Shown here piece by piece: positions 1-64,000 of a DNA stretch of 64,000 bases. Each line of letters opens with the position of its first letter. The stretch's first letter is position 1. The translations under genes and the position numbers were made by a program. The notes under the pieces are model-generated. The model was not told the DNA's origin. It ran no database searches and was given only the letters and a program-made list of their open reading frames with translations. Source of the stretch: Chaenocephalus aceratus (Eukaryota; Chordata; Actinopteri; Perciformes; Channichthyidae); contig CM043796.1 in the NCBI GenBank assembly GCA_023974075.1, forward strand, positions 25,226,927 through 25,290,926. The letters are read 5' to 3'.

Positions 1-906
1 TGAAACCGCTGAGTGAACTACAGGTATCTGGTCTCGCACAATACGCGTCACCATCACAAAGACGGCCGTCACGTTAGCCAATTTCACCTGTTTCTTTCAG
101 AATGAGAATACAAGTATAAAACAAGGTGAAAATCACTACAAGTCTGGACACGTTGAGAGCTGTACATACACGAAAGGGGAGTTAGTCGGTTCTGTAAGAG
201 GACCGGCTTTACAAGGTTTCGGTGAGTAATATGAGTGCAATGTGTAACGTTAATGTCAGCTAGCTAACATTAGCTAACAAGGTACACTAACGTGTTTTGT
301 TTCAGTAACTAGTTTTCTCCTTAAGAACTTCGTGGTCTCTGTGTATGCTGTGGATAACATTAGTGTTCACAAGAACAAGGTAAACTCCCGTGTTTTGTTT
401 TAGTTGCTCTTCAGATTGAAGCGGCCAGTTTTATATCGACTATACAGTATGTGTGATCTCCTTTTACATCTCGTTGTGTCATTTGAGTTTATTTGCTGTG
501 TGTAGATTCAAGGGTTTTGGTTATCTTGTCAATTTGATTGGTTATCCAGGCACAGCTGTGTGTGACTCCCTCGGGTACACTGGTATGTGTTTTCCTAATG
601 TAGAGAGCATTGATTAATTAATAAACTATACACTGAGTCTAGATCCTGACCAAATCCTTTTTTATTGTTGATCAAATGTTTTTCAAAAATGTATTCATAC
701 ACATTTAGAAAAAAAATACAATGTACAATCACAACCAGTACAACACAAATTACAAAAAATACAGAAAAAACAAACAATAACAACAATCAGACAAAACTAT
801 GGAAAAATAACCCCTCCCACCCCCAGATCCGGACCATCCTTGTATTATTGATTATTCAATCTATTATAGCATGCTAACAAACATGGTAATTACTTTATTT
901 GTACAG

Positions 907-1287
907 ATCTGCATGGGAGACGATGGCGCGATGCAGAGCGCTGTCTGTGATTGTGCACGGGGGATGTACAAATACAGCCACGCTGCAGCATTGGCAATAT
1001 GTGCCATGTGGCAGATCAGCTCCACAGATGTTGAGTGCCAGTGGAGGAAGCCTGGCACTTCCAAAGTAGTCCAGCCGGTGTCTCAACTTTACCAACAGTG
1101 AGAGGAGACATACAACCCACTGGCCACTCAGGATGTAGACTGGTTCAGGTCTGCACTGAGGGGCGCACAGTGTGACAGTGTTCCAGTCTGGTCTCTTTGT
1201 GAGTGAGTCGGTGTTTTGGGAGCATCCCTCGATGGACTTGTGCAGCCATCTGCCCTGCTGGAGGTGAAGTGTCCACCATCATTATAC
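907..1287 (+). pseudogene. SWIM zinc finger / YqaJ-nuclease-like remnant (unit 1)
   Basis: One frame reads through two stops (1099-1101 and 1204-1206). Before the first stop it encodes CDCARGMYKYSHAAA, which resembles a SWIM finger (C-x-C-x(n)-C-x-H) with the third Cys replaced by Tyr. After the second stop come GASLDGLV and LLEVKCP, which match the metal-binding D...E-x-K pattern of YqaJ/lambda-exonuclease-type nucleases. A possible intron acceptor (TTTGTACAG) lies at 898-906. YqaJ-type proteins are the second protein of some eukaryotic DNA transposons, and this one lies inside such an element. Two stops and the altered finger make it a dead copy. The family assignment is from motif recognition only. 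Confidence 0.6.
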
Positions 1288-2053
1288 ATGATGGTGTATA
1301 TAGGATATAATATATATATTTGTATACATATCTGTAAATTGTATAATTGTATCTGATTTAAAAGTCTTTTTGATCTCTCTGTCTATAAACACAAACTGAG
1401 TAAGATTGACAATAAAGTTGACTTTGAAAAATATATATATTCTTTATGAAAATAGTTGCCTGTTGGAGAAATGAATCCAAATGAAACGTTGGACTGAACT
1501 ACAACTACGCCTTTAAATCTCTACGGACTGTTTTTCAGTGGGATGGCAAGTTCCTATCTTTAAACATTTATTAGTTTTTTCTCAGAACAGATTTGATTTT
1601 CTGAAGTTAATTTAACTTTGGCGACCATGTAAGGTCATTATTAAAAAGGTACAATCAATTTGTTTAGGGTTGAATAAAATAATGATAAACATTTCATTTG
1701 GATAATTTACTGACAGAATAAGAAACTCAATAATGCTCTACTCACCTGTTCCTTTTTATAAAGTGAAACAGTTGAAACGATAGATTTTAGTAAACTTAAA
1801 AACAACCTTCTCCAAAAGCTATCAAGGAATATACCGAATACTTATTTTAGAACTTTATTACATATTATTTGTATATAGTTTGAATGATCCATAATTGACA
1901 GAAGCTTGTGTTTACACTGACCTGTTACTCATATAATAATGTCTTTGTAACTTCTTTAAACCACTACCTCACTCATTTCTTTCATTCATCACGGTTCAGT
2001 AAACTAAGTGAAACATGAACCAGTTTAATCATTATAATAACGTAGGATTGCAA

Positions 2054-2087
2054 CTCTTTGAAACTGTAGGTGGCTCTTAAAAGAGCC
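2054..2087 (-). promoter_or_regulatory. Histone mRNA 3' stem-loop and downstream element (unit 1)
   Basis: On the minus strand GGCTCTTTTAAGAGCC (2072-2087) has the 6-bp stem and 4-nt loop of replication-dependent histone mRNA 3' ends, followed by ACC. Thirteen bases further on is AAAGAG (2054-2059), a match to the purine-rich histone downstream element bound by U7 snRNA. Its spacing from the H3 stop (32 nt) is normal. Confidence 0.85.
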
Positions 2088-2119
2088 GTCGTGTTTGGGT
2101 GTGCTGGTCTCGGGTCAGT

Positions 2120-2195
2120 CTAAGCCCTCTCTCCGGATGCAGCGCGCCAGCTGGATGTCCTTAGGCATGATGGTGATCCTCTTTGCTTGGTTCAT
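2120..2195 (-). pseudogene. Captured 3' end of a histone H3 gene (unit 1)
   Basis: Read on the minus strand, this encodes [18 protein letters not shown], then, after a 2-nt deletion, GERA and a TAG stop. That is the C-terminal end of histone H3 (consensus [22 protein letters not shown]), with R to C and V to I changes. Only about 22 codons are left, and nothing upstream resembles H3. A canonical histone 3' stem-loop follows 32 nt after the TAG, so this came from a replication-dependent H3 gene and not from a polyadenylated one. Because of the deletion the open frame now runs on to a TGA at 2115-2117. It sits in the body of the ISL2EU-like element and looks like a transduplicated host fragment. 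Confidence 0.85.
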
Positions 2196-3315
2196 CTTAC
2201 TGGGGGGCAGCTACATGGATGTCGGTGCAGTCCACAGTCATTATGCAGTTGAAGGCAGAATGAATTTATTATTGACTCAGAATGAAGCACAACTTCATGT
2301 CATACAATACATTGACTTTATTTGTAATTGTGTAAAAAAATAAAGCATTGATTAGCAAGCAGGACCTGCAGGAACAGAGAATGGTGATGGATTGAGCTGG
2401 GAAGAGAGAAGAATAAAGAAAACAGATCAACTTTATTATCGGATATTAAAAATTCAATTTCAAAACAAGTTGCCGCTCCTACAGTTTTCTAGTATGTAAA
2501 GATGATTTCACATGACCTATGAAAAATATCACACTCAATACATGTGTGTCTCTGGGGGGTGCATTGTGCCTTTGATGTATATAAATAATATACCATAACC
2601 AAATACTATTACGTACAGTGGAAATCAGGTTGCCAGAGCAGGTCAGTGTGCATGTTCCTCAGGGTCTCAGCAGTTACAGGTGAGGGAAAGGAAATAAAAG
2701 AGAAAAAGGTCAGTAACAACACTTTAAAGTAACAACACTTTGAATAATTATCTCTTTTAATAATGTTCTATCAGTAATCACTCAACTACTGTCTTTTCAA
2801 CAAACAGATTGACTCACTATCATCACAATGAAACACGTCCAGAAGAATGGACCACAGATGGAAATTAGCTATTAGCTATAATCTGGCATATTGCATCTCT
2901 TCTCTTTGCTGAGATTAATGTTTTTGTATGCATGGTCCTTCTATAAATAAATAAATAAATGTCATGCAAAGCTGCCTGCCTGCCTTCCTTCGACTCTCCC
3001 TGAACTGCCTGTTCTTTTAATGTTCAATGTTAACCATTTGAGCAGATAGCATTACGTAGAAAAGATCGCAGATGCTAATGTGCCGTTAGCCTACCTCCCG
3101 CCCCCTTAGCACCTGGTGGAGGGGGCGATAGGCTCCTCTTCAAATGTTTCACAAAATACTTACCATCATGAATACTCTTACTGTTTAACATTTGGGTTCA
3201 CTTCATGTTAAGGCTAATACAAATGACAAGGCTAAGTAATGTGATGCTAACTAACGTGCTCGATACTAGCTATGTAGCTAGCTTGACTGTGTTCCATGCA
3301 CAACATGTGTATTAC

Positions 3316-3424
3316 CTGATATGTTTGGTCCAACGACTCCTGGTCCTTTCATCAGACGGAAAGCGATAGAACGAGTGGTATGATCACTTATGTGATTACA
3401 ACCTGGTACAAAGCACACAGGCAT
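3316..3424 (-). pseudogene. THAP-like first coding exon (unit 1)
   Basis: The minus strand opens with ATG (3422-3424) and encodes MPVCFVPGCNHISDHTTRS, then about 17 more residues, ending at a GTAATA donor (3311-3315). An N-terminal C-x(4)-C followed by an aromatic and basic stretch is typical of the start of a THAP zinc finger. The rest of the finger (C-x2-H and AVPTIF) would be in a later exon, and I could not find it. It runs in from the right end of the transposon, opposite to the YqaJ-like remnant. It is probably the 5' exon of the transposase gene. Whether it is still transcribed cannot be seen. Confidence 0.5.
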
Positions 3425-3901
3425 CTTGTAAAAGTGAATTTATTTTTAGCAATCTCTTATTTATTGGAGGGAATAAATCAGTTATGAGATCTTCTTCTTC
3501 TTCTTCGCTTTAATTACGAGTCGCAACCACTTGGAGCATTATCGCCTGTGACATCACTTACGCGAGCCAGAATGGGATTTGGGATTTGTAGTCTTTGTAG
3601 TCGCGTATTTTTCATAGTCTTATATTTCAACAGTTTTACGACAAAATGTGACTTTTTTGACATGGAACTTATTGTTTAAGATTGACAAACATCATATGTG
3701 TAGTTCGTGGCACAATTCAAACGGGATCAAAAGATATGTTTTCTCTCTCCATTGAATTCAATGTAAATGTTTCGCTTCCGGGGTCCCATGGGCCGGAAGT
3801 AGATGGGCGTGACTTCGCCTCTCTATTGGTTTGATGAGGCGCACCTGCCGGATGAGCTACACCTGTTGAAACAGGATATAGGAGGAGCCAGCCGGTTACG
3901 A

Positions 3902-3912
3902 TGGGGGCTCGT
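3902..3912 (+). other. Primer binding site, tRNA-Pro type (unit 1)
   Basis: TGGGGGCTCGT is identical to the first 11 bases of the tRNA-Pro primer site used by many vertebrate retroelements. The following bases (TGTTTTGG) no longer match. The same site is at 26231 in unit 2 and 46993 in unit 3. The LTR end that should precede it (...GTAACA in the intact 3' LTR) is instead ...GGTTACGA, so the 5' LTR has lost its distal part. Confidence 0.6.
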
Positions 3913-4367
3913 TGTTTTGGACCTGGGAAGCGTGTGCAACTGGACGGATTTCGCGCAGCTGCTGTTGTCGCTGGGTGCGGCTGGTTGTTTTGGCAGTAGC
4001 GTTGCGGGGGGTGAGTGTTTGGCAGTTCTAGTACACGGAGAGTGTATGGCAGCAAGTAGAGCACAGATCATTAGTTACCGTGGTATCTGTCCCTGTTAGA
4101 TATAGTACGGTCTTCCTTGAAGGTCGTAGGGGGGGCTGTTAGTGCGGTGTGAAAGTGGTTAGAGCTATTAGCTCGGGAGCACGCCGAGGCTGCAGGTGGA
4201 GTTGCCGGTTTGCTGGTCGCTTCGCCGAGCTTAAGTACATAAGTACTCGCCATAACTAGCACCTGAAGACTAGCGGGGAGTTTAGCTAGTTTCTGTAGGC
4301 AGTTAGAGGGACGGGCCACGGTAGCGTGTAGGCTGTGTAGTAGCGTGAACGTGCACTCCGTGTTTGC

Positions 4368-6026
4368 ATGATGGAGAGTGTGGAGGACTTTGTGAGAGCG
4401 CCTACAGAGGAGCTACTGGAGGGCTTCTCACGTGAGCAGCTGATCAGTGTTGCTGAACATTTTCGCTTAGATGTTGGGGATAAGAGAATGAAGGAAAACA
4501 TAAGAGGAATTGTTAGAGCAAATCTGTTCGAGTTAGGTGTTTTCAAAGGGGGAAAATATACTGTTGATCCTGGCAGAGACGGTGTCAGTACGTCTGGCTC
4601 CCGTGATACAGACCTGACTTTTGAACAACGAGAGAGACTGTTAATGTTGCAGGTAGAAATTAAAAGGCTTGAGTTAGAGGAGCGGAGGTTGGGTTTTCCT
4701 GCTGGTGGTGCAGGTCAGACCTCTAATTTCCCTGGTAGAGCTACTCCATTTGACGTTCGCAGTAATTTGCGGGTTGTGCCTCAGTTTAATGAACGAGATC
4801 CAGATAAATTGTTCTCCTTGTTTGAGCGTGTGGCTGAGAGCAGAGAGTGGTCAGATGCTAATAGCACCTTATTGCTGCAGTGTGTGCTAACAGGTAGGGC
4901 CCAGGAAGCTTATTCTGCTTTAACGGTGGCGGACAGCAAAGTGTATCTGATGGTTAAAACTGCTGTGTTGAAGGCTTACGAGTTGGTCCCTGAGGCATAT
5001 CGACAGAGGTTTCGGTCCTGGGAGATGTCTGACAAGCAGACACATGTTGAGTTTGCCAGGGAGCTAGTTACCTCTTTCGGTAGGTGGTGTAACTCTTTGA
5101 AAGTGGATACGTATGTTGCATTATGTGAGTTGATGGTGTTGGAGCAATTTAAAGATTCTGTGCCCAGCCACATTGCGGTTTATATCAGCGAGCGTAAGGT
5201 GAAAACTGCTGCAGAGGCTGCTGTTCTGGCAGATGATTATGTGCTAACGCACAGGGGCGGTCGCAATTTCAGGGTCCAGGATGAAGGGGGTATATATCGT
5301 GCAGGGAGATGGGAAGAGAAAGCTAATCCGCACTGGGGTGGGCGTGAGATGCGAGGTCAGCCACAGGGTGAGCGTGAGATGCGAGGTCAGCCACAGGGTG
5401 ATTCGGAAATCTGTCATTACTGCAGGGAGAGAGGGCACTGGAAGGCTGACTGTCCCAAAGCTAAGGCTAGCAGGGGGAACTGTGTAGGCCAGTTTAACTC
5501 TGCTGCTTGTGCTGTGTCTGTGGTGCCGTTACCTGTCATCTCTCCCTGTCAGCAGATTGATGAGCCATGCGGGTGCAAGGACCCACCGTTTTCTGCATTT
5601 GTGTCAGACGGATACGTGTCATTGGTGGGAAGTGATGTCAGCGTGCCGGTAAAGATTTTGAGAGACACTGCATCATATGACTCATACATTCTGAGCTCTG
5701 TGTTGCCGTTTTCGGACCAATCTGGAACTGGGGATTTTGTCCGGATGGGAATGAATGTTGTGCCTGTTCCTCTGCATTCTGTTGTGCTTAACTCTGGTCT
5801 GGTGCAGGGTGAGGTCGCCATGGGGGTCCGTCCTGTACTGCCAATTGGTGGTGTGGATGTTATCCTGGGAAACGGCCTGGCTGGCAGCCGTGTGTGGGCT
5901 GAGGGTCCACCGCCTACCATGCAGTCATCTTCCCCTACTGGGATTGTTAAGGCAGAGGAGAATGCCAAGTGCTCTCCTGCAGTGTTTGTGGCTTGTTGTT
6001 GTCGGTATCCCGCAGTGAGTTGGTGA
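4368..6026 (+). CDS. Gypsy Gag with CCHC knuckle and protease-like tail (unit 1)
   Basis: This is an open frame of 552 codons starting MMESVEDF. Residues ~90-115 form a charged, probably coiled-coil stretch. The middle is a Gag-like capsid region. Residues ~326-345 are a 10-residue direct repeat (REMRGQPQGE/D, a 30-bp DNA duplication). CHYCRERGHWKADC (349-362) is a C-x2-C-x4-H-x4-C zinc knuckle. From ~420 the sequence resembles a retroviral-type aspartic protease with the active-site triad altered to DTA (433-435) and a later LPIGGVDVILGNG. Gag packages the RNA and forms the particle. The ORF ends just after the protease region, where the reverse transcriptase has been deleted. Intact here and in unit 2, interrupted in unit 3. 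Confidence 0.85.
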   Translation: MMESVEDFVRAPTEELLEGFSREQLISVAEHFRLDVGDKRMKENIRGIVRANLFELGVFKGGKYTVDPGRDGVSTSGSRDTDLTFEQRERLLMLQVEIKRLELEERRLGFPAGGAGQTSNFPGRATPFDVRSNLRVVPQFNERDPDKLFSLFERVAESREWSDANSTLLLQCVLTGRAQEAYSALTVADSKVYLMVKTAVLKAYELVPEAYRQRFRSWEMSDKQTHVEFARELVTSFGRWCNSLKVDTYVALCELMVLEQFKDSVPSHIAVYISERKVKTAAEAAVLADDYVLTHRGGRNFRVQDEGGIYRAGRWEEKANPHWGGREMRGQPQGEREMRGQPQGDSEICHYCRERGHWKADCPKAKASRGNCVGQFNSAACAVSVVPLPVISPCQQIDEPCGCKDPPFSAFVSDGYVSLVGSDVSVPVKILRDTASYDSYILSSVLPFSDQSGTGDFVRMGMNVVPVPLHSVVLNSGLVQGEVAMGVRPVLPIGGVDVILGNGLAGSRVWAEGPPPTMQSSSPTGIVKAEENAKCSPAVFVACCCRYPAVSW

Positions 6027-6529
6027 TGGAGCAGAAAGCGGATGTCTCCCTCAGTCCGTTTTTTGAGGCGGTTCTCTCCACCGAGGATGGAAATGGTGTC
6101 ACCAGGGGTTGTCAGCTGCATGGGGGAGTGCTGGTCAGAAAGTGGTGGTCACGTGGGAAAGGCTTCATTGGTGGGCCAGTGTATCAGATTGTGGTTCCTG
6201 TCAGGTTTCGCGAGGAGGTCCTCAGAAAAGCGCATGGGCAGTCGGGACATCTGGGTGTCCGTAGAACATGTGGTTACCTGTTGCGGTATTTCTTTTGGCC
6301 TGGGTTGACGAAAGATGTGTCTCGGCATGTTGGGTCATGTCATGCGTGTCGGACGGGTGGGCCAATTCGGCAGCGACCTGGGGGTCAGGTCTTGGGTTTG
6401 TTGCCGGGGGCTAGGTTGCGGTTTCTGGAGGGACATTCCGGGTTCCTCCAGGGGCTGGGTCAAGGGACTGGCCAGAGTGGTTTTCTGTCTGCGCTGGAAT
6501 ATCGGAGAAGAGCCAAATTGGGTAATTAA
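6005..6529 (+). pseudogene. Gypsy integrase fragment, H2C2 zinc domain (unit 1)
   Basis: It is in a different frame from gag and overlaps its 3' end. It reads LVMEQKADVSLSPFF, then HGQSGHLG...CHAC: the H-x4-H...C-x2-C zinc-binding domain at the integrase N-terminus, with FFWPGLTKDV between. The catalytic core is missing, and the frame ends at a TAA at 6527-6529. Integrase normally inserts the cDNA into the genome; this piece cannot. It sits directly after the protease region, so the whole RT-RNase H segment was lost in one deletion. Confidence 0.75.
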
Positions 6530-6586
6530 CGGTGTTCTTAGAGGAACTCCTTACTTATGGGGGGGAGTGTGACGACCCCTCCACAC

Positions 6587-6780
6587 AGGGAGGTAATATG
6601 AGCGTTGCGGTTCAACCGATCTGAATGGCTTCCTGAAGCAGTCACGTGGTATCGACAGGCAGCGAGGCTTCGTTTGTCATCGATGACGTCACTGGCCCAA
6701 AACTATACAAGCCTCAATACAAGCTTCACAAAAAGCTTCGGGGATTACTCAACACACACTCCGAAGCCTCGGCGCAATAC
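6587..6780. mobile_element. Right arm of a hAT-like element X (unit 1)
   Basis: This matches the right end of a second copy at 45100-45316, which continues GCAATACGTAACATCACTA to a terminus. Here the match stops at GCAATAC (6780), and unrelated sequence follows. It starts abruptly where the gypsy 3' LTR is cut off. The left arm of the same element is at 19776-20470, on the far side of ccnb1. Confidence 0.55.
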
Positions 6781-7302
6781 CCTTGATCCTACTTTTATAA
6801 TTTTCGAATCATAAATCTAGTCGCCAGAAGCAAAACGCTAACGTTATGCTATAAACGAACTACAGCAGGGTCGCTGCTTCAACGTCACGCCGACTTAAGA
6901 TCCACATTCAAAAATACAGATACAAAATTGTACAAGTTGAAGCTTTTGTTTTAACAGTTTGCAGGAGGCAGGTACTTGCTTTCAAGCAGAACAGGGCAAA
7001 CAAACTTAGCGAGTGTTTACGTTTTCGGTGTAATGACGTAAAACGGCCTCGACAACTTCTCTAGTCCTATTCAGCCACATGTTAACAACCATCGTTTTTC
7101 AGACACGTTAACTCTTCAAAAATCACCAGTGGGGTCACTGCTGATGTATTTAATGTCGTAGAACAAAACGTGATCTGTCTCTTCAATTTGTGTCAAACAC
7201 AGACCTTATTTCAAGCGATTTTCCAAAATCCTATGGAGAAATTGCATTGCTTTTTGTCGAAGGAACCGGAAGTGGTAAAAATGCTAACTTACCAGAAGTA
7301 TC
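6781..7302. other. Non-coding spacer (unit 1)
   Basis: I see no gene. Roughly 7150-7275 is an inverted copy of 19640-19765 just upstream of ccnb1; they share the stretches around AACGTGATC, AAATAAGGTCTGTG and TTGCATTGC. These look like arms of one transposon family. The LINE begins near the end. Confidence 0.4.
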
Positions 7303-9064
7303 TGTCAAGAAAATATCTCCATGGAGAAAAGCCATGACTGTGAGAACAGCAAAAACTGAGTGCAGAAAAGCTGAACGCAGGTGGAGAAAAACAAATCTCC
7401 AGGTTCACTTGGAAATATATAAAAAGAAACTCGGTTTCTATAATCAGGAAATAAAAAAGGCACGACAATCGCTCTTCTCTGACATCATTAACAAAAATAA
7501 ATAAATAAAACTCATGTGCCTTGTTTGCTACCGTCAACAGACTAACAAACCCCCCAGTGTCGAAAGCCTCAGAATTTCTATCCACCAGGGCCTGCAATGA
7601 TTTTGCCTCCTTCTTCACTGACAAAATCATGCAAATTAGACGGGCAGTCAGTGCCGCTGTATCAGGTACAGCAAATGTACTGTCCCTGTGTTCACCTAAA
7701 GCCAATTCAGACACCATGTCACAATTCCGTCTGATAAATGCTAAAGACCTGGAAGACATTATCCAACATCTGAAATCCTCCTCCTGTACCCTCGACATCA
7801 TCCCGACAGGATTTCAAAACCGTTTTTCATTGCTTGGCCTCAGATATACTACACATATGAAAACAAGTCTCTTCAATCAGATGTATTTCCACAGGCCCTG
7901 AAAACTGCAATAATTAAACCGCTCCTAAAAAAGCATAACCTAGACGCAACCATAATGAATAACTACAGGCCAATATCAAACCTTCCCTTTTTAATCAAAT
8001 TGATTGAAAAAGCTGTTTTTCAACAGTTGAGTAATTTCATGTTTTTAACTGACGGTTTTGATGTGTTTCAGCCGGGCTTTCGACCTAACCACAGCACTGA
8101 GACTTCACTTGTTAAGGTCTTAAATGACATCCATTTGAACACAGACAGTGGCAGAATATCAGTGTTAGTATTATTAGATCTCAGCGCTGCCTTTGATACT
8201 GTTGACCACAACATATTGCTTGGCCGTCTTGAAAACTGGGTGGGAGTTTCAGCAACAGCTCTAAACTGGTTTAGTTCCTACTTAAAGGACAGAACAAACT
8301 TTGTCTCAATAGGCAATTACAAATCAACCCTGATAAATATGTCATGCGGGGTTCCTCAAGGCTCCATCTTAGGACCTTTGCTTTTTAATATTTATATGCT
8401 ACCTCTGGCTGAAATTATTAAAAAGAGCGATCTAAGCTATCACATCTATGCAGACGACACCCAGATTTATTTTAAAATTACACCGGGAGACTATTCTCCG
8501 ATTAGAACACTGAGCAAGTGCATTGAGCACATCACTGACTGGATGACTCAGAACTTTCTCCAATTGAACAAACAAAAAACTGAGATAATTGTTTTTGGAG
8601 CAAAGACGGACCGATTAAAAGTAATCACAGAGCTTCAGTCGGCAGACTACAAAACCACTAATAAAGCTAGGTGTAGTGATGGACTCAGACCTGCATTTTA
8701 ACAGTCACATTGCAACAGTTATTAGGTCTGCATATATCACCTGAAGAATATATCAAGGATTAAAAAACTAATGTCGCAACAGGATTTAGAAAAACTTGTC
8801 CATACTTTTATTTTCAGTAGACTCGACTACTGCAATAGTGTATTCACAGGGCTCACTAAAAAATCTATCAGAAAGCTGCAGCTGATTCAGAACGCTGCTG
8901 CTCGAGTTCTCACTGACACTAGACAAGTGGATCACATCACTCCGGTTCTGAGATCATTACACTGGCTTCCAGTCTGCCAAAGAATTGATTTTAAAATACT
9001 ACTGCTAGTTTTTAAATCACTAAATGGCTTAGGACCGAGGTATATAGACGACCTCCTCCATCAC
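7303..9064 (+). pseudogene. LINE reverse transcriptase, frameshifted (unit 1)
   Basis: Recognisable pieces lie in several frames: a basic pre-RT segment (7303-7500), LFATVNRLTNPPVS onwards (7521-7810), and the RT core (7875-8701) with YRPISNLPF, LLDLSAAFDTVDH, GVPQGSILGPLLFNIY and the catalytic YADDTQIY, followed by a C-terminal part with HTFIFSRLDYCN and LHWLPVCQRIDFKIL (8771-9064). Breaks occur near 7500, 7810 and 8660-8760. The enzyme would copy LINE RNA at the target site, but this copy cannot make a full protein. Unit 1 has Phe in TNFVSIG where units 2 and 3 have Val. Confidence 0.88.
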
Positions 9065-9067
9065 TAT

Positions 9068-9720
9068 AGAGAGGCGAAGTCCCTCCCCTTCCGGTGGGAC
9101 TCATGGGAGTTTATTTCGGAAAAAGTTTGTATTGAAGTCAATGGGGAGAGAAAGATTATCTTTCGATCTCGTTTGAATTGTGTCTCGAATTACACATATG
9201 ATGTTTGTCGATCTTAAATAATCATTTCCGTGTCAAAAAAGTCACAGTTTGTCGTAAAACTGTTGAAATATAAGACGATGAAAAATACGCAACTAGAAAG
9301 ACTACAAATCCCAGAATCCCGGTCCCGACTAACTCCCCCCCTTGTGTGTATGTACAGCTCTCAACGTGCCCAGACTTGTAGTGATTTTCACCTCTTTTAA
9401 TACTTTACGCCTCATTCTGAAAGAAAGAAGTGAAATATGCCAACGTGACTGCCGTCTTGGTGTGTGGTGCGAGATGGGAGATATAGTTCATTGAGCGGTT
9501 TCACACAAAAAAAGTGTTACTTGACAGTTTTACGACACATTTTAATTTTTTTCACTTGTAAAATTATCTTTTAAATTGACAAACATCATATGTGTAATTC
9601 GTGGCACAATTCAAACGGGATCGAAAGATAATCTTTCTCTCTCCATTGACTTCAATGCATAACTTTTCCGAAATAAGGTCCCATGGAGCTCAACCGGAAG
9701 GGGAGGGACTTCGCCTCTCT
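9068..9720. mobile_element. 653-bp ISL2EU-like MITE inside the LINE (unit 1)
   Basis: The ends are AGAGAGGCGAAG and CTTCGCCTCTCT, flanked by AT on both sides (9066-9067 and 9721-9722). The inverted ends extend for more than 100 bp and match the ends of the 4-kb element at 22113-26153. The interior is little more than the two subterminal regions joined, so it is an internal-deletion derivative with no coding capacity. Confidence 0.85.
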
Positions 9721-10145
9721 ATGAAGCATCCAGGAGACTCAGGTCTTCTGGGTCGGGTCTGCTCTCTGTTCCGAGAACAACAACTAAACATGGAAAAGCA
9801 TCTTTTAGTTATTATGCCCCAACAATCTGGAACAAACTGCCTAAATCGTGCACGTCCGCTGAAAACACTTCCTATTTTCAAATCCAGACTAAGAACGCAC
9901 CTATTTGCCGCTGCTTTTAATTGAGCTGCTCATACTCACACTACAGTATGCCTTTTAGTCATGTATTCTGTACCTGCTGTGTTTATTTTATTTCATTATC
10001 TTTGCTTTTTATGCCTGTTTTTAAATGCCATTTAATAATGTATTTACGCTGTATTTACAATGTCTTTTGTTTTTATTTTCTAAAGCACTTTGAATCGCCA
10101 CGTGCTGAAAAGTGCTAAATAAATAAAATTGCCTTGCCTTGCCTT

Positions 10146-10913
10146 ACTTCCGGGTTTTATAATATTCATTGGGGGGTTTGTTATCAATTTGAGGGTCATT
10201 CCTCCAATTCCAGAATTGGAGAACATTTCATGTCCCGCATATAAAGAAATGCACTTGTTGTGTTAAACATACTTGTCTTGAGACAAAATGTATATAAAGT
10301 TGTAGAAAAAGTGGTTTCAAAATATTATTTAAATGTTCAAATAGCTCTCGAACATCCTCTAAAATGGCATTTTTCTTTTGTCCCCGCTTCTTGGCGACCA
10401 ACTTGCATGTCAAATATAACATTTAAAATAGGGATTTTATTTACTTTTGTTGGGATTATTCTATTGATATATGTCTCTTGTAATGGTAAAATACATTTGT
10501 TAAATCATAAACACATTTTAAATAAAAGTAATTTTGCACAGAAGGTGTGTCCATCAACATGCGTTCAACCCTGTTACCCAAACCTTTTTAGATTGGCACA
10601 GGAAGTGAAAAAACTGTAAGTCAGATGACACAGTGGAAGTGAAAATCAGCAAGCCATGTGCTAGTGCCATAGTGCCATGCCATTCATATTTTTACAATAT
10701 TTTCAGTCTTAAAAGAGTGTGGCACTCCGACCCACTCAACCCTGTTACTGATATTATCAGAATAAAGCCTATTCATTTCAAAGTTATCTTTCTTGCATTA
10801 GATATCCAAGTGTGTCCTTGCCTTGAAAGTAGCATTACATGCTACATCTAGCAATAATTCCTGAGGTTAAAGCTCAAATTAGCATTGATTTTCAACCCTG
10901 TTACTATAATTAG
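10146..10913. other. Non-coding spacer with repeated CAACCCTGTTAC (unit 1)
   Basis: There is no gene. CAACCCTGTTAC occurs three times (near 10566, 10737 and 10894), and its reverse-complement-like GTAACAGGGGT follows the hAT at ~11650. These could be subterminal repeats of an older transposon that the hAT later entered. Units 2 and 3 have the same at 32472-33193 and 53772-54538. Confidence 0.35.
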
Positions 10914-11640
10914 CAGGGACGTGCACAGGTACGGGCTAATGTTTCCCGGGCAACGGCCCGTTTGGCCTTTTTGGCTGACCTGCCCCTCTGGAGAGAGCGA
11001 GAGTTTGTTTTTCTTTTTTCTGTTGTGGCCGAATCAACATGATAAGCCCACAATTAGTATTGTAGCGTCTCGCTGCGGGAAACACACTTTGTCAGCGCTG
11101 TCATCTGCCGGTGCGTTAAGACCACCTCAGTGTCGGATTTTGGAAACTTGATTTTGAGTTGTCTCATGGCATGGTATAAGGGACAAACCAGGGGACTTTA
11201 CTTCCTCTTGATACCGTCGGTTATTTACAAAAAAACACCTACATAAATAAGTAATTAGATACCTTACCGTTACAACGCTCATAACGAATGTTAAGAATAA
11301 GAATAATGCGTATTGAACTGGTTTAATTAATTAGTTAGAGGCCCTATTTCATCAGTATGTCTGGACTGCACAGCAGTTACAATGGTCTGGCAAACTACAT
11401 TAGAACAGAATTGTTTTGCATATGGACCGCAAAACTAAACATTTCCCTGGTCACCTTAGCTTATTTTGTTATGAGATGATAATGTGAATTACTCTTCAAA
11501 TTAGTTAATGTAAAAATCGTTTGGTTTATTTTACATCAAAAACAAGTTCAATTTTCAAAAGGTCTTGTGTTTTTTTCCGGGGGGGGGGCCTTTTTCCAGT
11601 TTAGAGCAATAGCCCCTCCAAATGTCTGTTCACATCCCTG
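10914..11640. mobile_element. Non-autonomous hAT element, 727 bp (unit 1)
   Basis: Terminal inverted repeats begin CAGGGACGTGCACAG on the left; the right end is degenerate here (GTTCACATCCCTG) but clean in units 2 and 3. The 8-bp target duplication ATAATTAG is perfect (10906-10913 and 11641-11648), the hAT hallmark. No transposase is visible. The interior contains a G run near 11578. Confidence 0.88.
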
Positions 11641-11648
11641 ATAATTAG

Positions 11649-12946
11649 AGTAACAGGGGTAATTCTTCATTGGAAAATATACATTTGATGCTTAGCTGGG
11701 CAAATCACTTTTTTGTGTATTGATAGATGTCTTGTAATGCACTATTGAGGAACCGGCGACCCAAGTTTTTCATTCAATGCATAACTACATCGTAGTTGTG
11801 TATATGATATAATAAACCTTAGAAAATCTTGAAATCTTGAAAGGGATGTGCAAAATAGTCATTATATACAGTCTTTAATTAACTATTAATAACAAGTAAT
11901 GAATATACTTTATACGGATCCTATTAATATCTAATAATAAAAATAATGAAATTCAAACATGCTTTAACCACCATATCAGCTGTGCACCTTTATGGTGTAA
12001 ATACAGCCTATCTACCAATTGGATCAAATATAAAAGTCAGCCGAATTAGTGTTGATACTGCAAGGAGACGTATTGTGTAAAAAAAATGTAAGATGTTTTT
12101 AATTGCTTACATTTGAAGATCACGTGACATAGACGCCAGAGCGTGCCAGACATTGGAATGAATGGTGAAAAAAAACGGGGTTTGTCAAACAGAACACATG
12201 GTGTAGTCCTAAACGATAGCTGGGGATTCTGGGTAGTGTAGTGTCTTCTGCCATCCTTTACTCCGAAAAAATATTTGTTTCTCCGAATCGAAGGGGAAAA
12301 ATAAAAAAGCATTGCACACAATTTAAACCAATCAATGTTGTGTAATTAACAAGGATAATCTGGTGTTTTTTAGTCGATGAGTAGTGCAGATATCACTGTA
12401 AAATCAATCGACAGTAAGGGGAATACTTACTTCCGGGTGTACAATTCTCCGTTATCCAATGGGAATGGACGCTCACATTGCCTTTAAGGGCAGCCGACAC
12501 AAACGAATGCCGTGCTTCCATGAGCGTCAAATCCCGCCGCAGATGGGAATACATTGAAATCAGTTGAAAGCTATTTGCGTGCCTTTATGACTGGAGGAGC
12601 CTAGGAGCGTCACAACTGCACGCCACGGGACCCTGACCAAACGTCGCTCCTGGACGATTATGGAGTGAAAGTGTGTTGGGAGTAACAACTACAATATTTC
12701 CAAAATTGTAGGGGTAAAAGCATAGGTTGCATAAAGATGGAAATACTCAAGAAAAAGAGCATTCACATTACATTGCATTTAGCTGACGCTTTTATCCAAA
12801 GCGACTTACAATAAGTGCATTTGACCAAGAAGATACAAACTTGAAGAAAACAGAATCATATAAGTACATTAGGTTTCAGAGCCAAACCATTTTAAGTGCT
12901 ACTCAACTGGCTTTAGATAAGCCAGTCCTTTGTTAGTAGCCTATAC
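11649..12946. other. Non-coding spacer with a common fish repeat (unit 1)
   Basis: I see no gene. At about 12764-12830 is a piece containing TTTAGCTGACGCTTTTATCC and GCGACTTACAATAAGTGCAT, which I recognise as very common in teleost genomes. The rest is AT-rich or unclassified. Units 2 and 3 have the same at 33928-35242 and 55273-56585. Unit 1 lacks a 13-bp AGGTGTCCCTTTA present in the others near 34254 and 55597. Confidence 0.45.
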
Positions 12947-13304
12947 TGTAACGGACTGGTTATAATGTTGATGTTAGATGTGTTTGTTGTTCAGAGTTTG
13001 TTTGCATTTTGCAGTCACTGAACGTGCCACTGTTTTGATGGACGGTTCTTGTGACCTGCAGCTGTGGGTTTGGTTGGGAGAGTGTTGTCTGGTTGGTTGG
13101 GGCTGGAAGAGGGAGGTTCCTGGGGAGAGGGACGCGGGAAGCGAGGAAAGAGCTAGCGGGAGACGTGACGGAGTGTGAGAATACGACAGAGTTAGTGGAT
13201 TGTTTTGGCGTGGTTATGGCCAACAGTAACCTGTGATCTGTACAATAAACTCCCGGATAAAGGACAAACTAAGCCTCCCTGTGTTCCTGTAGCGAGACGC
13301 TACA
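12947..13304 (+). mobile_element. Solo LTR, 358 bp (unit 1)
   Basis: It starts TGTAACGGACTGG and ends GCGAGACGCTACA (TG...CA). It is flanked by the 4-bp duplication ATAC (12943-12946 and 13305-13308). AATAAA lies near the 3' end, as expected for an LTR polyadenylation signal. No internal retroelement sequence is attached, so it is the product of LTR-LTR recombination. It is different in sequence from the gypsy LTR at 49630-49938. Confidence 0.8.
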
Positions 13305-13308
13305 ATAC

Positions 13309-13789
13309 ATTCTAGTTAAAGGTGGGGTAAATAATTCACTTCAGAAACACTTGTTATATTCCATGGAATGCTCTTAACATCCCAATAGCAATGAATACAT
13401 TAAATGCTTTGACAATAAATACATAACAAAAATTAATCTGTGGAAGCCGTGGCGCTGTAAAAAGCACAACCAATCATCTGAGCCGGCCGGCTAAAATAAC
13501 TGGATGGCCTACCTGCCTGTCAGCCTTCCATCTCGTGCACAAACTTATCTCGTGCCCTCATTGGTCATGTGCGTGTTTGTGTGTGTTGGAGGAGGGGTTC
13601 TGTAAGGAAATCTGAAGGAAGGGGCAGATTTTTGTCGGCTGCGTAGTTTCAAATTCTAGCGCACTCGAGCTGGTTTCTCCATTCTTACCTACCCTACCTT
13701 TAAGTACAGTAGGCTACTTGGGTAAAAGTCTACCAATTTAATTGTTTACATGAAAACACATAACAAAAATGTTGATGGCTGAACTTTAA
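13309..13789. other. Non-coding spacer (unit 1)
   Basis: I see no gene and no clear repeat structure. Unit 3 (57240 region) lacks about 35 bp here relative to units 1 and 2. Confidence 0.4.
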
Positions 13790-15073
13790 AGGAGACATGT
13801 CATGCTTTTCCGGTTATTACCTGTCCCCTTGTGTGTTATGAAGGTTTTTATGCATGTAAATGGTGTGCAGAGTCACAAACCCTCAAAGTACACCCTGTAG
13901 CAAGTACAACTCTAACAGAAAATACCTCCCCAAAACGCCTCGTTGGAGATACGTCACTGTCCATTTGATTATTCCGGGTACATCTTGATGTCATGTCGTC
14001 CCCGGAACGAAATGGACCAATCCGTGGAGCCGTTACATTAAGCCCCCGCTGATTGGTCCAAATTGACCAATCCACGGACTTCCTCACCAGAATTGGGTGT
14101 AACGCGTTACAAAGTAACTTACTAAAATCAGTCATAATCAAACCTCAACAAACTAAGGTGAAGCTAACGCACAACTATTTTTTGTTTGTTTATATCACGT
14201 ATTCTGTTCTTCTGTTTTCCGGTTGTTGCCTGTTTTGAATGACGAATACACACTACCGCCGCCTGCTGGTAAGGAGAGTTATTGCCACTCACGCATGCGC
14301 AGTTCGTACGTGCTCGGCTGAAGTCTGGTTCCAGTGCAACACATGGCCAACACGCCGACGCAACAGCGTGAGCAGAGATATACTGCGCAAAATATACAGA
14401 TAGCAGGAGACAGAGGACAGCCACGGTCAGATAGGAAAACATTCAGGATCTGGATCAGTCTTATGCGACAACGGAAACTGAACTAAAGAGAACATTTGAA
14501 ACTTTAGCAGTCTGCGTGATCTGCCTGCAGGGAGGGGCGGGCCGGCCCTGCGAGTAAATTAACGAGTTTATGTAGAGAGTAACGAAGTAGTGTAATATAT
14601 TACTTTTTTTTTAGTAACGACCCCATCTCTGTTCCTCACACTCTGCTGATCTCTCCTCCCTGGCTGCAGGCTGACAGACAGTTGGGATCGTGGCAAAATT
14701 CTCTCTGCGAACCCATTCTCACAGCGTTTATCAAACTTTTTCCTACTCAATATCAAGCCACACTTTGTTTGTACTTCGGCTGTGAGTGCTCAGGAGGAGT
14801 TTGGCTGTGTTTCGCTAAACAAGGAAACAACACCTCCACGGAGCTCAGCGCGATTCACAACGTCCCGACCAATCAGAGCAGACTGTGCTCACAGGGAGGA
14901 TGGGGGCCGGAGCTATTGGAGCTACAACGAGCCGTTAAAGGCAGAGTGAAATTCAGGGAATACACGTAGTTTACAGCGATGCTTTATAAGAAACCAATGT
15001 GAGTTTGGAAAATTGCACAGTATAAATCTATTCTAGACCTCAACAATGGAATTATGGCCATGACATGTCTCCT
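13790..15073. mobile_element. TTAA-target transposon (piggyBac-like), 1.28 kb (unit 1)
   Basis: It is bounded by TTAA (13786-13789 and 15074-15077), with inverted ends AGGAGACATGTCATG and CATGACATGTCTCCT. TTAA duplication is typical of piggyBac-type elements. There is no transposase ORF. A hAT element is nested at 14088-14631. Confidence 0.8.
14088..14631. mobile_element. hAT element nested in the TTAA element, 544 bp (unit 1)
   Basis: The ends are CAGAATTGGG (CAGAGTTGGG in unit 3) and CCCCATCTCTG, with GTAACG-rich subterminal stretches. The target duplication TTCCTCAC is perfect (14080-14087 and 14632-14639). It inserted after the host TTAA element. Confidence 0.85.
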
Positions 15074-15077
15074 TTAA

Positions 15078-16167
15078 CTACATCAGTATCAGGAAGCTGG
15101 TTTTTCACATGCAGGCTCAGTGGTAGACTTTATTTTTAAGAACACCTGTTTTCCTGTCACATTGCACCTTATTCAGTGTGATAAACATAGAGAGCTGCAC
15201 CATGGATATAACACTGGAAACTGAAGTGTGTCATTTGGATCAGATTTGTATGTAAATTAAGAATTTGACCAAGGAATACAATTTGCATTGTGCTCCCTGG
15301 TGGACATGTAGAAATAAATTAGTTCAACTGCAGCAATAGACTAATGTTAAATTAGTGGATACTTCAGTGTGTTAAGGATGGAAGCATTAAGAATGATATG
15401 AACAAGTGATTCATGAAAAGCACCTTTCAAGAAGTGATTCTTTTGAATCACTCCGTACTAAATATCATATAGTAGCAATAGTTTTGAAGCTCAGTAAGGT
15501 CAATATTAACTGAACATATAGCGATCAAAGTCTAGATTTTCTGCTGAAGAAAGATGAAGAGAACTTTAAACTGAGAGCCCCCTCTGGTGGTGATCAACAT
15601 TAATGACAAGGAAACAAAGGTCTGATTTGAACCATTTTTAATAAAAGCTTTAAGATAATTAAGCATGTAAAAGGTTTTTTAAAAGTATTGCTGTACATTT
15701 GACACATTCACACCTGGCCACTTTAGATATTCGGGACCATTTGAAAGCATGCCACAAGTTTTAGATTTGCAGCCAGAGCAGCAGTTAAGCTATAAAAATA
15801 ACTATAGACAGTCAAGATTTCAGTCAGCAAACATCCCAAGTAGTGTATTTATGATGTAAAAAGTGATTAGGGTTGCATTAGAGTAGTCGTACAGACTGAA
15901 ACTCATACCGAGTAAATAAGCCTGATATGGTTCACTCTACTGAAGAGCAGGTCCTTTTCCAAGACTGAACTGCCATTTTGTGTGAGGGCTAGCTTTTAAA
16001 TTAAAACTTGTAGCATGCTTTAGAAAAAGAGTCAGTAAAAGTATTCACGATTTCAGTTGATAAAATGTGCAAACCACTGATTTGGTCCTTGGTGTGCAGC
16101 TCCTTCCGTCACATTAAAAAGTTTAAGTTACAACTGTACAAAACGGCACATTGTGCCAAAAGTCTTC
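15078..16167 (-). other. ccnb1 3' UTR and 3' flank (unit 1)
   Basis: There is no other gene. It begins right after the ccnb1 stop (on the minus strand) and should contain the 3' UTR. Cleavage is proposed just past 15637. The distal part, near the TTAA element, is unclassified non-coding sequence. Confidence 0.5.
15637..15646 (-). promoter_or_regulatory. CPE overlapping an ATTAAA poly(A) signal, ccnb1 copy 1
   Basis: On the minus strand TTTTATTAAA joins a cytoplasmic polyadenylation element (TTTTAT, 15641-15646) to the poly(A) hexamer ATTAAA (15637-15642), 520-530 nt after the stop. A second CPE-like TTTTAAT is at 16000-16006. Vertebrate cyclin B1 mRNAs are known to be translationally controlled in oocytes by such CPEs. 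The sites are kept in all three copies. Confidence 0.5.
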
Positions 16168-19100
16168 TCATACGGTAAGCTGCTTTGAAATATCCGTCAC
16201 CACTGAAGACTTGAGCTGCGCGATGGTGGCAATCCTCATCTGCTTGGAAGTGGAGTACTTTCCTTTAATGGCCTGGAATAAGAGAAAATGATTGAGTTAG
16301 AAGTAAATCCAAATTAAGGATGAATCCTTTTCAAGTACACAAATGTTGACACTTGAGTTTTGTTTGTTTTACACTTACCATATGTTTGGTCGTACCGTCG
16401 TTCACCTTCAGTACATTCTTGGCAATGTGTGCCATCACAGGAATCAAACTCTCTGCCGTGTAGTCCATGTAGTGCTGCAGAGTCATGTCCTGAGGAGAGA
16501 CAATACACAGATGTCCTTCAGAAAAGCATTTAATCCACTGGACAGTAAATGCTCCATGACCATTTTATGACTGAGGCAACCATTTTTAAAGGCAACACCC
16601 CACTTTGCACACTTTTGTAGCTAATGTAGCCTTGAAATACACATATTGGCCAATATTTAAATAGATGATATGCCACCTTTTAATATTTTGAAGGTGCACT
16701 TATTAGCTTAGTCTTGTAAAAATATGAAAGTTTCAAAAGAGGGCCGAATGTGTTATTTTAGCATATTGAACTAATGCATTTTGCTCTCTTGGAAATATTT
16801 CTCTTCTCCTTTAAATGGACAGTTATTTTAGTAGTATACTATAATCTGAACTGTATAAACCATCTGTTCATTTGTCACAAGTAATGATATTTTCCTCATC
16901 TGATACGGACGTATTTAGGAAGAGGTTAACTCACCCATTCGCCAGCGTCCAAGACCTTGAGACTGAGAGCCAGAGAAGCACTTGCAACAATGGAAGGTGG
17001 CATGTGAACCATCTCGTAGTCGACCATGGTGAGCTCCAGGAGGTATTTAGCCAGGGTGTGCTGCTCAGCTGTTACCTGAGGAGAGACATTGACAACAACA
17101 ACAACAAATTGAAGATCTCAAAGCAGAAAATGTGTCTCGTTTGCTGTTAAAATGATACAAACCTCGTAAACCTTTGACGCTCTTCTGAGGAACTGCAGGG
17201 GAAGAGGGCGGCCCAGCTGGAACTTGAGCACTCGCAGGATGGCCATCTCCATGTCTCTGATCTCTGCGGTGGTGTAGGCCTTGTCGGTTACGTAGGCAAA
17301 GTCTGAGATCTCGGGGGGGTACATCTCCTCGTATTTGGAAGCCAGGAACATGGCAGTTACGCCGACCAGCTGCAGCTGCTTCTTGGGGACTGGGTTGTCC
17401 TGTTGGAGGTGCAATCACAGGACTTTAGACACAAGGATTTACTGTTTTTCATCAATATATTAGAAGTCTCAGATATATGCAAAACATGTCTCTGAAGTGT
17501 TTGGCTCCAAATACCAAACAGATCACCCATTGCAGCATTACCCATAATCCCCTCTGTTTCAGCCCCGTTTCTAAAGTGCTGATTCTCTGTTACTTGAGAT
17601 GAAAATAAGGAGCCCCTCCCCACGCCCCTCTGAGAGATATTTGGTTAAAAAGAACACAATGGTGCTCTAGGAGGAGAGTCAGGTGATAAGCTGTGGGGGG
17701 GGGGGGATGGCTATTGGTTACACGAGCCAAAAAAAAACCTTTATGACATCATGAAGTGGCCAAAATCTGATCAGCTCAGACAGCTTTTGCAGACATGGAT
17801 CAGGACAAAAAAAGAGAGAGAGAATCTTTTTCCCTGAAACTTTCAGAATGTCTTTACACAGAGGGGACACATGTTGAACATGTATTTTGTATAAGAGGTG
17901 ACCTTTAAGCTAGCCATGTAAAAAAAACAGGACAAGATATACATGTACACACCTGAAGAAAGCGGTCAATTATTCCCACGGTCAGGTACATGGTCTCCTG
18001 CAGCAGACGGAACTTGAGGCTCACTTGCACCAACCAGTCAACGAGAATGGCCCGCATGTTCCCAGTCACCTCATGACCCTGCAGATAAGTGGCTCTGACG
18101 TTCTGCTCCACCTGTAGAGACAAAAACTGGTTAAAATCCACAAGTAGTAGAGGGGGGGGTGGGAAGGAATCTCCAATGCATATAGCCACTAGCCAGTTGA
18201 AGAATATTCATTTGCTTGCCTCGAGCTGACGCAGGTACTTGTAGATTTCCTTCACATATTCGCTGCAGAGCATGGGGTTTTCGTAGTCATCTGCATCTAC
18301 ATCCCTGACAGCGGTGTGAAGAATGACGTCTGAGAAGGCTTGGCAGAGGTCTGCCGGGGCACAGCCAGAAGTCTCCATGGGAGTTGGGGAGGCTGGTTCA
18401 GGGATAACCTGGAATGGTGGAATTCCCAATATTAGAACCACACCCGGTAGCCATTTTTGTTTGAGCAGATAGCTGCTGGGATTCACTCACCTGGACTTCT
18501 GGCTTAGGTTTAACAGGAACCACAGTTTTTGGTTTGGGCTGTTCAACAACAGCAACTGCTTTTTCAACTTTGGTGACCGGGACTTTGATCTTCTTTGTGG
18601 CCCCTGTCTTGACAGCCTAAAGAGAAAAAGATGGATTAAAGTCAGAACTGTGGTGGCCACCATTTCATAGCTTGCGGCAACCACTCTGGATTAATTGTGT
18701 ACAACTGAATTGCAGAGTAGGTTATCTATAATAGGACACTGTCAATTTACATGCTGGGCAGACATTTAGTGTTTTATAGAAGTGTGTAAAAATGCTTTTA
18801 CATGGTCAATCTTTCAGAACTTGGGTAAACCCCTTCTAAAAAGCAAATGTAACCATGTGCTTCAAGACAAGTTACCAGGCTTTGCTTGTTGTTACATCAG
18901 AGCACAGCTGTAGTCATTTTGCATAAAAGGCTTTAGTCTTGAGAAGCATGAAACATTCCCACGTTGATTTTGATAAAAATGGAAAGTGATTGTTTTCAGT
19001 TATTTAGCTCTCAAAGCCTACCAATAATCTTACATGCATGGCTACGATAATTAGCTGAATGTTTGCCGTGTTTTTCCAGGTGTTGGCATCCTACCTAGAT

Positions 19101-19485
19101 TATAAAAGTAGTAAAAATCTTACCTTCTTCTGTACTTCTTTGTTAATTCCAATGTTTCCAATTTCACCGAGAGCCGCTCGGGGCTTTGTGGGCCCGGTGA
19201 CCGTGCAGGCCTTTCCAGCAATCTGAATGTCAGCATTTCTGGCTGAAGCCAAGCGGCTCTGCAGAAGAAGAAAAAACGTTATAGTGCATGCCATTACTTT
19301 GTAATTGTTTAAAAGAGAGCAAACCCCACAGCTAAGCACGAGGGCATTTAAGAGATATCATGTAGATATTATCTTTTTTAAATAAAAAAATCCAATAAAG
19401 ACACATTTCCCCTATACAGAATTACTGTCAAATAAAGAATAATGATAAACATAAAAATACTTACTCTGGTTACTCGGAGTGCCAT
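16168..19485 (-). CDS. ccnb1: Cyclin B1, copy 1 (complete, 9 exons)
   Basis: This is the regulatory subunit of CDK1, driving mitotic entry. Exons on the minus strand, 5' to 3': 19465-19485, 19124-19258, 18491-18616, 18220-18408, 17953-18111, 17163-17399, 16935-17075, 16379-16489 and 16168-16272, all phase 0, giving 407 codons plus TGA. The start MALRVTR is the usual cyclin B1 N-terminus. The destruction box RAALGEIGN is at residues 34-42. [20 protein letters not shown] (from ~105) is typical of B1. The cyclin box N begins around residue 150, with [20 protein letters not shown] from 176 and [12 protein letters not shown] in exon 6. Cyclin box C spans exons 7-9. Splice sites are GT-AG except intron 4, which has a GC donor (GAG|GCAAGC). 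The C-terminus is TDISKQLTV. It looks fully functional. Length fits the family (~400 aa). Confidence 0.96.
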
Positions 19486-19775
19486 TTCGAAATATGCGTC
19501 GCTTCAACAGACAGGTACGCAGTCGTAATGGAGAATGATGCGGTGTTTTTGAGGTTCAGCGTCCAGGTTTAAATCCTCGCTCCCTACGATCTGATTCGCT
19601 GAGGGCTGTACGCAGGGATGCATCCTAAAACCCGGAAGTAAACTCCATCCGGTTCCTTCGACAAAAATGCAATGCAATTTCTCCATAGAATTTTGGAAAA
19701 TAGCTCGAAATAAGGTCTGTGGTTGACACACATTTATGAAACGGATCACGTTTTGTTCAGCCGGATAATATCCAC
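19486..19775 (-). promoter_or_regulatory. ccnb1 copy 1 5' UTR and proximal promoter
   Basis: Only ~150 bp separate the start codon from transposon-like sequence (19640-19765, an inverted match to 7150-7275). A TTTAAA at 19568-19573 could serve as a CHR-type cell-cycle element of G2/M genes, but this is a weak, AT-rich motif. I found no clear CCAAT pair or TATA box. Copy 2 has the equivalent at 41814-42104. Confidence 0.35.
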
Positions 19776-20470
19776 TAGTGATGGCTAGATGAAGCCTTAT
19801 GAAGCTTTGAAGCTTTCCAGCCACTTTGTTCGCAAAAGAGGCTTCATCATGGGCTTCATTTGAACACAAAGTGTCAAAGTGTGTAAAACAGGCAGATTTG
19901 ACATCTCAACAGTGCGCTCTCATCTCATTGGGAACTCGGTATGAGATAGAGCCTTAGAATAACTCTAAACAACAAACATAAAATCATATTTTCATGTTAA
20001 CAATATTGTTTTTATTCCAGTTTAATGATTGTGATTGAAAAGCCTAAGGAGGCTGGTAAACATTGCAAAGAGGGATTTGTATTCCTTAATAATATTCGTA
20101 AACTTAACCATGTTGTAGCCTGAGAAAGGCTCAACCATATCAAAGACTACATTTATTAACTGCATTATCTAATTTAGCTGTAGCTTTTATAATATTAAAA
20201 AAGACGTATTGACGAGTCATTGTACCAGGGACCCTGCGGTTGTGAGTCAACTGCTTTCCAGCTGAGCCACAGCCCACACACTGAATCCACCTGAAAACAC
20301 TGTACGCTATTTATTCCTGTATTTATTTATTTATTCATGTTTTTATTCCTACATTTATTTATGCTTTTATTTATTTATACTTATGACATGTTCCGACCTC
20401 TATATAAGTGAGGGTCTGAGCTCTCTTAATTCCATCGTGTCACCGGGCCCGGGTACAGGAGGGGTTATAT
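19776..20470. mobile_element. Left arm of hAT-like element X (unit 1)
   Basis: It starts TAGTGATGGC; the opposite end in the second copy (45316) is CATCACTA, a matching inverted terminus. It carries GAAGCTT-rich subterminal sequence and a tRNA-like stretch. It is interrupted at 20471 by another hAT element with target duplication GGTTATAT. The matching right arm is after the gypsy in the next unit (28916-29109). Confidence 0.6.
20211..20272 (-). repeat. tRNA-like SINE-type segment within element X (unit 1)
   Basis: On the minus strand TGGCTCAGCTGG (20259-20270) is an exact pol III A box, followed by an anticodon-arm-like stretch. CAGGGTCCCTGGTAC then stands where a B box would be; the copy at 44803-44864 is closer, with GGTTCAACGACT. 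There is no acceptor stem or CCA context, so it is tRNA-derived and not a tRNA gene. Confidence 0.45.
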
Positions 20471-20740
20471 CAGAGTCCTGCATCGGGTCGGGTACCCGCG
20501 GGTCGCGGGTATTGCATAATAAATATATTAAAATAATAACAATTTAGTTTAATGTTTAAATCCTCAGACTTCTCCCCCGCGGGACCTTGCATAATCATAA
20601 CCTCTGCAGCGCATCAATCTGCTGCTGTGCGCGCCACATTCGAAATGGCTGAGGTGAAGCTCTCTAGTGGAGAATACAGCATTTTCAATAACACTTCCCC
20701 AAGAGCGAAATCCAACGTCTGGGAGGCTTTTAGTGTCATC
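20471..20740 (+). mobile_element. hAT element, left half, with BED-type transposase start (unit 1)
   Basis: The left terminus is CAGAGTCCTGCATCGGGT; the right terminus in unit 3 is ...ACCCGTGCAGGACTCTG (to 50188). The 8-bp duplication GGTTATAT flanks both (20463-20470 and 50189-50196). From 20645 it encodes MAEVKLSSGEYSIFNNTSPR, then AKSNVWEAFSVICDD, resembling the region just before the BED zinc finger of hAT transposases. It is cut at 20740 by the gypsy LTR. Confidence 0.7.
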
Positions 20741-20830
20741 TGTGACGACCCCTCCACACCGCGTCGGGTGCCGTCTGGTTGTGTGTGTGTTTTGTGTGTG
20801 ATTGCAGGTTCCAGCTGCAGCTGTTTGATG
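20741..20830 (+). mobile_element. Gypsy 5' LTR, proximal fragment (unit 1/2 boundary)
   Basis: TGTGACGACCCC and onward matches the intact LTR at 49630. It is preceded by CATC, the 4-bp target duplication whose partner follows the 3' LTR at 49939-49942 in unit 3. It stops at GTTTGATG, which is repeated at 26158-26165 where the LTR resumes: the 8-bp duplication made by the next insertion. Confidence 0.8.
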
Positions 20831-22112
20831 GAGATGGGTCTGGCTGCAGACCGCAGCAAGGAGGCGGGTCCTATAGGGGCGTTTCTTATAGGGGCGTTTC
20901 CTATAGGGGCGTTTCCTAACTTTTTTTATCCAATAGCAACTTAAGGGATTCCAGCTGCTTTTATAAATCCTCACAGAAGAAGTCATTGTTCTCGTGATGG
21001 GAATTCCGGCTCTTCTTGGTGAGCCGGATCATTTGGCTCACCAAGAAGAGCCGGCTCTTTCGGCTCCCAAAGGGCTCTTCAGTTTACCACATATTATACC
21101 TTTTAATTAAATCAAATGTAGCCCTGTTTTGACTAATGATGTATATGTGTACACATATATCACTTAAATTATTCAAGACATCCTTTGTACTAAACTATTC
21201 AAAAGTAAAAATTACATGTTCAATATAAATTATTTGCTGTGGCCAATTGTTTTCATTGCATTTACAGACCCGTGTAACTCTCTGATACCACCCAATGAAT
21301 GCATTGACTTGCTTGTAGAACCACGCTACACAAAACAAATGGCAACACCTATAAAAACTATTTTAAAAAAGGGGCTACTGTATCAACCTATATAAAGTAT
21401 ATAAATATAGTTTTTCTCCCTGCAGGAGAGGGGAGCGTGCTTTGAGATCAACTGCTCGGCTGCAGCGGGGAGAAGAGGGGGACAAAAAGAGATCTCCGTC
21501 CTCCGTGTTTTATTCTTATAGAAGTAAGAAGAGAAGTAATGGGTCAGAATCCCTCCTTTTTACGCAGCGGTCCAGACATAGACATCATAGCTACGGCGAC
21601 ACATATTCAGTTGCCAGTTACTTTTGGCATTAGGGCAGGGATATCTTTCAAGGTTTGACATAATGAATTGTGCTACTTTTAAAGCAAGCAACGATGTTTT
21701 CAAATCTGTAATCAAAAAGCTCCTCAAAAACACTATAGAAGCTGTTCCTGCCGTTGTTACGTTAGTTCAAACAGTAACAACGGACTACTTTTCTTAGCGG
21801 ATGCATGTCAATTTAAATCAATACATAAAACTATTTTTTAAATCAATAAAATCTTTTTCTAAATCCATAAAAGCATTTCAATTATTATTGGGAGTCATGT
21901 CGTTACTTTGTTGAGAATGTGGCCATGTGTAATAAGCGGGATAATGTCCACATTGCACATTGCATAATGTGCCTTCATGCCGATCTAGATCCCTCCGCAA
22001 AAACAAAACAAAAAACGGCTCGTTCGCGGGCGAGAGCCGGCTCCCGTCGTTCACTATAGGAAACGCCCTTCTAGGATCCGCCTCCTTGCTGCGGTCTGCA
22101 GCCAGACTCTAT
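20831..22112. mobile_element. hAT element inserted in the gypsy 5' LTR
   Basis: It is flanked by 8-bp GTTTGATG (20823-20830 and 26158-26165). Inverted ends share GTCTGGCTGCAG with further matches through the GCAAGGAGGCGG region; the outermost ~7 bp have diverged. Subterminal tandem copies of CCTATAGGGGCGTTT lie at ~20869-20917. The right end is split by the ISL2EU-like element at 22113. Further nested inverted GAGCCGGCTC-type arms lie inside (21006-22060). I see no transposase ORF. Confidence 0.65.
21006..21054. repeat. Perfect 20-bp inverted repeat with a 9-nt loop
   Basis: The arms 21006-21025 and 21035-21054 are exact reverse complements around GGATCATTT and include CGGCTCTTCTTGG. It lies inside the 20831-22112 hAT element and may be the end of a further nested element, with a related GAGCCGGCTC stretch at 22035-22050. 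Confidence 0.9.
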
Positions 22113-23235
22113 AGAGAGGCGAAGTCCCTCCCTTTCCGGGAGCCTCCATGGGACCCCGGAAGCGTAAAATTATACATTGAAGTCAATGGAGAGAGAAAGG
22201 TTATCTTTTTATCCCGTTTGAATTGTGCCACGAATGACACATATGATGTTTGTCAATTAAAAAGAATATTTTGCAAGTCAAAAAAATAAAAATGTGTCGT
22301 AAAACTGTGAAGTTACACATTTTTTTGTGTGAAACCGCTGAGTGAACTACAGGTATCTGGTCTCGCACAATACGCGTCACCATCACAAAGACGGCCGTCA
22401 CGTTAGCCAATTTCACCTGTTTCTTTCAGAATGAGAATACAAGTATAAAACAAGGTGAAAATCACTACAAGTCTGGACACGTTGAGAGCTGTACATACAC
22501 GAAAGGGGAGTTAGTCGGTTCTGTAAGAGGACCGGCTTTACAAGGTTTCGGTGAGTAATATGAGTGCAATGTGTAACGTTAATGTCAGCTAGCTAACATT
22601 AGCTAACAAGGTACACTAACGTGTTTTGTTTCAGTAACTAGTTTTCTCCTTAAGAACTTCGTGGTCTCTGTGTATGCTGTGGATAACATTAGTGTTCACA
22701 AGAACAAGGTAAACTCCCGTGTTTTGTTTTAGTTGCTCTTCAGATTGAAGCGGCCAGTTTTATATCGACTATACAGTATGTGTGATCTCCTTTTACATCT
22801 CGTTGTGTCATTTGAGTTTATTTGCTGTGTGTAGATTCAAGGGTTTTGGTTATCTTGTCAATTTGATTGGTTATCCAGGCACAGCTGTGTGTGACTCCCT
22901 CGGGTACACTGGTATGTGTTTTCCTAATGTAGAGAGCATTGATTAATTAATAAACTATACACTGAGTCTAGATCCTGACCAAATCCTTTTTTATTGTTGA
23001 TCAAATGTTTTTCAAAAATGTATTCATACACATTTAGAAAAAAAATACAATGTACAATCACAACCAGTACAACACAAATTACAAAAAATACAGAAAAAAC
23101 AAACAATAACAACAATCAGACAAAACTATGGAAAAATAACCCCTCCCACCCCCAGATCCGGACCATCCTTGTATTATTGATTATTCAATCTATTATAGCA
23201 TGCTAACAAACATGGTAATTACTTTATTTGTACAG

Positions 23236-23616
23236 ATCTGCATGGGAGACGATGGCGCGATGCAGAGCGCTGTCTGTGATTGTGCACGGGGGATGTACAA
23301 ATACAGCCACGCTGCAGCATTGGCAATATGTGCCATGTGGCAGATCAGCTCCACAGATGTTGAGTGCCAGTGGAGGAAGCCTGGCACTTCCAAAGTAGTC
23401 CAGCCGGTGTCTCAACTTTACCAACAGTGAGAGGAGACATACAACCCACTGGCCACTCAGGATGTAGACTGGTTCAGGTCTGCACTGAGGGGCGCACAGT
23501 GTGACAGTGTTCCAGTCTGGTCTCTTTGTGAGTGAGTCGGTGTTTTGGGAGCATCCCTCGATGGACTTGTGCAGCCATCTGCCCTGCTGGAGGTGAAGTG
23601 TCCACCATCATTATAC
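23236..23616 (+). pseudogene. SWIM zinc finger / YqaJ-nuclease-like remnant (unit 2)
   Basis: Same as unit 1 at 907-1287. The two in-frame stops are shared (23428-23430, 23533-23535), so the gene was dead before the tandem duplication. It ends with the GASLDGLV and LLEVKCP motifs. Confidence 0.6.
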
Positions 23617-24382
23617 ATGATGGTGTATATAGGATATAATATATATATTTGTATACATATCTGTAAATTGTATAATTGTATCTGATTTAAAAGTCTTTTT
23701 GATCTCTCTGTCTATAAACACAAACTGAGTAAGATTGACAATAAAGTTGACTTTGAAAAATATATATATTCTTTATGAAAATAGTTGCCTGTTGGAGAAA
23801 TGAATCCAAATGAAACGTTGGACTGAACTACAACTACGCCTTTAAATCTCTACGGACTGTTTTTCAGTGGGATGGCAAGTTCCTATCTTTAAACATTTAT
23901 TAGTTTTTTCTCAGAACAGATTTGATTTTCTGAAGTTAATTTAACTTTGGCGACCATGTAAGGTCATTATTAAAAAGGTACAATCAATTTGTTTAGGGTT
24001 GAATAAAATAATGATAAACATTTCATTTGGATAATTTACTGACAGAATAAGAAACTCAATAATGCTCTACTCACCTGTTCCTTTTTATAAAGTGAAACAG
24101 TTGAAACGATAGATTTTAGTAAACTTAAAAACAACCTTCTCCAAAAGCTATCAAGGAATATACCGAATACTTATTTTAGAACTTTATTACATATTATTTG
24201 TATATAGTTTGAATGATCCATAATTGACAGAAGCTTGTGTTTACACTGACCTGTTACTCATATAATAATGTCTTTGTAACTTCTTTAAACCACTACCTCA
24301 CTCATTTCTTTCATTCATCACGGTTCAGTAAACTAAGTGAAACATGAACCAGTTTAATCATTATAATAACGTAGGATTGCAA

Positions 24383-24416
24383 CTCTTTGAAACTGTAGGT
24401 GGCTCTTAAAAGAGCC
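24383..24416 (-). promoter_or_regulatory. Histone 3' stem-loop and downstream element (unit 2)
   Basis: The stem-loop is at 24401-24416 and AAAGAG at 24383-24388 on the minus strand, as in unit 1. Confidence 0.85.
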
Positions 24417-24448
24417 GTCGTGTTTGGGTGTGCTGGTCTCGGGTCAGT

Positions 24449-24524
24449 CTAAGCCCTCTCTCCGGATGCAGCGCGCCAGCTGGATGTCCTTAGGCATGAT
24501 GGTGATCCTCTTTGCTTGGTTCAT
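24449..24524 (-). pseudogene. Captured histone H3 3' end (unit 2)
   Basis: Identical to 2120-2195 in unit 1, including the 2-nt deletion before GERA and the TAG stop (24449-24451). Absent from unit 3, which starts downstream of this point. Confidence 0.85.
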
Positions 24525-25644
24525 CTTACTGGGGGGCAGCTACATGGATGTCGGTGCAGTCCACAGTCATTATGCAGTTGAAGGCAGAATGAATTTATTA
24601 TTGACTCAGAATGAAGCACAACTTCATGTCATACAATACATTGACTTTATTTGTAATTGTGTAAAAAAATAAAGCATTGATTAGCAAGCAGGACCTGCAG
24701 GAACAGAGAATGGTGATGGATTGAGCTGGGAAGAGAGAAGAATAAAGAAAACAGATCAACTTTATTATCGGATATTAAAAATTCAATTTCAAAACAAGTT
24801 GCCGCTCCTACAGTTTTCTAGTATGTAAAGATGATTTCACATGACCTATGAAAAATATCACACTCAATACATGTGTGTCTCTGGGGGGTGCATTGTGCCT
24901 TTGATGTATATAAATAATATACCATAACCAAATACTATTACGTACAGTGGAAATCAGGTTGCCAGAGCAGGTCAGTGTGCATGTTCCTCAGGGTCTCAGC
25001 AGTTACAGGTGAGGGAAAGGAAATAAAAGAGAAAAAGGTCAGTAACAACACTTTAAAGTAACAACACTTTGAATAATTATCTCTTTTAATAATGTTCTAT
25101 CAGTAATCACTCAACTACTGTCTTTTCAACAAACAGATTGACTCACTATCATCACAATGAAACACGTCCAGAAGAATGGACCACAGATGGAAATTAGCTA
25201 TTAGCTATAATCTGGCATATTGCATCTCTTCTCTTTGCTGAGATTAATGTTTTTGTATGCATGGTCCTTCTATAAATAAATAAATAAATGTCATGCAAAG
25301 CTGCCTGCCTGCCTTCCTTCGACTCTCCCTGAACTGCCTGTTCTTTTAATGTTCAATGTTAACCATTTGAGCAGATAGCATTACGTAGAAAAGATCGCAG
25401 ATGCTAATGTGCCGTTAGCCTACCTCCCGCCCCCTTAGCACCTGGTGGAGGGGGCGATAGGCTCCTCTTCAAATGTTTCACAAAATACTTACCATCATGA
25501 ATACTCTTACTGTTTAACATTTGGGTTCACTTCATGTTAAGGCTAATACAAATGACAAGGCTAAGTAATGTGATGCTAACTAACGTGCTCGATACTAGCT
25601 ATGTAGCTAGCTTGACTGTGTTCCATGCACAACATGTGTATTAC

Positions 25645-25753
25645 CTGATATGTTTGGTCCAACGACTCCTGGTCCTTTCATCAGACGGAAAGCGATAGAA
25701 CGAGTGGTATGATCACTTATGTGATTACAACCTGGTACAAAGCACACAGGCAT
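25645..25753 (-). pseudogene. THAP-like first coding exon (unit 2)
   Basis: Same as unit 1 at 3316-3424: MPVCFVPGCN start, C-x4-C, and a GT donor. Confidence 0.5.
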
Positions 25754-26696
25754 CTTGTAAAAGTGAATTTATTTTTAGCAATCTCTTATTTATTGGAGGG
25801 AATAAATCAGTTATGAGATCTTCTTCTTCTTCTTCGCTTTAATTACGAGTCGCAACCACTTGGAGCATTATCGCCTGTGACATCACTTACGCGAGCCAGA
25901 ATGGGATTTGGGATTTGTAGTCTTTGTAGTCGCGTATTTTTCATAGTCTTATATTTCAACAGTTTTACGACAAAATGTGACTTTTTTGACATGGAACTTA
26001 TTGTTTAAGATTGACAAACATCATATGTGTAGTTCGTGGCACAATTCAAACGGGATCAAAAGATATGTTTTCTCTCTCCATTGAATTCAATGTAAATGTT
26101 TCGCTTCCGGGGTCCCATGGGCCGGAAGTAGATGGGCGTGACTTCGCCTCTCTATTGGTTTGATGAGGCGCACCTGCCGGATGAGCTACACCTGTTGAAA
26201 CAGGATATAGGAGGAGCCAGCCGGTTACGATGGGGGCTCGTTGTTTTGGACCTGGGAAGCGTGTGCAACTGGACGGATTTCGCGCAGCTGCTGTTGTCGC
26301 TGGGTGCGGCTGGTTGTTTTGGCAGTAGCGTTGCGGGGGGTGAGTGTTTGGCAGTTCTAGTACACGGAGAGTGTATGGCAGCAAGTAGAGCACAGATCAT
26401 TAGTTACCGTGGTATCTGTCCCTGTTAGATATAGTACGGTCTTCCTTGAAGGTCGTAGGGGGGGCTGTTAGTGCGGTGTGAAAGTGGTTAGAGCTATTAG
26501 CTCGGGAGCACGCCGAGGCTGCAGGTGGAGTTGCCGGTTTGCTGGTCGCTTCGCCGAGCTTAAGTACATAAGTACTCGCCATAACTAGCACCTGAAGACT
26601 AGCGGGGAGTTTAGCTAGTTTCTGTAGGCAGTTAGAGGGACGGGCCACGGTAGCGTGTAGGCTGTGTAGTAGCGTGAACGTGCACTCCGTGTTTGC

Positions 26697-28355
26697 ATGA
26701 TGGAGAGTGTGGAGGACTTTGTGAGAGCGCCTACAGAGGAGCTACTGGAGGGCTTCTCACGTGAGCAGCTGATCAGTGTTGCTGAACATTTTCGCTTAGA
26801 TGTTGGGGATAAGAGAATGAAGGAAAACATAAGAGGAATTGTTAGAGCAAATCTGTTCGAGTTAGGTGTTTTCAAAGGGGGAAAATATACTGTTGATCCT
26901 GGCAGAGACGGTGTCAGTACGTCTGGCTCCCGTGATACAGACCTGACTTTTGAACAACGAGAGAGACTGTTAATGTTGCAGGTAGAAATTAAAAGGCTTG
27001 AGTTAGAGGAGCGGAGGTTGGGTTTTCCTGCTGGTGGTGCAGGTCAGACCTCTAATTTCCCTGGTAGAGCTACTCCATTTGACGTTCGCAGTAATTTGCG
27101 GGTTGTGCCTCAGTTTAATGAACGAGATCCAGATAAATTGTTCTCCTTGTTTGAGCGTGTGGCTGAGAGCAGAGAGTGGTCAGATGCTAATAGCACCTTA
27201 TTGCTGCAGTGTGTGCTAACAGGTAGGGCCCAGGAAGCTTATTCTGCTTTAACGGTGGCGGACAGCAAAGTGTATCTGATGGTTAAAACTGCTGTGTTGA
27301 AGGCTTACGAGTTGGTCCCTGAGGCATATCGACAGAGGTTTCGGTCCTGGGAGATGTCTGACAAGCAGACACATGTTGAGTTTGCCAGGGAGCTAGTTAC
27401 CTCTTTCGGTAGGTGGTGTAACTCTTTGAAAGTGGATACGTATGTTGCATTATGTGAGTTGATGGTGTTGGAGCAATTTAAAGATTCTGTGCCCAGCCAC
27501 ATTGCGGTTTATATCAGCGAGCGTAAGGTGAAAACTGCTGCAGAGGCTGCTGTTCTGGCAGATGATTATGTGCTAACGCACAGGGGCGGTCGCAATTTCA
27601 GGGTCCAGGATGAAGGGGGTATATATCGTGCAGGGAGATGGGAAGAGAAAGCTAATCCGCACTGGGGTGGGCGTGAGATGCGAGGTCAGCCACAGGGTGA
27701 GCGTGAGATGCGAGGTCAGCCACAGGGTGATTCGGAAATCTGTCATTACTGCAGGGAGAGAGGGCACTGGAAGGCTGACTGTCCCAAAGCTAAGGCTAGC
27801 AGGGGGAACTGTGTAGGCCAGTTTAACTCTGCTGCTTGTGCTGTGTCTGTGGTGCCGTTACCTGTCATCTCTCCCTGTCAGCAGATTGATGAGCCATGCG
27901 GGTGCAAGGACCCACCGTTTTCTGCATTTGTGTCAGACGGATACGTGTCATTGGTGGGAAGTGATGTCAGCGTGCCGGTAAAGATTTTGAGAGACACTGC
28001 ATCATATGACTCATACATTCTGAGCTCTGTGTTGCCGTTTTCGGACCAATCTGGAACTGGGGATTTTGTCCGGATGGGAATGAATGTTGTGCCTGTTCCT
28101 CTGCATTCTGTTGTGCTTAACTCTGGTCTGGTGCAGGGTGAGGTCGCCATGGGGGTCCGTCCTGTACTGCCAATTGGTGGTGTGGATGTTATCCTGGGAA
28201 ACGGCCTGGCTGGCAGCCGTGTGTGGGCTGAGGGTCCACCGCCTACCATGCAGTCATCTTCCCCTACTGGGATTGTTAAGGCAGAGGAGAATGCCAAGTG
28301 CTCTCCTGCAGTGTTTGTGGCTTGTTGTTGTCGGTATCCCGCAGTGAGTTGGTGA
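26697..28355 (+). CDS. Gypsy Gag with CCHC knuckle and protease-like tail (unit 2)
   Basis: An intact 552-codon frame with the same protein as unit 1 (4368-6026): zinc knuckle at residues 349-362, DTA protease-like motif at 433-435. It has no downstream reverse transcriptase. Confidence 0.85.
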   Translation: MMESVEDFVRAPTEELLEGFSREQLISVAEHFRLDVGDKRMKENIRGIVRANLFELGVFKGGKYTVDPGRDGVSTSGSRDTDLTFEQRERLLMLQVEIKRLELEERRLGFPAGGAGQTSNFPGRATPFDVRSNLRVVPQFNERDPDKLFSLFERVAESREWSDANSTLLLQCVLTGRAQEAYSALTVADSKVYLMVKTAVLKAYELVPEAYRQRFRSWEMSDKQTHVEFARELVTSFGRWCNSLKVDTYVALCELMVLEQFKDSVPSHIAVYISERKVKTAAEAAVLADDYVLTHRGGRNFRVQDEGGIYRAGRWEEKANPHWGGREMRGQPQGEREMRGQPQGDSEICHYCRERGHWKADCPKAKASRGNCVGQFNSAACAVSVVPLPVISPCQQIDEPCGCKDPPFSAFVSDGYVSLVGSDVSVPVKILRDTASYDSYILSSVLPFSDQSGTGDFVRMGMNVVPVPLHSVVLNSGLVQGEVAMGVRPVLPIGGVDVILGNGLAGSRVWAEGPPPTMQSSSPTGIVKAEENAKCSPAVFVACCCRYPAVSW

Positions 28356-28858
28356 TGGAGCAGAAAGCGGATGTCTCCCTCAGTCCGTTTTTTGAGGCGG
28401 TTCTCTCCACCGAGGATGGAAATGGTGTCACCAGGGGTTGTCAGCTGCATGGGGGAGTGCTGGTCAGAAAGTGGTGGTCACGTGGGAAAGGCTTCATTGG
28501 TGGGCCAGTGTATCAGATTGTGGTTCCTGTCAGGTTTCGCGAGGAGGTCCTCAGAAAAGCGCATGGGCAGTCGGGACATCTGGGTGTCCGTAGAACATGT
28601 GGTTACCTGTTGCGGTATTTCTTTTGGCCTGGGTTGACGAAAGATGTGTCTCGGCATGTTGGGTCATGTCATGCGTGTCGGACGGGTGGGCCAATTCGGC
28701 AGCGACCTGGGGGTCAGGTCTTGGGTTTGTTGCCGGGGGCTAGGTTGCGGTTTCTGGAGGGACATTCCGGGTTCCTCCAGGGGCTGGGTCAAGGGACTGG
28801 CCAGAGTGGTTTTCTGTCTGCGCTGGAATATCGGAGAAGAGCCAAATTGGGTAATTAA
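28334..28858 (+). pseudogene. Gypsy integrase fragment, H2C2 domain (unit 2)
   Basis: Same as 6005-6529: the H-x4-H...C-x2-C domain survives and the catalytic core is missing. Confidence 0.75.
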
Positions 28859-28915
28859 CGGTGTTCTTAGAGGAACTCCTTACTTATGGGGGGGAGTGTG
28901 ACGACCCCTCCACAC

Positions 28916-29109
28916 AGGGAGGTAATATGAGCGTTGCGGTTCAACCGATCTGAATGGCTTCCTGAAGCAGTCACGTGGTATCGACAGGCAGCGAGGCTTC
29001 GTTTGTCATCGATGACGTCACTGGCCCAAAACTATACAAGCCTCAATACAAGCTTCACAAAAAGCTTCGGGGATTACTCAACACACACTCCGAAGCCTCG
29101 GCGCAATAC
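28916..29109. mobile_element. Right arm of hAT-like element X (unit 2)
   Basis: Same as 6587-6780, ending at the GCAATAC / CCTTGATCC junction. This is the other half of the element whose left arm is at 19776-20470. Confidence 0.55.
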
Positions 29110-29631
29110 CCTTGATCCTACTTTTATAATTTTCGAATCATAAATCTAGTCGCCAGAAGCAAAACGCTAACGTTATGCTATAAACGAACTACAGCAGGGT
29201 CGCTGCTTCAACGTCACGCCGACTTAAGATCCACATTCAAAAATACAGATACAAAATTGTACAAGTTGAAGCTTTTGTTTTAACAGTTTGCAGGAGGCAG
29301 GTACTTGCTTTCAAGCAGAACAGGGCAAACAAACTTAGCGAGTGTTTACGTTTTCGGTGTAATGACGTAAAACGGCCTCGACAACTTCTCTAGTCCTATT
29401 CAGCCACATGTTAACAACCATCGTTTTTCAGACACGTTAACTCTTCAAAAATCACCAGTGGGGTCACTGCTGATGTATTTAATGTCGTAGAACAAAACGT
29501 GATCTGTCTCTTCAATTTGTGTCAAACACAGACCTTATTTCAAGCGATTTTCCAAAATCCTATGGAGAAATTGCATTGCTTTTTGTCGAAGGAACCGGAA
29601 GTGGTAAAAATGCTAACTTACCAGAAGTATC
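29110..29631. other. Non-coding spacer (unit 2)
   Basis: Same as 6781-7302. No gene seen. Confidence 0.4.
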
Positions 29632-31393
29632 TGTCAAGAAAATATCTCCATGGAGAAAAGCCATGACTGTGAGAACAGCAAAAACTGAGTGCAGAAAAGC
29701 TGAACGCAGGTGGAGAAAAACAAATCTCCAGGTTCACTTGGAAATATATAAAAAGAAACTCGGTTTCTATAATCAGGAAATAAAAAAGGCACGACAATCG
29801 CTCTTCTCTGACATCATTAACAAAAATAAATAAATAAAACTCATGTGCCTTGTTTGCTACCGTCAACAGACTAACAAACCCCCCAGTGTCGAAAGCCTCA
29901 GAATTTCTATCCACCAGGGCCTGCAATGATTTTGCCTCCTTCTTCACTGACAAAATCATGCAAATTAGACGGGCAGTCAGTGCCGCTGTATCAGGTACAG
30001 CAAATGTACTGTCCCTGTGTTCACCTAAAGCCAATTCAGACACCATGTCACAATTCCGTCTGATAAATGCTAAAGACCTGGAAGACATTATCCAACATCT
30101 GAAATCCTCCTCCTGTACCCTCGACATCATCCCGACAGGATTTCAAAACCGTTTTTCATTGCTTGGCCTCAGATATACTACACATATGAAAACAAGTCTC
30201 TTCAATCAGATGTATTTCCACAGGCCCTGAAAACTGCAATAATTAAACCGCTCCTAAAAAAGCATAACCTAGACGCAACCATAATGAATAACTACAGGCC
30301 AATATCAAACCTTCCCTTTTTAATCAAATTGATTGAAAAAGCTGTTTTTCAACAGTTGAGTAATTTCATGTTTTTAACTGACGGTTTTGATGTGTTTCAG
30401 CCGGGCTTTCGACCTAACCACAGCACTGAGACTTCACTTGTTAAGGTCTTAAATGACATCCATTTGAACACAGACAGTGGCAGAATATCAGTGTTAGTAT
30501 TATTAGATCTCAGCGCTGCCTTTGATACTGTTGACCACAACATATTGCTTGGCCGTCTTGAAAACTGGGTGGGAGTTTCAGCAACAGCTCTAAACTGGTT
30601 TAGTTCCTACTTAAAGGACAGAACAAACGTTGTCTCAATAGGCAATTACAAATCAACCCTGATAAATATGTCATGCGGGGTTCCTCAAGGCTCCATCTTA
30701 GGACCTTTGCTTTTTAATATTTATATGCTACCTCTGGCTGAAATTATTAAAAAGAGCGATCTAAGCTATCACATCTATGCAGACGACACCCAGATTTATT
30801 TTAAAATTACACCGGGAGACTATTCTCCGATTAGAACACTGAGCAAGTGCATTGAGCACATCACTGACTGGATGACTCAGAACTTTCTCCAATTGAACAA
30901 ACAAAAAACTGAGATAATTGTTTTTGGAGCAAAGACGGACCGATTAAAAGTAATCACAGAGCTTCAGTCGGCAGACTACAAAACCACTAATAAAGCTAGG
31001 TGTAGTGATGGACTCAGACCTGCATTTTAACAGTCACATTGCAACAGTTATTAGGTCTGCATATATCACCTGAAGAATATATCAAGGATTAAAAAACTAA
31101 TGTCGCAACAGGATTTAGAAAAACTTGTCCATACTTTTATTTTCAGTAGACTCGACTACTGCAATAGTGTATTCACAGGGCTCACTAAAAAATCTATCAG
31201 AAAGCTGCAGCTGATTCAGAACGCTGCTGCTCGAGTTCTCACTGACACTAGACAAGTGGATCACATCACTCCGGTTCTGAGATCATTACACTGGCTTCCA
31301 GTCTGCCAAAGAATTGATTTTAAAATACTACTGCTAGTTTTTAAATCACTAAATGGCTTAGGACCGAGGTATATAGACGACCTCCTCCATCAC
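29632..31393 (+). pseudogene. LINE reverse transcriptase, frameshifted (unit 2)
   Basis: RT core at 30204-31030 with LLDLSAAFDTVDH and YADDTQIY, and a C-terminal part from 31100. It shares the frameshifts of unit 1. It has Val where unit 1 has Phe in TN(V/F)VSIG. Confidence 0.88.
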
Positions 31394-31396
31394 TAT

Positions 31397-32046
31397 AGAG
31401 AGGCGAAGTCCCTCCCCTTCCGGTGGGACTCATGGGAGTTTATTTCGGAAAAAGTTTGTATTGAAGTCAATGGGGAGAGAAAGATTATCTTTCGATCTCG
31501 TTTGAATTGTGTCTCGAATTACACATATGATGTTTGTCGATCTTAAATAATAATTTCCGTGTCAAAAAAGTCACAGTTTGTCGTAAAACTGTTGAAATAT
31601 AAGACGATGAAAAATACGCAACTAGAAAGACTACAAATCCCAGAATCCCGGTCCCGACTAACTCCCCTTGTGTGTATGTACAGCTCTCAACGTGCCCAGA
31701 CTTGTAGTGATTTTCACCTCTTTTAATACTTTACGCCTCATTCTGAAAGAAAGAAGTGAAACATGCCAACGTGACTGCCGTCTTGGTGTGTGGTGCGAGA
31801 TGGGAGATATAGTTCATTGAGCGGTTTCACACAAAAAAAGTGTTACTTCACAGTTTTACGACACATTTTAATTTTTTTCACTTGTAAAATTATCTTTTAA
31901 ATTGACAAACATCATATGTGTAATTCGTGGCACAATTCAAACGGGATCGAAAGATAATCTTTCTCTCTCCATTGACTTCAATGCATAACTTTTCCGAAAT
32001 AAGGTCCCATGGAGCTCAACCGGAAGGGGAGGGACTTCGCCTCTCT
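31397..32046. mobile_element. ISL2EU-like MITE inside the LINE (unit 2)
   Basis: AGAGAGGCGAAG...CTTCGCCTCTCT with flanking AT, 650 bp. Same insertion as 9068-9720, with small indels in a C run. Confidence 0.85.
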
Positions 32047-33193
32047 ATGAAGCATCCAGGAGACTCAGGTCTTCTGGGTCGGGTCTGCTCTCTGTTCCGA
32101 GAACAACAACTAAACATGGAAAAGCATCTTTTAGTTATTATGCCCCAACAATCTGGAACAAACTGCCTAAATCGTGCACGTCCGCTGAAAACACTTCCTA
32201 TTTTCAAATCCAGACTAAGAACGCACCTATTTGCCGCTGCTTTTAATTGAGCTGCTCATACTCACACTACAGTATGCCTTTTAGTCATGTATTCTGTCCC
32301 TGCTGTGTTTATTTTATTTCATTATCTTTGCTTTTTATGCCTGTTTTTAAATGCCATTTAATAATGTATTTCCGCTGTATTTACAATGTCTTTTGTTTTT
32401 ATTTTCTAAAGCACTTTGAATCGCCACGTGCTGAAAAGTGCTAAATAAATAAAATTGCCTTGCCTTGCCTTACTTCCGGGTTTTATAATATTCATTGGGG
32501 GGTTTGTTATCAATTTGAGGGTCATTCCTCCAATTCCAGAATTGGAGAACATTTCATGTCCCGCATATAAAGAAATGCACTTGTTGTGTTAAACATACTT
32601 GTCTTGAGACAAAATGTATATAAAGTTGTAGAAAAAGTGGTTTCAAAATATTATTTAAATGTTCAAATAGCTCTCGAACATCCCCTAAAATGGCATTTTT
32701 CTTTTGTCCCCGCTTCTTGGCGACCAACTTGCATGTCAAATATAACATTTAAAATAGGGATTTTATTTACTTTTGTTGGGATTATTCTATTGATATATGT
32801 CTCTTAAAAGTATAAAAGTAATTTTGCACAGAAGGTGTGTCCATCAACATGCGTTACCCAAACCCTTTTAGATTGGCACAGGAAGTGAAAAAACTGTAAG
32901 TCAGATGACACAGTGGAAGTGAAAATCAGCAAGCCATGTGCTAGTGCCATAGTGCCATGCCATTCATATTTTTACAATATTTTCAGTCTTAAAAGGGTGT
33001 GGTACTCTGACCCACTCAACCCTGTTACTGATATTATCAGAATAAAGCCTATTCATTTCAAAGTTATCTTTCTTGCATTAGATATCCAAGTGTGTCCTTG
33101 CCTTGAAAGTAGCATTACATGCTACATCTAGCAATAATTCCTGAGGTTAAAGCTCAAATTAGCATTGATTTTCAACCCTGTTACTATAATTAG

Positions 33194-33919
33194 CAGGGAC
33201 GTGCACAGGTACGGGCTAATGTTGCCCGGGCAACGGCCCGTTTGGCCTTTTTGGCTGACCTGCCCCTCTGGAGAGAGCGAGAGTTTGTTTTTCTTTTTTC
33301 TGTTGTGGCCGAATCAACATGATAAGCCCACAATTAGTATTGTAGCGTCTCGCTGCGGGAAACACACTTTGTCAGCGCTGTCATCTGCCGGTGCGTTAAG
33401 ACCACCTCAGTGTCGGATTTTGGAAACTTGATTTTGAGTTGTCTCATGGCATGGTATAAGGGACAAACCAGGGGACTTTACTTCCTCTTGATACCGTCGG
33501 TTATTTACAAAAAAACACCTACATAAATAAGTAATTAGATACCTTACCGTTACAACGCTCATAACGAATGTTAAGAATAAGAATAATGCGTATTGAACTG
33601 GTTTAATTAATTAGTTAGAGGCCCTATTTCATCAGTATGTCTGGACTGCACAGCAGTTACAATGGTCTGGCAAACTACATTAGAACAGAATTGTTTTGCA
33701 TATGGACCGCAAAACTAAACATTTCCCTGGTCACCTTAGCTTATTTTGTTATGAGATGATAATGTGAATTACTCTTCAAATTAGTTAATGTAAAAATCGT
33801 TTGGTTTATTTTACATCAAAAACAAGTTCAATTTTCAAAAGGTCTTGTGTTTTTTTCCGGGGGGGGGCCTTTTTCCAGTTTAGAGCAATAGCCCCTCCAA
33901 ATGTCTGTGCACGTCCCTG
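33194..33919. mobile_element. Non-autonomous hAT element, 726 bp (unit 2)
   Basis: Ends CAGGGACGTGCACAG and CTGTGCACGTCCCTG are clean inverted repeats. Target duplication ATAATTAG at 33186-33193 and 33920-33927. Confidence 0.9.
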
Positions 33920-35242
33920 ATAATTAGAGTAACAGGGGTAATTCTTCATTGGAAAATATACATTTGATGCTTAGCTGGGCAAATCACTTTTTTGTGTATT
34001 GATAGATGTCTTGTAATGCACTATTGAGGAACCTGCGACCCAAGTTTTTCATTCAATGCATAACTACACCGTAGTTGTGTATATGATATAATAAACCTTA
34101 GAAAATCTTGAAATCTTGAAAGGGATGTGCAAAATAGTCATTATATACAGTCTTTAATTAACTATTAATAACAAGTAATGAATATACTTTATACGGATCC
34201 TATTAATATCTAATAATAAAAATAATGAAATTCAAACATGCTTTAACCACTAGGTGTCCCTTTATATATCAGCTGTGCACCTTTATGGTGTAAATACAGC
34301 CTATCTACCAATTGGATCAAATATAAAAGTCAGCCGAATTAGTGTTGATACTGCAAGGAGACGTATTGTGTAAAAAAAATTTAAGATGTTTTTAATTGCT
34401 TAAATTTAAAGATCACGTGACATCGACGCCAGAGCATGACAGACATTGGAATGAATGGTGAAAAAAAACGGGGTTTGTCAAACAGAACACATGGTGTAGT
34501 CCTAAACGATAGCTGGGGATTCTGGGTAGTGTAGTGTCTTCTGCCATCCTTTACTCCGAAAAAATATTTGTTTCTCCGAATCGAAGGGGAAAAATAAAAA
34601 AGCATTGCACACAATTTAAACCAATCAATGTTGTGTAATTAACAAGGATAATCTGGTGTTTTTTAGTCGATGAGTAGTGCAGATATCACTGTAAAATCAA
34701 TCGACAGTAAGGGGAATACTTACTTCCGGGTGTACAATTCTCCATTATCCAATGGGAATGGACGCTCACATTGCCTTTAAGGGCAGCCGACACAAACGAA
34801 TGCCGTGCTTCCATGAGCGTCAAATCCCGCCGCAGATGGGAATACATTGAAATCAGTTGAAAGCTATTTGCGTGCCTTTATGACGCTGAAGGAGCCTAGG
34901 AGCGTCACAACTGCACGCCACGGGACCCTGACCAAACGTCGCTCCTGGACGATTATGGAGTGAAAGTGTGTTGAGAGTAACAACTACAATATTTCCAAAA
35001 TTGTAGGGGTAAAAGTATAGGGTTGTATAAAGATGGAAATACTCAAGAAAAAGAGCATTCACATTACATTGCATTTAGCTGACGCTTTTATCCAAAGCGA
35101 CTTACAATAAGTGCATTTGACCAAGAAGATACAAACTTGAAGAAAACAGAATCATATAAGTACATTAGGTTTCAGAGCCAAACCATTTTAAGTGCTACTC
35201 AACTGGCTTTAGATAAGCCAGTCCTTTGTTAGTAGCCTATAC

Positions 35243-35600
35243 TGTAACGGACTGGTTATAATGTTGATGTTAGATGTGTTTGTTGTTCAGAGTTTGTTTG
35301 CATTTTGCAGTCACTGAACGTGCCACTGTTTTGATGGACGGTTCTTGTGACCTGCAGCTGTGGGTTTGGTTGGGAGAGTGTTGTCTGGTTGGTTGGGGCT
35401 GGAAGAGGGAGGTTCCTGGGGAGAGGGACGCGGGAAGCGAGGAAAGAGCTAGCGGGAGACGTGACGGAGTGTGAGAATACGACAGAGTTAGTGGATTGTT
35501 TTGGCGTGGTTATGGCCAACAGTAACCTGTGATCTGTACAATAAACTCCCGGATAAAGGACAAACTAAGCCTCCCTGTGTTCCTGTAGCGAGACGCTACA
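35243..35600 (+). mobile_element. Solo LTR, 358 bp (unit 2)
   Basis: TGTAACGG...CGCTACA with ATAC duplication on both sides. Same insertion as 12947-13304. Confidence 0.8.
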
Positions 35601-36085
35601 ATACATTCTAGTTAAAGGTGGGGTAAATAATTCACTTCAGAAACACTTGTTATATTCCATGGAATGCTCTTAACATTCCAATAGCAATGAATACATTAAA
35701 TGCTTTGACAATAAATACATAACAAAAATTAATCTGTGGAAGCCGTGGCGCTGTAAAAAGCACAACCAATCATCTGAGCCGGCCGGCTAAAATAACTGGA
35801 TGGCCTACCTGCCTGTCAGCCTTCCATCTCGTGCACAAACTTATCTCGTGCCCTCATTGGTCATGTGCGTGTTTGTGTGTGTTGGAGGAGGGGTTCTGTA
35901 AGGAAATCTGAAGGAAGGGGCAGATTTTTGTCGGCTGCGTAGTTTCAAATTCTAGCGCACTCGAGCTGGTTTCTCCATTCTTACCTACCCTACCTTTAAG
36001 TACAGTAGGCTACTTGGGTAAAAGTCTACCAATTTAATTGTTTACATGAAAACACATAACAAAAATGTTGATGGCTGAACTTTAA

Positions 36086-37366
36086 AGGAGACATGTCATG
36101 CTTTTCCGGTTATTACCTGTCCCCTTGTGTGTTATGAAGGTTTTTATGCATGTAAATGGTGTGCAGAGTCACAAACCCTCAAAGTACACCCTGTAGCAAG
36201 TACAACTCTAACAGAAAATACCTCCCCAAAACGCCTCGTTGGAGATACGTCACTGTCCATTTGATTATTCCGGGTACATCTTGATGTCATGTCGTCCCTG
36301 GAACGAAATGGACCAATCCGTGGAGCCGTTACATTAAGCCCCCGCTGATTGGTCCAAATTGACCAATCCACGGACTTCCTCACCAGAATTGGGTGTAACG
36401 CGTTACAAAGTAACTTACTAAAATCAGTCATAATCAAACCTCAACAAACTAAGGTGAAGCTAACGCACAACTATTTTTTGTTTGTTTATATCACGTATTC
36501 TGTTCTTCTTCTGTTTTCCGGTTGTTGCCTGTTTTGAATGACGAATACACACTACCGCCGCCTGCTGGTAAGGAGAGTTATTGCCACTCACGCATGCGCA
36601 GTTCGTACGTGCTCGGCTGAAGTCTGGTTCCAGTGCAACACATGGCCAACACGCCGACGCAACAGCGTGAGCAGAGATATACTGCGCAAAATATACAGAT
36701 AGCAGGAGACAGAGGACAGCCACGGTCAGATAGGAAAACATTCAGGATCTGGATCAGTCTTATGCGACAACGGAAACTGAACTAAAGAGAACATTTGAAA
36801 CTTTAGCAGTCTGCGTGATCTGCCTGCAGGGAGGGGCCGGCCCTGCGAGTAAATTAACGAGTTTATGTAGAGAGTAACGAAGTAGTGTAATATATTACTT
36901 TTTTTTTTAGTAACGACCCCATCTCTGTTCCTCACACTCTGCTGATCTCTCCTCCCTGGCTGCAGGCTGACAGACAGTTGGGATCGTGGCAAAATTCTCT
37001 CTGCAGACCCATTCTCACAGCGTTTATCAAACTTTTTCCTACTCAATATCAAGCCACACTTTGTTTGTACTTCGGCTGTGAGTGCTCAGGAGGAGTTTGG
37101 CTGTGTTTCGCTAAACAAGGAAACAACACCTCCACGGAGCTCAGCGCGATTCACAACGTCCCGACCAATCAGAGCAGACTGTGCTCACAGGGAGGATGGG
37201 GGCCGGAGCTATTGGAGCTACAACGAGCCGTTAAAGGCAGAGTGAAATTCAGGGAATACACGTAGTTTACAGCGATGCTTTATAAGAAACCAATGTGAGT
37301 TTGGAAAATTGCACAGTATAAATCTATTCTAGACCTCAATGGAATTATGGCCATGACATGTCTCCT
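36086..37366. mobile_element. TTAA-target element, 1.28 kb (unit 2)
   Basis: The left TTAA is intact (36082-36085). The right TTAA has mutated to TTCA. It contains the nested hAT at 36384-36927. Confidence 0.8.
36384..36927. mobile_element. hAT element nested in the TTAA element (unit 2)
   Basis: Flanked by TTCCTCAC on both sides. Same insertion as 14088-14631. Confidence 0.85.
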
Positions 37367-37932
37367 TTCACTACATCAGTATCAGGAAGCTGGTTTTTCA
37401 CATGCAGGCTCAGTGGTAGACTTTATTTTTAAGAACACCCGTTTACCTGTCACATTGCACCTTATTCAGTGTGATAAACATAGAGAGCTGCACCATGGAT
37501 ATAACACTGGAAACTGAAGTGTGTCATTTGGATCAGATTTGTAAGTAAATTAAGAATTTGACCAAGGAATACAATTTGCATTGTGCTCCCTGGTGGACAT
37601 GTAGAAATAAATCATTAGTTCAACTGCAGCAATAGACTAATGTTAAATTAGTGGATACTTCAGTGTGTTAAGGATGGAAGCATTAAGAATGATATGAACA
37701 AGTGATTCATGAAAAGCACCTTTCAAGAAGTGATTCTTTTGAATCACTCCGTACTAAATATCATATAGTAGCAATAGTTTTGAAGCTCAGTAAGGTCAAT
37801 ATTAACTGAACATATAGCGATCAAAGTCTAGATTTTCTGCTGAAGAAAGATGAAGAGAACTTTAAACTGAGAGCCCCCTCTGGTGGTGATCAACATTAAT
37901 GACAAGGAAACAAAGGTCTGATTTGAACCATT

Positions 37933-37942
37933 TTTAATAAAA
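37933..37942 (-). promoter_or_regulatory. CPE overlapping an ATTAAA poly(A) signal, ccnb1 copy 2
   Basis: TTTTATTAAA on the minus strand, as in copy 1. A second CPE-like TTTTAAT is at 38296-38302. Confidence 0.5.
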
Positions 37943-38463
37943 GCTTCAAGATAATTAAGCATGTAAAAGGTTTTTTAAAAGTATTGCTGTACATTTGACA
38001 CATTCACACCTGGCCACTTTAGCTATTCGGGACCATTTGAAAGCATGCCACAAGTTTTAGATTTGCAGCCAGAGCAGCAGTTAAGCTATAAAAATAACTA
38101 TAGACAGTCAAGATTTCAGTCAGCAAACATCCCAAGTAGTGTATTTATGATGTAAAAAGTGATTAGGGTTGCATTAGAGTAGTCGTACAGACTGAAACTC
38201 ATACAGAGTAAATAAGCCTGATATGGTTCACTTTACTGAAGAGCAGGTCCTTTTCCAAGACTGAACTGCCATTTTGTGTGAGGGCTAGCTTTTAAATTAA
38301 AACTTGTAGCATGCTTTAGAAAAAGAGTCAGTAAAAGTATTCACGATTTCAGTTGATAAAATGTGCAAACCACTGATTTGGTCCTTGGTGTGCAGCTCCT
38401 TCCGTCACATTAAAAAGTTTACGTTACAACTGTACAAAACGGCACATTGTGCCAAAAGTCTTC

Positions 38464-39991
38464 TCATACGGTAAGCTGCTGTGCAATACCCGTCACCACT
38501 GAAGACTTGAGCTGCGCGATGGTGGCAATCCTCATCTGCTTGGAAGTGGAGTACTTTCCTTTAATGGCCTGGAATAAGAGAACATTATTGGGTTAGAAGT
38601 AAATCCAAATTAAGGATGAATCCTTTTCAAGTACACAAATGTTGACACTTGAGTTGTGTTTGTTTTACACTTACCATATGTTTGGTCGTACCGTCGTTCA
38701 CTTTCAGTACATTCTTGGCAATGTGTGCCATCACAGGAATCAAACTCTCTGCCGTGTAGTCCATGTAGTGCTGCAGAGTCACGTCCTGAGGAGAGACAAT
38801 ACACAGATGTCCTTCAGAAAAGCATTTAATCCACTGGACAGTAAATGCTCCATGACCATTTTATGACTGAGGCAACCATTTTTAAAGGCAACACCCCACT
38901 TTGCACACTTTTGTAGCAAATGTAGCCTTGAAATACACATATTGGCCAATATTTAAATAGATGATAAGCCACCTTTTAATATTTTGAAGGTGCACTTATT
39001 AGCTTAGTCTTGTAAAAATATGAAAGTTTCAAAAGAGGGCCGAATGTGTTATTTTAGCATATTGAACTAATGCATTTTGCTCTCTTGGAAATATTTCTCT
39101 TCTCCTTTAAATGGACAGTTATTTTAGTAGTATACTATAATCTGAACTGTATAAACCATCTGTTCATTTGTCACAAGTAATGATATTTTCCTCATCTGAT
39201 ACAGACGTATTTAGGAAGAGGTTAACTCACCCATTCGCCAGCGTCCAAGACCTTGAGACTGAGAGCCAGAGAAGCACTTGCAACAATGGAAGGTGGCATG
39301 TGAACCATCTCGTAGTCGACCATGGTGAGCTCCAGGAGGTATTTAGCCAGGGTGTGCTGCTCAGCTGTTACCTGAGGAGAGACATTGACAACAACAACAA
39401 CAAATTGAAGATCTCAAAGCAGAAAATGTGTCTCGTTTGCTGTTAAAATGATACAAACCTCGTAAACCTTTGACGCTCTTCTGAGGAACTGCAGGGGAAG
39501 AGGGCGGCCCAGCTGGAACTTGAGCACTCGCAGGATGGCCATCTCCATGTCTCTGATCTCTGCGGTGGTGTAGGCCTTGTCGGTTACGTAGGCAAAGTCT
39601 GAGATCTCGGGGGGGTACATCTCCTCGTATTTGGAAGCCAGGAACATGGCAGTTACGCCGACCAGCTGCAGCTGCTTCTTGGGGACTGGGTTGTCCTGTT
39701 GGAGGTGCAATCACAGGACTTTAGACACAAGGATTTACTGTTTTTCATCAATATATTAGAAGTCTCAGATATATGCAAAACATGTCTCTGAAGTGTTTGG
39801 CTCCAAATACCAAACAGATCACCCATTGCAGCATTACCCATAATCCCCTCTGTTTCAGCCCCGTTTCTAAAGTGCTGATTCTCTGTTACTTGAGATGAAA
39901 ATAAGGAGCCCCTCCCCACGCCCCTCTTGAGAGATGTTTGGTTAAAAAGAAGACAATGGTGCTCTAGGAGGAGAGTCAGGTGACAAGCTGT

Positions 39992-40023
<32 letters not shown>

Positions 40024-41813
40024 TTGGCTATTGGTTACACGAGCCAAAAAAAACCTTTATGACATCATGAAGTGGCCAAAATCTGATCAGCTCAGACAGC
40101 TTTTGCAGACATGGATCAGGACAAAAAAAAAAGAGAGAGAATCTTTTTCCCTGAAACTTTCAGAATGTCTTTACACAGAGGGGACACATGTTGATGTATA
40201 ACATGTATTTTGCATAAGAGGTGACCTTTAAGCTAGCCGTGTCATGCAAAAAAACAGGACAAGATATACATGTACACACCTGAAGAAAGCGGTCAATTAT
40301 TCCCACGGTCAGGTACATGGTCTCCTGCAGCAGACGGAACTTGAGGCTCACTTGCACCAACCAGTCAACGAGAATGGCCCGCATGTTCCCAGTCACCTCA
40401 TGACCCTGCAGATAAGTGGCTCTGACGTTCTGCTCCACCTGTAGAGACAAAAACTGGTTAAAATCCACAAGTAGTAGAGGGGGGGGTGGGGCGGAATCTC
40501 CAATGCATATAGCCACTAGCCAGTTGAAGAATATTCATTTGCTTGCCTCGAGCTGACGCAGGTACTTGTAGATTTCCTTCACATATTCGCTGCAGAGCAT
40601 GGGGTTTTCGTAGTCATCTGCATCTACATCCCTGACAGCGGTGTGAAGAATGACGTCTGAGAAGGCTTGGCAGAGGTCTGCCGGGGCACAGCCAGAAGTC
40701 TCCATGGGAGTTGGGGAGGCTGGTTCAGGGATAACCTGGAATGGTGGAATTCCCAATATTAGAACCACACCCGGTAGCCATTTTTGTTTGAGCAGATAGC
40801 TGCTGGGATTCACTCACCTGGACTTCTGGCTTAGGTTTAACAGGAACCACAGTTTTTGGTTTGGGCTGTTCAACAACAGCAACTGCTTTTTCAACTTTGG
40901 TGACCGGGACTTTGATCTTCTTTGTGGCCCCTGTCTTGACAGCCTAAAGAGAAAAAGATGGATTAAAGTCAGAACTGTGGTGGCCACCATTTCATAGCTT
41001 GCGGCAACCACTCTGGATTAATTGTGTACAACTGAATTGCAGAGTAGGTTATCTATAATAGGACACTGTCAATTTACATGCTGGGCAGACATTTAGTGTT
41101 TTATAGAAGTGTGTAAAAATGCTTTTACATGGTCAATCTTTCAGAACTTGGGTAAACCCCTTCTAAAAAGCAAATGTAACCATGTGCTTCAAGACAAGTT
41201 ACCAGGCTTTGCTTGTTGTTACATCAGAGCACAGCTGTAGTCATTTTGCATAAAAGGCTTTAGTCGTGAGAAGCATGAAACATTCCCACGTTGATTTTGA
41301 TAAAAATGGAAAGTGATTGTTTTCAGTTATTTAGCCCTCAAAAGGCTACAAATAATCTTACATGCATGGCTACGATAATTAGCTGAATGTTTGCCGTGTT
41401 TTTCCAGGTGTTGGCATCCTACCTAGATTATAAAAGTAGTACAAATCTTACCTTCTTCTGTACTTCTTTGTTAATTCCAATGTTTCCAATTTCACCGAGA
41501 GCCGCTCGGGGCTTTGTGGGCCCGGTGACCGTGCAGGCCTTTCCAGCGATCTGAATTTCAGCATTTCTGGCTGAAGCCAAGCGGCCCTGCAGAAGAAGAA
41601 AGAACGTTATAGTGCATGCCATTAATTTGTAATTGTTTAAAAGAGAGCAAACCCCACAGCTAAGCACGAGGGCATTTAAGAGATATCATGTAGATATTAT
41701 CTTTTTTAAATAAAAAAATCCAATAAAGACACATTTCCCCTATACAGAATTACTGTCAAATAAAGAATAATGATAAACATAAAAATACTTACTCTGGTTA
41801 CTCGGAGTGCCAT
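38464..41813 (-). CDS. ccnb1: Cyclin B1, copy 2 (complete, 9 exons)
   Basis: Exons 5' to 3' on the minus strand: 41793-41813, 41452-41586, 40818-40943, 40547-40735, 40280-40438, 39459-39695, 39231-39371, 38675-38785 and 38464-38568; 407 codons plus stop, all splice sites kept, including the GC donor of intron 4. Against copy 1: Ser8 to Gly (first codon of exon 2), Asp to Glu in NAEIQIAG, Met to Val at the second residue of exon 8 ([10 protein letters not shown]), and a changed C-terminus, TGIAQQLTV. The D-box, both cyclin boxes and exons 3-7 are identical in protein. It is an intact paralogue encoding the CDK1 partner. Intron 5 carries a 31-base G run at 39992-40022. It lies between the TTAA element (3') and element X (5'). 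Confidence 0.96.
39992..40022 (+). repeat. 31-base G homopolymer in ccnb1 copy 2, intron 5
   Basis: An uninterrupted run of 31 G on the plus strand (C in the transcript). Copy 1 has 12 G at the same place (17695-17706), and copy 3 has lost the run. It could be a true expansion or a base-calling or assembly length error. Confidence 0.9.
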
Positions 41814-42104
41814 TTCGAAATATGCGTCGCTTCAACAGACAGGCACGCAGTCGTAATGGAGAATGATGCGGTGTTTTTTGAGGTTCAACGTCCAGGTTTA
41901 AATCCTCGCTCTCTACGATCTGATTCGCTGAGGGCTGTACGCAGGGATGCATCCTAAAACCCGGAAGTAAACTCCATCCGGTTCCTTCGACAAAAATGCA
42001 ATGCAATTTCTCCATAGAATTTTGGAAAATAGCTCGAAATAAGGTCTGTGGTTGACACACATTTATGAAACGGATCACGTTTTGTTCAGCCCGATAATAT
42101 CCAC
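41814..42104 (-). promoter_or_regulatory. ccnb1 copy 2 5' UTR and proximal promoter
   Basis: Almost identical to 19486-19775: a short native-looking stretch (~150 bp), then transposon-like sequence. The TTTAAA motif is conserved. No other motif is convincing. Confidence 0.35.
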
Positions 42105-42810
42105 TAGTGATGGCTAGATGAAGCCTTATGAAGCTTTGAAGCTTTCCAGCCACTTTGTTCGCAAAAGGGTTCATCTCATGAGGCTTCATCATGGGCTTCA
42201 TTTGAACACAAAGTGTCAAAGTGTGTAAAACAGGCAGATTTGACATCTCAACAGTGCGCTCTCATCTCATTGGGAACTCGGTATGAGATAGAGCCTTAGA
42301 ATAACTCTAAACAACAAACATAACATCATATTTTCATGTTAACAATATTGTTTTTATTCCAGTTTAATGATTGTGATTGAAAAGCCTAAGGAGGCTGGTA
42401 AACATTGCAAAGAGGGATTTGTATTCCTTAATAATATTCGTAAACTTAACCATGTTGTAGCCTGAGAAAGGCTCAACCATATCAAAGACTACATTTATTA
42501 ACTGCATTATCTAATTTAGCTGTAGCTTTTATAATAAAAAAAAGACGTATTGACGAGTCATTGTACCAGGGACCCTGCGGTTGTGAGTCAACTGCTTTCC
42601 AGCTGAGCCACAGCCCACACACTGAATCCACCTGAAAACACTGTACGCTATTTATTCCTGTTTTATTTATTTATTCATGTTTTTATTCCTACATTTATTT
42701 ATGCTTTTATTTATTTATACTTATGACATGTTCCGACCTCTATATAAGTGAGGGTCTGAGCTCTCTTAATTCCATCGTGTCACCGGGCCCGGGTACAGGA
42801 GGGGTTATAT
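42105..42810. mobile_element. Left arm of hAT-like element X (unit 2)
   Basis: Starts TAGTGATGGC. Interrupted at 42811 by the hAT with GGTTATAT duplication (42803-42810). It carries a ~17-bp insertion near 42167 relative to unit 1. Confidence 0.6.
42552..42613 (-). repeat. tRNA-like SINE-type segment (unit 2, first copy)
   Basis: Same as 20211-20272: exact A box, degenerate B box. Confidence 0.45.
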
Positions 42811-43080
42811 CAGAGTCCTGCATCGGGTCGGGTAGCCGCGGGTCGCGGGTATTGCATAATAAATATATTAAAATAATAATAATTTAGTTTAATGTTTAAA
42901 TCCTCAGACTTCTCCCCCGCGGGACCGCGCATAATCATAACCTCTGCAGCGCATCAATCTGCTGCTGTGCGCGCCACATTCGAAATGGCTGAGGTGAAGC
43001 TCTCTAGTGGAGAATACAGCATTTTCAATAACACTTCCTCAAGAGCGAAATCCAACGTCTGGGAGGCTTTTAGTGTCATC
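42811..43080 (+). mobile_element. hAT element, left half, with transposase N-terminal fragment (unit 2)
   Basis: CAGAGTCCTGCATCGGGT end. The transposase-like start codon is at 42985, reading MAEVKLSSGEYSIFNNT. It is cut at 43080 by the gypsy LTR; the preceding CATC is the 4-bp target duplication. Confidence 0.7.
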
Positions 43081-43192
43081 TGTGACGACCCCTCCACACC
43101 GCGTGGGGTGCCGTCTGGTTGTGTGTGTGTTTTGTGTGTGATTGCAGGTTCCAGCTGCAGCTGTTTGATGAGGCGCACCTGCCGGATGAGCT
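43081..43192 (+). mobile_element. Gypsy 5' LTR, proximal fragment (unit 2/3 boundary)
   Basis: It reads through the GTTTGATG site without the hAT and ISL2EU-like insertions seen at 20831, so it is an empty site for that insertion. It stops at GAGCT (43188-43192), duplicated at 43670-43674. Confidence 0.8.
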
Positions 43193-43669
43193 TGTCACTG
43201 TCACTGTAGAGGCTTCTCAATACTCAAATGTCCCCTCCTCGACTCCCCTCCTCGACTCCCCTCCTCGACTCCCCTCCTCGACTCCCCTCCTCGACTCCCC
43301 TCCTCGATACTTAGACCCGCCCACAGGAGATGCGAGCGGAGGACCGAGGAGGGGAACCGAGGAGAGAGGAGGGGAAGCAGCAGACGTTTAAAGAAATGAG
43401 AACGCCTCTCCTCTGAGCGTCATATTAAAGCGACGTCCGTTCATTATTACGTGGCAACAGCTGCATCAGCTGTCGAGTGTTTTGTCATATTTTATAATCT
43501 CTGTTAGATCAGCTGAACATTGTTCCCCCACATATTTACTTTGAATTCATTGAGAGTGCGGTATAATAGTAATGGTAGTAAGTAATAGTAGGCCTGTTCT
43601 ACTGAGTGATATACACACTGCTCTGCTTTCTGCAGGACCTCACAGCTGTTCTCGGATCGGGTAGTGACA
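43193..43669. mobile_element. 477-bp TG...CA insertion with 5-bp duplication, probable solo LTR
   Basis: It starts TGTCACTG and ends TAGTGACA. It is flanked by GAGCT on both sides. A 5-bp duplication and TG...CA ends fit a solo LTR; the short inverted TGTCACT also allows a DNA-transposon reading. It contains the 13-bp minisatellite at 43232-43309. Found only in unit 2. Confidence 0.6.
43232..43309 (+). repeat. Minisatellite, 6 x 13 bp (CCCCTCCTCGACT)
   Basis: Six consecutive 13-bp copies, the last with two changes. The related opposite-strand sequence GAGGAGGGGAACCGAGG lies at ~43347-43363, so the array and this stretch could fold back on each other. Confidence 0.92.
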
Positions 43670-43712
43670 GAGCTACACCTGTTGAAACAGGATATAGGAG
43701 GAGCCAGCCGGT
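43670..43712 (+). mobile_element. Gypsy 5' LTR, continued fragment
   Basis: The LTR resumes after the 477-bp insertion and runs to CCAGCCGGT (43704-43712), which is repeated at 45317-45325 on the far side of the next insertion. Confidence 0.8.
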
Positions 43713-45316
43713 ATAGATCAGGGCTGCAGTCGGATAGTTTAAAAATCAGCTCCTAAATTCTAACCCTATCGTCTATTCCTTGACCTCTGAGTGAAACGTC
43801 ACGGGGTTAAGGGATAGTGGATAGGAGAATTCAAAAGGACTTAGGAGAAGAGACTGCGGTACTTAGAGAATCTGAATGCACTTTCACTATCCGACGTGTT
43901 TATGATGCGCCAGCGGACGTCATTGTGTGCGTCTGCTGCTGTGGGGAAACTATGGAAACCACAGTTTTCTATACAGCGGACTACAACATGGATGTATAAT
44001 AAGAACGAGGGACTACTGTAACTCATCTAGACTCTGCACCGTGCTCTGATGCTGCTGCTTTATGAACGTGGACAACGAGAAACATATTCTTCATGACCAA
44101 AGTTGGAATTGAAATAAAAAAGGAAAGTGAAACTTATGCTCGTCACCCTCTCCCTCGGTCCACATTAATACAAATGATCCCAATACGTATGATTGTATGA
44201 ACTAAAGATCTTAAAATCAATACAGATGTATTTATTATAAACGTTAGTCCTTAACATCTATCACTGTGTATATCACCATTCAAACATCTTTTAAAAGTTG
44301 AACAAACCCCACACAGCTCAGTAAAGACTGAAATGTTGACTTTATTTGATAATTTCAGTGAAAACTAACGTTCATATTTCTCTCTTTGATTATAATACTG
44401 ATGAACGTTCAGAACAAAGCACTTTGGCAATTTACCACCTATGTTTTAAAATACTTAATAAGCACCGTAACTTTCATGATATAATTTCTCCGTCATAATC
44501 GGTTGTTTCCGTGAACGGCCGACTGTTGAGTGACGGCAAATGCTGCGGCTGCAAGGCATTGTGGGGCAGCATTTTCACTTCTCCTGTCGGTTAGGGAGGT
44601 CCAGTGGTTCCTAAGCTAAAGGAGGCTATAAAGGACCGCACATTGAGGCTGGTACACATTGCAAAGAGGGATTTGTATTCCTTAATAATATTCATAAACT
44701 TGTTGTAGCCTGAGAAAGGCTAAACCATATCAAAGAATACATTTATTAACTACATTGTCTCATTTAGCTGTAGCTTTTATAAACAACAAAAAAATACGTA
44801 TTGTTCAGTCGTTGAACCAGGGACCCTGCGGTCGTGAGTCAACTGCTTTCCAGCTGAGCCACAGCACACACACTAAAGCTCCCTGAAAACACTACAAGAT
44901 ATGTATTCCTGTATTTATTGATGTTTTTATTGATGTTTTTATTCCTACATTTATTTATGCTTGCATCCATTTATACTTATGACATGTTCCGACCTCTATA
45001 TAAGTGAGGGTCTGAGCTCTCTTAATTCCATCGTGTCACCGGGCCCGGGTACAGGAGGGGTTATATGGTTCTTGTTATACATCCATGGGTATTATGAGCG
45101 TCGTGGTTCAACCATAGACTGTATGGGTTCAACGGTTCAACCGATCTGAATCGCTTCGTGAAGCAGTCACGTGGTGTCGACAGGCAGCGAGGCTTCGTTT
45201 GTCATCGGTGACGTCACTGGCCCAAAACGATACAAGCCTCGATACATGCTTCACAAAAAGCTTCGGGTATTACTCGACACACGCTCCGAAGCCTCGCGCA
45301 ATACGTAACATCACTA
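43713..45316. mobile_element. Second element X copy (1.6-kb insertion in the gypsy LTR)
   Basis: It is flanked by CCAGCCGGT (8-9 bp), as expected for a hAT. The right ~670 bp (from ~44645) match element X (42390-42810, then 50197-50400) and end ACATCACTA. The left ~900 bp are different sequence with its own inverted stretches (43750-43840, around CCTATCGTCTATTCC and GGGATAGTGGATAGG), likely another nested element. No coding region was recognised. It lacks the GGTTATAT hAT, giving an empty site near 45057-45068. Confidence 0.6.
44803..44864 (-). repeat. tRNA-like SINE-type segment (unit 2, second copy)
   Basis: The minus strand has A box TGGCTCAGCTGG and B-box-like GGTTCAACGACT, the best-preserved of the three. 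Still without a full cloverleaf. Confidence 0.5.
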
Positions 45317-45399
45317 CCAGCCGGTTACGATGGGGGCTCGTTGTTTTGGACCTGGGAAGCGTGTGCAACTGGACGGATTTCGCGCAGCTGCTGTTGTAG
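45317..45399 (+). mobile_element. Gypsy LTR end, primer site and leader fragment at the unit 2/3 junction
   Basis: CCAGCCGGTTACGA, then the TGGGGGCTCGT primer site and leader as far as CAGCTGCTGTTGT. It then switches to ISL2EU-like body sequence at 45400 (unit-1 position 2316). The gypsy leader occurs again whole at 46993, so this is a rearrangement junction. Confidence 0.8.
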
Positions 45400-46915
45400 C
45401 TTTATTTGTAATTGTGTAAAAAAATAAAGCATTGATTAGCAAGCAGGACCTGCAGGAACAGAGCACGGTGATGGATGGAGCTGGGAAGAGAGAAGAATAA
45501 AGAAAACAGATCAACTTTATTATCGGATATTAAAAATTCAATTTCAAAACAAGTTGCCGCTCCTACAGTTTTCTAGTATGTAAAGATGATTTCACATGAC
45601 CTATGAAAAATATCACATTCAATACATGTGTGTCTCTGGGGGGTGCAATGTGCCTTTGATGTATATAAATAATATACCATAACCAAATACTATTACGTAC
45701 AGTGGAAATCAGGTTGCCAGAGCAGGTCAGTGTGCATGTTCCTCAGGGTCTCAGCAGTTACAGGTGAGGGAAAGGAAATAAAAGAGAAAAAGGTCAGTAA
45801 CAACACTTTAAAGTAACAACACTTTGAATAATTATCTCTTTTAATAATGTTCTATCAGTAATCACTCAACTACTGTCTTTCCAACAAACAGATTGACTCA
45901 CTATCATCACAATGAAACACGTCCAGAAGAATGGACCACAGATGGAAATTAGCTATTAGCTATAATCTGGCATATTGCATCTCTTCTCTTTGCTGAGATT
46001 AATGTTTTTGTATGCATGGTCCTTCTATAAATAAATAAATAAATGTCATGCAAAGCTGCCTGCCTGCCTTCCTTCGACTCTCCCTGAACTGCCTGATCTT
46101 TTAATGTTCAATGTTAACCATTTGAGCAGATAGCATTACGTAGAAAAGATCGCAGATGCTAATGTGCCGTTAGCCTACCTCCCGCCCCCTTAGCACCTGG
46201 TGGAGGGGGCGATAGGCTCCTCTTCAAATGTTTCACAAAATACTTACCATCATGAATACTCTTACTGTTTAACATTTGGGTTCACTTCATGTTAAGGCTA
46301 ATACAAATGACAAGGCTAAGTAATGTGATGCTAACTAACGTGCTCGCTACTAGCTATGTAGCTAGCTTGACTGTGTTCCATGCACAACATGTGTATTACC
46401 TGATATGTCTGATCCAACGACTCCTGGTCCTTTCATCAGACGGGAATCGATAGAACGAGTGGTATGATCACTTATGTGATTACAACCTGGTACAAAGCAC
46501 ACAGGCATCTTGTAAAAGTGAATTTATTTTTAGCAATCTCTTATTTATTGGAGGGAATAAATCAGTTATGAGATCTTCTTCTTCTTCTTCGCTTTAATTA
46601 TGAGTCGCAACCACTTGGAGCATTATCGCCTGTGACATCACTTACGCGAGCCAGAATGGGATTTGGGATTTGGGATTTGTAGTCTTTGTAGTCGCGTATT
46701 TTTCATAGTCTTATATTTCAACAGTTTTACGACAAAATGTGACTTTTTTGACATGGAACTTATTGTTTAAGATTGACAAACATCATATGTGTAGTTCGTG
46801 GCACAATTCAAACGGGATCAAAAGATACGTTTTCTCTCTCCATTGAATTCAATGTAAATTTTTCGCTTCCGGGGTCCCATGGGCCGGAAGTAGATGGGCG
46901 TGACTTCGCCTCTCT
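45400..46915. mobile_element. ISL2EU-like transposon, right part only (unit 3)
   Basis: Only the right 1.5 kb, from the equivalent of 2316. It lacks the YqaJ-like and histone H3 remnants. The right end CTTCGCCTCTCT and flanking AT are kept. A 7-bp GGGATTT repeat is expanded by one copy near 46660. Confidence 0.75.
46400..46508 (-). pseudogene. THAP-like first coding exon (unit 3)
   Basis: Same exon as 3316-3424 with a few changes (SIDSRL for SIAFRL, VGSDIS for VGPNIS). The C-x4-C pair and GT donor are kept. Confidence 0.5.
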
Positions 46916-47458
46916 ATTGGTTTGATGAGGCGCACCTGCCGGATGAGCTACACCTGTTGAAACAGGATATAGGAGGAGCCAGCCGGTTACGATGGGGGCT
47001 CGTTGTTTTGGACCTGGGAAGCGTGTGCAACTGGACGGATTTCGCGCAGCTGCTGTTGTCGCTGGGTGCGGCTGGTTGTTTTGGCAGTAGCGTTGCGGGG
47101 GGTGAGTGTTTGGCAGTTCTAGTACACGGAGAGTGTATGGCAGCAAGTAGAGCACAGATCATTAGTTACCGTGGTATCTGTCCCTGTTAGATATAGTACG
47201 GTCTTCCTTGAAGGTCGTAGGGGGGGCTGTTAGTGCGGTGTGAAAGTGGTTAGAGCTATTAGCTCGGGAGCACGCCGAGGCTGCAGGTGGAGTTGCCGGT
47301 TTGCTGGTCGCTTCGCCGAGCTTAAGTACATAAGTACTCGCCATAACTAGCACCTGAAGACTAGCGGGGAGTTTAGCTAATTTCTGTAGGCAGTTAGAGG
47401 GACGGGCCACGGTAGCGTGTAGGCTGTGTAGTAGCGTGAACGTGCACTCCGTGTTTGC

Positions 47459-49117
47459 ATGATGGAGAGTGTGGAGGACTTTGTGAGAGCGCCTACAGAG
47501 GAGCTACTGGAGGGCTTCTCACGTGAGCAGCTGATCAGTGTTGCTGAACATTTTCGCTTAGATGTTGGGGATAAGAGAATGAAGGAAAACATAAGAGGAA
47601 TTGTTAGAGCAAATCTGTTCGAGTTGGGTGTTTTCAAAGGGGGAAAATATACTGTTGATCCTGGCAGAGACGGTGTCAGTACGTCTGGCTCCCGTGATAC
47701 AGACCTGACTTTTGAACAACGAGAGAGACTGTTAATGTTGCAGGTAGAAATTAAAAGGCTTGAGTTAGAGGAGCGGAGGTTGGGTTTTCCTGCTGGTGGT
47801 GCAGGTCAGACCTCTAATTTCCCTGGTAGAGCTACTCCATTTGACGTTCGCAGTAATTTGCGGGTTGTGCCTCAGTTTAATGAACGAGATCCAGATAAAT
47901 AGTTCTCCTTGTTTGAGCGTGTGGCTGAGAGCAGAGAATGGTCAGATGCTAATAGCACCTTATTGCTGCAGTGTGTGCTAACAGGTAGGGCCCAGGAAGC
48001 TTATTCTGCTTTAACGGTGGCGGACAGCAAAGTGTATCTGATGGTTAAAACTGCTGTGTTGAAGGCTTACGAGTTGGTCCCTGAGGCTTATCGACAGAGG
48101 TTTCGGTCCTGGGAGATGTCTGACAAGCAGACACATGTTGAGTTTGCCAGGGAGCTAGTTACCTCTTTCGGTAGGTGGTGTAACTCTTTGAAAGTGGATA
48201 CGTATGTCGCATTATGTGAGTTGACGGTGTTGGAGCAATTTAAAGATTCTGTGCCCAGCCACATTGCGGTTTATATCAGCGAGCGTAAGGTGAAAACTGC
48301 TGCAGAGGCTGCTGTTCTGGCAGATGATTATGTGCTAACGCACAGGGGCGGTCGCGATTTCAGGGTCCAGGATGAAGGGGGTATATATCGTGCAGGGAGA
48401 TGGGAAGAGAAAGCTAATCCGCACTGGGGTGGGCGTGAGATGCGAGGTCAGCCACAGGGTGAGCGTGAGATGCGAGGTCAGCCACAGGGTGATTCGGAAA
48501 TCTGTCATTACTGCAGGGAGAGAGGGCACTGGAAGGCTGACTGTCCCAAAGCTAAGGCTAGCAGGGGGAACTGTGTAGGCCAGTTTAACTCTGCTGCTTG
48601 TGCTGTGTCTGTGGTGCCGTTACCTGTCATCTCTCCCTGTCAGCAGATTGATGAGCCATGCGGGTGCAAGGACCCACCGTTTTCTGCATTTGTGTCAGAC
48701 GGATACGTGTCATTGGTGGGAAGTGATGTCAGCGTGCCGGTAAAGATTTTGAGAGACACTGCATCATATGACTCATACATTCTGAGCTCTGTGTTGCCGT
48801 TTTCGGACCAATCTGGAACTGGGGATTTTGTCCGGATGGGAATGAATGTTGTGCCTGTTCCTCTGCATTCTGTTGTGCTTAACTCTGGTCTGGTGCAGGG
48901 TGAGGTCGCCATGGGGGTCCGTCCTGTACTGCCAATTGGTGGTGTGGATGTTATCCTGGGAAACGGCCTGGCTGGCAGCCGTGTGTGGGCTGAGGGTCCA
49001 CCGCCTACCATGCAGTCATCTTCCCCTACTGGGATTGTTAAGGCAGAGGAGAATGCCAAGTGCTCTCCTGCAGTGTTTGTGGCTTGTTGTTGTCGGTATC
49101 CCGCAGTGAGTTGGTGA
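47459..49117 (+). pseudogene. Gypsy Gag/protease, stop-interrupted (unit 3)
   Basis: Same frame as the intact copies, but a TTG to TAG change (stop at 47900-47902) cuts it after 147 codons (...ERDPDK). The frame then stays open (first ATG 47909, 402 codons) to the same end. The zinc knuckle and protease-like part are downstream of the stop. There are a few other substitutions (M to T, N to D). Confidence 0.88.
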
Positions 49118-49620
49118 TGGAGCAGAAAGCGGATGTCTCCCTCAGTCCGTTTTTTGAGGCGGTTCTCTCCACCGAGGATGGAAATGGTGTCACCAGGGGT
49201 TGTCAGCTGCATGGGGGAGTGCTGGTCAGAAAGTGGTGGTCACGTGGGAAAGGCTTCATTGGTGGGCCAGTGTATCAGATTGTGGTTCCTGTCAGGTTTC
49301 GCGAGGAGGTCCTCAGAAAAGCGCATGGGCAGTCGGGACATCTGGGTGTCCGTAGAACATGTGGTTACCTGTTGCGGTATTTCTTTTGGCCTGGGTTGAC
49401 GAAAGATGTGTCTCGGCATGTTGGGTCATGTCATGCGTGTCGGACGGGTGGGCCAATTCGGCAGCGACCTGGGGGTCAGGTCTTGGGTTTGTTGCCGGGG
49501 GCTAGGTTGCGGTTTCTGGAGGGACATTCCGGGTTCCTCCAGGGGCTGGGTCAAGGGACTGGCCAGAGTGGTTTTCTGTCTGCGCCGGAATATCGGAGAA
49601 GAAAGGAACTCCTTACTTAT
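49096..49620 (+). pseudogene. Gypsy integrase fragment, H2C2 domain (unit 3)
   Basis: Same H2C2 piece as units 1 and 2, but near its 3' end it lacks a ~34-bp stretch present in the others, and its frame runs on into the LTR without stopping. Confidence 0.75.
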
Positions 49621-49629
49621 GGGGGGGAG

Positions 49630-49938
49630 TGTGACGACCCCTCCACACTGCGTGGGGTGCCGTCTGGTTGTGTGTGTGTTTTGTGTGCGATTGCCGGTTC
49701 CAGCTGCAGCTGTTTGATGAGGCGCACCTGCCGGATGAGCTACACCTGTTGAAACAGGATATAGGAGGAGCCAGACGGTTACGTTGGGGGGACTCCTCTG
49801 GGCACTCTCTCCGTGCCAGCCTCTGGGACCTGTGGTTGTTTCATTACATTGTATATAAGGGAATAAACAAGTGCTATTTTCTTACCCTTTGTCTCGCCTC
49901 CCTGCTTTTTGTTGCAGCCCATGAGCCGGGTTGTAACA
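49630..49938 (+). mobile_element. Gypsy 3' LTR, complete, 309 bp
   Basis: TGTGACGACC...TTGTAACA. It contains TATATAAGG (49852-49860) and AATAAA (49862-49867), a compact promoter and poly(A) layout, and follows the polypurine tract directly. CATC follows (49939-49942). It is the reference for reading the broken LTR pieces at 3829, 20741, 43081 and 43670. Confidence 0.88.
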
Positions 49939-50188
49939 CATCCTAGATGGAGAAAATAACCAACATCCCATGCTTTTTGAGACAAATATGCAACTGCGTG
50001 TGTTAATAATTGCACGTTTTCACTACTCATATATAGGCTAGGCTATGCGGGGTCGGGTTGCGGATCTTGTGCTGTCGGGTCAGGTTGCGGAACTAATTGG
50101 CAATATGTGTGGGTAGCGGGGCGGGTTCAGTATTGCATGTCGCGGGGGCGGGAGCGGGTCTTGAAAATCAGACCCGTGCAGGACTCTG
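49939..50188. mobile_element. hAT element, right half (unit 3)
   Basis: It ends ...GACCCGTGCAGGACTCTG, the inverted partner of the left end at 42811. It is followed by GGTTATAT (50189-50196). GGGTCGGGTTGCGG-type subterminal repeats are present. It is deleted in units 1 and 2. Confidence 0.75.
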
Positions 50189-50406
50189 GGTTATATTGTT
50201 CTTATTATACATCCATAGGTAATATGAGCGTTGCGGTTCAACCGATCTGAATGGCTTCCTGAAGCAGTCACGTGGTATCGACAGGCAGCGAGGCTTCGTT
50301 TGTCATCGATGACGTCACTGGCCCAAAACTATACAAGCCTCAATACAAGCTTCACAAAAAGCTTCGGGGATTACTCAACACACACTCCGAAGCCTCGGCG
50401 CAATAC
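50189..50406. mobile_element. Right arm of hAT-like element X (unit 3)
   Basis: Begins with the GGTTATAT duplication, continues as in unit 1 and ends at the same GCAATAC / CCTTGATCC junction (50406/50407). Confidence 0.6.
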
Positions 50407-50928
50407 CCTTGATCCTACTTTTATAATTTTCGAATCATAAATCTAGTCGCCAGAAGCAAAACGCTAACGTTATGCTATAAACGAACTACAGCAGGGTCGC
50501 TGCTTCAACGTCACGCCGACTTAAGATCCACATTCAAAAATACAGATACAAAATTGTACAAGTTGAAGCTTTTGTTTTAACAGTTTGCAGGAGGCAGGTA
50601 CTTGCTTTCAAGCAGAACAGGGCAAACAAACTTAGCGAGTGTTTACGTTTTCGGTGTAATGACGTAAAACGGCCTCGACAACTTCTCTAGTCCTATTCAG
50701 CCACATGTTAACAACCATCGTTTTTCAGACACGTTAACTCTTCAAAAATCACCAGTGGGGTCACTGCTGATGTATTTAATGTCGTAGAACAAAACGTGAT
50801 CTGTCTCTTCAATTTGTGTCAAACACAGACCTTATTTCAAGCGATTTTCCAAAATCCTATGGAGAAATTGCATTGCTTTTTGTCGAAGGAACCGGAAGTG
50901 GTAAAAATGCTAACTTACCAGAAGTATC
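50407..50928. other. Non-coding spacer (unit 3)
   Basis: Same as 6781-7302. No gene seen. Confidence 0.4.
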
Positions 50929-52690
50929 TGTTAAGAAAATATCTCCATGGAGAAAAGCCATGACTGTGAGAACAGCAAAAACTGAGTGCAGAAAAGCTGA
51001 ACGCAGGTGGAGAAAAACAAATCTCCAGGTTCACTTGGAAATATATAAAAAGAAACTCGGTTTCTATAATCAGGAAATAAAAAAGGCACGACAATCGCTC
51101 TTCTCTGACATCATTAACAAAAATAAATAAATAAAACTCATGTGCCTTGTTTGCTACCGTCAACAGACTAACAAACCCCCCAGTGTCGAAAGCCTCAGAA
51201 TTTCTATCCACCAGGGCCTGCAATGATTTTGCCTCCTTCTTCACTGACAAAATCATGCAAATTAGACGGGCAGTCAGTGCCGCTGTATCAGGTACAGCAA
51301 ATGTACTGTCCCTGTGTTCACCTAAAGCCAATTCAGACACCATGTCACAATTCCGTCTGATAAATGCTAAAGACCTGGAAGACATTATCCAACATCTGAA
51401 ATCCTCCTCCTGTACCCTCGACATCATCCCGACAGGATTTCAAAACCGTTTTTCATTGCTTGGCCTCAGATATACTACACATATGAAAACAAGTCTCTTC
51501 AATCAGATGTATTTCCACAGGCCCTGAAAACTGCAATAATTAAACCGCTCCTAAAAAAGCATAACCTAGACGCAACCATAATGAATAACTACAGGCCAAT
51601 ATCAAACCTTCCCTTTTTAATCAAATTGATTGAAAAAGCTGTTTTTCAACAGTTGAGTAATTTCATGTTTTTAACTGACGGTTTTGATGTGTTTCAGCCG
51701 GGCTTTCGACCTAACCACAGCACTGAGACTTCACTTGTTAAGGTCTTAAATGACATCCATTTGAACACAGACAGTGGCAGAATATCAGTGTTAGTATTAT
51801 TAGATCTCAGCGCTGCCTTTGATACTGTTGACCACAACATATTGCTTGGCCGTCTTGAAAACTGGGTGGGAGTTTCAGCAACAGCTCTAAACTGGTTTAG
51901 TTCCTACTTAAAGGACAGAACAAACGTTGTCTCAATAGGCAATTACAAATCAACCCTGATAAATATGTCATGCGGGGTTCCTCAAGGCTCCATCTTAGGA
52001 CCTTTGCTTTTTAATATTTATATGCTACCTCTGGCTGAAATTATTAAAAAGAGCGATCTAAGCTATCACATCTATGCAGACGACACCCAGATTTATTTTA
52101 AAATTACACCGGGAGACTATTCTCCGATTAGAACACTGAGCAAGTGCATTGAGCACATCACTGACTGGATGACTCAGAACTTTCTCCAATTGAACAAACA
52201 AAAAACTGAGATAATTGTTTTTGGAGCAAAGACGGACCGATTAAAAGTAATCACAGAGCTTCAGTCGGCAGACTACAAAACCACTAATAAAGCTAGGTGT
52301 AGTGATGGACTCAGACCTGCATTTTAACAGTCACATTGCAACAGTTATTAGGTCTGCATATATCACCTGAAGAATATATCAAGGATTAAAAAACTAATGT
52401 CGCAACAGGATTTAGAAAAACTTGTCCATACTTTTATTTTCAGTAGACTCGACTACTGCAATAGTGTATTCACAGGGCTCACTAAAAAATCTATCAGAAA
52501 GCTGCAGCTGATTCAGAACGCTGCTGCTCGAGTTCTCACTGACACTAGACAAGTGGATCACATCACTCCGCTTCTGAGATCATTACACTGGCTTCCAGTC
52601 TGCCAAAGAATTGATTTTAAAATACTACTGCTAGTTTTTAAATCACTAAATGGCTTAGGACCGAGGTATATAGACGACCTCCTCCATCAC
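50929..52690 (+). pseudogene. LINE reverse transcriptase, frameshifted (unit 3)
   Basis: RT core at 51501-52327 with YADDTQIY, C-terminal part from 52397. Shares all the frameshifts and has Val in TNVVSIG as in unit 2. Confidence 0.88.
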
Positions 52691-52693
52691 TAT

Positions 52694-53346
52694 AGAGAGG
52701 CGAAGTCCCTCCCCTTCCGGTGGGACTCATGGGAGTTTATTTCGGAAAAAGTTTGTATTGAAGTCAATGGGGAGAGAAAGATTATCTTTCGATCTCGTTT
52801 GAATTGTGTCTCGAATTACACATATGATGTTTGTCGATCTTAAATAATCATTTCCGTGTCAAAAAAGTCACAGTTTGTCGTAAAACTGTTGAAATATAAG
52901 ACGATGAAAAATACGCAACTAGAAAGACTACAAATCCCAGAATCCCGGTCCCGACTAACTCCCCCCCTTGTGTGTATGTACAGCTCTCAACGTGCCCAGA
53001 CTTGTAGTGATTTTCACCTCTTTTAATACTTTACGCCTCATTCTGAAAGAAAGAAGTGAAATATGCCAACGTGACTGCCGTCTTGGTGTGTGGTGCGAGA
53101 TGGGAGATATAGTTCATTGAGCGGTTTCACACAAAAAAAGTGTTACTTCACAGTTTTACGACACATTTTAATTTTTTTCACTTGTAAAATTATCTTTTAA
53201 ATTGACAAACATCATATGTGTAATTCGTGGCACAATTCAAACGGGATCGAAAGATAATCTTTCTCTCTCCATTGACTTCAATGCATAACTTTTCCGAAAT
53301 AAGGTCCCATGGAGCTCAACCGGAAGGGGAGGGACTTCGCCTCTCT
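52694..53346. mobile_element. ISL2EU-like MITE inside the LINE (unit 3)
   Basis: AGAGAGGCGAAG...CTTCGCCTCTCT with flanking AT, 653 bp. Confidence 0.85.
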
Positions 53347-54538
53347 ATGAAGCATCCAGGAGACTCAGGTCTTCTGGGTCGGGTCTGCTCTCTGTTCCGA
53401 GAACAACAACTAAACATGGAAAAGCATCTTTTAGTTATTATGCCCCAACAATCTGGAACAAACTGCCTAAATCGTGCACGTCCGCTGAAAACACTTCCTA
53501 TTTTCAAATCCAGACTAAGAACGCACCTATTTGCCGCTGCTTTTAATTGAGCTGCTCATACTCACACTACAGTATGCCTTTTAGTCATGTATTCTGTCCC
53601 TGCTGTGTTTATTTTATTTCATTATCTTTGCTTTTTATGCCTGTTTTTAAATGCCATTTAATAATGTATTTCCGCTGTATTTACAATGTCTTTTGTTTTT
53701 ATTTTCTAAAGCACTTTGAATCGCCACGTGCTGAAAAGTGCTAAATAAATAAAATTGCCTTGCCTTGCCTTACTTCCGGGTTTTATAATATTCATTGGGG
53801 GGTTTGTTATCAATTTGAGGGTCATTCCTCCAATTCCAGAATTGGAGAACATTTCATGTCCCGCATATAAAGAAATGCACTTGTTGTGTTAAACATACTT
53901 GTCTTGAGACAAAATGTATATAAAGTTGTAGAAAAAGTGGTTTCAAAATATTATTTAAATGTTCAAATAGCTCTCGAACATCCCCTAAAATGGCATTTTT
54001 CTTTTGTCCCCGCTTCTTGGCGACCAACTTGCATGTCAAATATAACATTTAAAATAGGGATTTTATTTACTTTTGTTGGGATTATTCTATTGATATATGT
54101 CTCTTGTAATGGTAAAATAAATTTGTTAAATCATAAACACATTTTAAATAAAAGTAATTTTGCACAGAAGGTGTGTCCATCAACATGCGTTCAACCCTGT
54201 TACCCAAACCTTTTTAGATTGCACAGGAAGTGAAAAAACTGTAAGTCAGATGACACAGTGGAAGTGAAAATCAGCAAGCCATGTGCTAGTGCCATAGTGC
54301 CATGCCATTCATATTTTTACAATATTTTCAGTCTTAAAAGAGTGTGGCACTCCGACCCACTCAACCCTGTTACTGATATTATCAGAATAAAGCCTATTCA
54401 TTTCAAAGTTATCTTTCTTGCATTAGATATCCAAGTGTGTCCTTGCCTTGAAAGTAGCATTACATGCTACATCTAGCAATAATTCCTGAGGTTAAAGCTC
54501 AAATTAGCATTGATTTTCAACCCTGTTACTATAATTAG

Positions 54539-55264
54539 CAGGGACGTGCACAGGTACGGGCTAATGTTGCCCGGGCAACGGCCCGTTTGGCCTTTTTGGC
54601 TGACCTGCCCCTCTGGAGAGAGCGAGAGTTTGTTTTTCTTTTTTCTGTTGTGGCCGAATCAACATGATAAGCCCACAATTAGTATTGTAGCGTCTCGCTG
54701 CGGGAAACACACTTTGTCAGCGCTGTCATCTGCCGGTGCGTTAAGACCACCTCAGTGTCGGATTTTGGAAACTTGATTTTGAGTTGTCTCATGGCATGGT
54801 ATAAGGGACAAACCAGGGGACTTTACTTCCTCTTGATACCGTCGGTTATTTACAAAAAAACACCTACATACATAAGTAATTAGATACCTTACCGTTACAA
54901 CGCTCATAACGAATGTTAAGAATAAGAATAATGCGTATTGAACTGGTTTAATTAATTAGTTAGAGGCCCTATTTCATCAGTATGTCTGGACTGCACAGCA
55001 GTTACAATGGTCTGGCAAACTACATTAGAACAGAATTGTTTTGCATATGGACCGCAAAACTAAACATTTCCCTGGTCACCTTAGCTTATTTTGTTATGAG
55101 ATGATAATGTGAATTACTCTTCAAATTAGTTAATGTAAAAATCGTTTGGTTTATTTTACATCAAAAACAAGTTCAATTTTCAAAAGGTCTTGTGTTTTTT
55201 TCCGGGGGGGGGCCTTTTTCCAGTTTAGAGCAATAGCCCCTCCAAATGTCTGTGCACGTCCCTG
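54539..55264. mobile_element. Non-autonomous hAT element, 726 bp (unit 3)
   Basis: Clean CAGGGACGTGCACAG inverted ends, ATAATTAG at 54531-54538 and 55265-55272. Confidence 0.9.
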
Positions 55265-56585
55265 ATAATTAGAGTAACAGGGGTAATTCTTCATTGGAAA
55301 ATATACATTTGATGCTTAGCTGGGCAAATCACTTTTTTGTGTATTGATAGATGTCTTGTAATGCACTATTGAGGAACCTGCGACCCAAGTTTTTCATTCA
55401 ATGCATAACTACATCGTAGTTGTGTATATGATATAATAAACCTTAGAAAATCTTGAAATCTTGAAAGGGATGTGCAAAATAGTCATTATATACAGTCTTT
55501 AATTAACTATTAATAACAAGTAATGAATATACTTTATACGGATCCTATTAATATCTAATAATAAAAATAATGAAATTCAAACATGCTTTAACCACCAGGT
55601 GTCCCTTTATATCAGCTGTGCACCTTTATGGTGTAAATACAGCCTATCTACCAATTGGATCAAATATAAAAGTCAGCCGAATTAGTGTTGATACTGCAAG
55701 GAGACGTATTGTGTAAAAAAAATTTAAGATGTTTTTAATTGCTTACATTTGAAGATCACGTGACATAGACGCCAGAGCATGACAGACATTGGAATGAATG
55801 GTGAAAAAAACCGGGGTTTGTCAAACAGAACACATGGTGTAGTCCTAAACGATAGCTGGGGATTCTGGGTAGTGTAGTGTCTTCTGCCATCCTTTACTCC
55901 GAAAAAATATTTGTTTCTCCGAATCGAAGGGGAAAAATAAAAAAGCATTGCACACAATTTAAACCAATCAATGTTGTGTAATTAACAAGGATAATCTGGT
56001 GTTTTTTAGTCGATGAGTAGTGCAGATATCACTGTAAAATCAATCGACAGTAAGGGGAATACTTACTTCCGGGTGTACAATTCTCCATTATCCAATGGGA
56101 ATGGACGCTCACATTGCCTTTAAGGGCAGCCGACACAAACGAATGCCGTGCTTCCATGAGCGTCAAATCCCGCCGCAGATGGGAATACATTGAAATCAGT
56201 TGAAAGCTATTTGCGTGCCTTTATGACGCTGAAGGAGCCTAGGAGCGTCACAACTGCACGCCACGGGACCCTGACCAAACGTCGCTCCTGGACGATTATG
56301 GAGTGAAAGTGTGTTGGGAGTAACAACTACAATATTTCCAAAATTGTAGGGGTAAAAGTATAGGGTTGTATAAAGATGGAAATACTCAAGAAAAAGAGCA
56401 TTCACATTACATTGCATTTAGCTGACGCTTTTATCCAAAGCGACTTACAATAAGTGCATTTGACCAAGAAGATACAAACTTGAAGAAAACAGAATCATAT
56501 AAGTACATTAGGTTTCAGAGCCAAACTATTTTAAGTGCTACTCAACTGGCTTTAGATAAGCCAGTCCTTTGTTAGTAGCCTATAC

Positions 56586-56937
56586 TGTAACGGACTGGTT
56601 ATAATGTTGATGTTTGATGTGTTTGTTGTTCAGAGTTTGTTTGCATTTTGCAGTCAGTGAACGTGCCACTGTTTTGATGGACGGTTCTTGTGACCTGCAG
56701 CTGTGGGTTTGGTTGGGAGAGTGTTGTCTGGTTGGTTGGGGCTGGAAGAGGGAGGTTCCTGGGGAGAGGGACGCGGGAAGCTAGGAAAGAGCTAGCGGGA
56801 GACGTGACGGAGTGTGAGAATACGACGGGGTTAGTGGATTGTTTTGGCGTGGTTATGGCCAACCTGTGATCTGTACAATAAACTCCCGGATAAAGGACAA
56901 ACTAAGCCTCCCTGTGTTCCTGTAGCGAGACGCTACA
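56586..56937 (+). mobile_element. Solo LTR, 352 bp (unit 3)
   Basis: TGTAACGG...CGCTACA, ATAC duplication on both sides. Six bp shorter than the other copies (AACAGT lost near 56860). Confidence 0.8.
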
Positions 56938-57382
56938 ATACATTCTAGTTAAAGGTGGGGTAGATAATTCACTTCAGAAACACTTGTTATATTCCATGGA
57001 ATGCTCTTAACATCCCAATAGCAATGAATACATTAAATGCTTTGACAATAAATACATAACAAAAATTAATCTGTGGAAGCCGTGGCGCTGTAAAAAGCAC
57101 AACCAATCATCTGAGCCGGCCGGCTAAAATAACTGGATGGCCTACCTGGCTGTCAGCCTTCCATCTCGTGCACAAACTTATCTCGTGCCCTCATTGGTCA
57201 TGTGCGTGTTCGTGTGTGTTGGAGGAGGGGCTCTGTAAGGACGGGGCAGATTTTTGTTCGAGCTGGTTTCTCCATTCTTACCTACCCTACCTTTAAGTAC
57301 AGTAGGCTACTTGGGTAAAAGTCTACCAATTTAATTGTTTACATGAAAACACATAACAAAAATGTTGATGGCTGAACTTTAA

Positions 57383-58672
57383 AGGAGACATGTCATGCTT
57401 TTCCGGTTATTACCTGTCCCCTTGTGTGTTATGAAGGTTTTTATGCATGTAAACGGTGTGCAGAGTCACAAACCCTCAAAGTACACCCAAGTAAAACTCT
57501 AACACAGAAAATACCTCCCCAAAACGCCTCGTTGGAGATACGTCACTGTCCATTTGATTATTCCGGGTACATCTTGATGTCATGTTGTCCAAATTGACCA
57601 ATCCACGGACTTCCTCACCAGAGTTGGGTGTAACGCGTTACAAAGTAACTTACTAAAAGCAGTCATAATCAAACCTCAAACACCTGCAAAGAACACATGC
57701 TAAGGTGAAGCTAACGCACAGCTATTTGTTGTTTGTTTATATCACGTATTCTGTTCTTCCTCTGTTTTCCAGTTGTTGCCTGTTTTGAATGACGAATACA
57801 CACTACCGCCGCCTGCTGGTAAGGAGAGTTATTGCCACTCACGCATGCGCAGTTCGTACGTGCTCGGCTGAAGTCTGGTTCCGGTGCAACACATGGCCAA
57901 CACGCAGGAGAACACGCCGACGCAACAGCGTGAGCAGAGATATACTGCGCAAAATATACAGATAGCAGGAGACAGAGGACAGCCACGGTCAGATAGGAAA
58001 ACATTCAGGATCTGGATCAGTCTTATGCGACAATGGAAACTGAACTAAAGAGAACATTTGAAACTTTAGCAGTCTGCGTGATCTGCCTGCAGGGAGGGGC
58101 GGGCCGGCCCTGCGAGTAAAGTAACGAGTTACTTTATGTAGAGAGTAACGAAGTAGTGTAATATATTACTTTTTTTTTTTTTTAAAGTAATATGTAATAT
58201 ATTACTTTTTTTTTAGTAACGACCCCATCTCTGTTCCTCACACTCTGCTGATTTCTCCTCCCTGGCTGCAGGCTGATAACAGACAGTTGGGATCGCGGCG
58301 AAATTCTCTCTGCAGACCCATTCTCACAGCGTTTATCAAACTTTTTCTTACTCAATATCAAGCCACACTTTGTTTGTACTTCGGCTGCGAGTGCTCAGGA
58401 GCTGTGTTTCGCTAAACAAGGAAACAACACCTCCACGGAGCTCAGCGCGATTCACAACGTCCCGACCAATCAGAGCAGACTGTGTTCACAGGGAGGATGG
58501 GGGCTGAAGCTATTGGAGCTACAACGAGCCGTTAAAGGCAGACAGTGAAATTCAGGGAATACACGTAGTTTACAGCGATGCTTTATAAGAAACCAATGTG
58601 AGTTTGGAAAATTGCACAGTATAAATCTATTCTAGACCTCAACAATGGAATTATGGCCATGACATGTCTCCT
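57383..58672. mobile_element. TTAA-target element, 1.29 kb (unit 3)
   Basis: Both TTAA sites are intact (57379-57382, 58673-58676). About 60 bp of the left arm with the duplicated GGACCAATCC stretch is absent here. Confidence 0.8.
57619..58233. mobile_element. hAT element nested in the TTAA element, 615 bp (unit 3)
   Basis: Flanked by TTCCTCAC on both sides. Left end CAGAGTTGGG is the better-preserved form. Longer than in units 1 and 2 because of extra sequence in the AT-rich right part and around 57900. Confidence 0.85.
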
Positions 58673-59242
58673 TTAACTACATCAGTATCAGGAAGCTGGT
58701 TTTTCACATGCAGGCTCAGTGGTAGACTTTATTTTTAAGAACACCTGTTTACCTGTCACATTGCACCTTATTCAGTGTGATAAACATGGAGAGCTGCACC
58801 ATGGATATAACACTGGAAACTGAAGTGTGTCATTTGGATCAGATTTGTAAGTAAATTAAGAATTTGACCAAGGAATACAATTTGCATTGTGCTCCCTGGT
58901 GGACATGTAGAAATAAATTAGTTCAACTGCAGCAATAGACTAATGTTAAATTAGTGGATACTTCAGTGTGTTAAGGATGGAAGCATTAAGAATGCCCAGG
59001 AATGATATGAAGTGATTCATGAAAAGCACCTTTCAAGAAGTGATTCTTTTGAATCACTCCGTACTAAATATCATATAGTAGCAATAGTTTTGAAGCTCAG
59101 TAAGGTAAATATTAACTGAACATATAGCGATCAAAGTCTAGATTTTCTGCTGAAGAAAGATGAAGAGAACTTTACACTGAGAGCCCCCTCTGGTGGTGAT
59201 CAACATTAATGACAAGGAAACAAAGGTCTGATTTGAACCATT

Positions 59243-59252
59243 TTTAATAAAA
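59243..59252 (-). promoter_or_regulatory. CPE overlapping an ATTAAA poly(A) signal, ccnb1 copy 3
   Basis: TTTTATTAAA on the minus strand, as in the other copies. TTTTAAT at 59606-59612. Confidence 0.5.
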
Positions 59253-59773
59253 GCTTTAAGATAATTAAGCATGTAAAAGGATTTTAAAAGTATTGCTGTA
59301 CATTTGACACATTCACACCTGGCCACTTTAGATATTCGGGACCATTTGAAAGCATGCCACAAGTTTTAGATTTGCAGCCAGAGCAGCAGTTAAGCTATAA
59401 AAATAACTATAGACAGTCAAGATTTCAGTCAGCAAACATCCCAAGTAGTGTATTTATGATGTAAAAAAGTGATTAGGGTTGCATTAGAGTAGTCATACAG
59501 ACTGAAAATCATACCGAGTAAATAAGCCTGATATGGTTCACTTTACTGAAGAGCAGGTCCTTTTCCAAGACTGAACTGCCAATTTGTGTGAGGGCTAGCT
59601 TTTAAATTAAAACTTGTAGCACGCTTTAGAAAAAGAGTCAGTAAAAGTATTGACGATTTCAGTTGATAAAATGTGCAAACCACTGATTCGGTCCTTGGTG
59701 TGCAGCTCCTTCCGTCACATTAAAAAGTTTAAGTTACAACTGTACAAAACGGCACATTGTGCCAAAAGTCTTC

Positions 59774-62700
59774 TCATACGGTAAGCTGCTTTGCAAAATC
59801 CGTCACCACTGAAGACTTGAGCTGCGCGATGGTGGCAATCCTCATCTGCTTGGAAGTGGAGTACTTTCCTTTAATGGCCTGGAATAAGAGAACATTATTG
59901 GGTTAGAAGTAAATCCAAATTAAGGATGAATCCTTTTCAAGTACACAAATGGTGACACTTGAGTTTTGTTTGTTTTACACTTACCATATGTTTGGTCGTA
60001 CCGTCGTTCACTTTCAGTACATTCTTGGCAATGTGTGCCATCACAGGAATCAAACTCTCTGCCGTGTAGTCCATGTAGTGCTGCAGAGTCACGTCCTGAG
60101 GAGAGACAATACACAGATGTCTTTCAGAAAAGCATTTAATCCACTGGACAGTAAATGCTCCATGACCATTTTATGACTGAGGCAACCATTTTTAAAGGCA
60201 ACACCCCACTTTGCACACTTTTGTAGCAAATGTAGCCTTGAAATACACATATTGGCCAATATTTAAATAGATGATATGCCACCTTTTAATATTTTGAAGA
60301 TGCACTTATTAGCTTAGTCTTGTAAAGATATGAAAGTCTCAAAAGAGGGCCGAATGCATTATTTTAGCATATTGAACTAACGCATTTTGCTCTTGGAAAT
60401 ATTTCTCTCCTCCTTTAATAGACAATTATTTTAACAGTATACTATAATCTACACCAGGGGTCGGCAACAGGCGGACCGCGGTGCGGACGCCGACCTATAA
60501 TCAATACATTAATAGGGGATTTCAATTTTGACGGGGCGATTCTATTTTAACCGCCGCCGACAGGGGGCGAAAGAGACGAGTGAGCGATACAGGAAGAGAA
60601 ACACAGAAGAAGAGACAAGAGCGCGGCAGAGAGAAGTGGAGAGGAAAGAGAGAATAATTAGCGATACAGGGAGAGGAGTGAACAGGCGTGTCATACACTC
60701 CCATATTTGATTGGCAGTCAGTTGTTGATTACATGCAGACGTTGATAAAGCTACTTCAATACATATCACATTAATTCATAAAGCAACTTAGACATTTTGA
60801 TGTTCCGGACCTTTGCATGGGGAGATTCTCAAACTGGACCTTGTTGAATACCCCTGATCTAAACTGTATAAACCATCTGTCACAAGTAATGATATTTTCC
60901 TCATCTGATACAGACGTATTTAGGAAGAGGTTAACTCACCCATTCGCCAGCGTCCAAGACCTTGAGACTGAGAGCCAGAGAAGCACTTGCAACAATGGAA
61001 GGTGGCATGTGAACCATCTCGTAGTCGACCATGGTGAGCTCCAGGAGGTATTTAGCCAGGGTGTGCTGCTCAGCTGTTACCTGAGGAGAGACATTGACAA
61101 CAACAACAAATTGAAGATCTCAAAGCAGAAAATGTGTCTCGTTTGCTGTTAAAATGATACAAACCTCGTAAACCTTTGACGCTCTTCTGAGGAACTGCAG
61201 GGGAAGAGGGCGGCCCAGCTGGAACTTGAGCACTCGCAGGATGGCCATCTCCATGTCTCTGATCTCTGCGGTGGTGTAGGCCTTGTCGGTTACGTAGGCA
61301 AAGTCTGAGATCTCGGGGGGGTACATCTCCTCGTATTTGGAAGCCAGGAACATGGCAGTTACGCCGACCAGCTGCAGCTGCTTCTTGGGGACTGGGTTGT
61401 CCTGTTGGAGGTGCAATCACAGGACTTTAGACACAAGGATTTACTGTTTTTCATCAATATATTAGAAGTCTCAGATATATGCAAAACATGTCTCTGAAGT
61501 GTTTGGCTCCAAATACCAAACAGATCACCCATTGCAGCATCCCATAATCCCCTCTGTTTCAGCCCCGTTTCAAAAGCGCTGATTCTCTGTTACTTTAGAT
61601 GAAAGTAAGGAGCCACTCCCCTCTGAGAGATATTTGGTAAAAAAGAACACAATGGTGCTCTAGGAGATTCAGGTGATACGGTGTTACCTTGGTTGGTGAT
61701 TGGCTAACGGCCGGTCCACACATGAAAAAAAAATCTTGATGCTGGGCGTGTCTGAAGCTTGCGAGCAACGCGACCAACAACCAATCACATGAATCTCCCG
61801 CCCCCGGCATACAAAGCAATAGCAATGTTAAAATGAAGTAAACTGAATATAAACTCCCCAAACAGGCGAAAACCTACCAGTTTTACCCACTGTCTCTGCC
61901 ACCTCCCTCCATGTCTAGTTCCTCCGGTTTGTATCCCGGTAAATAGTTCTGGTCGTAAAGAACCGGGTGATTTGCTACCGTAATTTCTCGTTTGGAATAT
62001 GAGGAAATGAACTGCGGTCTGGCTCTACCAGATTGCACGCGGTTTGATTGGCTAGCGCTTGTACTGGCGGGATTTGCATAAACGGGATTTGATTGGCTGA
62101 TGCCAGCTTCGAAAGCATCAAAAGTTGAACATTGCTCAACTTTTGATGCTCGCAAAGCCATGCTCCGCTCCCCACAATGCAGTTCGGCGAAGATTCTAAA
62201 TCTTCTACGTCACCCCATTCAAGTGAATGGGCGAAGCTTTGAAAGATTTTTTTCATGCCCGTGTGTGAGCGTGCCGTAATGGTTACACAAGCCACGTTAT
62301 GACATCATGAAGTGGCCAAAATCTGATCAGCTCATTTTGAGACAGGTTTCTACAGAAATGGATCAGGACAAAAAGAGAGAATCTTTTTTCCTGAAACTTT
62401 CAGAATCTCTTTACACAGAGGGGACACATGTTGATGTAGAAGAGACATGAAAAAGTGGATTTTGCATAATAGGTGACCTTTAAAGTGGACCTATCATGCT
62501 ACATTTGAATAATATACTGTAGGGCCATACCTATATAAAACATGTCTGTGAAGTTTTTTTCAAAATACCAAACCGATCATACATTTTAGCCAGGCCTCAT
62601 TTCACACCATTTGCTTTATTCTAGCACTGTTTTTGCCAGGGCTGATTCTGTGGCAAATGAGCTGCAGCTGCAAAGGAGGGGGCGAGGCACAAGCATCATG

Positions 62701-63609
62701 TTACCATGCCATCCTCTCATTCGCCTGAAAGGCGGAGCTCCCCGTTTCTGATGTCAGAACGATTTCAAATCTGTATCAGCTCCGTTGCAGCCCCGTTTTT
62801 AGAGATTTGCGTATGGAGGAAAAGAGAGAGGGTTGTGTTTTCTGACACACATATTCATGTTTTGACACACAAAAGTGCATTTTGCATTATAGGTCCCCTT
62901 TAAGCTAGCCATGTAAAAAAAAAAAACAGGACAAGATATACATGTACACACCTGAAGAAAGCGGTCAATTATTCCCACGGTCAGGTACATGGTCTCCTGC
63001 AGCAGACGGAACTTGAGGCTCACTTGCACCAACCAGTCAACGAGAATGGCCCGCATGTTCCCAGTCACCTCATGACCCTGCAGATAAGTGGCTCTGACGT
63101 TCTGCTCCACCTGTAGAGACAAAAACTGGTTAAAATCCACAAGTAGTAGAGGGGGGGGGTGGGGAGGAATCTCCAATACATATAGCCAGTTGAAGAATAT
63201 TCATTTGCTTGCCTCGAGCTGACGCAGGTACTTGTAGATTTCCTTCACATATTCGCTGCAGAGCATGGGGTTTTCGTAGTCATCTGCATCTACATCCCTG
63301 ACAGCGGTGTGAAGAATGACGTCTGAGAAGGCTTGGCAGAGGTCTGCTGGGGCACAGCCAGAAGTCTCCATGGGAGTTGGGGAGGCTGGTTCAGGGATAA
63401 CCTGGAATGGTGGAATTCCCAATATTAGAACCACACCCGGTAGCCATTTTTGTTTGAGCAGATAGCTGCTGGGATTCACTCACCTGGACTTCTGGCTTAG
63501 GTTTAACAGGAACCACAGTTTTTGGTTTGGGCTGTTCAACAACAGCAACTGCTTTTTCAACTTTGGTGACGGGGACTTTGATCTTCTTTGTGGCCTCTGT
63601 CTTGACAGC
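59774..63609 (-). CDS. ccnb1: Cyclin B1, copy 3 (exons 3-9; 5' end beyond window)
   Basis: Exons present, 5' to 3' on the minus strand: 63484-63609, 63213-63401, 62952-63110, 61165-61401, 60940-61080, 59985-60095 and 59774-59878, equal in length to exons 3-9 of copies 1 and 2. Exons 1-2 would lie past 64000. All visible splice sites are kept, including the intron 4 GC donor. Protein differences: Gly to Glu in KTEATKK (exon 3), Val in [10 protein letters not shown] (exon 8, shared with copy 2), and the C-terminus TDFAKQLTV. Introns are enlarged by three transposons, none of which touches an exon: 402 bp in intron 7, and 569 bp and 416 bp in intron 5. Probably a working gene if its first two exons are intact. 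Confidence 0.94.
60455..60856. mobile_element. hAT MITE in intron 7 of ccnb1 copy 3, 402 bp
   Basis: Ends CAGGGGTCGGCAAC and GTTGAATACCCCTG. The 8-bp duplication is ATCTACAC / ATCTAAAC (one mismatch), at 60447-60454 and 60857-60864. Copies 1 and 2 have a single ATCTGAAC at the same place, an empty site. A purine-rich GAGAGAAG interior; no transposase. Confidence 0.88.
61708..62276. mobile_element. Harbinger-type MITE in intron 5 of ccnb1 copy 3, 569 bp
   Basis: Left end CGGCCGGTCCACACATG, right end (inverted) CGGCACGCTCACACACG, flanked by TAA on both sides. Copies 1 and 2 have a single TAT at the empty site (GGCTATTGGTTACAC). A 3-bp TWA target suggests PIF/Harbinger. It contains a 14-bp perfect hairpin stem. 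Confidence 0.65.
62115..62149. repeat. 14-bp perfect inverted repeat, 7-nt loop
   Basis: GCATCAAAAGTTGA at 62115-62128 and its reverse complement at 62136-62149, inside the 569-bp MITE. Confidence 0.9.
62484..62899. mobile_element. TTAA-target MITE in intron 5 of ccnb1 copy 3, 416 bp
   Basis: Flanked by TTAA (62480-62483, 62900-62903). Inverted ends AGTGGACCTATCATGC and GCATTATAGGTCCCCT. Copies 1 and 2 have one TTAA here (ACCTTTAAGCTAGCC). The interior resembles sequence already in this intron in all copies (AACATGTCTCTGAAGT), so an older relative is also present. Confidence 0.82.
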
Positions 63610-64000
63610 CTAAGGAGAAAAAGATGGATTAAAGTCAGAACTGTGGTGGCCACCATTTCATAGCTTGCGGCAACCACTCTGGATTAATTGTGTACAACTG
63701 AATTACAGAGTAGGCTATCTATAATAGGACACTGTCAATTTACATGCTGGGCAGACATTTAGTGTTTTATAGAAGTGTGTAAAAATGCTTTTACATGGTC
63801 AATCTTTCAGAACTTGGGTGAACCCCTTCTAAAAAGCAAAATGTAACCATGTGCTTCAAGACAAGTTACCAGGCTTTGCTTGTAGTTACATCAGGGCACA
63901 GCTGTAGTTATTTTTGCATAAAAGGCTTTAGTCGTGAGAAGCATGCAGACATGATTGAATGTAAAAAAACAAAACATTCCCACGTTGATTTTGATAAAAT
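63610..64000 (-). other. Intron 2 of ccnb1 copy 3 (to window end)
   Basis: Matches 18617 onward in copy 1. Exon 2 is not reached. A ~20-bp insertion (AGACATGATTGAATG...) lies near 63950. Confidence 0.75.

Follow-up and report, generated by a model that had tools for sequence, protein, structure and literature searches.

Tandem cyclin B1 genes in the blackfin icefish look like a lineage-wide duplication in Antarctic notothenioids

The gene for cyclin B1 (ccnb1) is arranged in the blackfin icefish, Chaenocephalus aceratus, as a tandem array that, judging from the sequences compared, looks like a real, lineage-wide duplication in Antarctic notothenioids. On its minus strand the window, the whole stretch of 64,000 nucleotides that was analysed, carries ccnb1 twice in full, each gene with nine exons, and a third time as exons 3-9. 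The initial annotation had described three intact genes in the same orientation; strand and open frames were borne out, but the first two exons of the third gene lie in the right-hand flank of the same contig (window coordinates 64519-64130, frame open). Further copies had been suspected outside the window, and one was indeed found on the left, a complete fourth gene (copy 0) at about -6160..-2844, or C12 25,220,766-25,224,082. Exon-6 spacing across the four copies is 22.3, 22.3 and 21.7 kb, in keeping with the units of ~22 kb proposed earlier, and the array reads V0 - I - V1 - I - V2 - I' - L, with V standing for copies 0-2, L for copy 3 and I for the spacer. The features of the array in the window are:

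16168..19485, minus strand: ccnb1 copy 1, class V, complete, 407 aa, from exon models; exons 19485-19465, 19258-19124, 18616-18491, 18408-18220, 18111-17953, 17399-17163, 17075-16935, 16489-16379, 16272-16168
38464..41813, minus strand: ccnb1 copy 2, class V, complete, 407 aa, from exon models; exons 41813-41793, 41586-41452, 40943-40818, 40735-40547, 40438-40280, 39695-39459, 39371-39231, 38785-38675, 38568-38464
59774..63609, minus strand: ccnb1 copy 3, class L, exons 3-9, from exon models (63609-63484, 63401-63213, 63110-62952, 61401-61165, 61080-60940, 60095-59985, 59878-59774); exons 1-2 past the window at 64519-64499 and 64264-64130
1..22329, no strand: repeat unit 1, window part, period about 22.3 kb, extending leftward
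22330..43170, no strand: repeat unit 2
20831..37364, no strand: spacer I between copies 1 and 2, repeat-rich, with the V upstream sequence (1.2 kb) and the 3' flank (1.1 kb) not included
43193..58670, no strand: spacer I' between copies 2 and 3, like spacer I from 45400 on, first 2.2 kb different

Self-alignment matched 1-20830 with 22330-43170 at 98.97% over 20.9 kb, and 50217-60450 and 45400-49648 resemble both earlier units at 96.6-98.6%. A second copy of spacer I runs from left of the window up to 15071, and retrotransposon frames (RVT_1, SCAN/CCHC gag-like and integrase) were found inside the spacers. There are no N bases in the window and no gap in the array, and the local amplification claimed at the outset is seen as tandem copies on a gap-free stretch. 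The array has a Pro-MCH gene to its left and TMC and cation-efflux (slc30a-like) genes to its right. A scan for PF00134 (at least 42 matches, with at least 56 candidates scored) returned the ccnb1 exon-6 match four times, always on C12, and three annotated C. aceratus cyclin B1 records are identical over their own lengths to copies 1 (and 0), 2 and 3. In the flank left of copy 0, matches to spacer I are confined to short, repeat-like stretches, so the founding event was not a simple two-copy duplication.

All four copies have an open reading frame of 407 residues and none is broken. Splice sites, which had been called conserved, are intact in every copy, the introns being GT-AG throughout except for a GC-AG intron 4 common to all. 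The conservation claimed for the 3' UTR control sites held for five CPE-like motifs, present in all four copies at +49, +103, +128, +162 and +371/372, but not fully for the ATTAAA at about +526, which is found in three copies and is altered in copy 0.

18214..18219, minus strand: intron 4 donor of copy 1, a GC site (GCAAGC) and the sole donor that is not GT, identical in copies 0, 2 and 3
15792..16167, minus strand: first part of the copy 1 3' UTR, containing five CPE-like sites common to all four copies

The assignment of the proteins to cyclin B1 is, by sequence comparison, far above chance level. In copies 1 and 3 Pfam placed Cyclin_N (PF00134, E-value 1.1e-46) at residues 148-272 and Cyclin_C (PF02984, 1.2e-33) at residues 275-392. 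The human cyclin B1 chain aligned over nearly its full length (E 3.7e-150), compared with about 1e-46 for cyclin A2, and the named matches among the best 120 of 4556 were mostly cyclin B1, with ccnb2 separate. A putative destruction box, RAALGEIGN, lies in the N-terminus of all four proteins and fits the destruction-box pattern RxxLxxIxN. The icefish genes share both cyclin folds, this box and the near full-length human alignment with vertebrate cyclin B1 (CCNB1), but they are four in tandem rather than one and their protein has changed faster than that of Cottoperca: copies 1 and 3 carry 26-30 unique changes against 7-8 when three outgroups are used, and 22-24 against 10 with Gasterosteus. 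Copies 0 and 1 encode an identical protein, V and L proteins differ at 6-7 of 407 residues, and the four copies have three different C-terminal tails. Between copies, NG86 estimates gave dN of 0.0049-0.0064 and dS of 0.0070-0.0123, so that, with few changes to count, dN is not clearly below dS.

Copy 3 shares only about 124 bp of upstream sequence with copies 0-2, the V and L match covering the last 125 bases, and beyond this point the V copies carry other sequence, partly repeat-derived (19648-19758, within the upstream region of copy 1, also occurs elsewhere in the region at 91%).

19609..20830, minus strand: class V upstream region at copy 1, beyond about -124, no match to copy 3 upstream
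41938..43170, minus strand: class V upstream region at copy 2, matching that of copy 1 at 98.1%

Copy L, which sits at the right edge, presumably retained the original upstream region, and the V copies, which lack it, may be weakly expressed. At residue 5, which is L or V, the difference is a single base in exon 1. Within the gene, V (copy 1) and L differ at 53 of 1129 sites (4.7%) in introns 1, 2 and 7, introns 1 and 7 of copy 3 being 5-9% different from the other copies, against 5 of 1119 sites in exons 3-7 with introns 3, 4 and 6 (Fisher 2e-11, for a block picked after seeing the data). Introns 3 and 6 alone differ at 0 of 166 sites (Fisher 0.0011), which points to gene conversion in addition to coding constraint. 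Intron 5 was excluded, its alignment being method-dependent (83/541 vs 47/535) and part of it repeat-like (a 77% piece); outside both classes compared were intron 8 (4/106) and exons 1 (1/21), 2 (3/135), 8 (2/111) and 9 (2/105).

The spacers and repeat units are far less diverged. A comparison of units 0-1 with 1-2 gave 142 differing sites among 28010 aligned (BLAST: 131 mismatches), and one of spacers I and I' gave 75 among 9419 (BLAST: 65 mismatches), or 0.5-0.8% substitutions for the V expansion. At a rate of 4e-9 per site per year, as given in PMC9560024, these correspond to about 0.6 My and about 1 My respectively, introns 1, 2 and 7 of V and L to about 6 My, and introns 1 and 7 alone to 8 My; the onset of the Antarctic radiation is placed at 10.7 My in PMC10256766. 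The recent amplification first proposed therefore describes the V expansion in C. aceratus, which looks recent, but not the founding V/L duplication, which looks old from these intron differences and from the co-occurrence of both classes in six of eight species.

Species counts rest on two protein-search listings (best 120 of 4556 and best 120 of 604). Among the matches listed, seven of eight Antarctic notothenioid species have at least two ccnb1 records (2-3) on contigs of one length, which argues against an artefact of one assembly and supports the lineage link suggested earlier. The records of D. eleginoides sit on contigs differing in length and could be haplotypes. L and V occur together in six of the eight species and one class in the other two, among the matches listed. 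In the same matches (best 120 of 4556; best 120 of 604) no other fish had two ccnb1 records on one contig, Cottoperca had one record, flagged low quality, and Eleginops, Trematomus and D. mawsoni had none. A literature search found no report of ccnb1 duplication in Antarctic notothenioids.

It is possible, although on balance doubtful, that each lineage duplicated the gene separately. In the protein tree the nine icefish rows form one group (98/94) with inner forks mostly open, L and V were not recovered as clades, and most of the variable residues track species rather than class. However, residue 5 divides the copies within six of eight species among the matches listed, and in C. aceratus the V/L divergence of introns and upstream regions far exceeds that of the spacers. 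Mis-assembly, in which some units would be alleles laid end to end, seems very unlikely. Copies 0 and 1 have the same protein, and units 0-1 and 1-2 are only 0.5% apart and contain identical runs of 8,521 and 4,300 bases, against a mean read length given as 13 kb (PMC7307600), so that one V copy could be an assembly product and the count of four is provisional for this fish. Yet a run of four genes is more than two alleles can yield, the upstream region of copy 3 is its own and its introns 1 and 7 have diverged, the array is free of N, and six other species list at least two records on contigs of one length. Adjacent copies, diverged flanks and gap-free sequence were all found, as would be expected of a true tandem duplication. 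Haplotype duplication, a worry raised with the initial annotation, was rejected as the whole explanation, the existence of the duplication being more secure than the exact count.

As to why the copies persist, we give about even chances to the tandem array being a genuine one of Antarctic notothenioids, its ccnb1 gene multiplied by unequal crossing-over and maintained for cold dosage. A single ccnb1 would have been duplicated early in the Antarctic radiation. Unequal crossing-over of near-identical genes would then have added V+I units in C. aceratus, where the resulting pattern is visible, with gene conversion and purifying selection probably holding the exons near-identical. The extra template would raise cyclin B1 synthesis and thereby CDK1 activation in oocytes and cleaving embryos near -1.9 C; copies would be retained because that synthesis is unusually temperature-sensitive, and they may thus help cell division in freezing water. 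According to PMC12394406, a study in frog extract, cyclin synthesis is more temperature-sensitive than degradation, and it is the faster drop of synthesis that sets how cold the embryonic cell cycle can run. In frog extract lower cyclin B translation narrowed the viable temperature range, and in the model of the same paper raised synthesis widened it, with failure at high synthesis rates from intermediate temperatures upward. Support for the dosage step comes from frog extract, not from fish at -1.9 C; a clade living near that temperature with a multiplied ccnb1 would make the cold-limit idea testable in nature.

A tenable but less favoured explanation is that a repeat-rich, fast-rearranging genome made the copies as a neutral by-product, conversion homogenising them and selection being blind to the extras. 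The retrotransposon frames in the spacers, a genome reported to be 47.4% transposable elements with a recent burst (PMC7307600), the lack of the L upstream region in V copies and the dN values are consistent with this, whereas four unbroken genes in C. aceratus and two or more records in seven of eight Antarctic species, among the matches listed, argue against it. It was also considered that L might be the general cell-cycle gene and V germ-line or embryo copies with a new promoter, which we regard as improbable. Upstream regions are distinct, with a CACGTG E-box at -197 in L and an ETS-like ACTTCCGG at -154/-155 in the V copies, and the C-terminal tails vary, but such short motifs are weak evidence and the proteins are nearly alike.

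Like ccnb1, the notothenioid afgp, zona pellucida and sod3 genes are tandemly duplicated with copy numbers that vary between species, and the afgp expansion likewise lies in a repeat-rich region (PMC7307600, PMC10256766). Those are antifreeze, eggshell and antioxidant genes, whereas ccnb1 belongs to the core control of the cell cycle; the words "cyclin" and "ccnb" are absent from the main text of both papers. Dosage retention of ccnb1 would follow the same logic as that proposed for notothenioid tubulin and pepsin duplicates, said to sustain protein output in the cold (PMC6336007). A second B-type cyclin is also found at more than one place, as ccnb2-like exons occur at three places on C3 of the C. 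aceratus genome, one of them disrupted by an exon-3 insertion and with no match to exon 1. Among the matches listed, several temperate percomorphs likewise have a pair of ccnb2 records whose contigs are equal in length, with separate tags in Pampus and possibly as isoforms in others; ccnb2 multiplicity does not look Antarctic-specific, and the idea that Antarctic fishes co-amplified cyclins B1 and B2 was rejected on these grounds.

The tandem ccnb1 array proposed in the initial annotation, with genes in one orientation and units of about 22 kb, was recovered by self-alignment of the window (C12:25226927-25290926 in the 1.064-Gb assembly, contig C12 having 28,277,769 bases), which gave repeat units of ~22.3 kb. 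Copies 1 and 2 were each modelled as nine exons with 1224 coding bases that encode 407 residues, and these are the two complete genes of the three that had been called intact in the window; copy 3 retains only exons 3-9 inside it and became whole once the right flank was added. Further copies had been suspected past the window, and a fourth complete ccnb1 (copy 0) was indeed found in the fetched left flank, all four copies being on the minus strand. Splice sites, claimed earlier to be conserved in three copies, are shared by all four: intron 4 is GC-AG in each of them and every other intron is GT-AG. The 174 kb of window and flanks contain a single N run (window coordinates 97111-99610), which falls beyond the array, and a genome-wide Cyclin_N scan, whose counts are lower bounds, matched ccnb1 exon 6 four times, always in the array. 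The annotated Chaenocephalus aceratus cyclin B1 proteins KUCAC02_008850, 008851 and 008853 (391, 367 and 391 residues) are identical over their own lengths to copies 3, 2 and 1. Because copies 0 and 1 encode an identical protein, our guess is that a fourth annotated record could be masked by duplicate removal. The ATTAAA at ~+526, kept in the three other copies, is missing in copy 0 (window coordinate about -6690, in the left flank), which may for that reason use another poly(A) site.

Four of eight flank frames matched Pfam families, the left flank giving Pro-MCH and guanylate cyclase and the right flank TMC and slc30a-like cation efflux. Within the spacers no further host gene was recognised among the ten window frames scanned outside ccnb1; three of these matched Pfam (SCAN with a CCHC knuckle, integrase H2C2, reverse transcriptase), all retrotransposon-type. 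An Rfam stem-loop was also matched, with no histone frame in the 900 translated bases beside its match at 2047-2092.

Features of the spacers
4344-6026, copies 26673-28355 and 47435-49117: gag-like retrotransposon frame, SCAN and CCHC zinc-knuckle, open in two units and interrupted in the third
7745-8701, copies 30074-31030 and 51371-52327: LINE-type reverse transcriptase frame (RVT_1), one per spacer stretch of the window (n=3)
2047-2092 and 24376-24421, minus strand: histone 3' UTR stem-loop (Rfam match, 36.7 bits, gathering 34)

The four genes fall into two classes, V (copies 0-2, N-terminus MALRVTR) and L (copy 3, MALRLTR). Upstream, V and L align at 95.2% over the 125 bases that precede the ATG, and a comparison of 1345 bases of V with 6000 of L gave no match farther up. 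The V upstream sequence is partly repeat-derived, since its piece at 19648-19758 has further copies at 7161-7270 and in two other units (91%), and a piece of 96 bases also matches (81%) L020, one of the stretches given for the ccnb2-like places on another contig, C3. As L sits at the array edge, we infer that its upstream region is the native one. It carries a CACGTG E-box at -197, the V copies carry an ETS-like ACTTCCGG at -154/-155, and TTCGAA directly precedes the ATG in both. Motifs of this kind can be active in cyclin B promoters.

Between V (copy 1) and L, 17/195, 12/492 and 24/442 sites differ in introns 1, 2 and 7, against 5/1119 in the block formed by exons 3-7 plus introns 3, 4 and 6 (Fisher 2e-11, a descriptive value as this block was picked post hoc); introns 3 and 6 alone differ at 0/166 (Fisher 0.0011). 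With these short introns homogenised together with the exons, gene conversion has likely acted on the pair alongside coding constraint. From -125 to exon 5, copies 0 and 1 are identical. The repeat units 0-1 and 1-2, in which stretches of 8521 and 4300 bases are without any difference, differ at 142/28010 aligned sites, and the spacers I (between V copies) and I' (between copy 2 and L) at 75/9419; by BLAST, 131 and 65 mismatches were counted, the overall identities of 98.9% and 96.6% reflecting a further 180 and 269 gap bases. The pattern fits unequal crossing-over between near-identical genes. The recent local amplification first proposed would apply to the V expansion (142/28010), and the V/L pair, from its divergence in introns 1, 2 and 7, would be old. 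At a substitution rate of 4e-9, quoted in PMC9560024, the V expansion dates to ~1 My or less and the V/L split to 6-8 My; as gene conversion erases accumulated differences, these dates are only rough. In the fetched flank to the left of copy 0, all matches to spacer I are short and repeat-like, so the founding event either was followed by more rearrangement or was other than a plain tandem copy.

Comparison with related species agrees with the lineage link suggested earlier. Among the matches listed, ccnb1 records number three in C. aceratus and P. georgianus, two in C. gunnari (one of 223 residues), C. esox, G. acuticeps, P. borchgrevinki and P. albipinna, and two, on contigs of unequal length, in D. 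eleginoides; thus 7/8 Antarctic notothenioid species have at least two records on contigs of equal length, which presumably are the same contig. Cottoperca has one listed record, flagged low quality, and the ccnb1 of Eleginops, Trematomus and D. mawsoni lies outside the matches listed. No other fish with two apparently same-contig records was seen by eye among these matches, in which a few species, such as Larimichthys crocea and Sander lucioperca, have two from different contigs or sources. Both L and V are present in six of the eight species among the listed matches, D. eleginoides having L only and P. borchgrevinki V only. A protein tree built from 23 rows, with five others excluded as partial or identical, clusters the nine icefish rows (98/94) and does not recover L and V, which counts against an old V/L pair; the class signal rests on residues 5 and 8, plus the introns and upstream regions of the single species C. 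aceratus.

Antarctic notothenioid ccnb1 proteins have changed more quickly than that of Cottoperca in relative-rate tests of five proteins with four outgroups (p < 0.05 in 18/20 non-independent comparisons, both others using Gasterosteus as outgroup), copy 3 having 27 unique changes against 8 with Epinephelus as outgroup. Fixed differences at seven residues, among them A44G shortly after the destruction box, separate six outgroups from the 22 Antarctic rows, in which some genes are represented twice. This faster change may reflect adaptation, relaxed constraint after duplication, or a poor Cottoperca record.

Cyclin B1 is an activator of CDK1, and the rise to mitosis is set by synthesis of this cyclin. 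The conservation of 3' UTR control sites noted initially was upheld for the CPE-like sites, which are retained in the ccnb1 copies, and extra genes with these sites intact could be one route to higher cyclin B1 synthesis. According to PMC12394406, temperature affects cyclin synthesis more strongly than degradation, synthesis at low temperature is insufficient to offset degradation, and cyclin B morpholinos narrowed the viable temperature range in Xenopus extract; in its model higher synthesis widens the range, though oscillations are lost at high rates once intermediate temperatures are reached. Antarctic fish tubulin and pepsin duplicates maintain protein output, as cited in PMC6336007, and by the same logic we infer that ccnb1 duplication might raise cyclin B1 synthesis in the cold. 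No report of ccnb1 duplication in notothenioids was recognised in literature searches, supplementary tables and many subscription papers being outside their scope. The terms cyclin and ccnb had zero matches in the main text of PMC7307600, PMC6457430, PMC10256766, PMC13131655, PMC4192396 and PMC10298351; three matches to 'cyclin' in PMC9560024 are seemingly 'cycling', and in PMC11209021 ccnb1 comes up in connection with the hypoxic zebrafish heart.

Ccnb2-like exons were observed at three places on C3, at ~13.734, 14.250 and 16.115 Mb (L004-L006, L020-L025), which share gene-sized blocks only; two are apparently open by eye and one is broken by an exon 3 insertion. Several temperate percomorphs, too, have two ccnb2 records per species.
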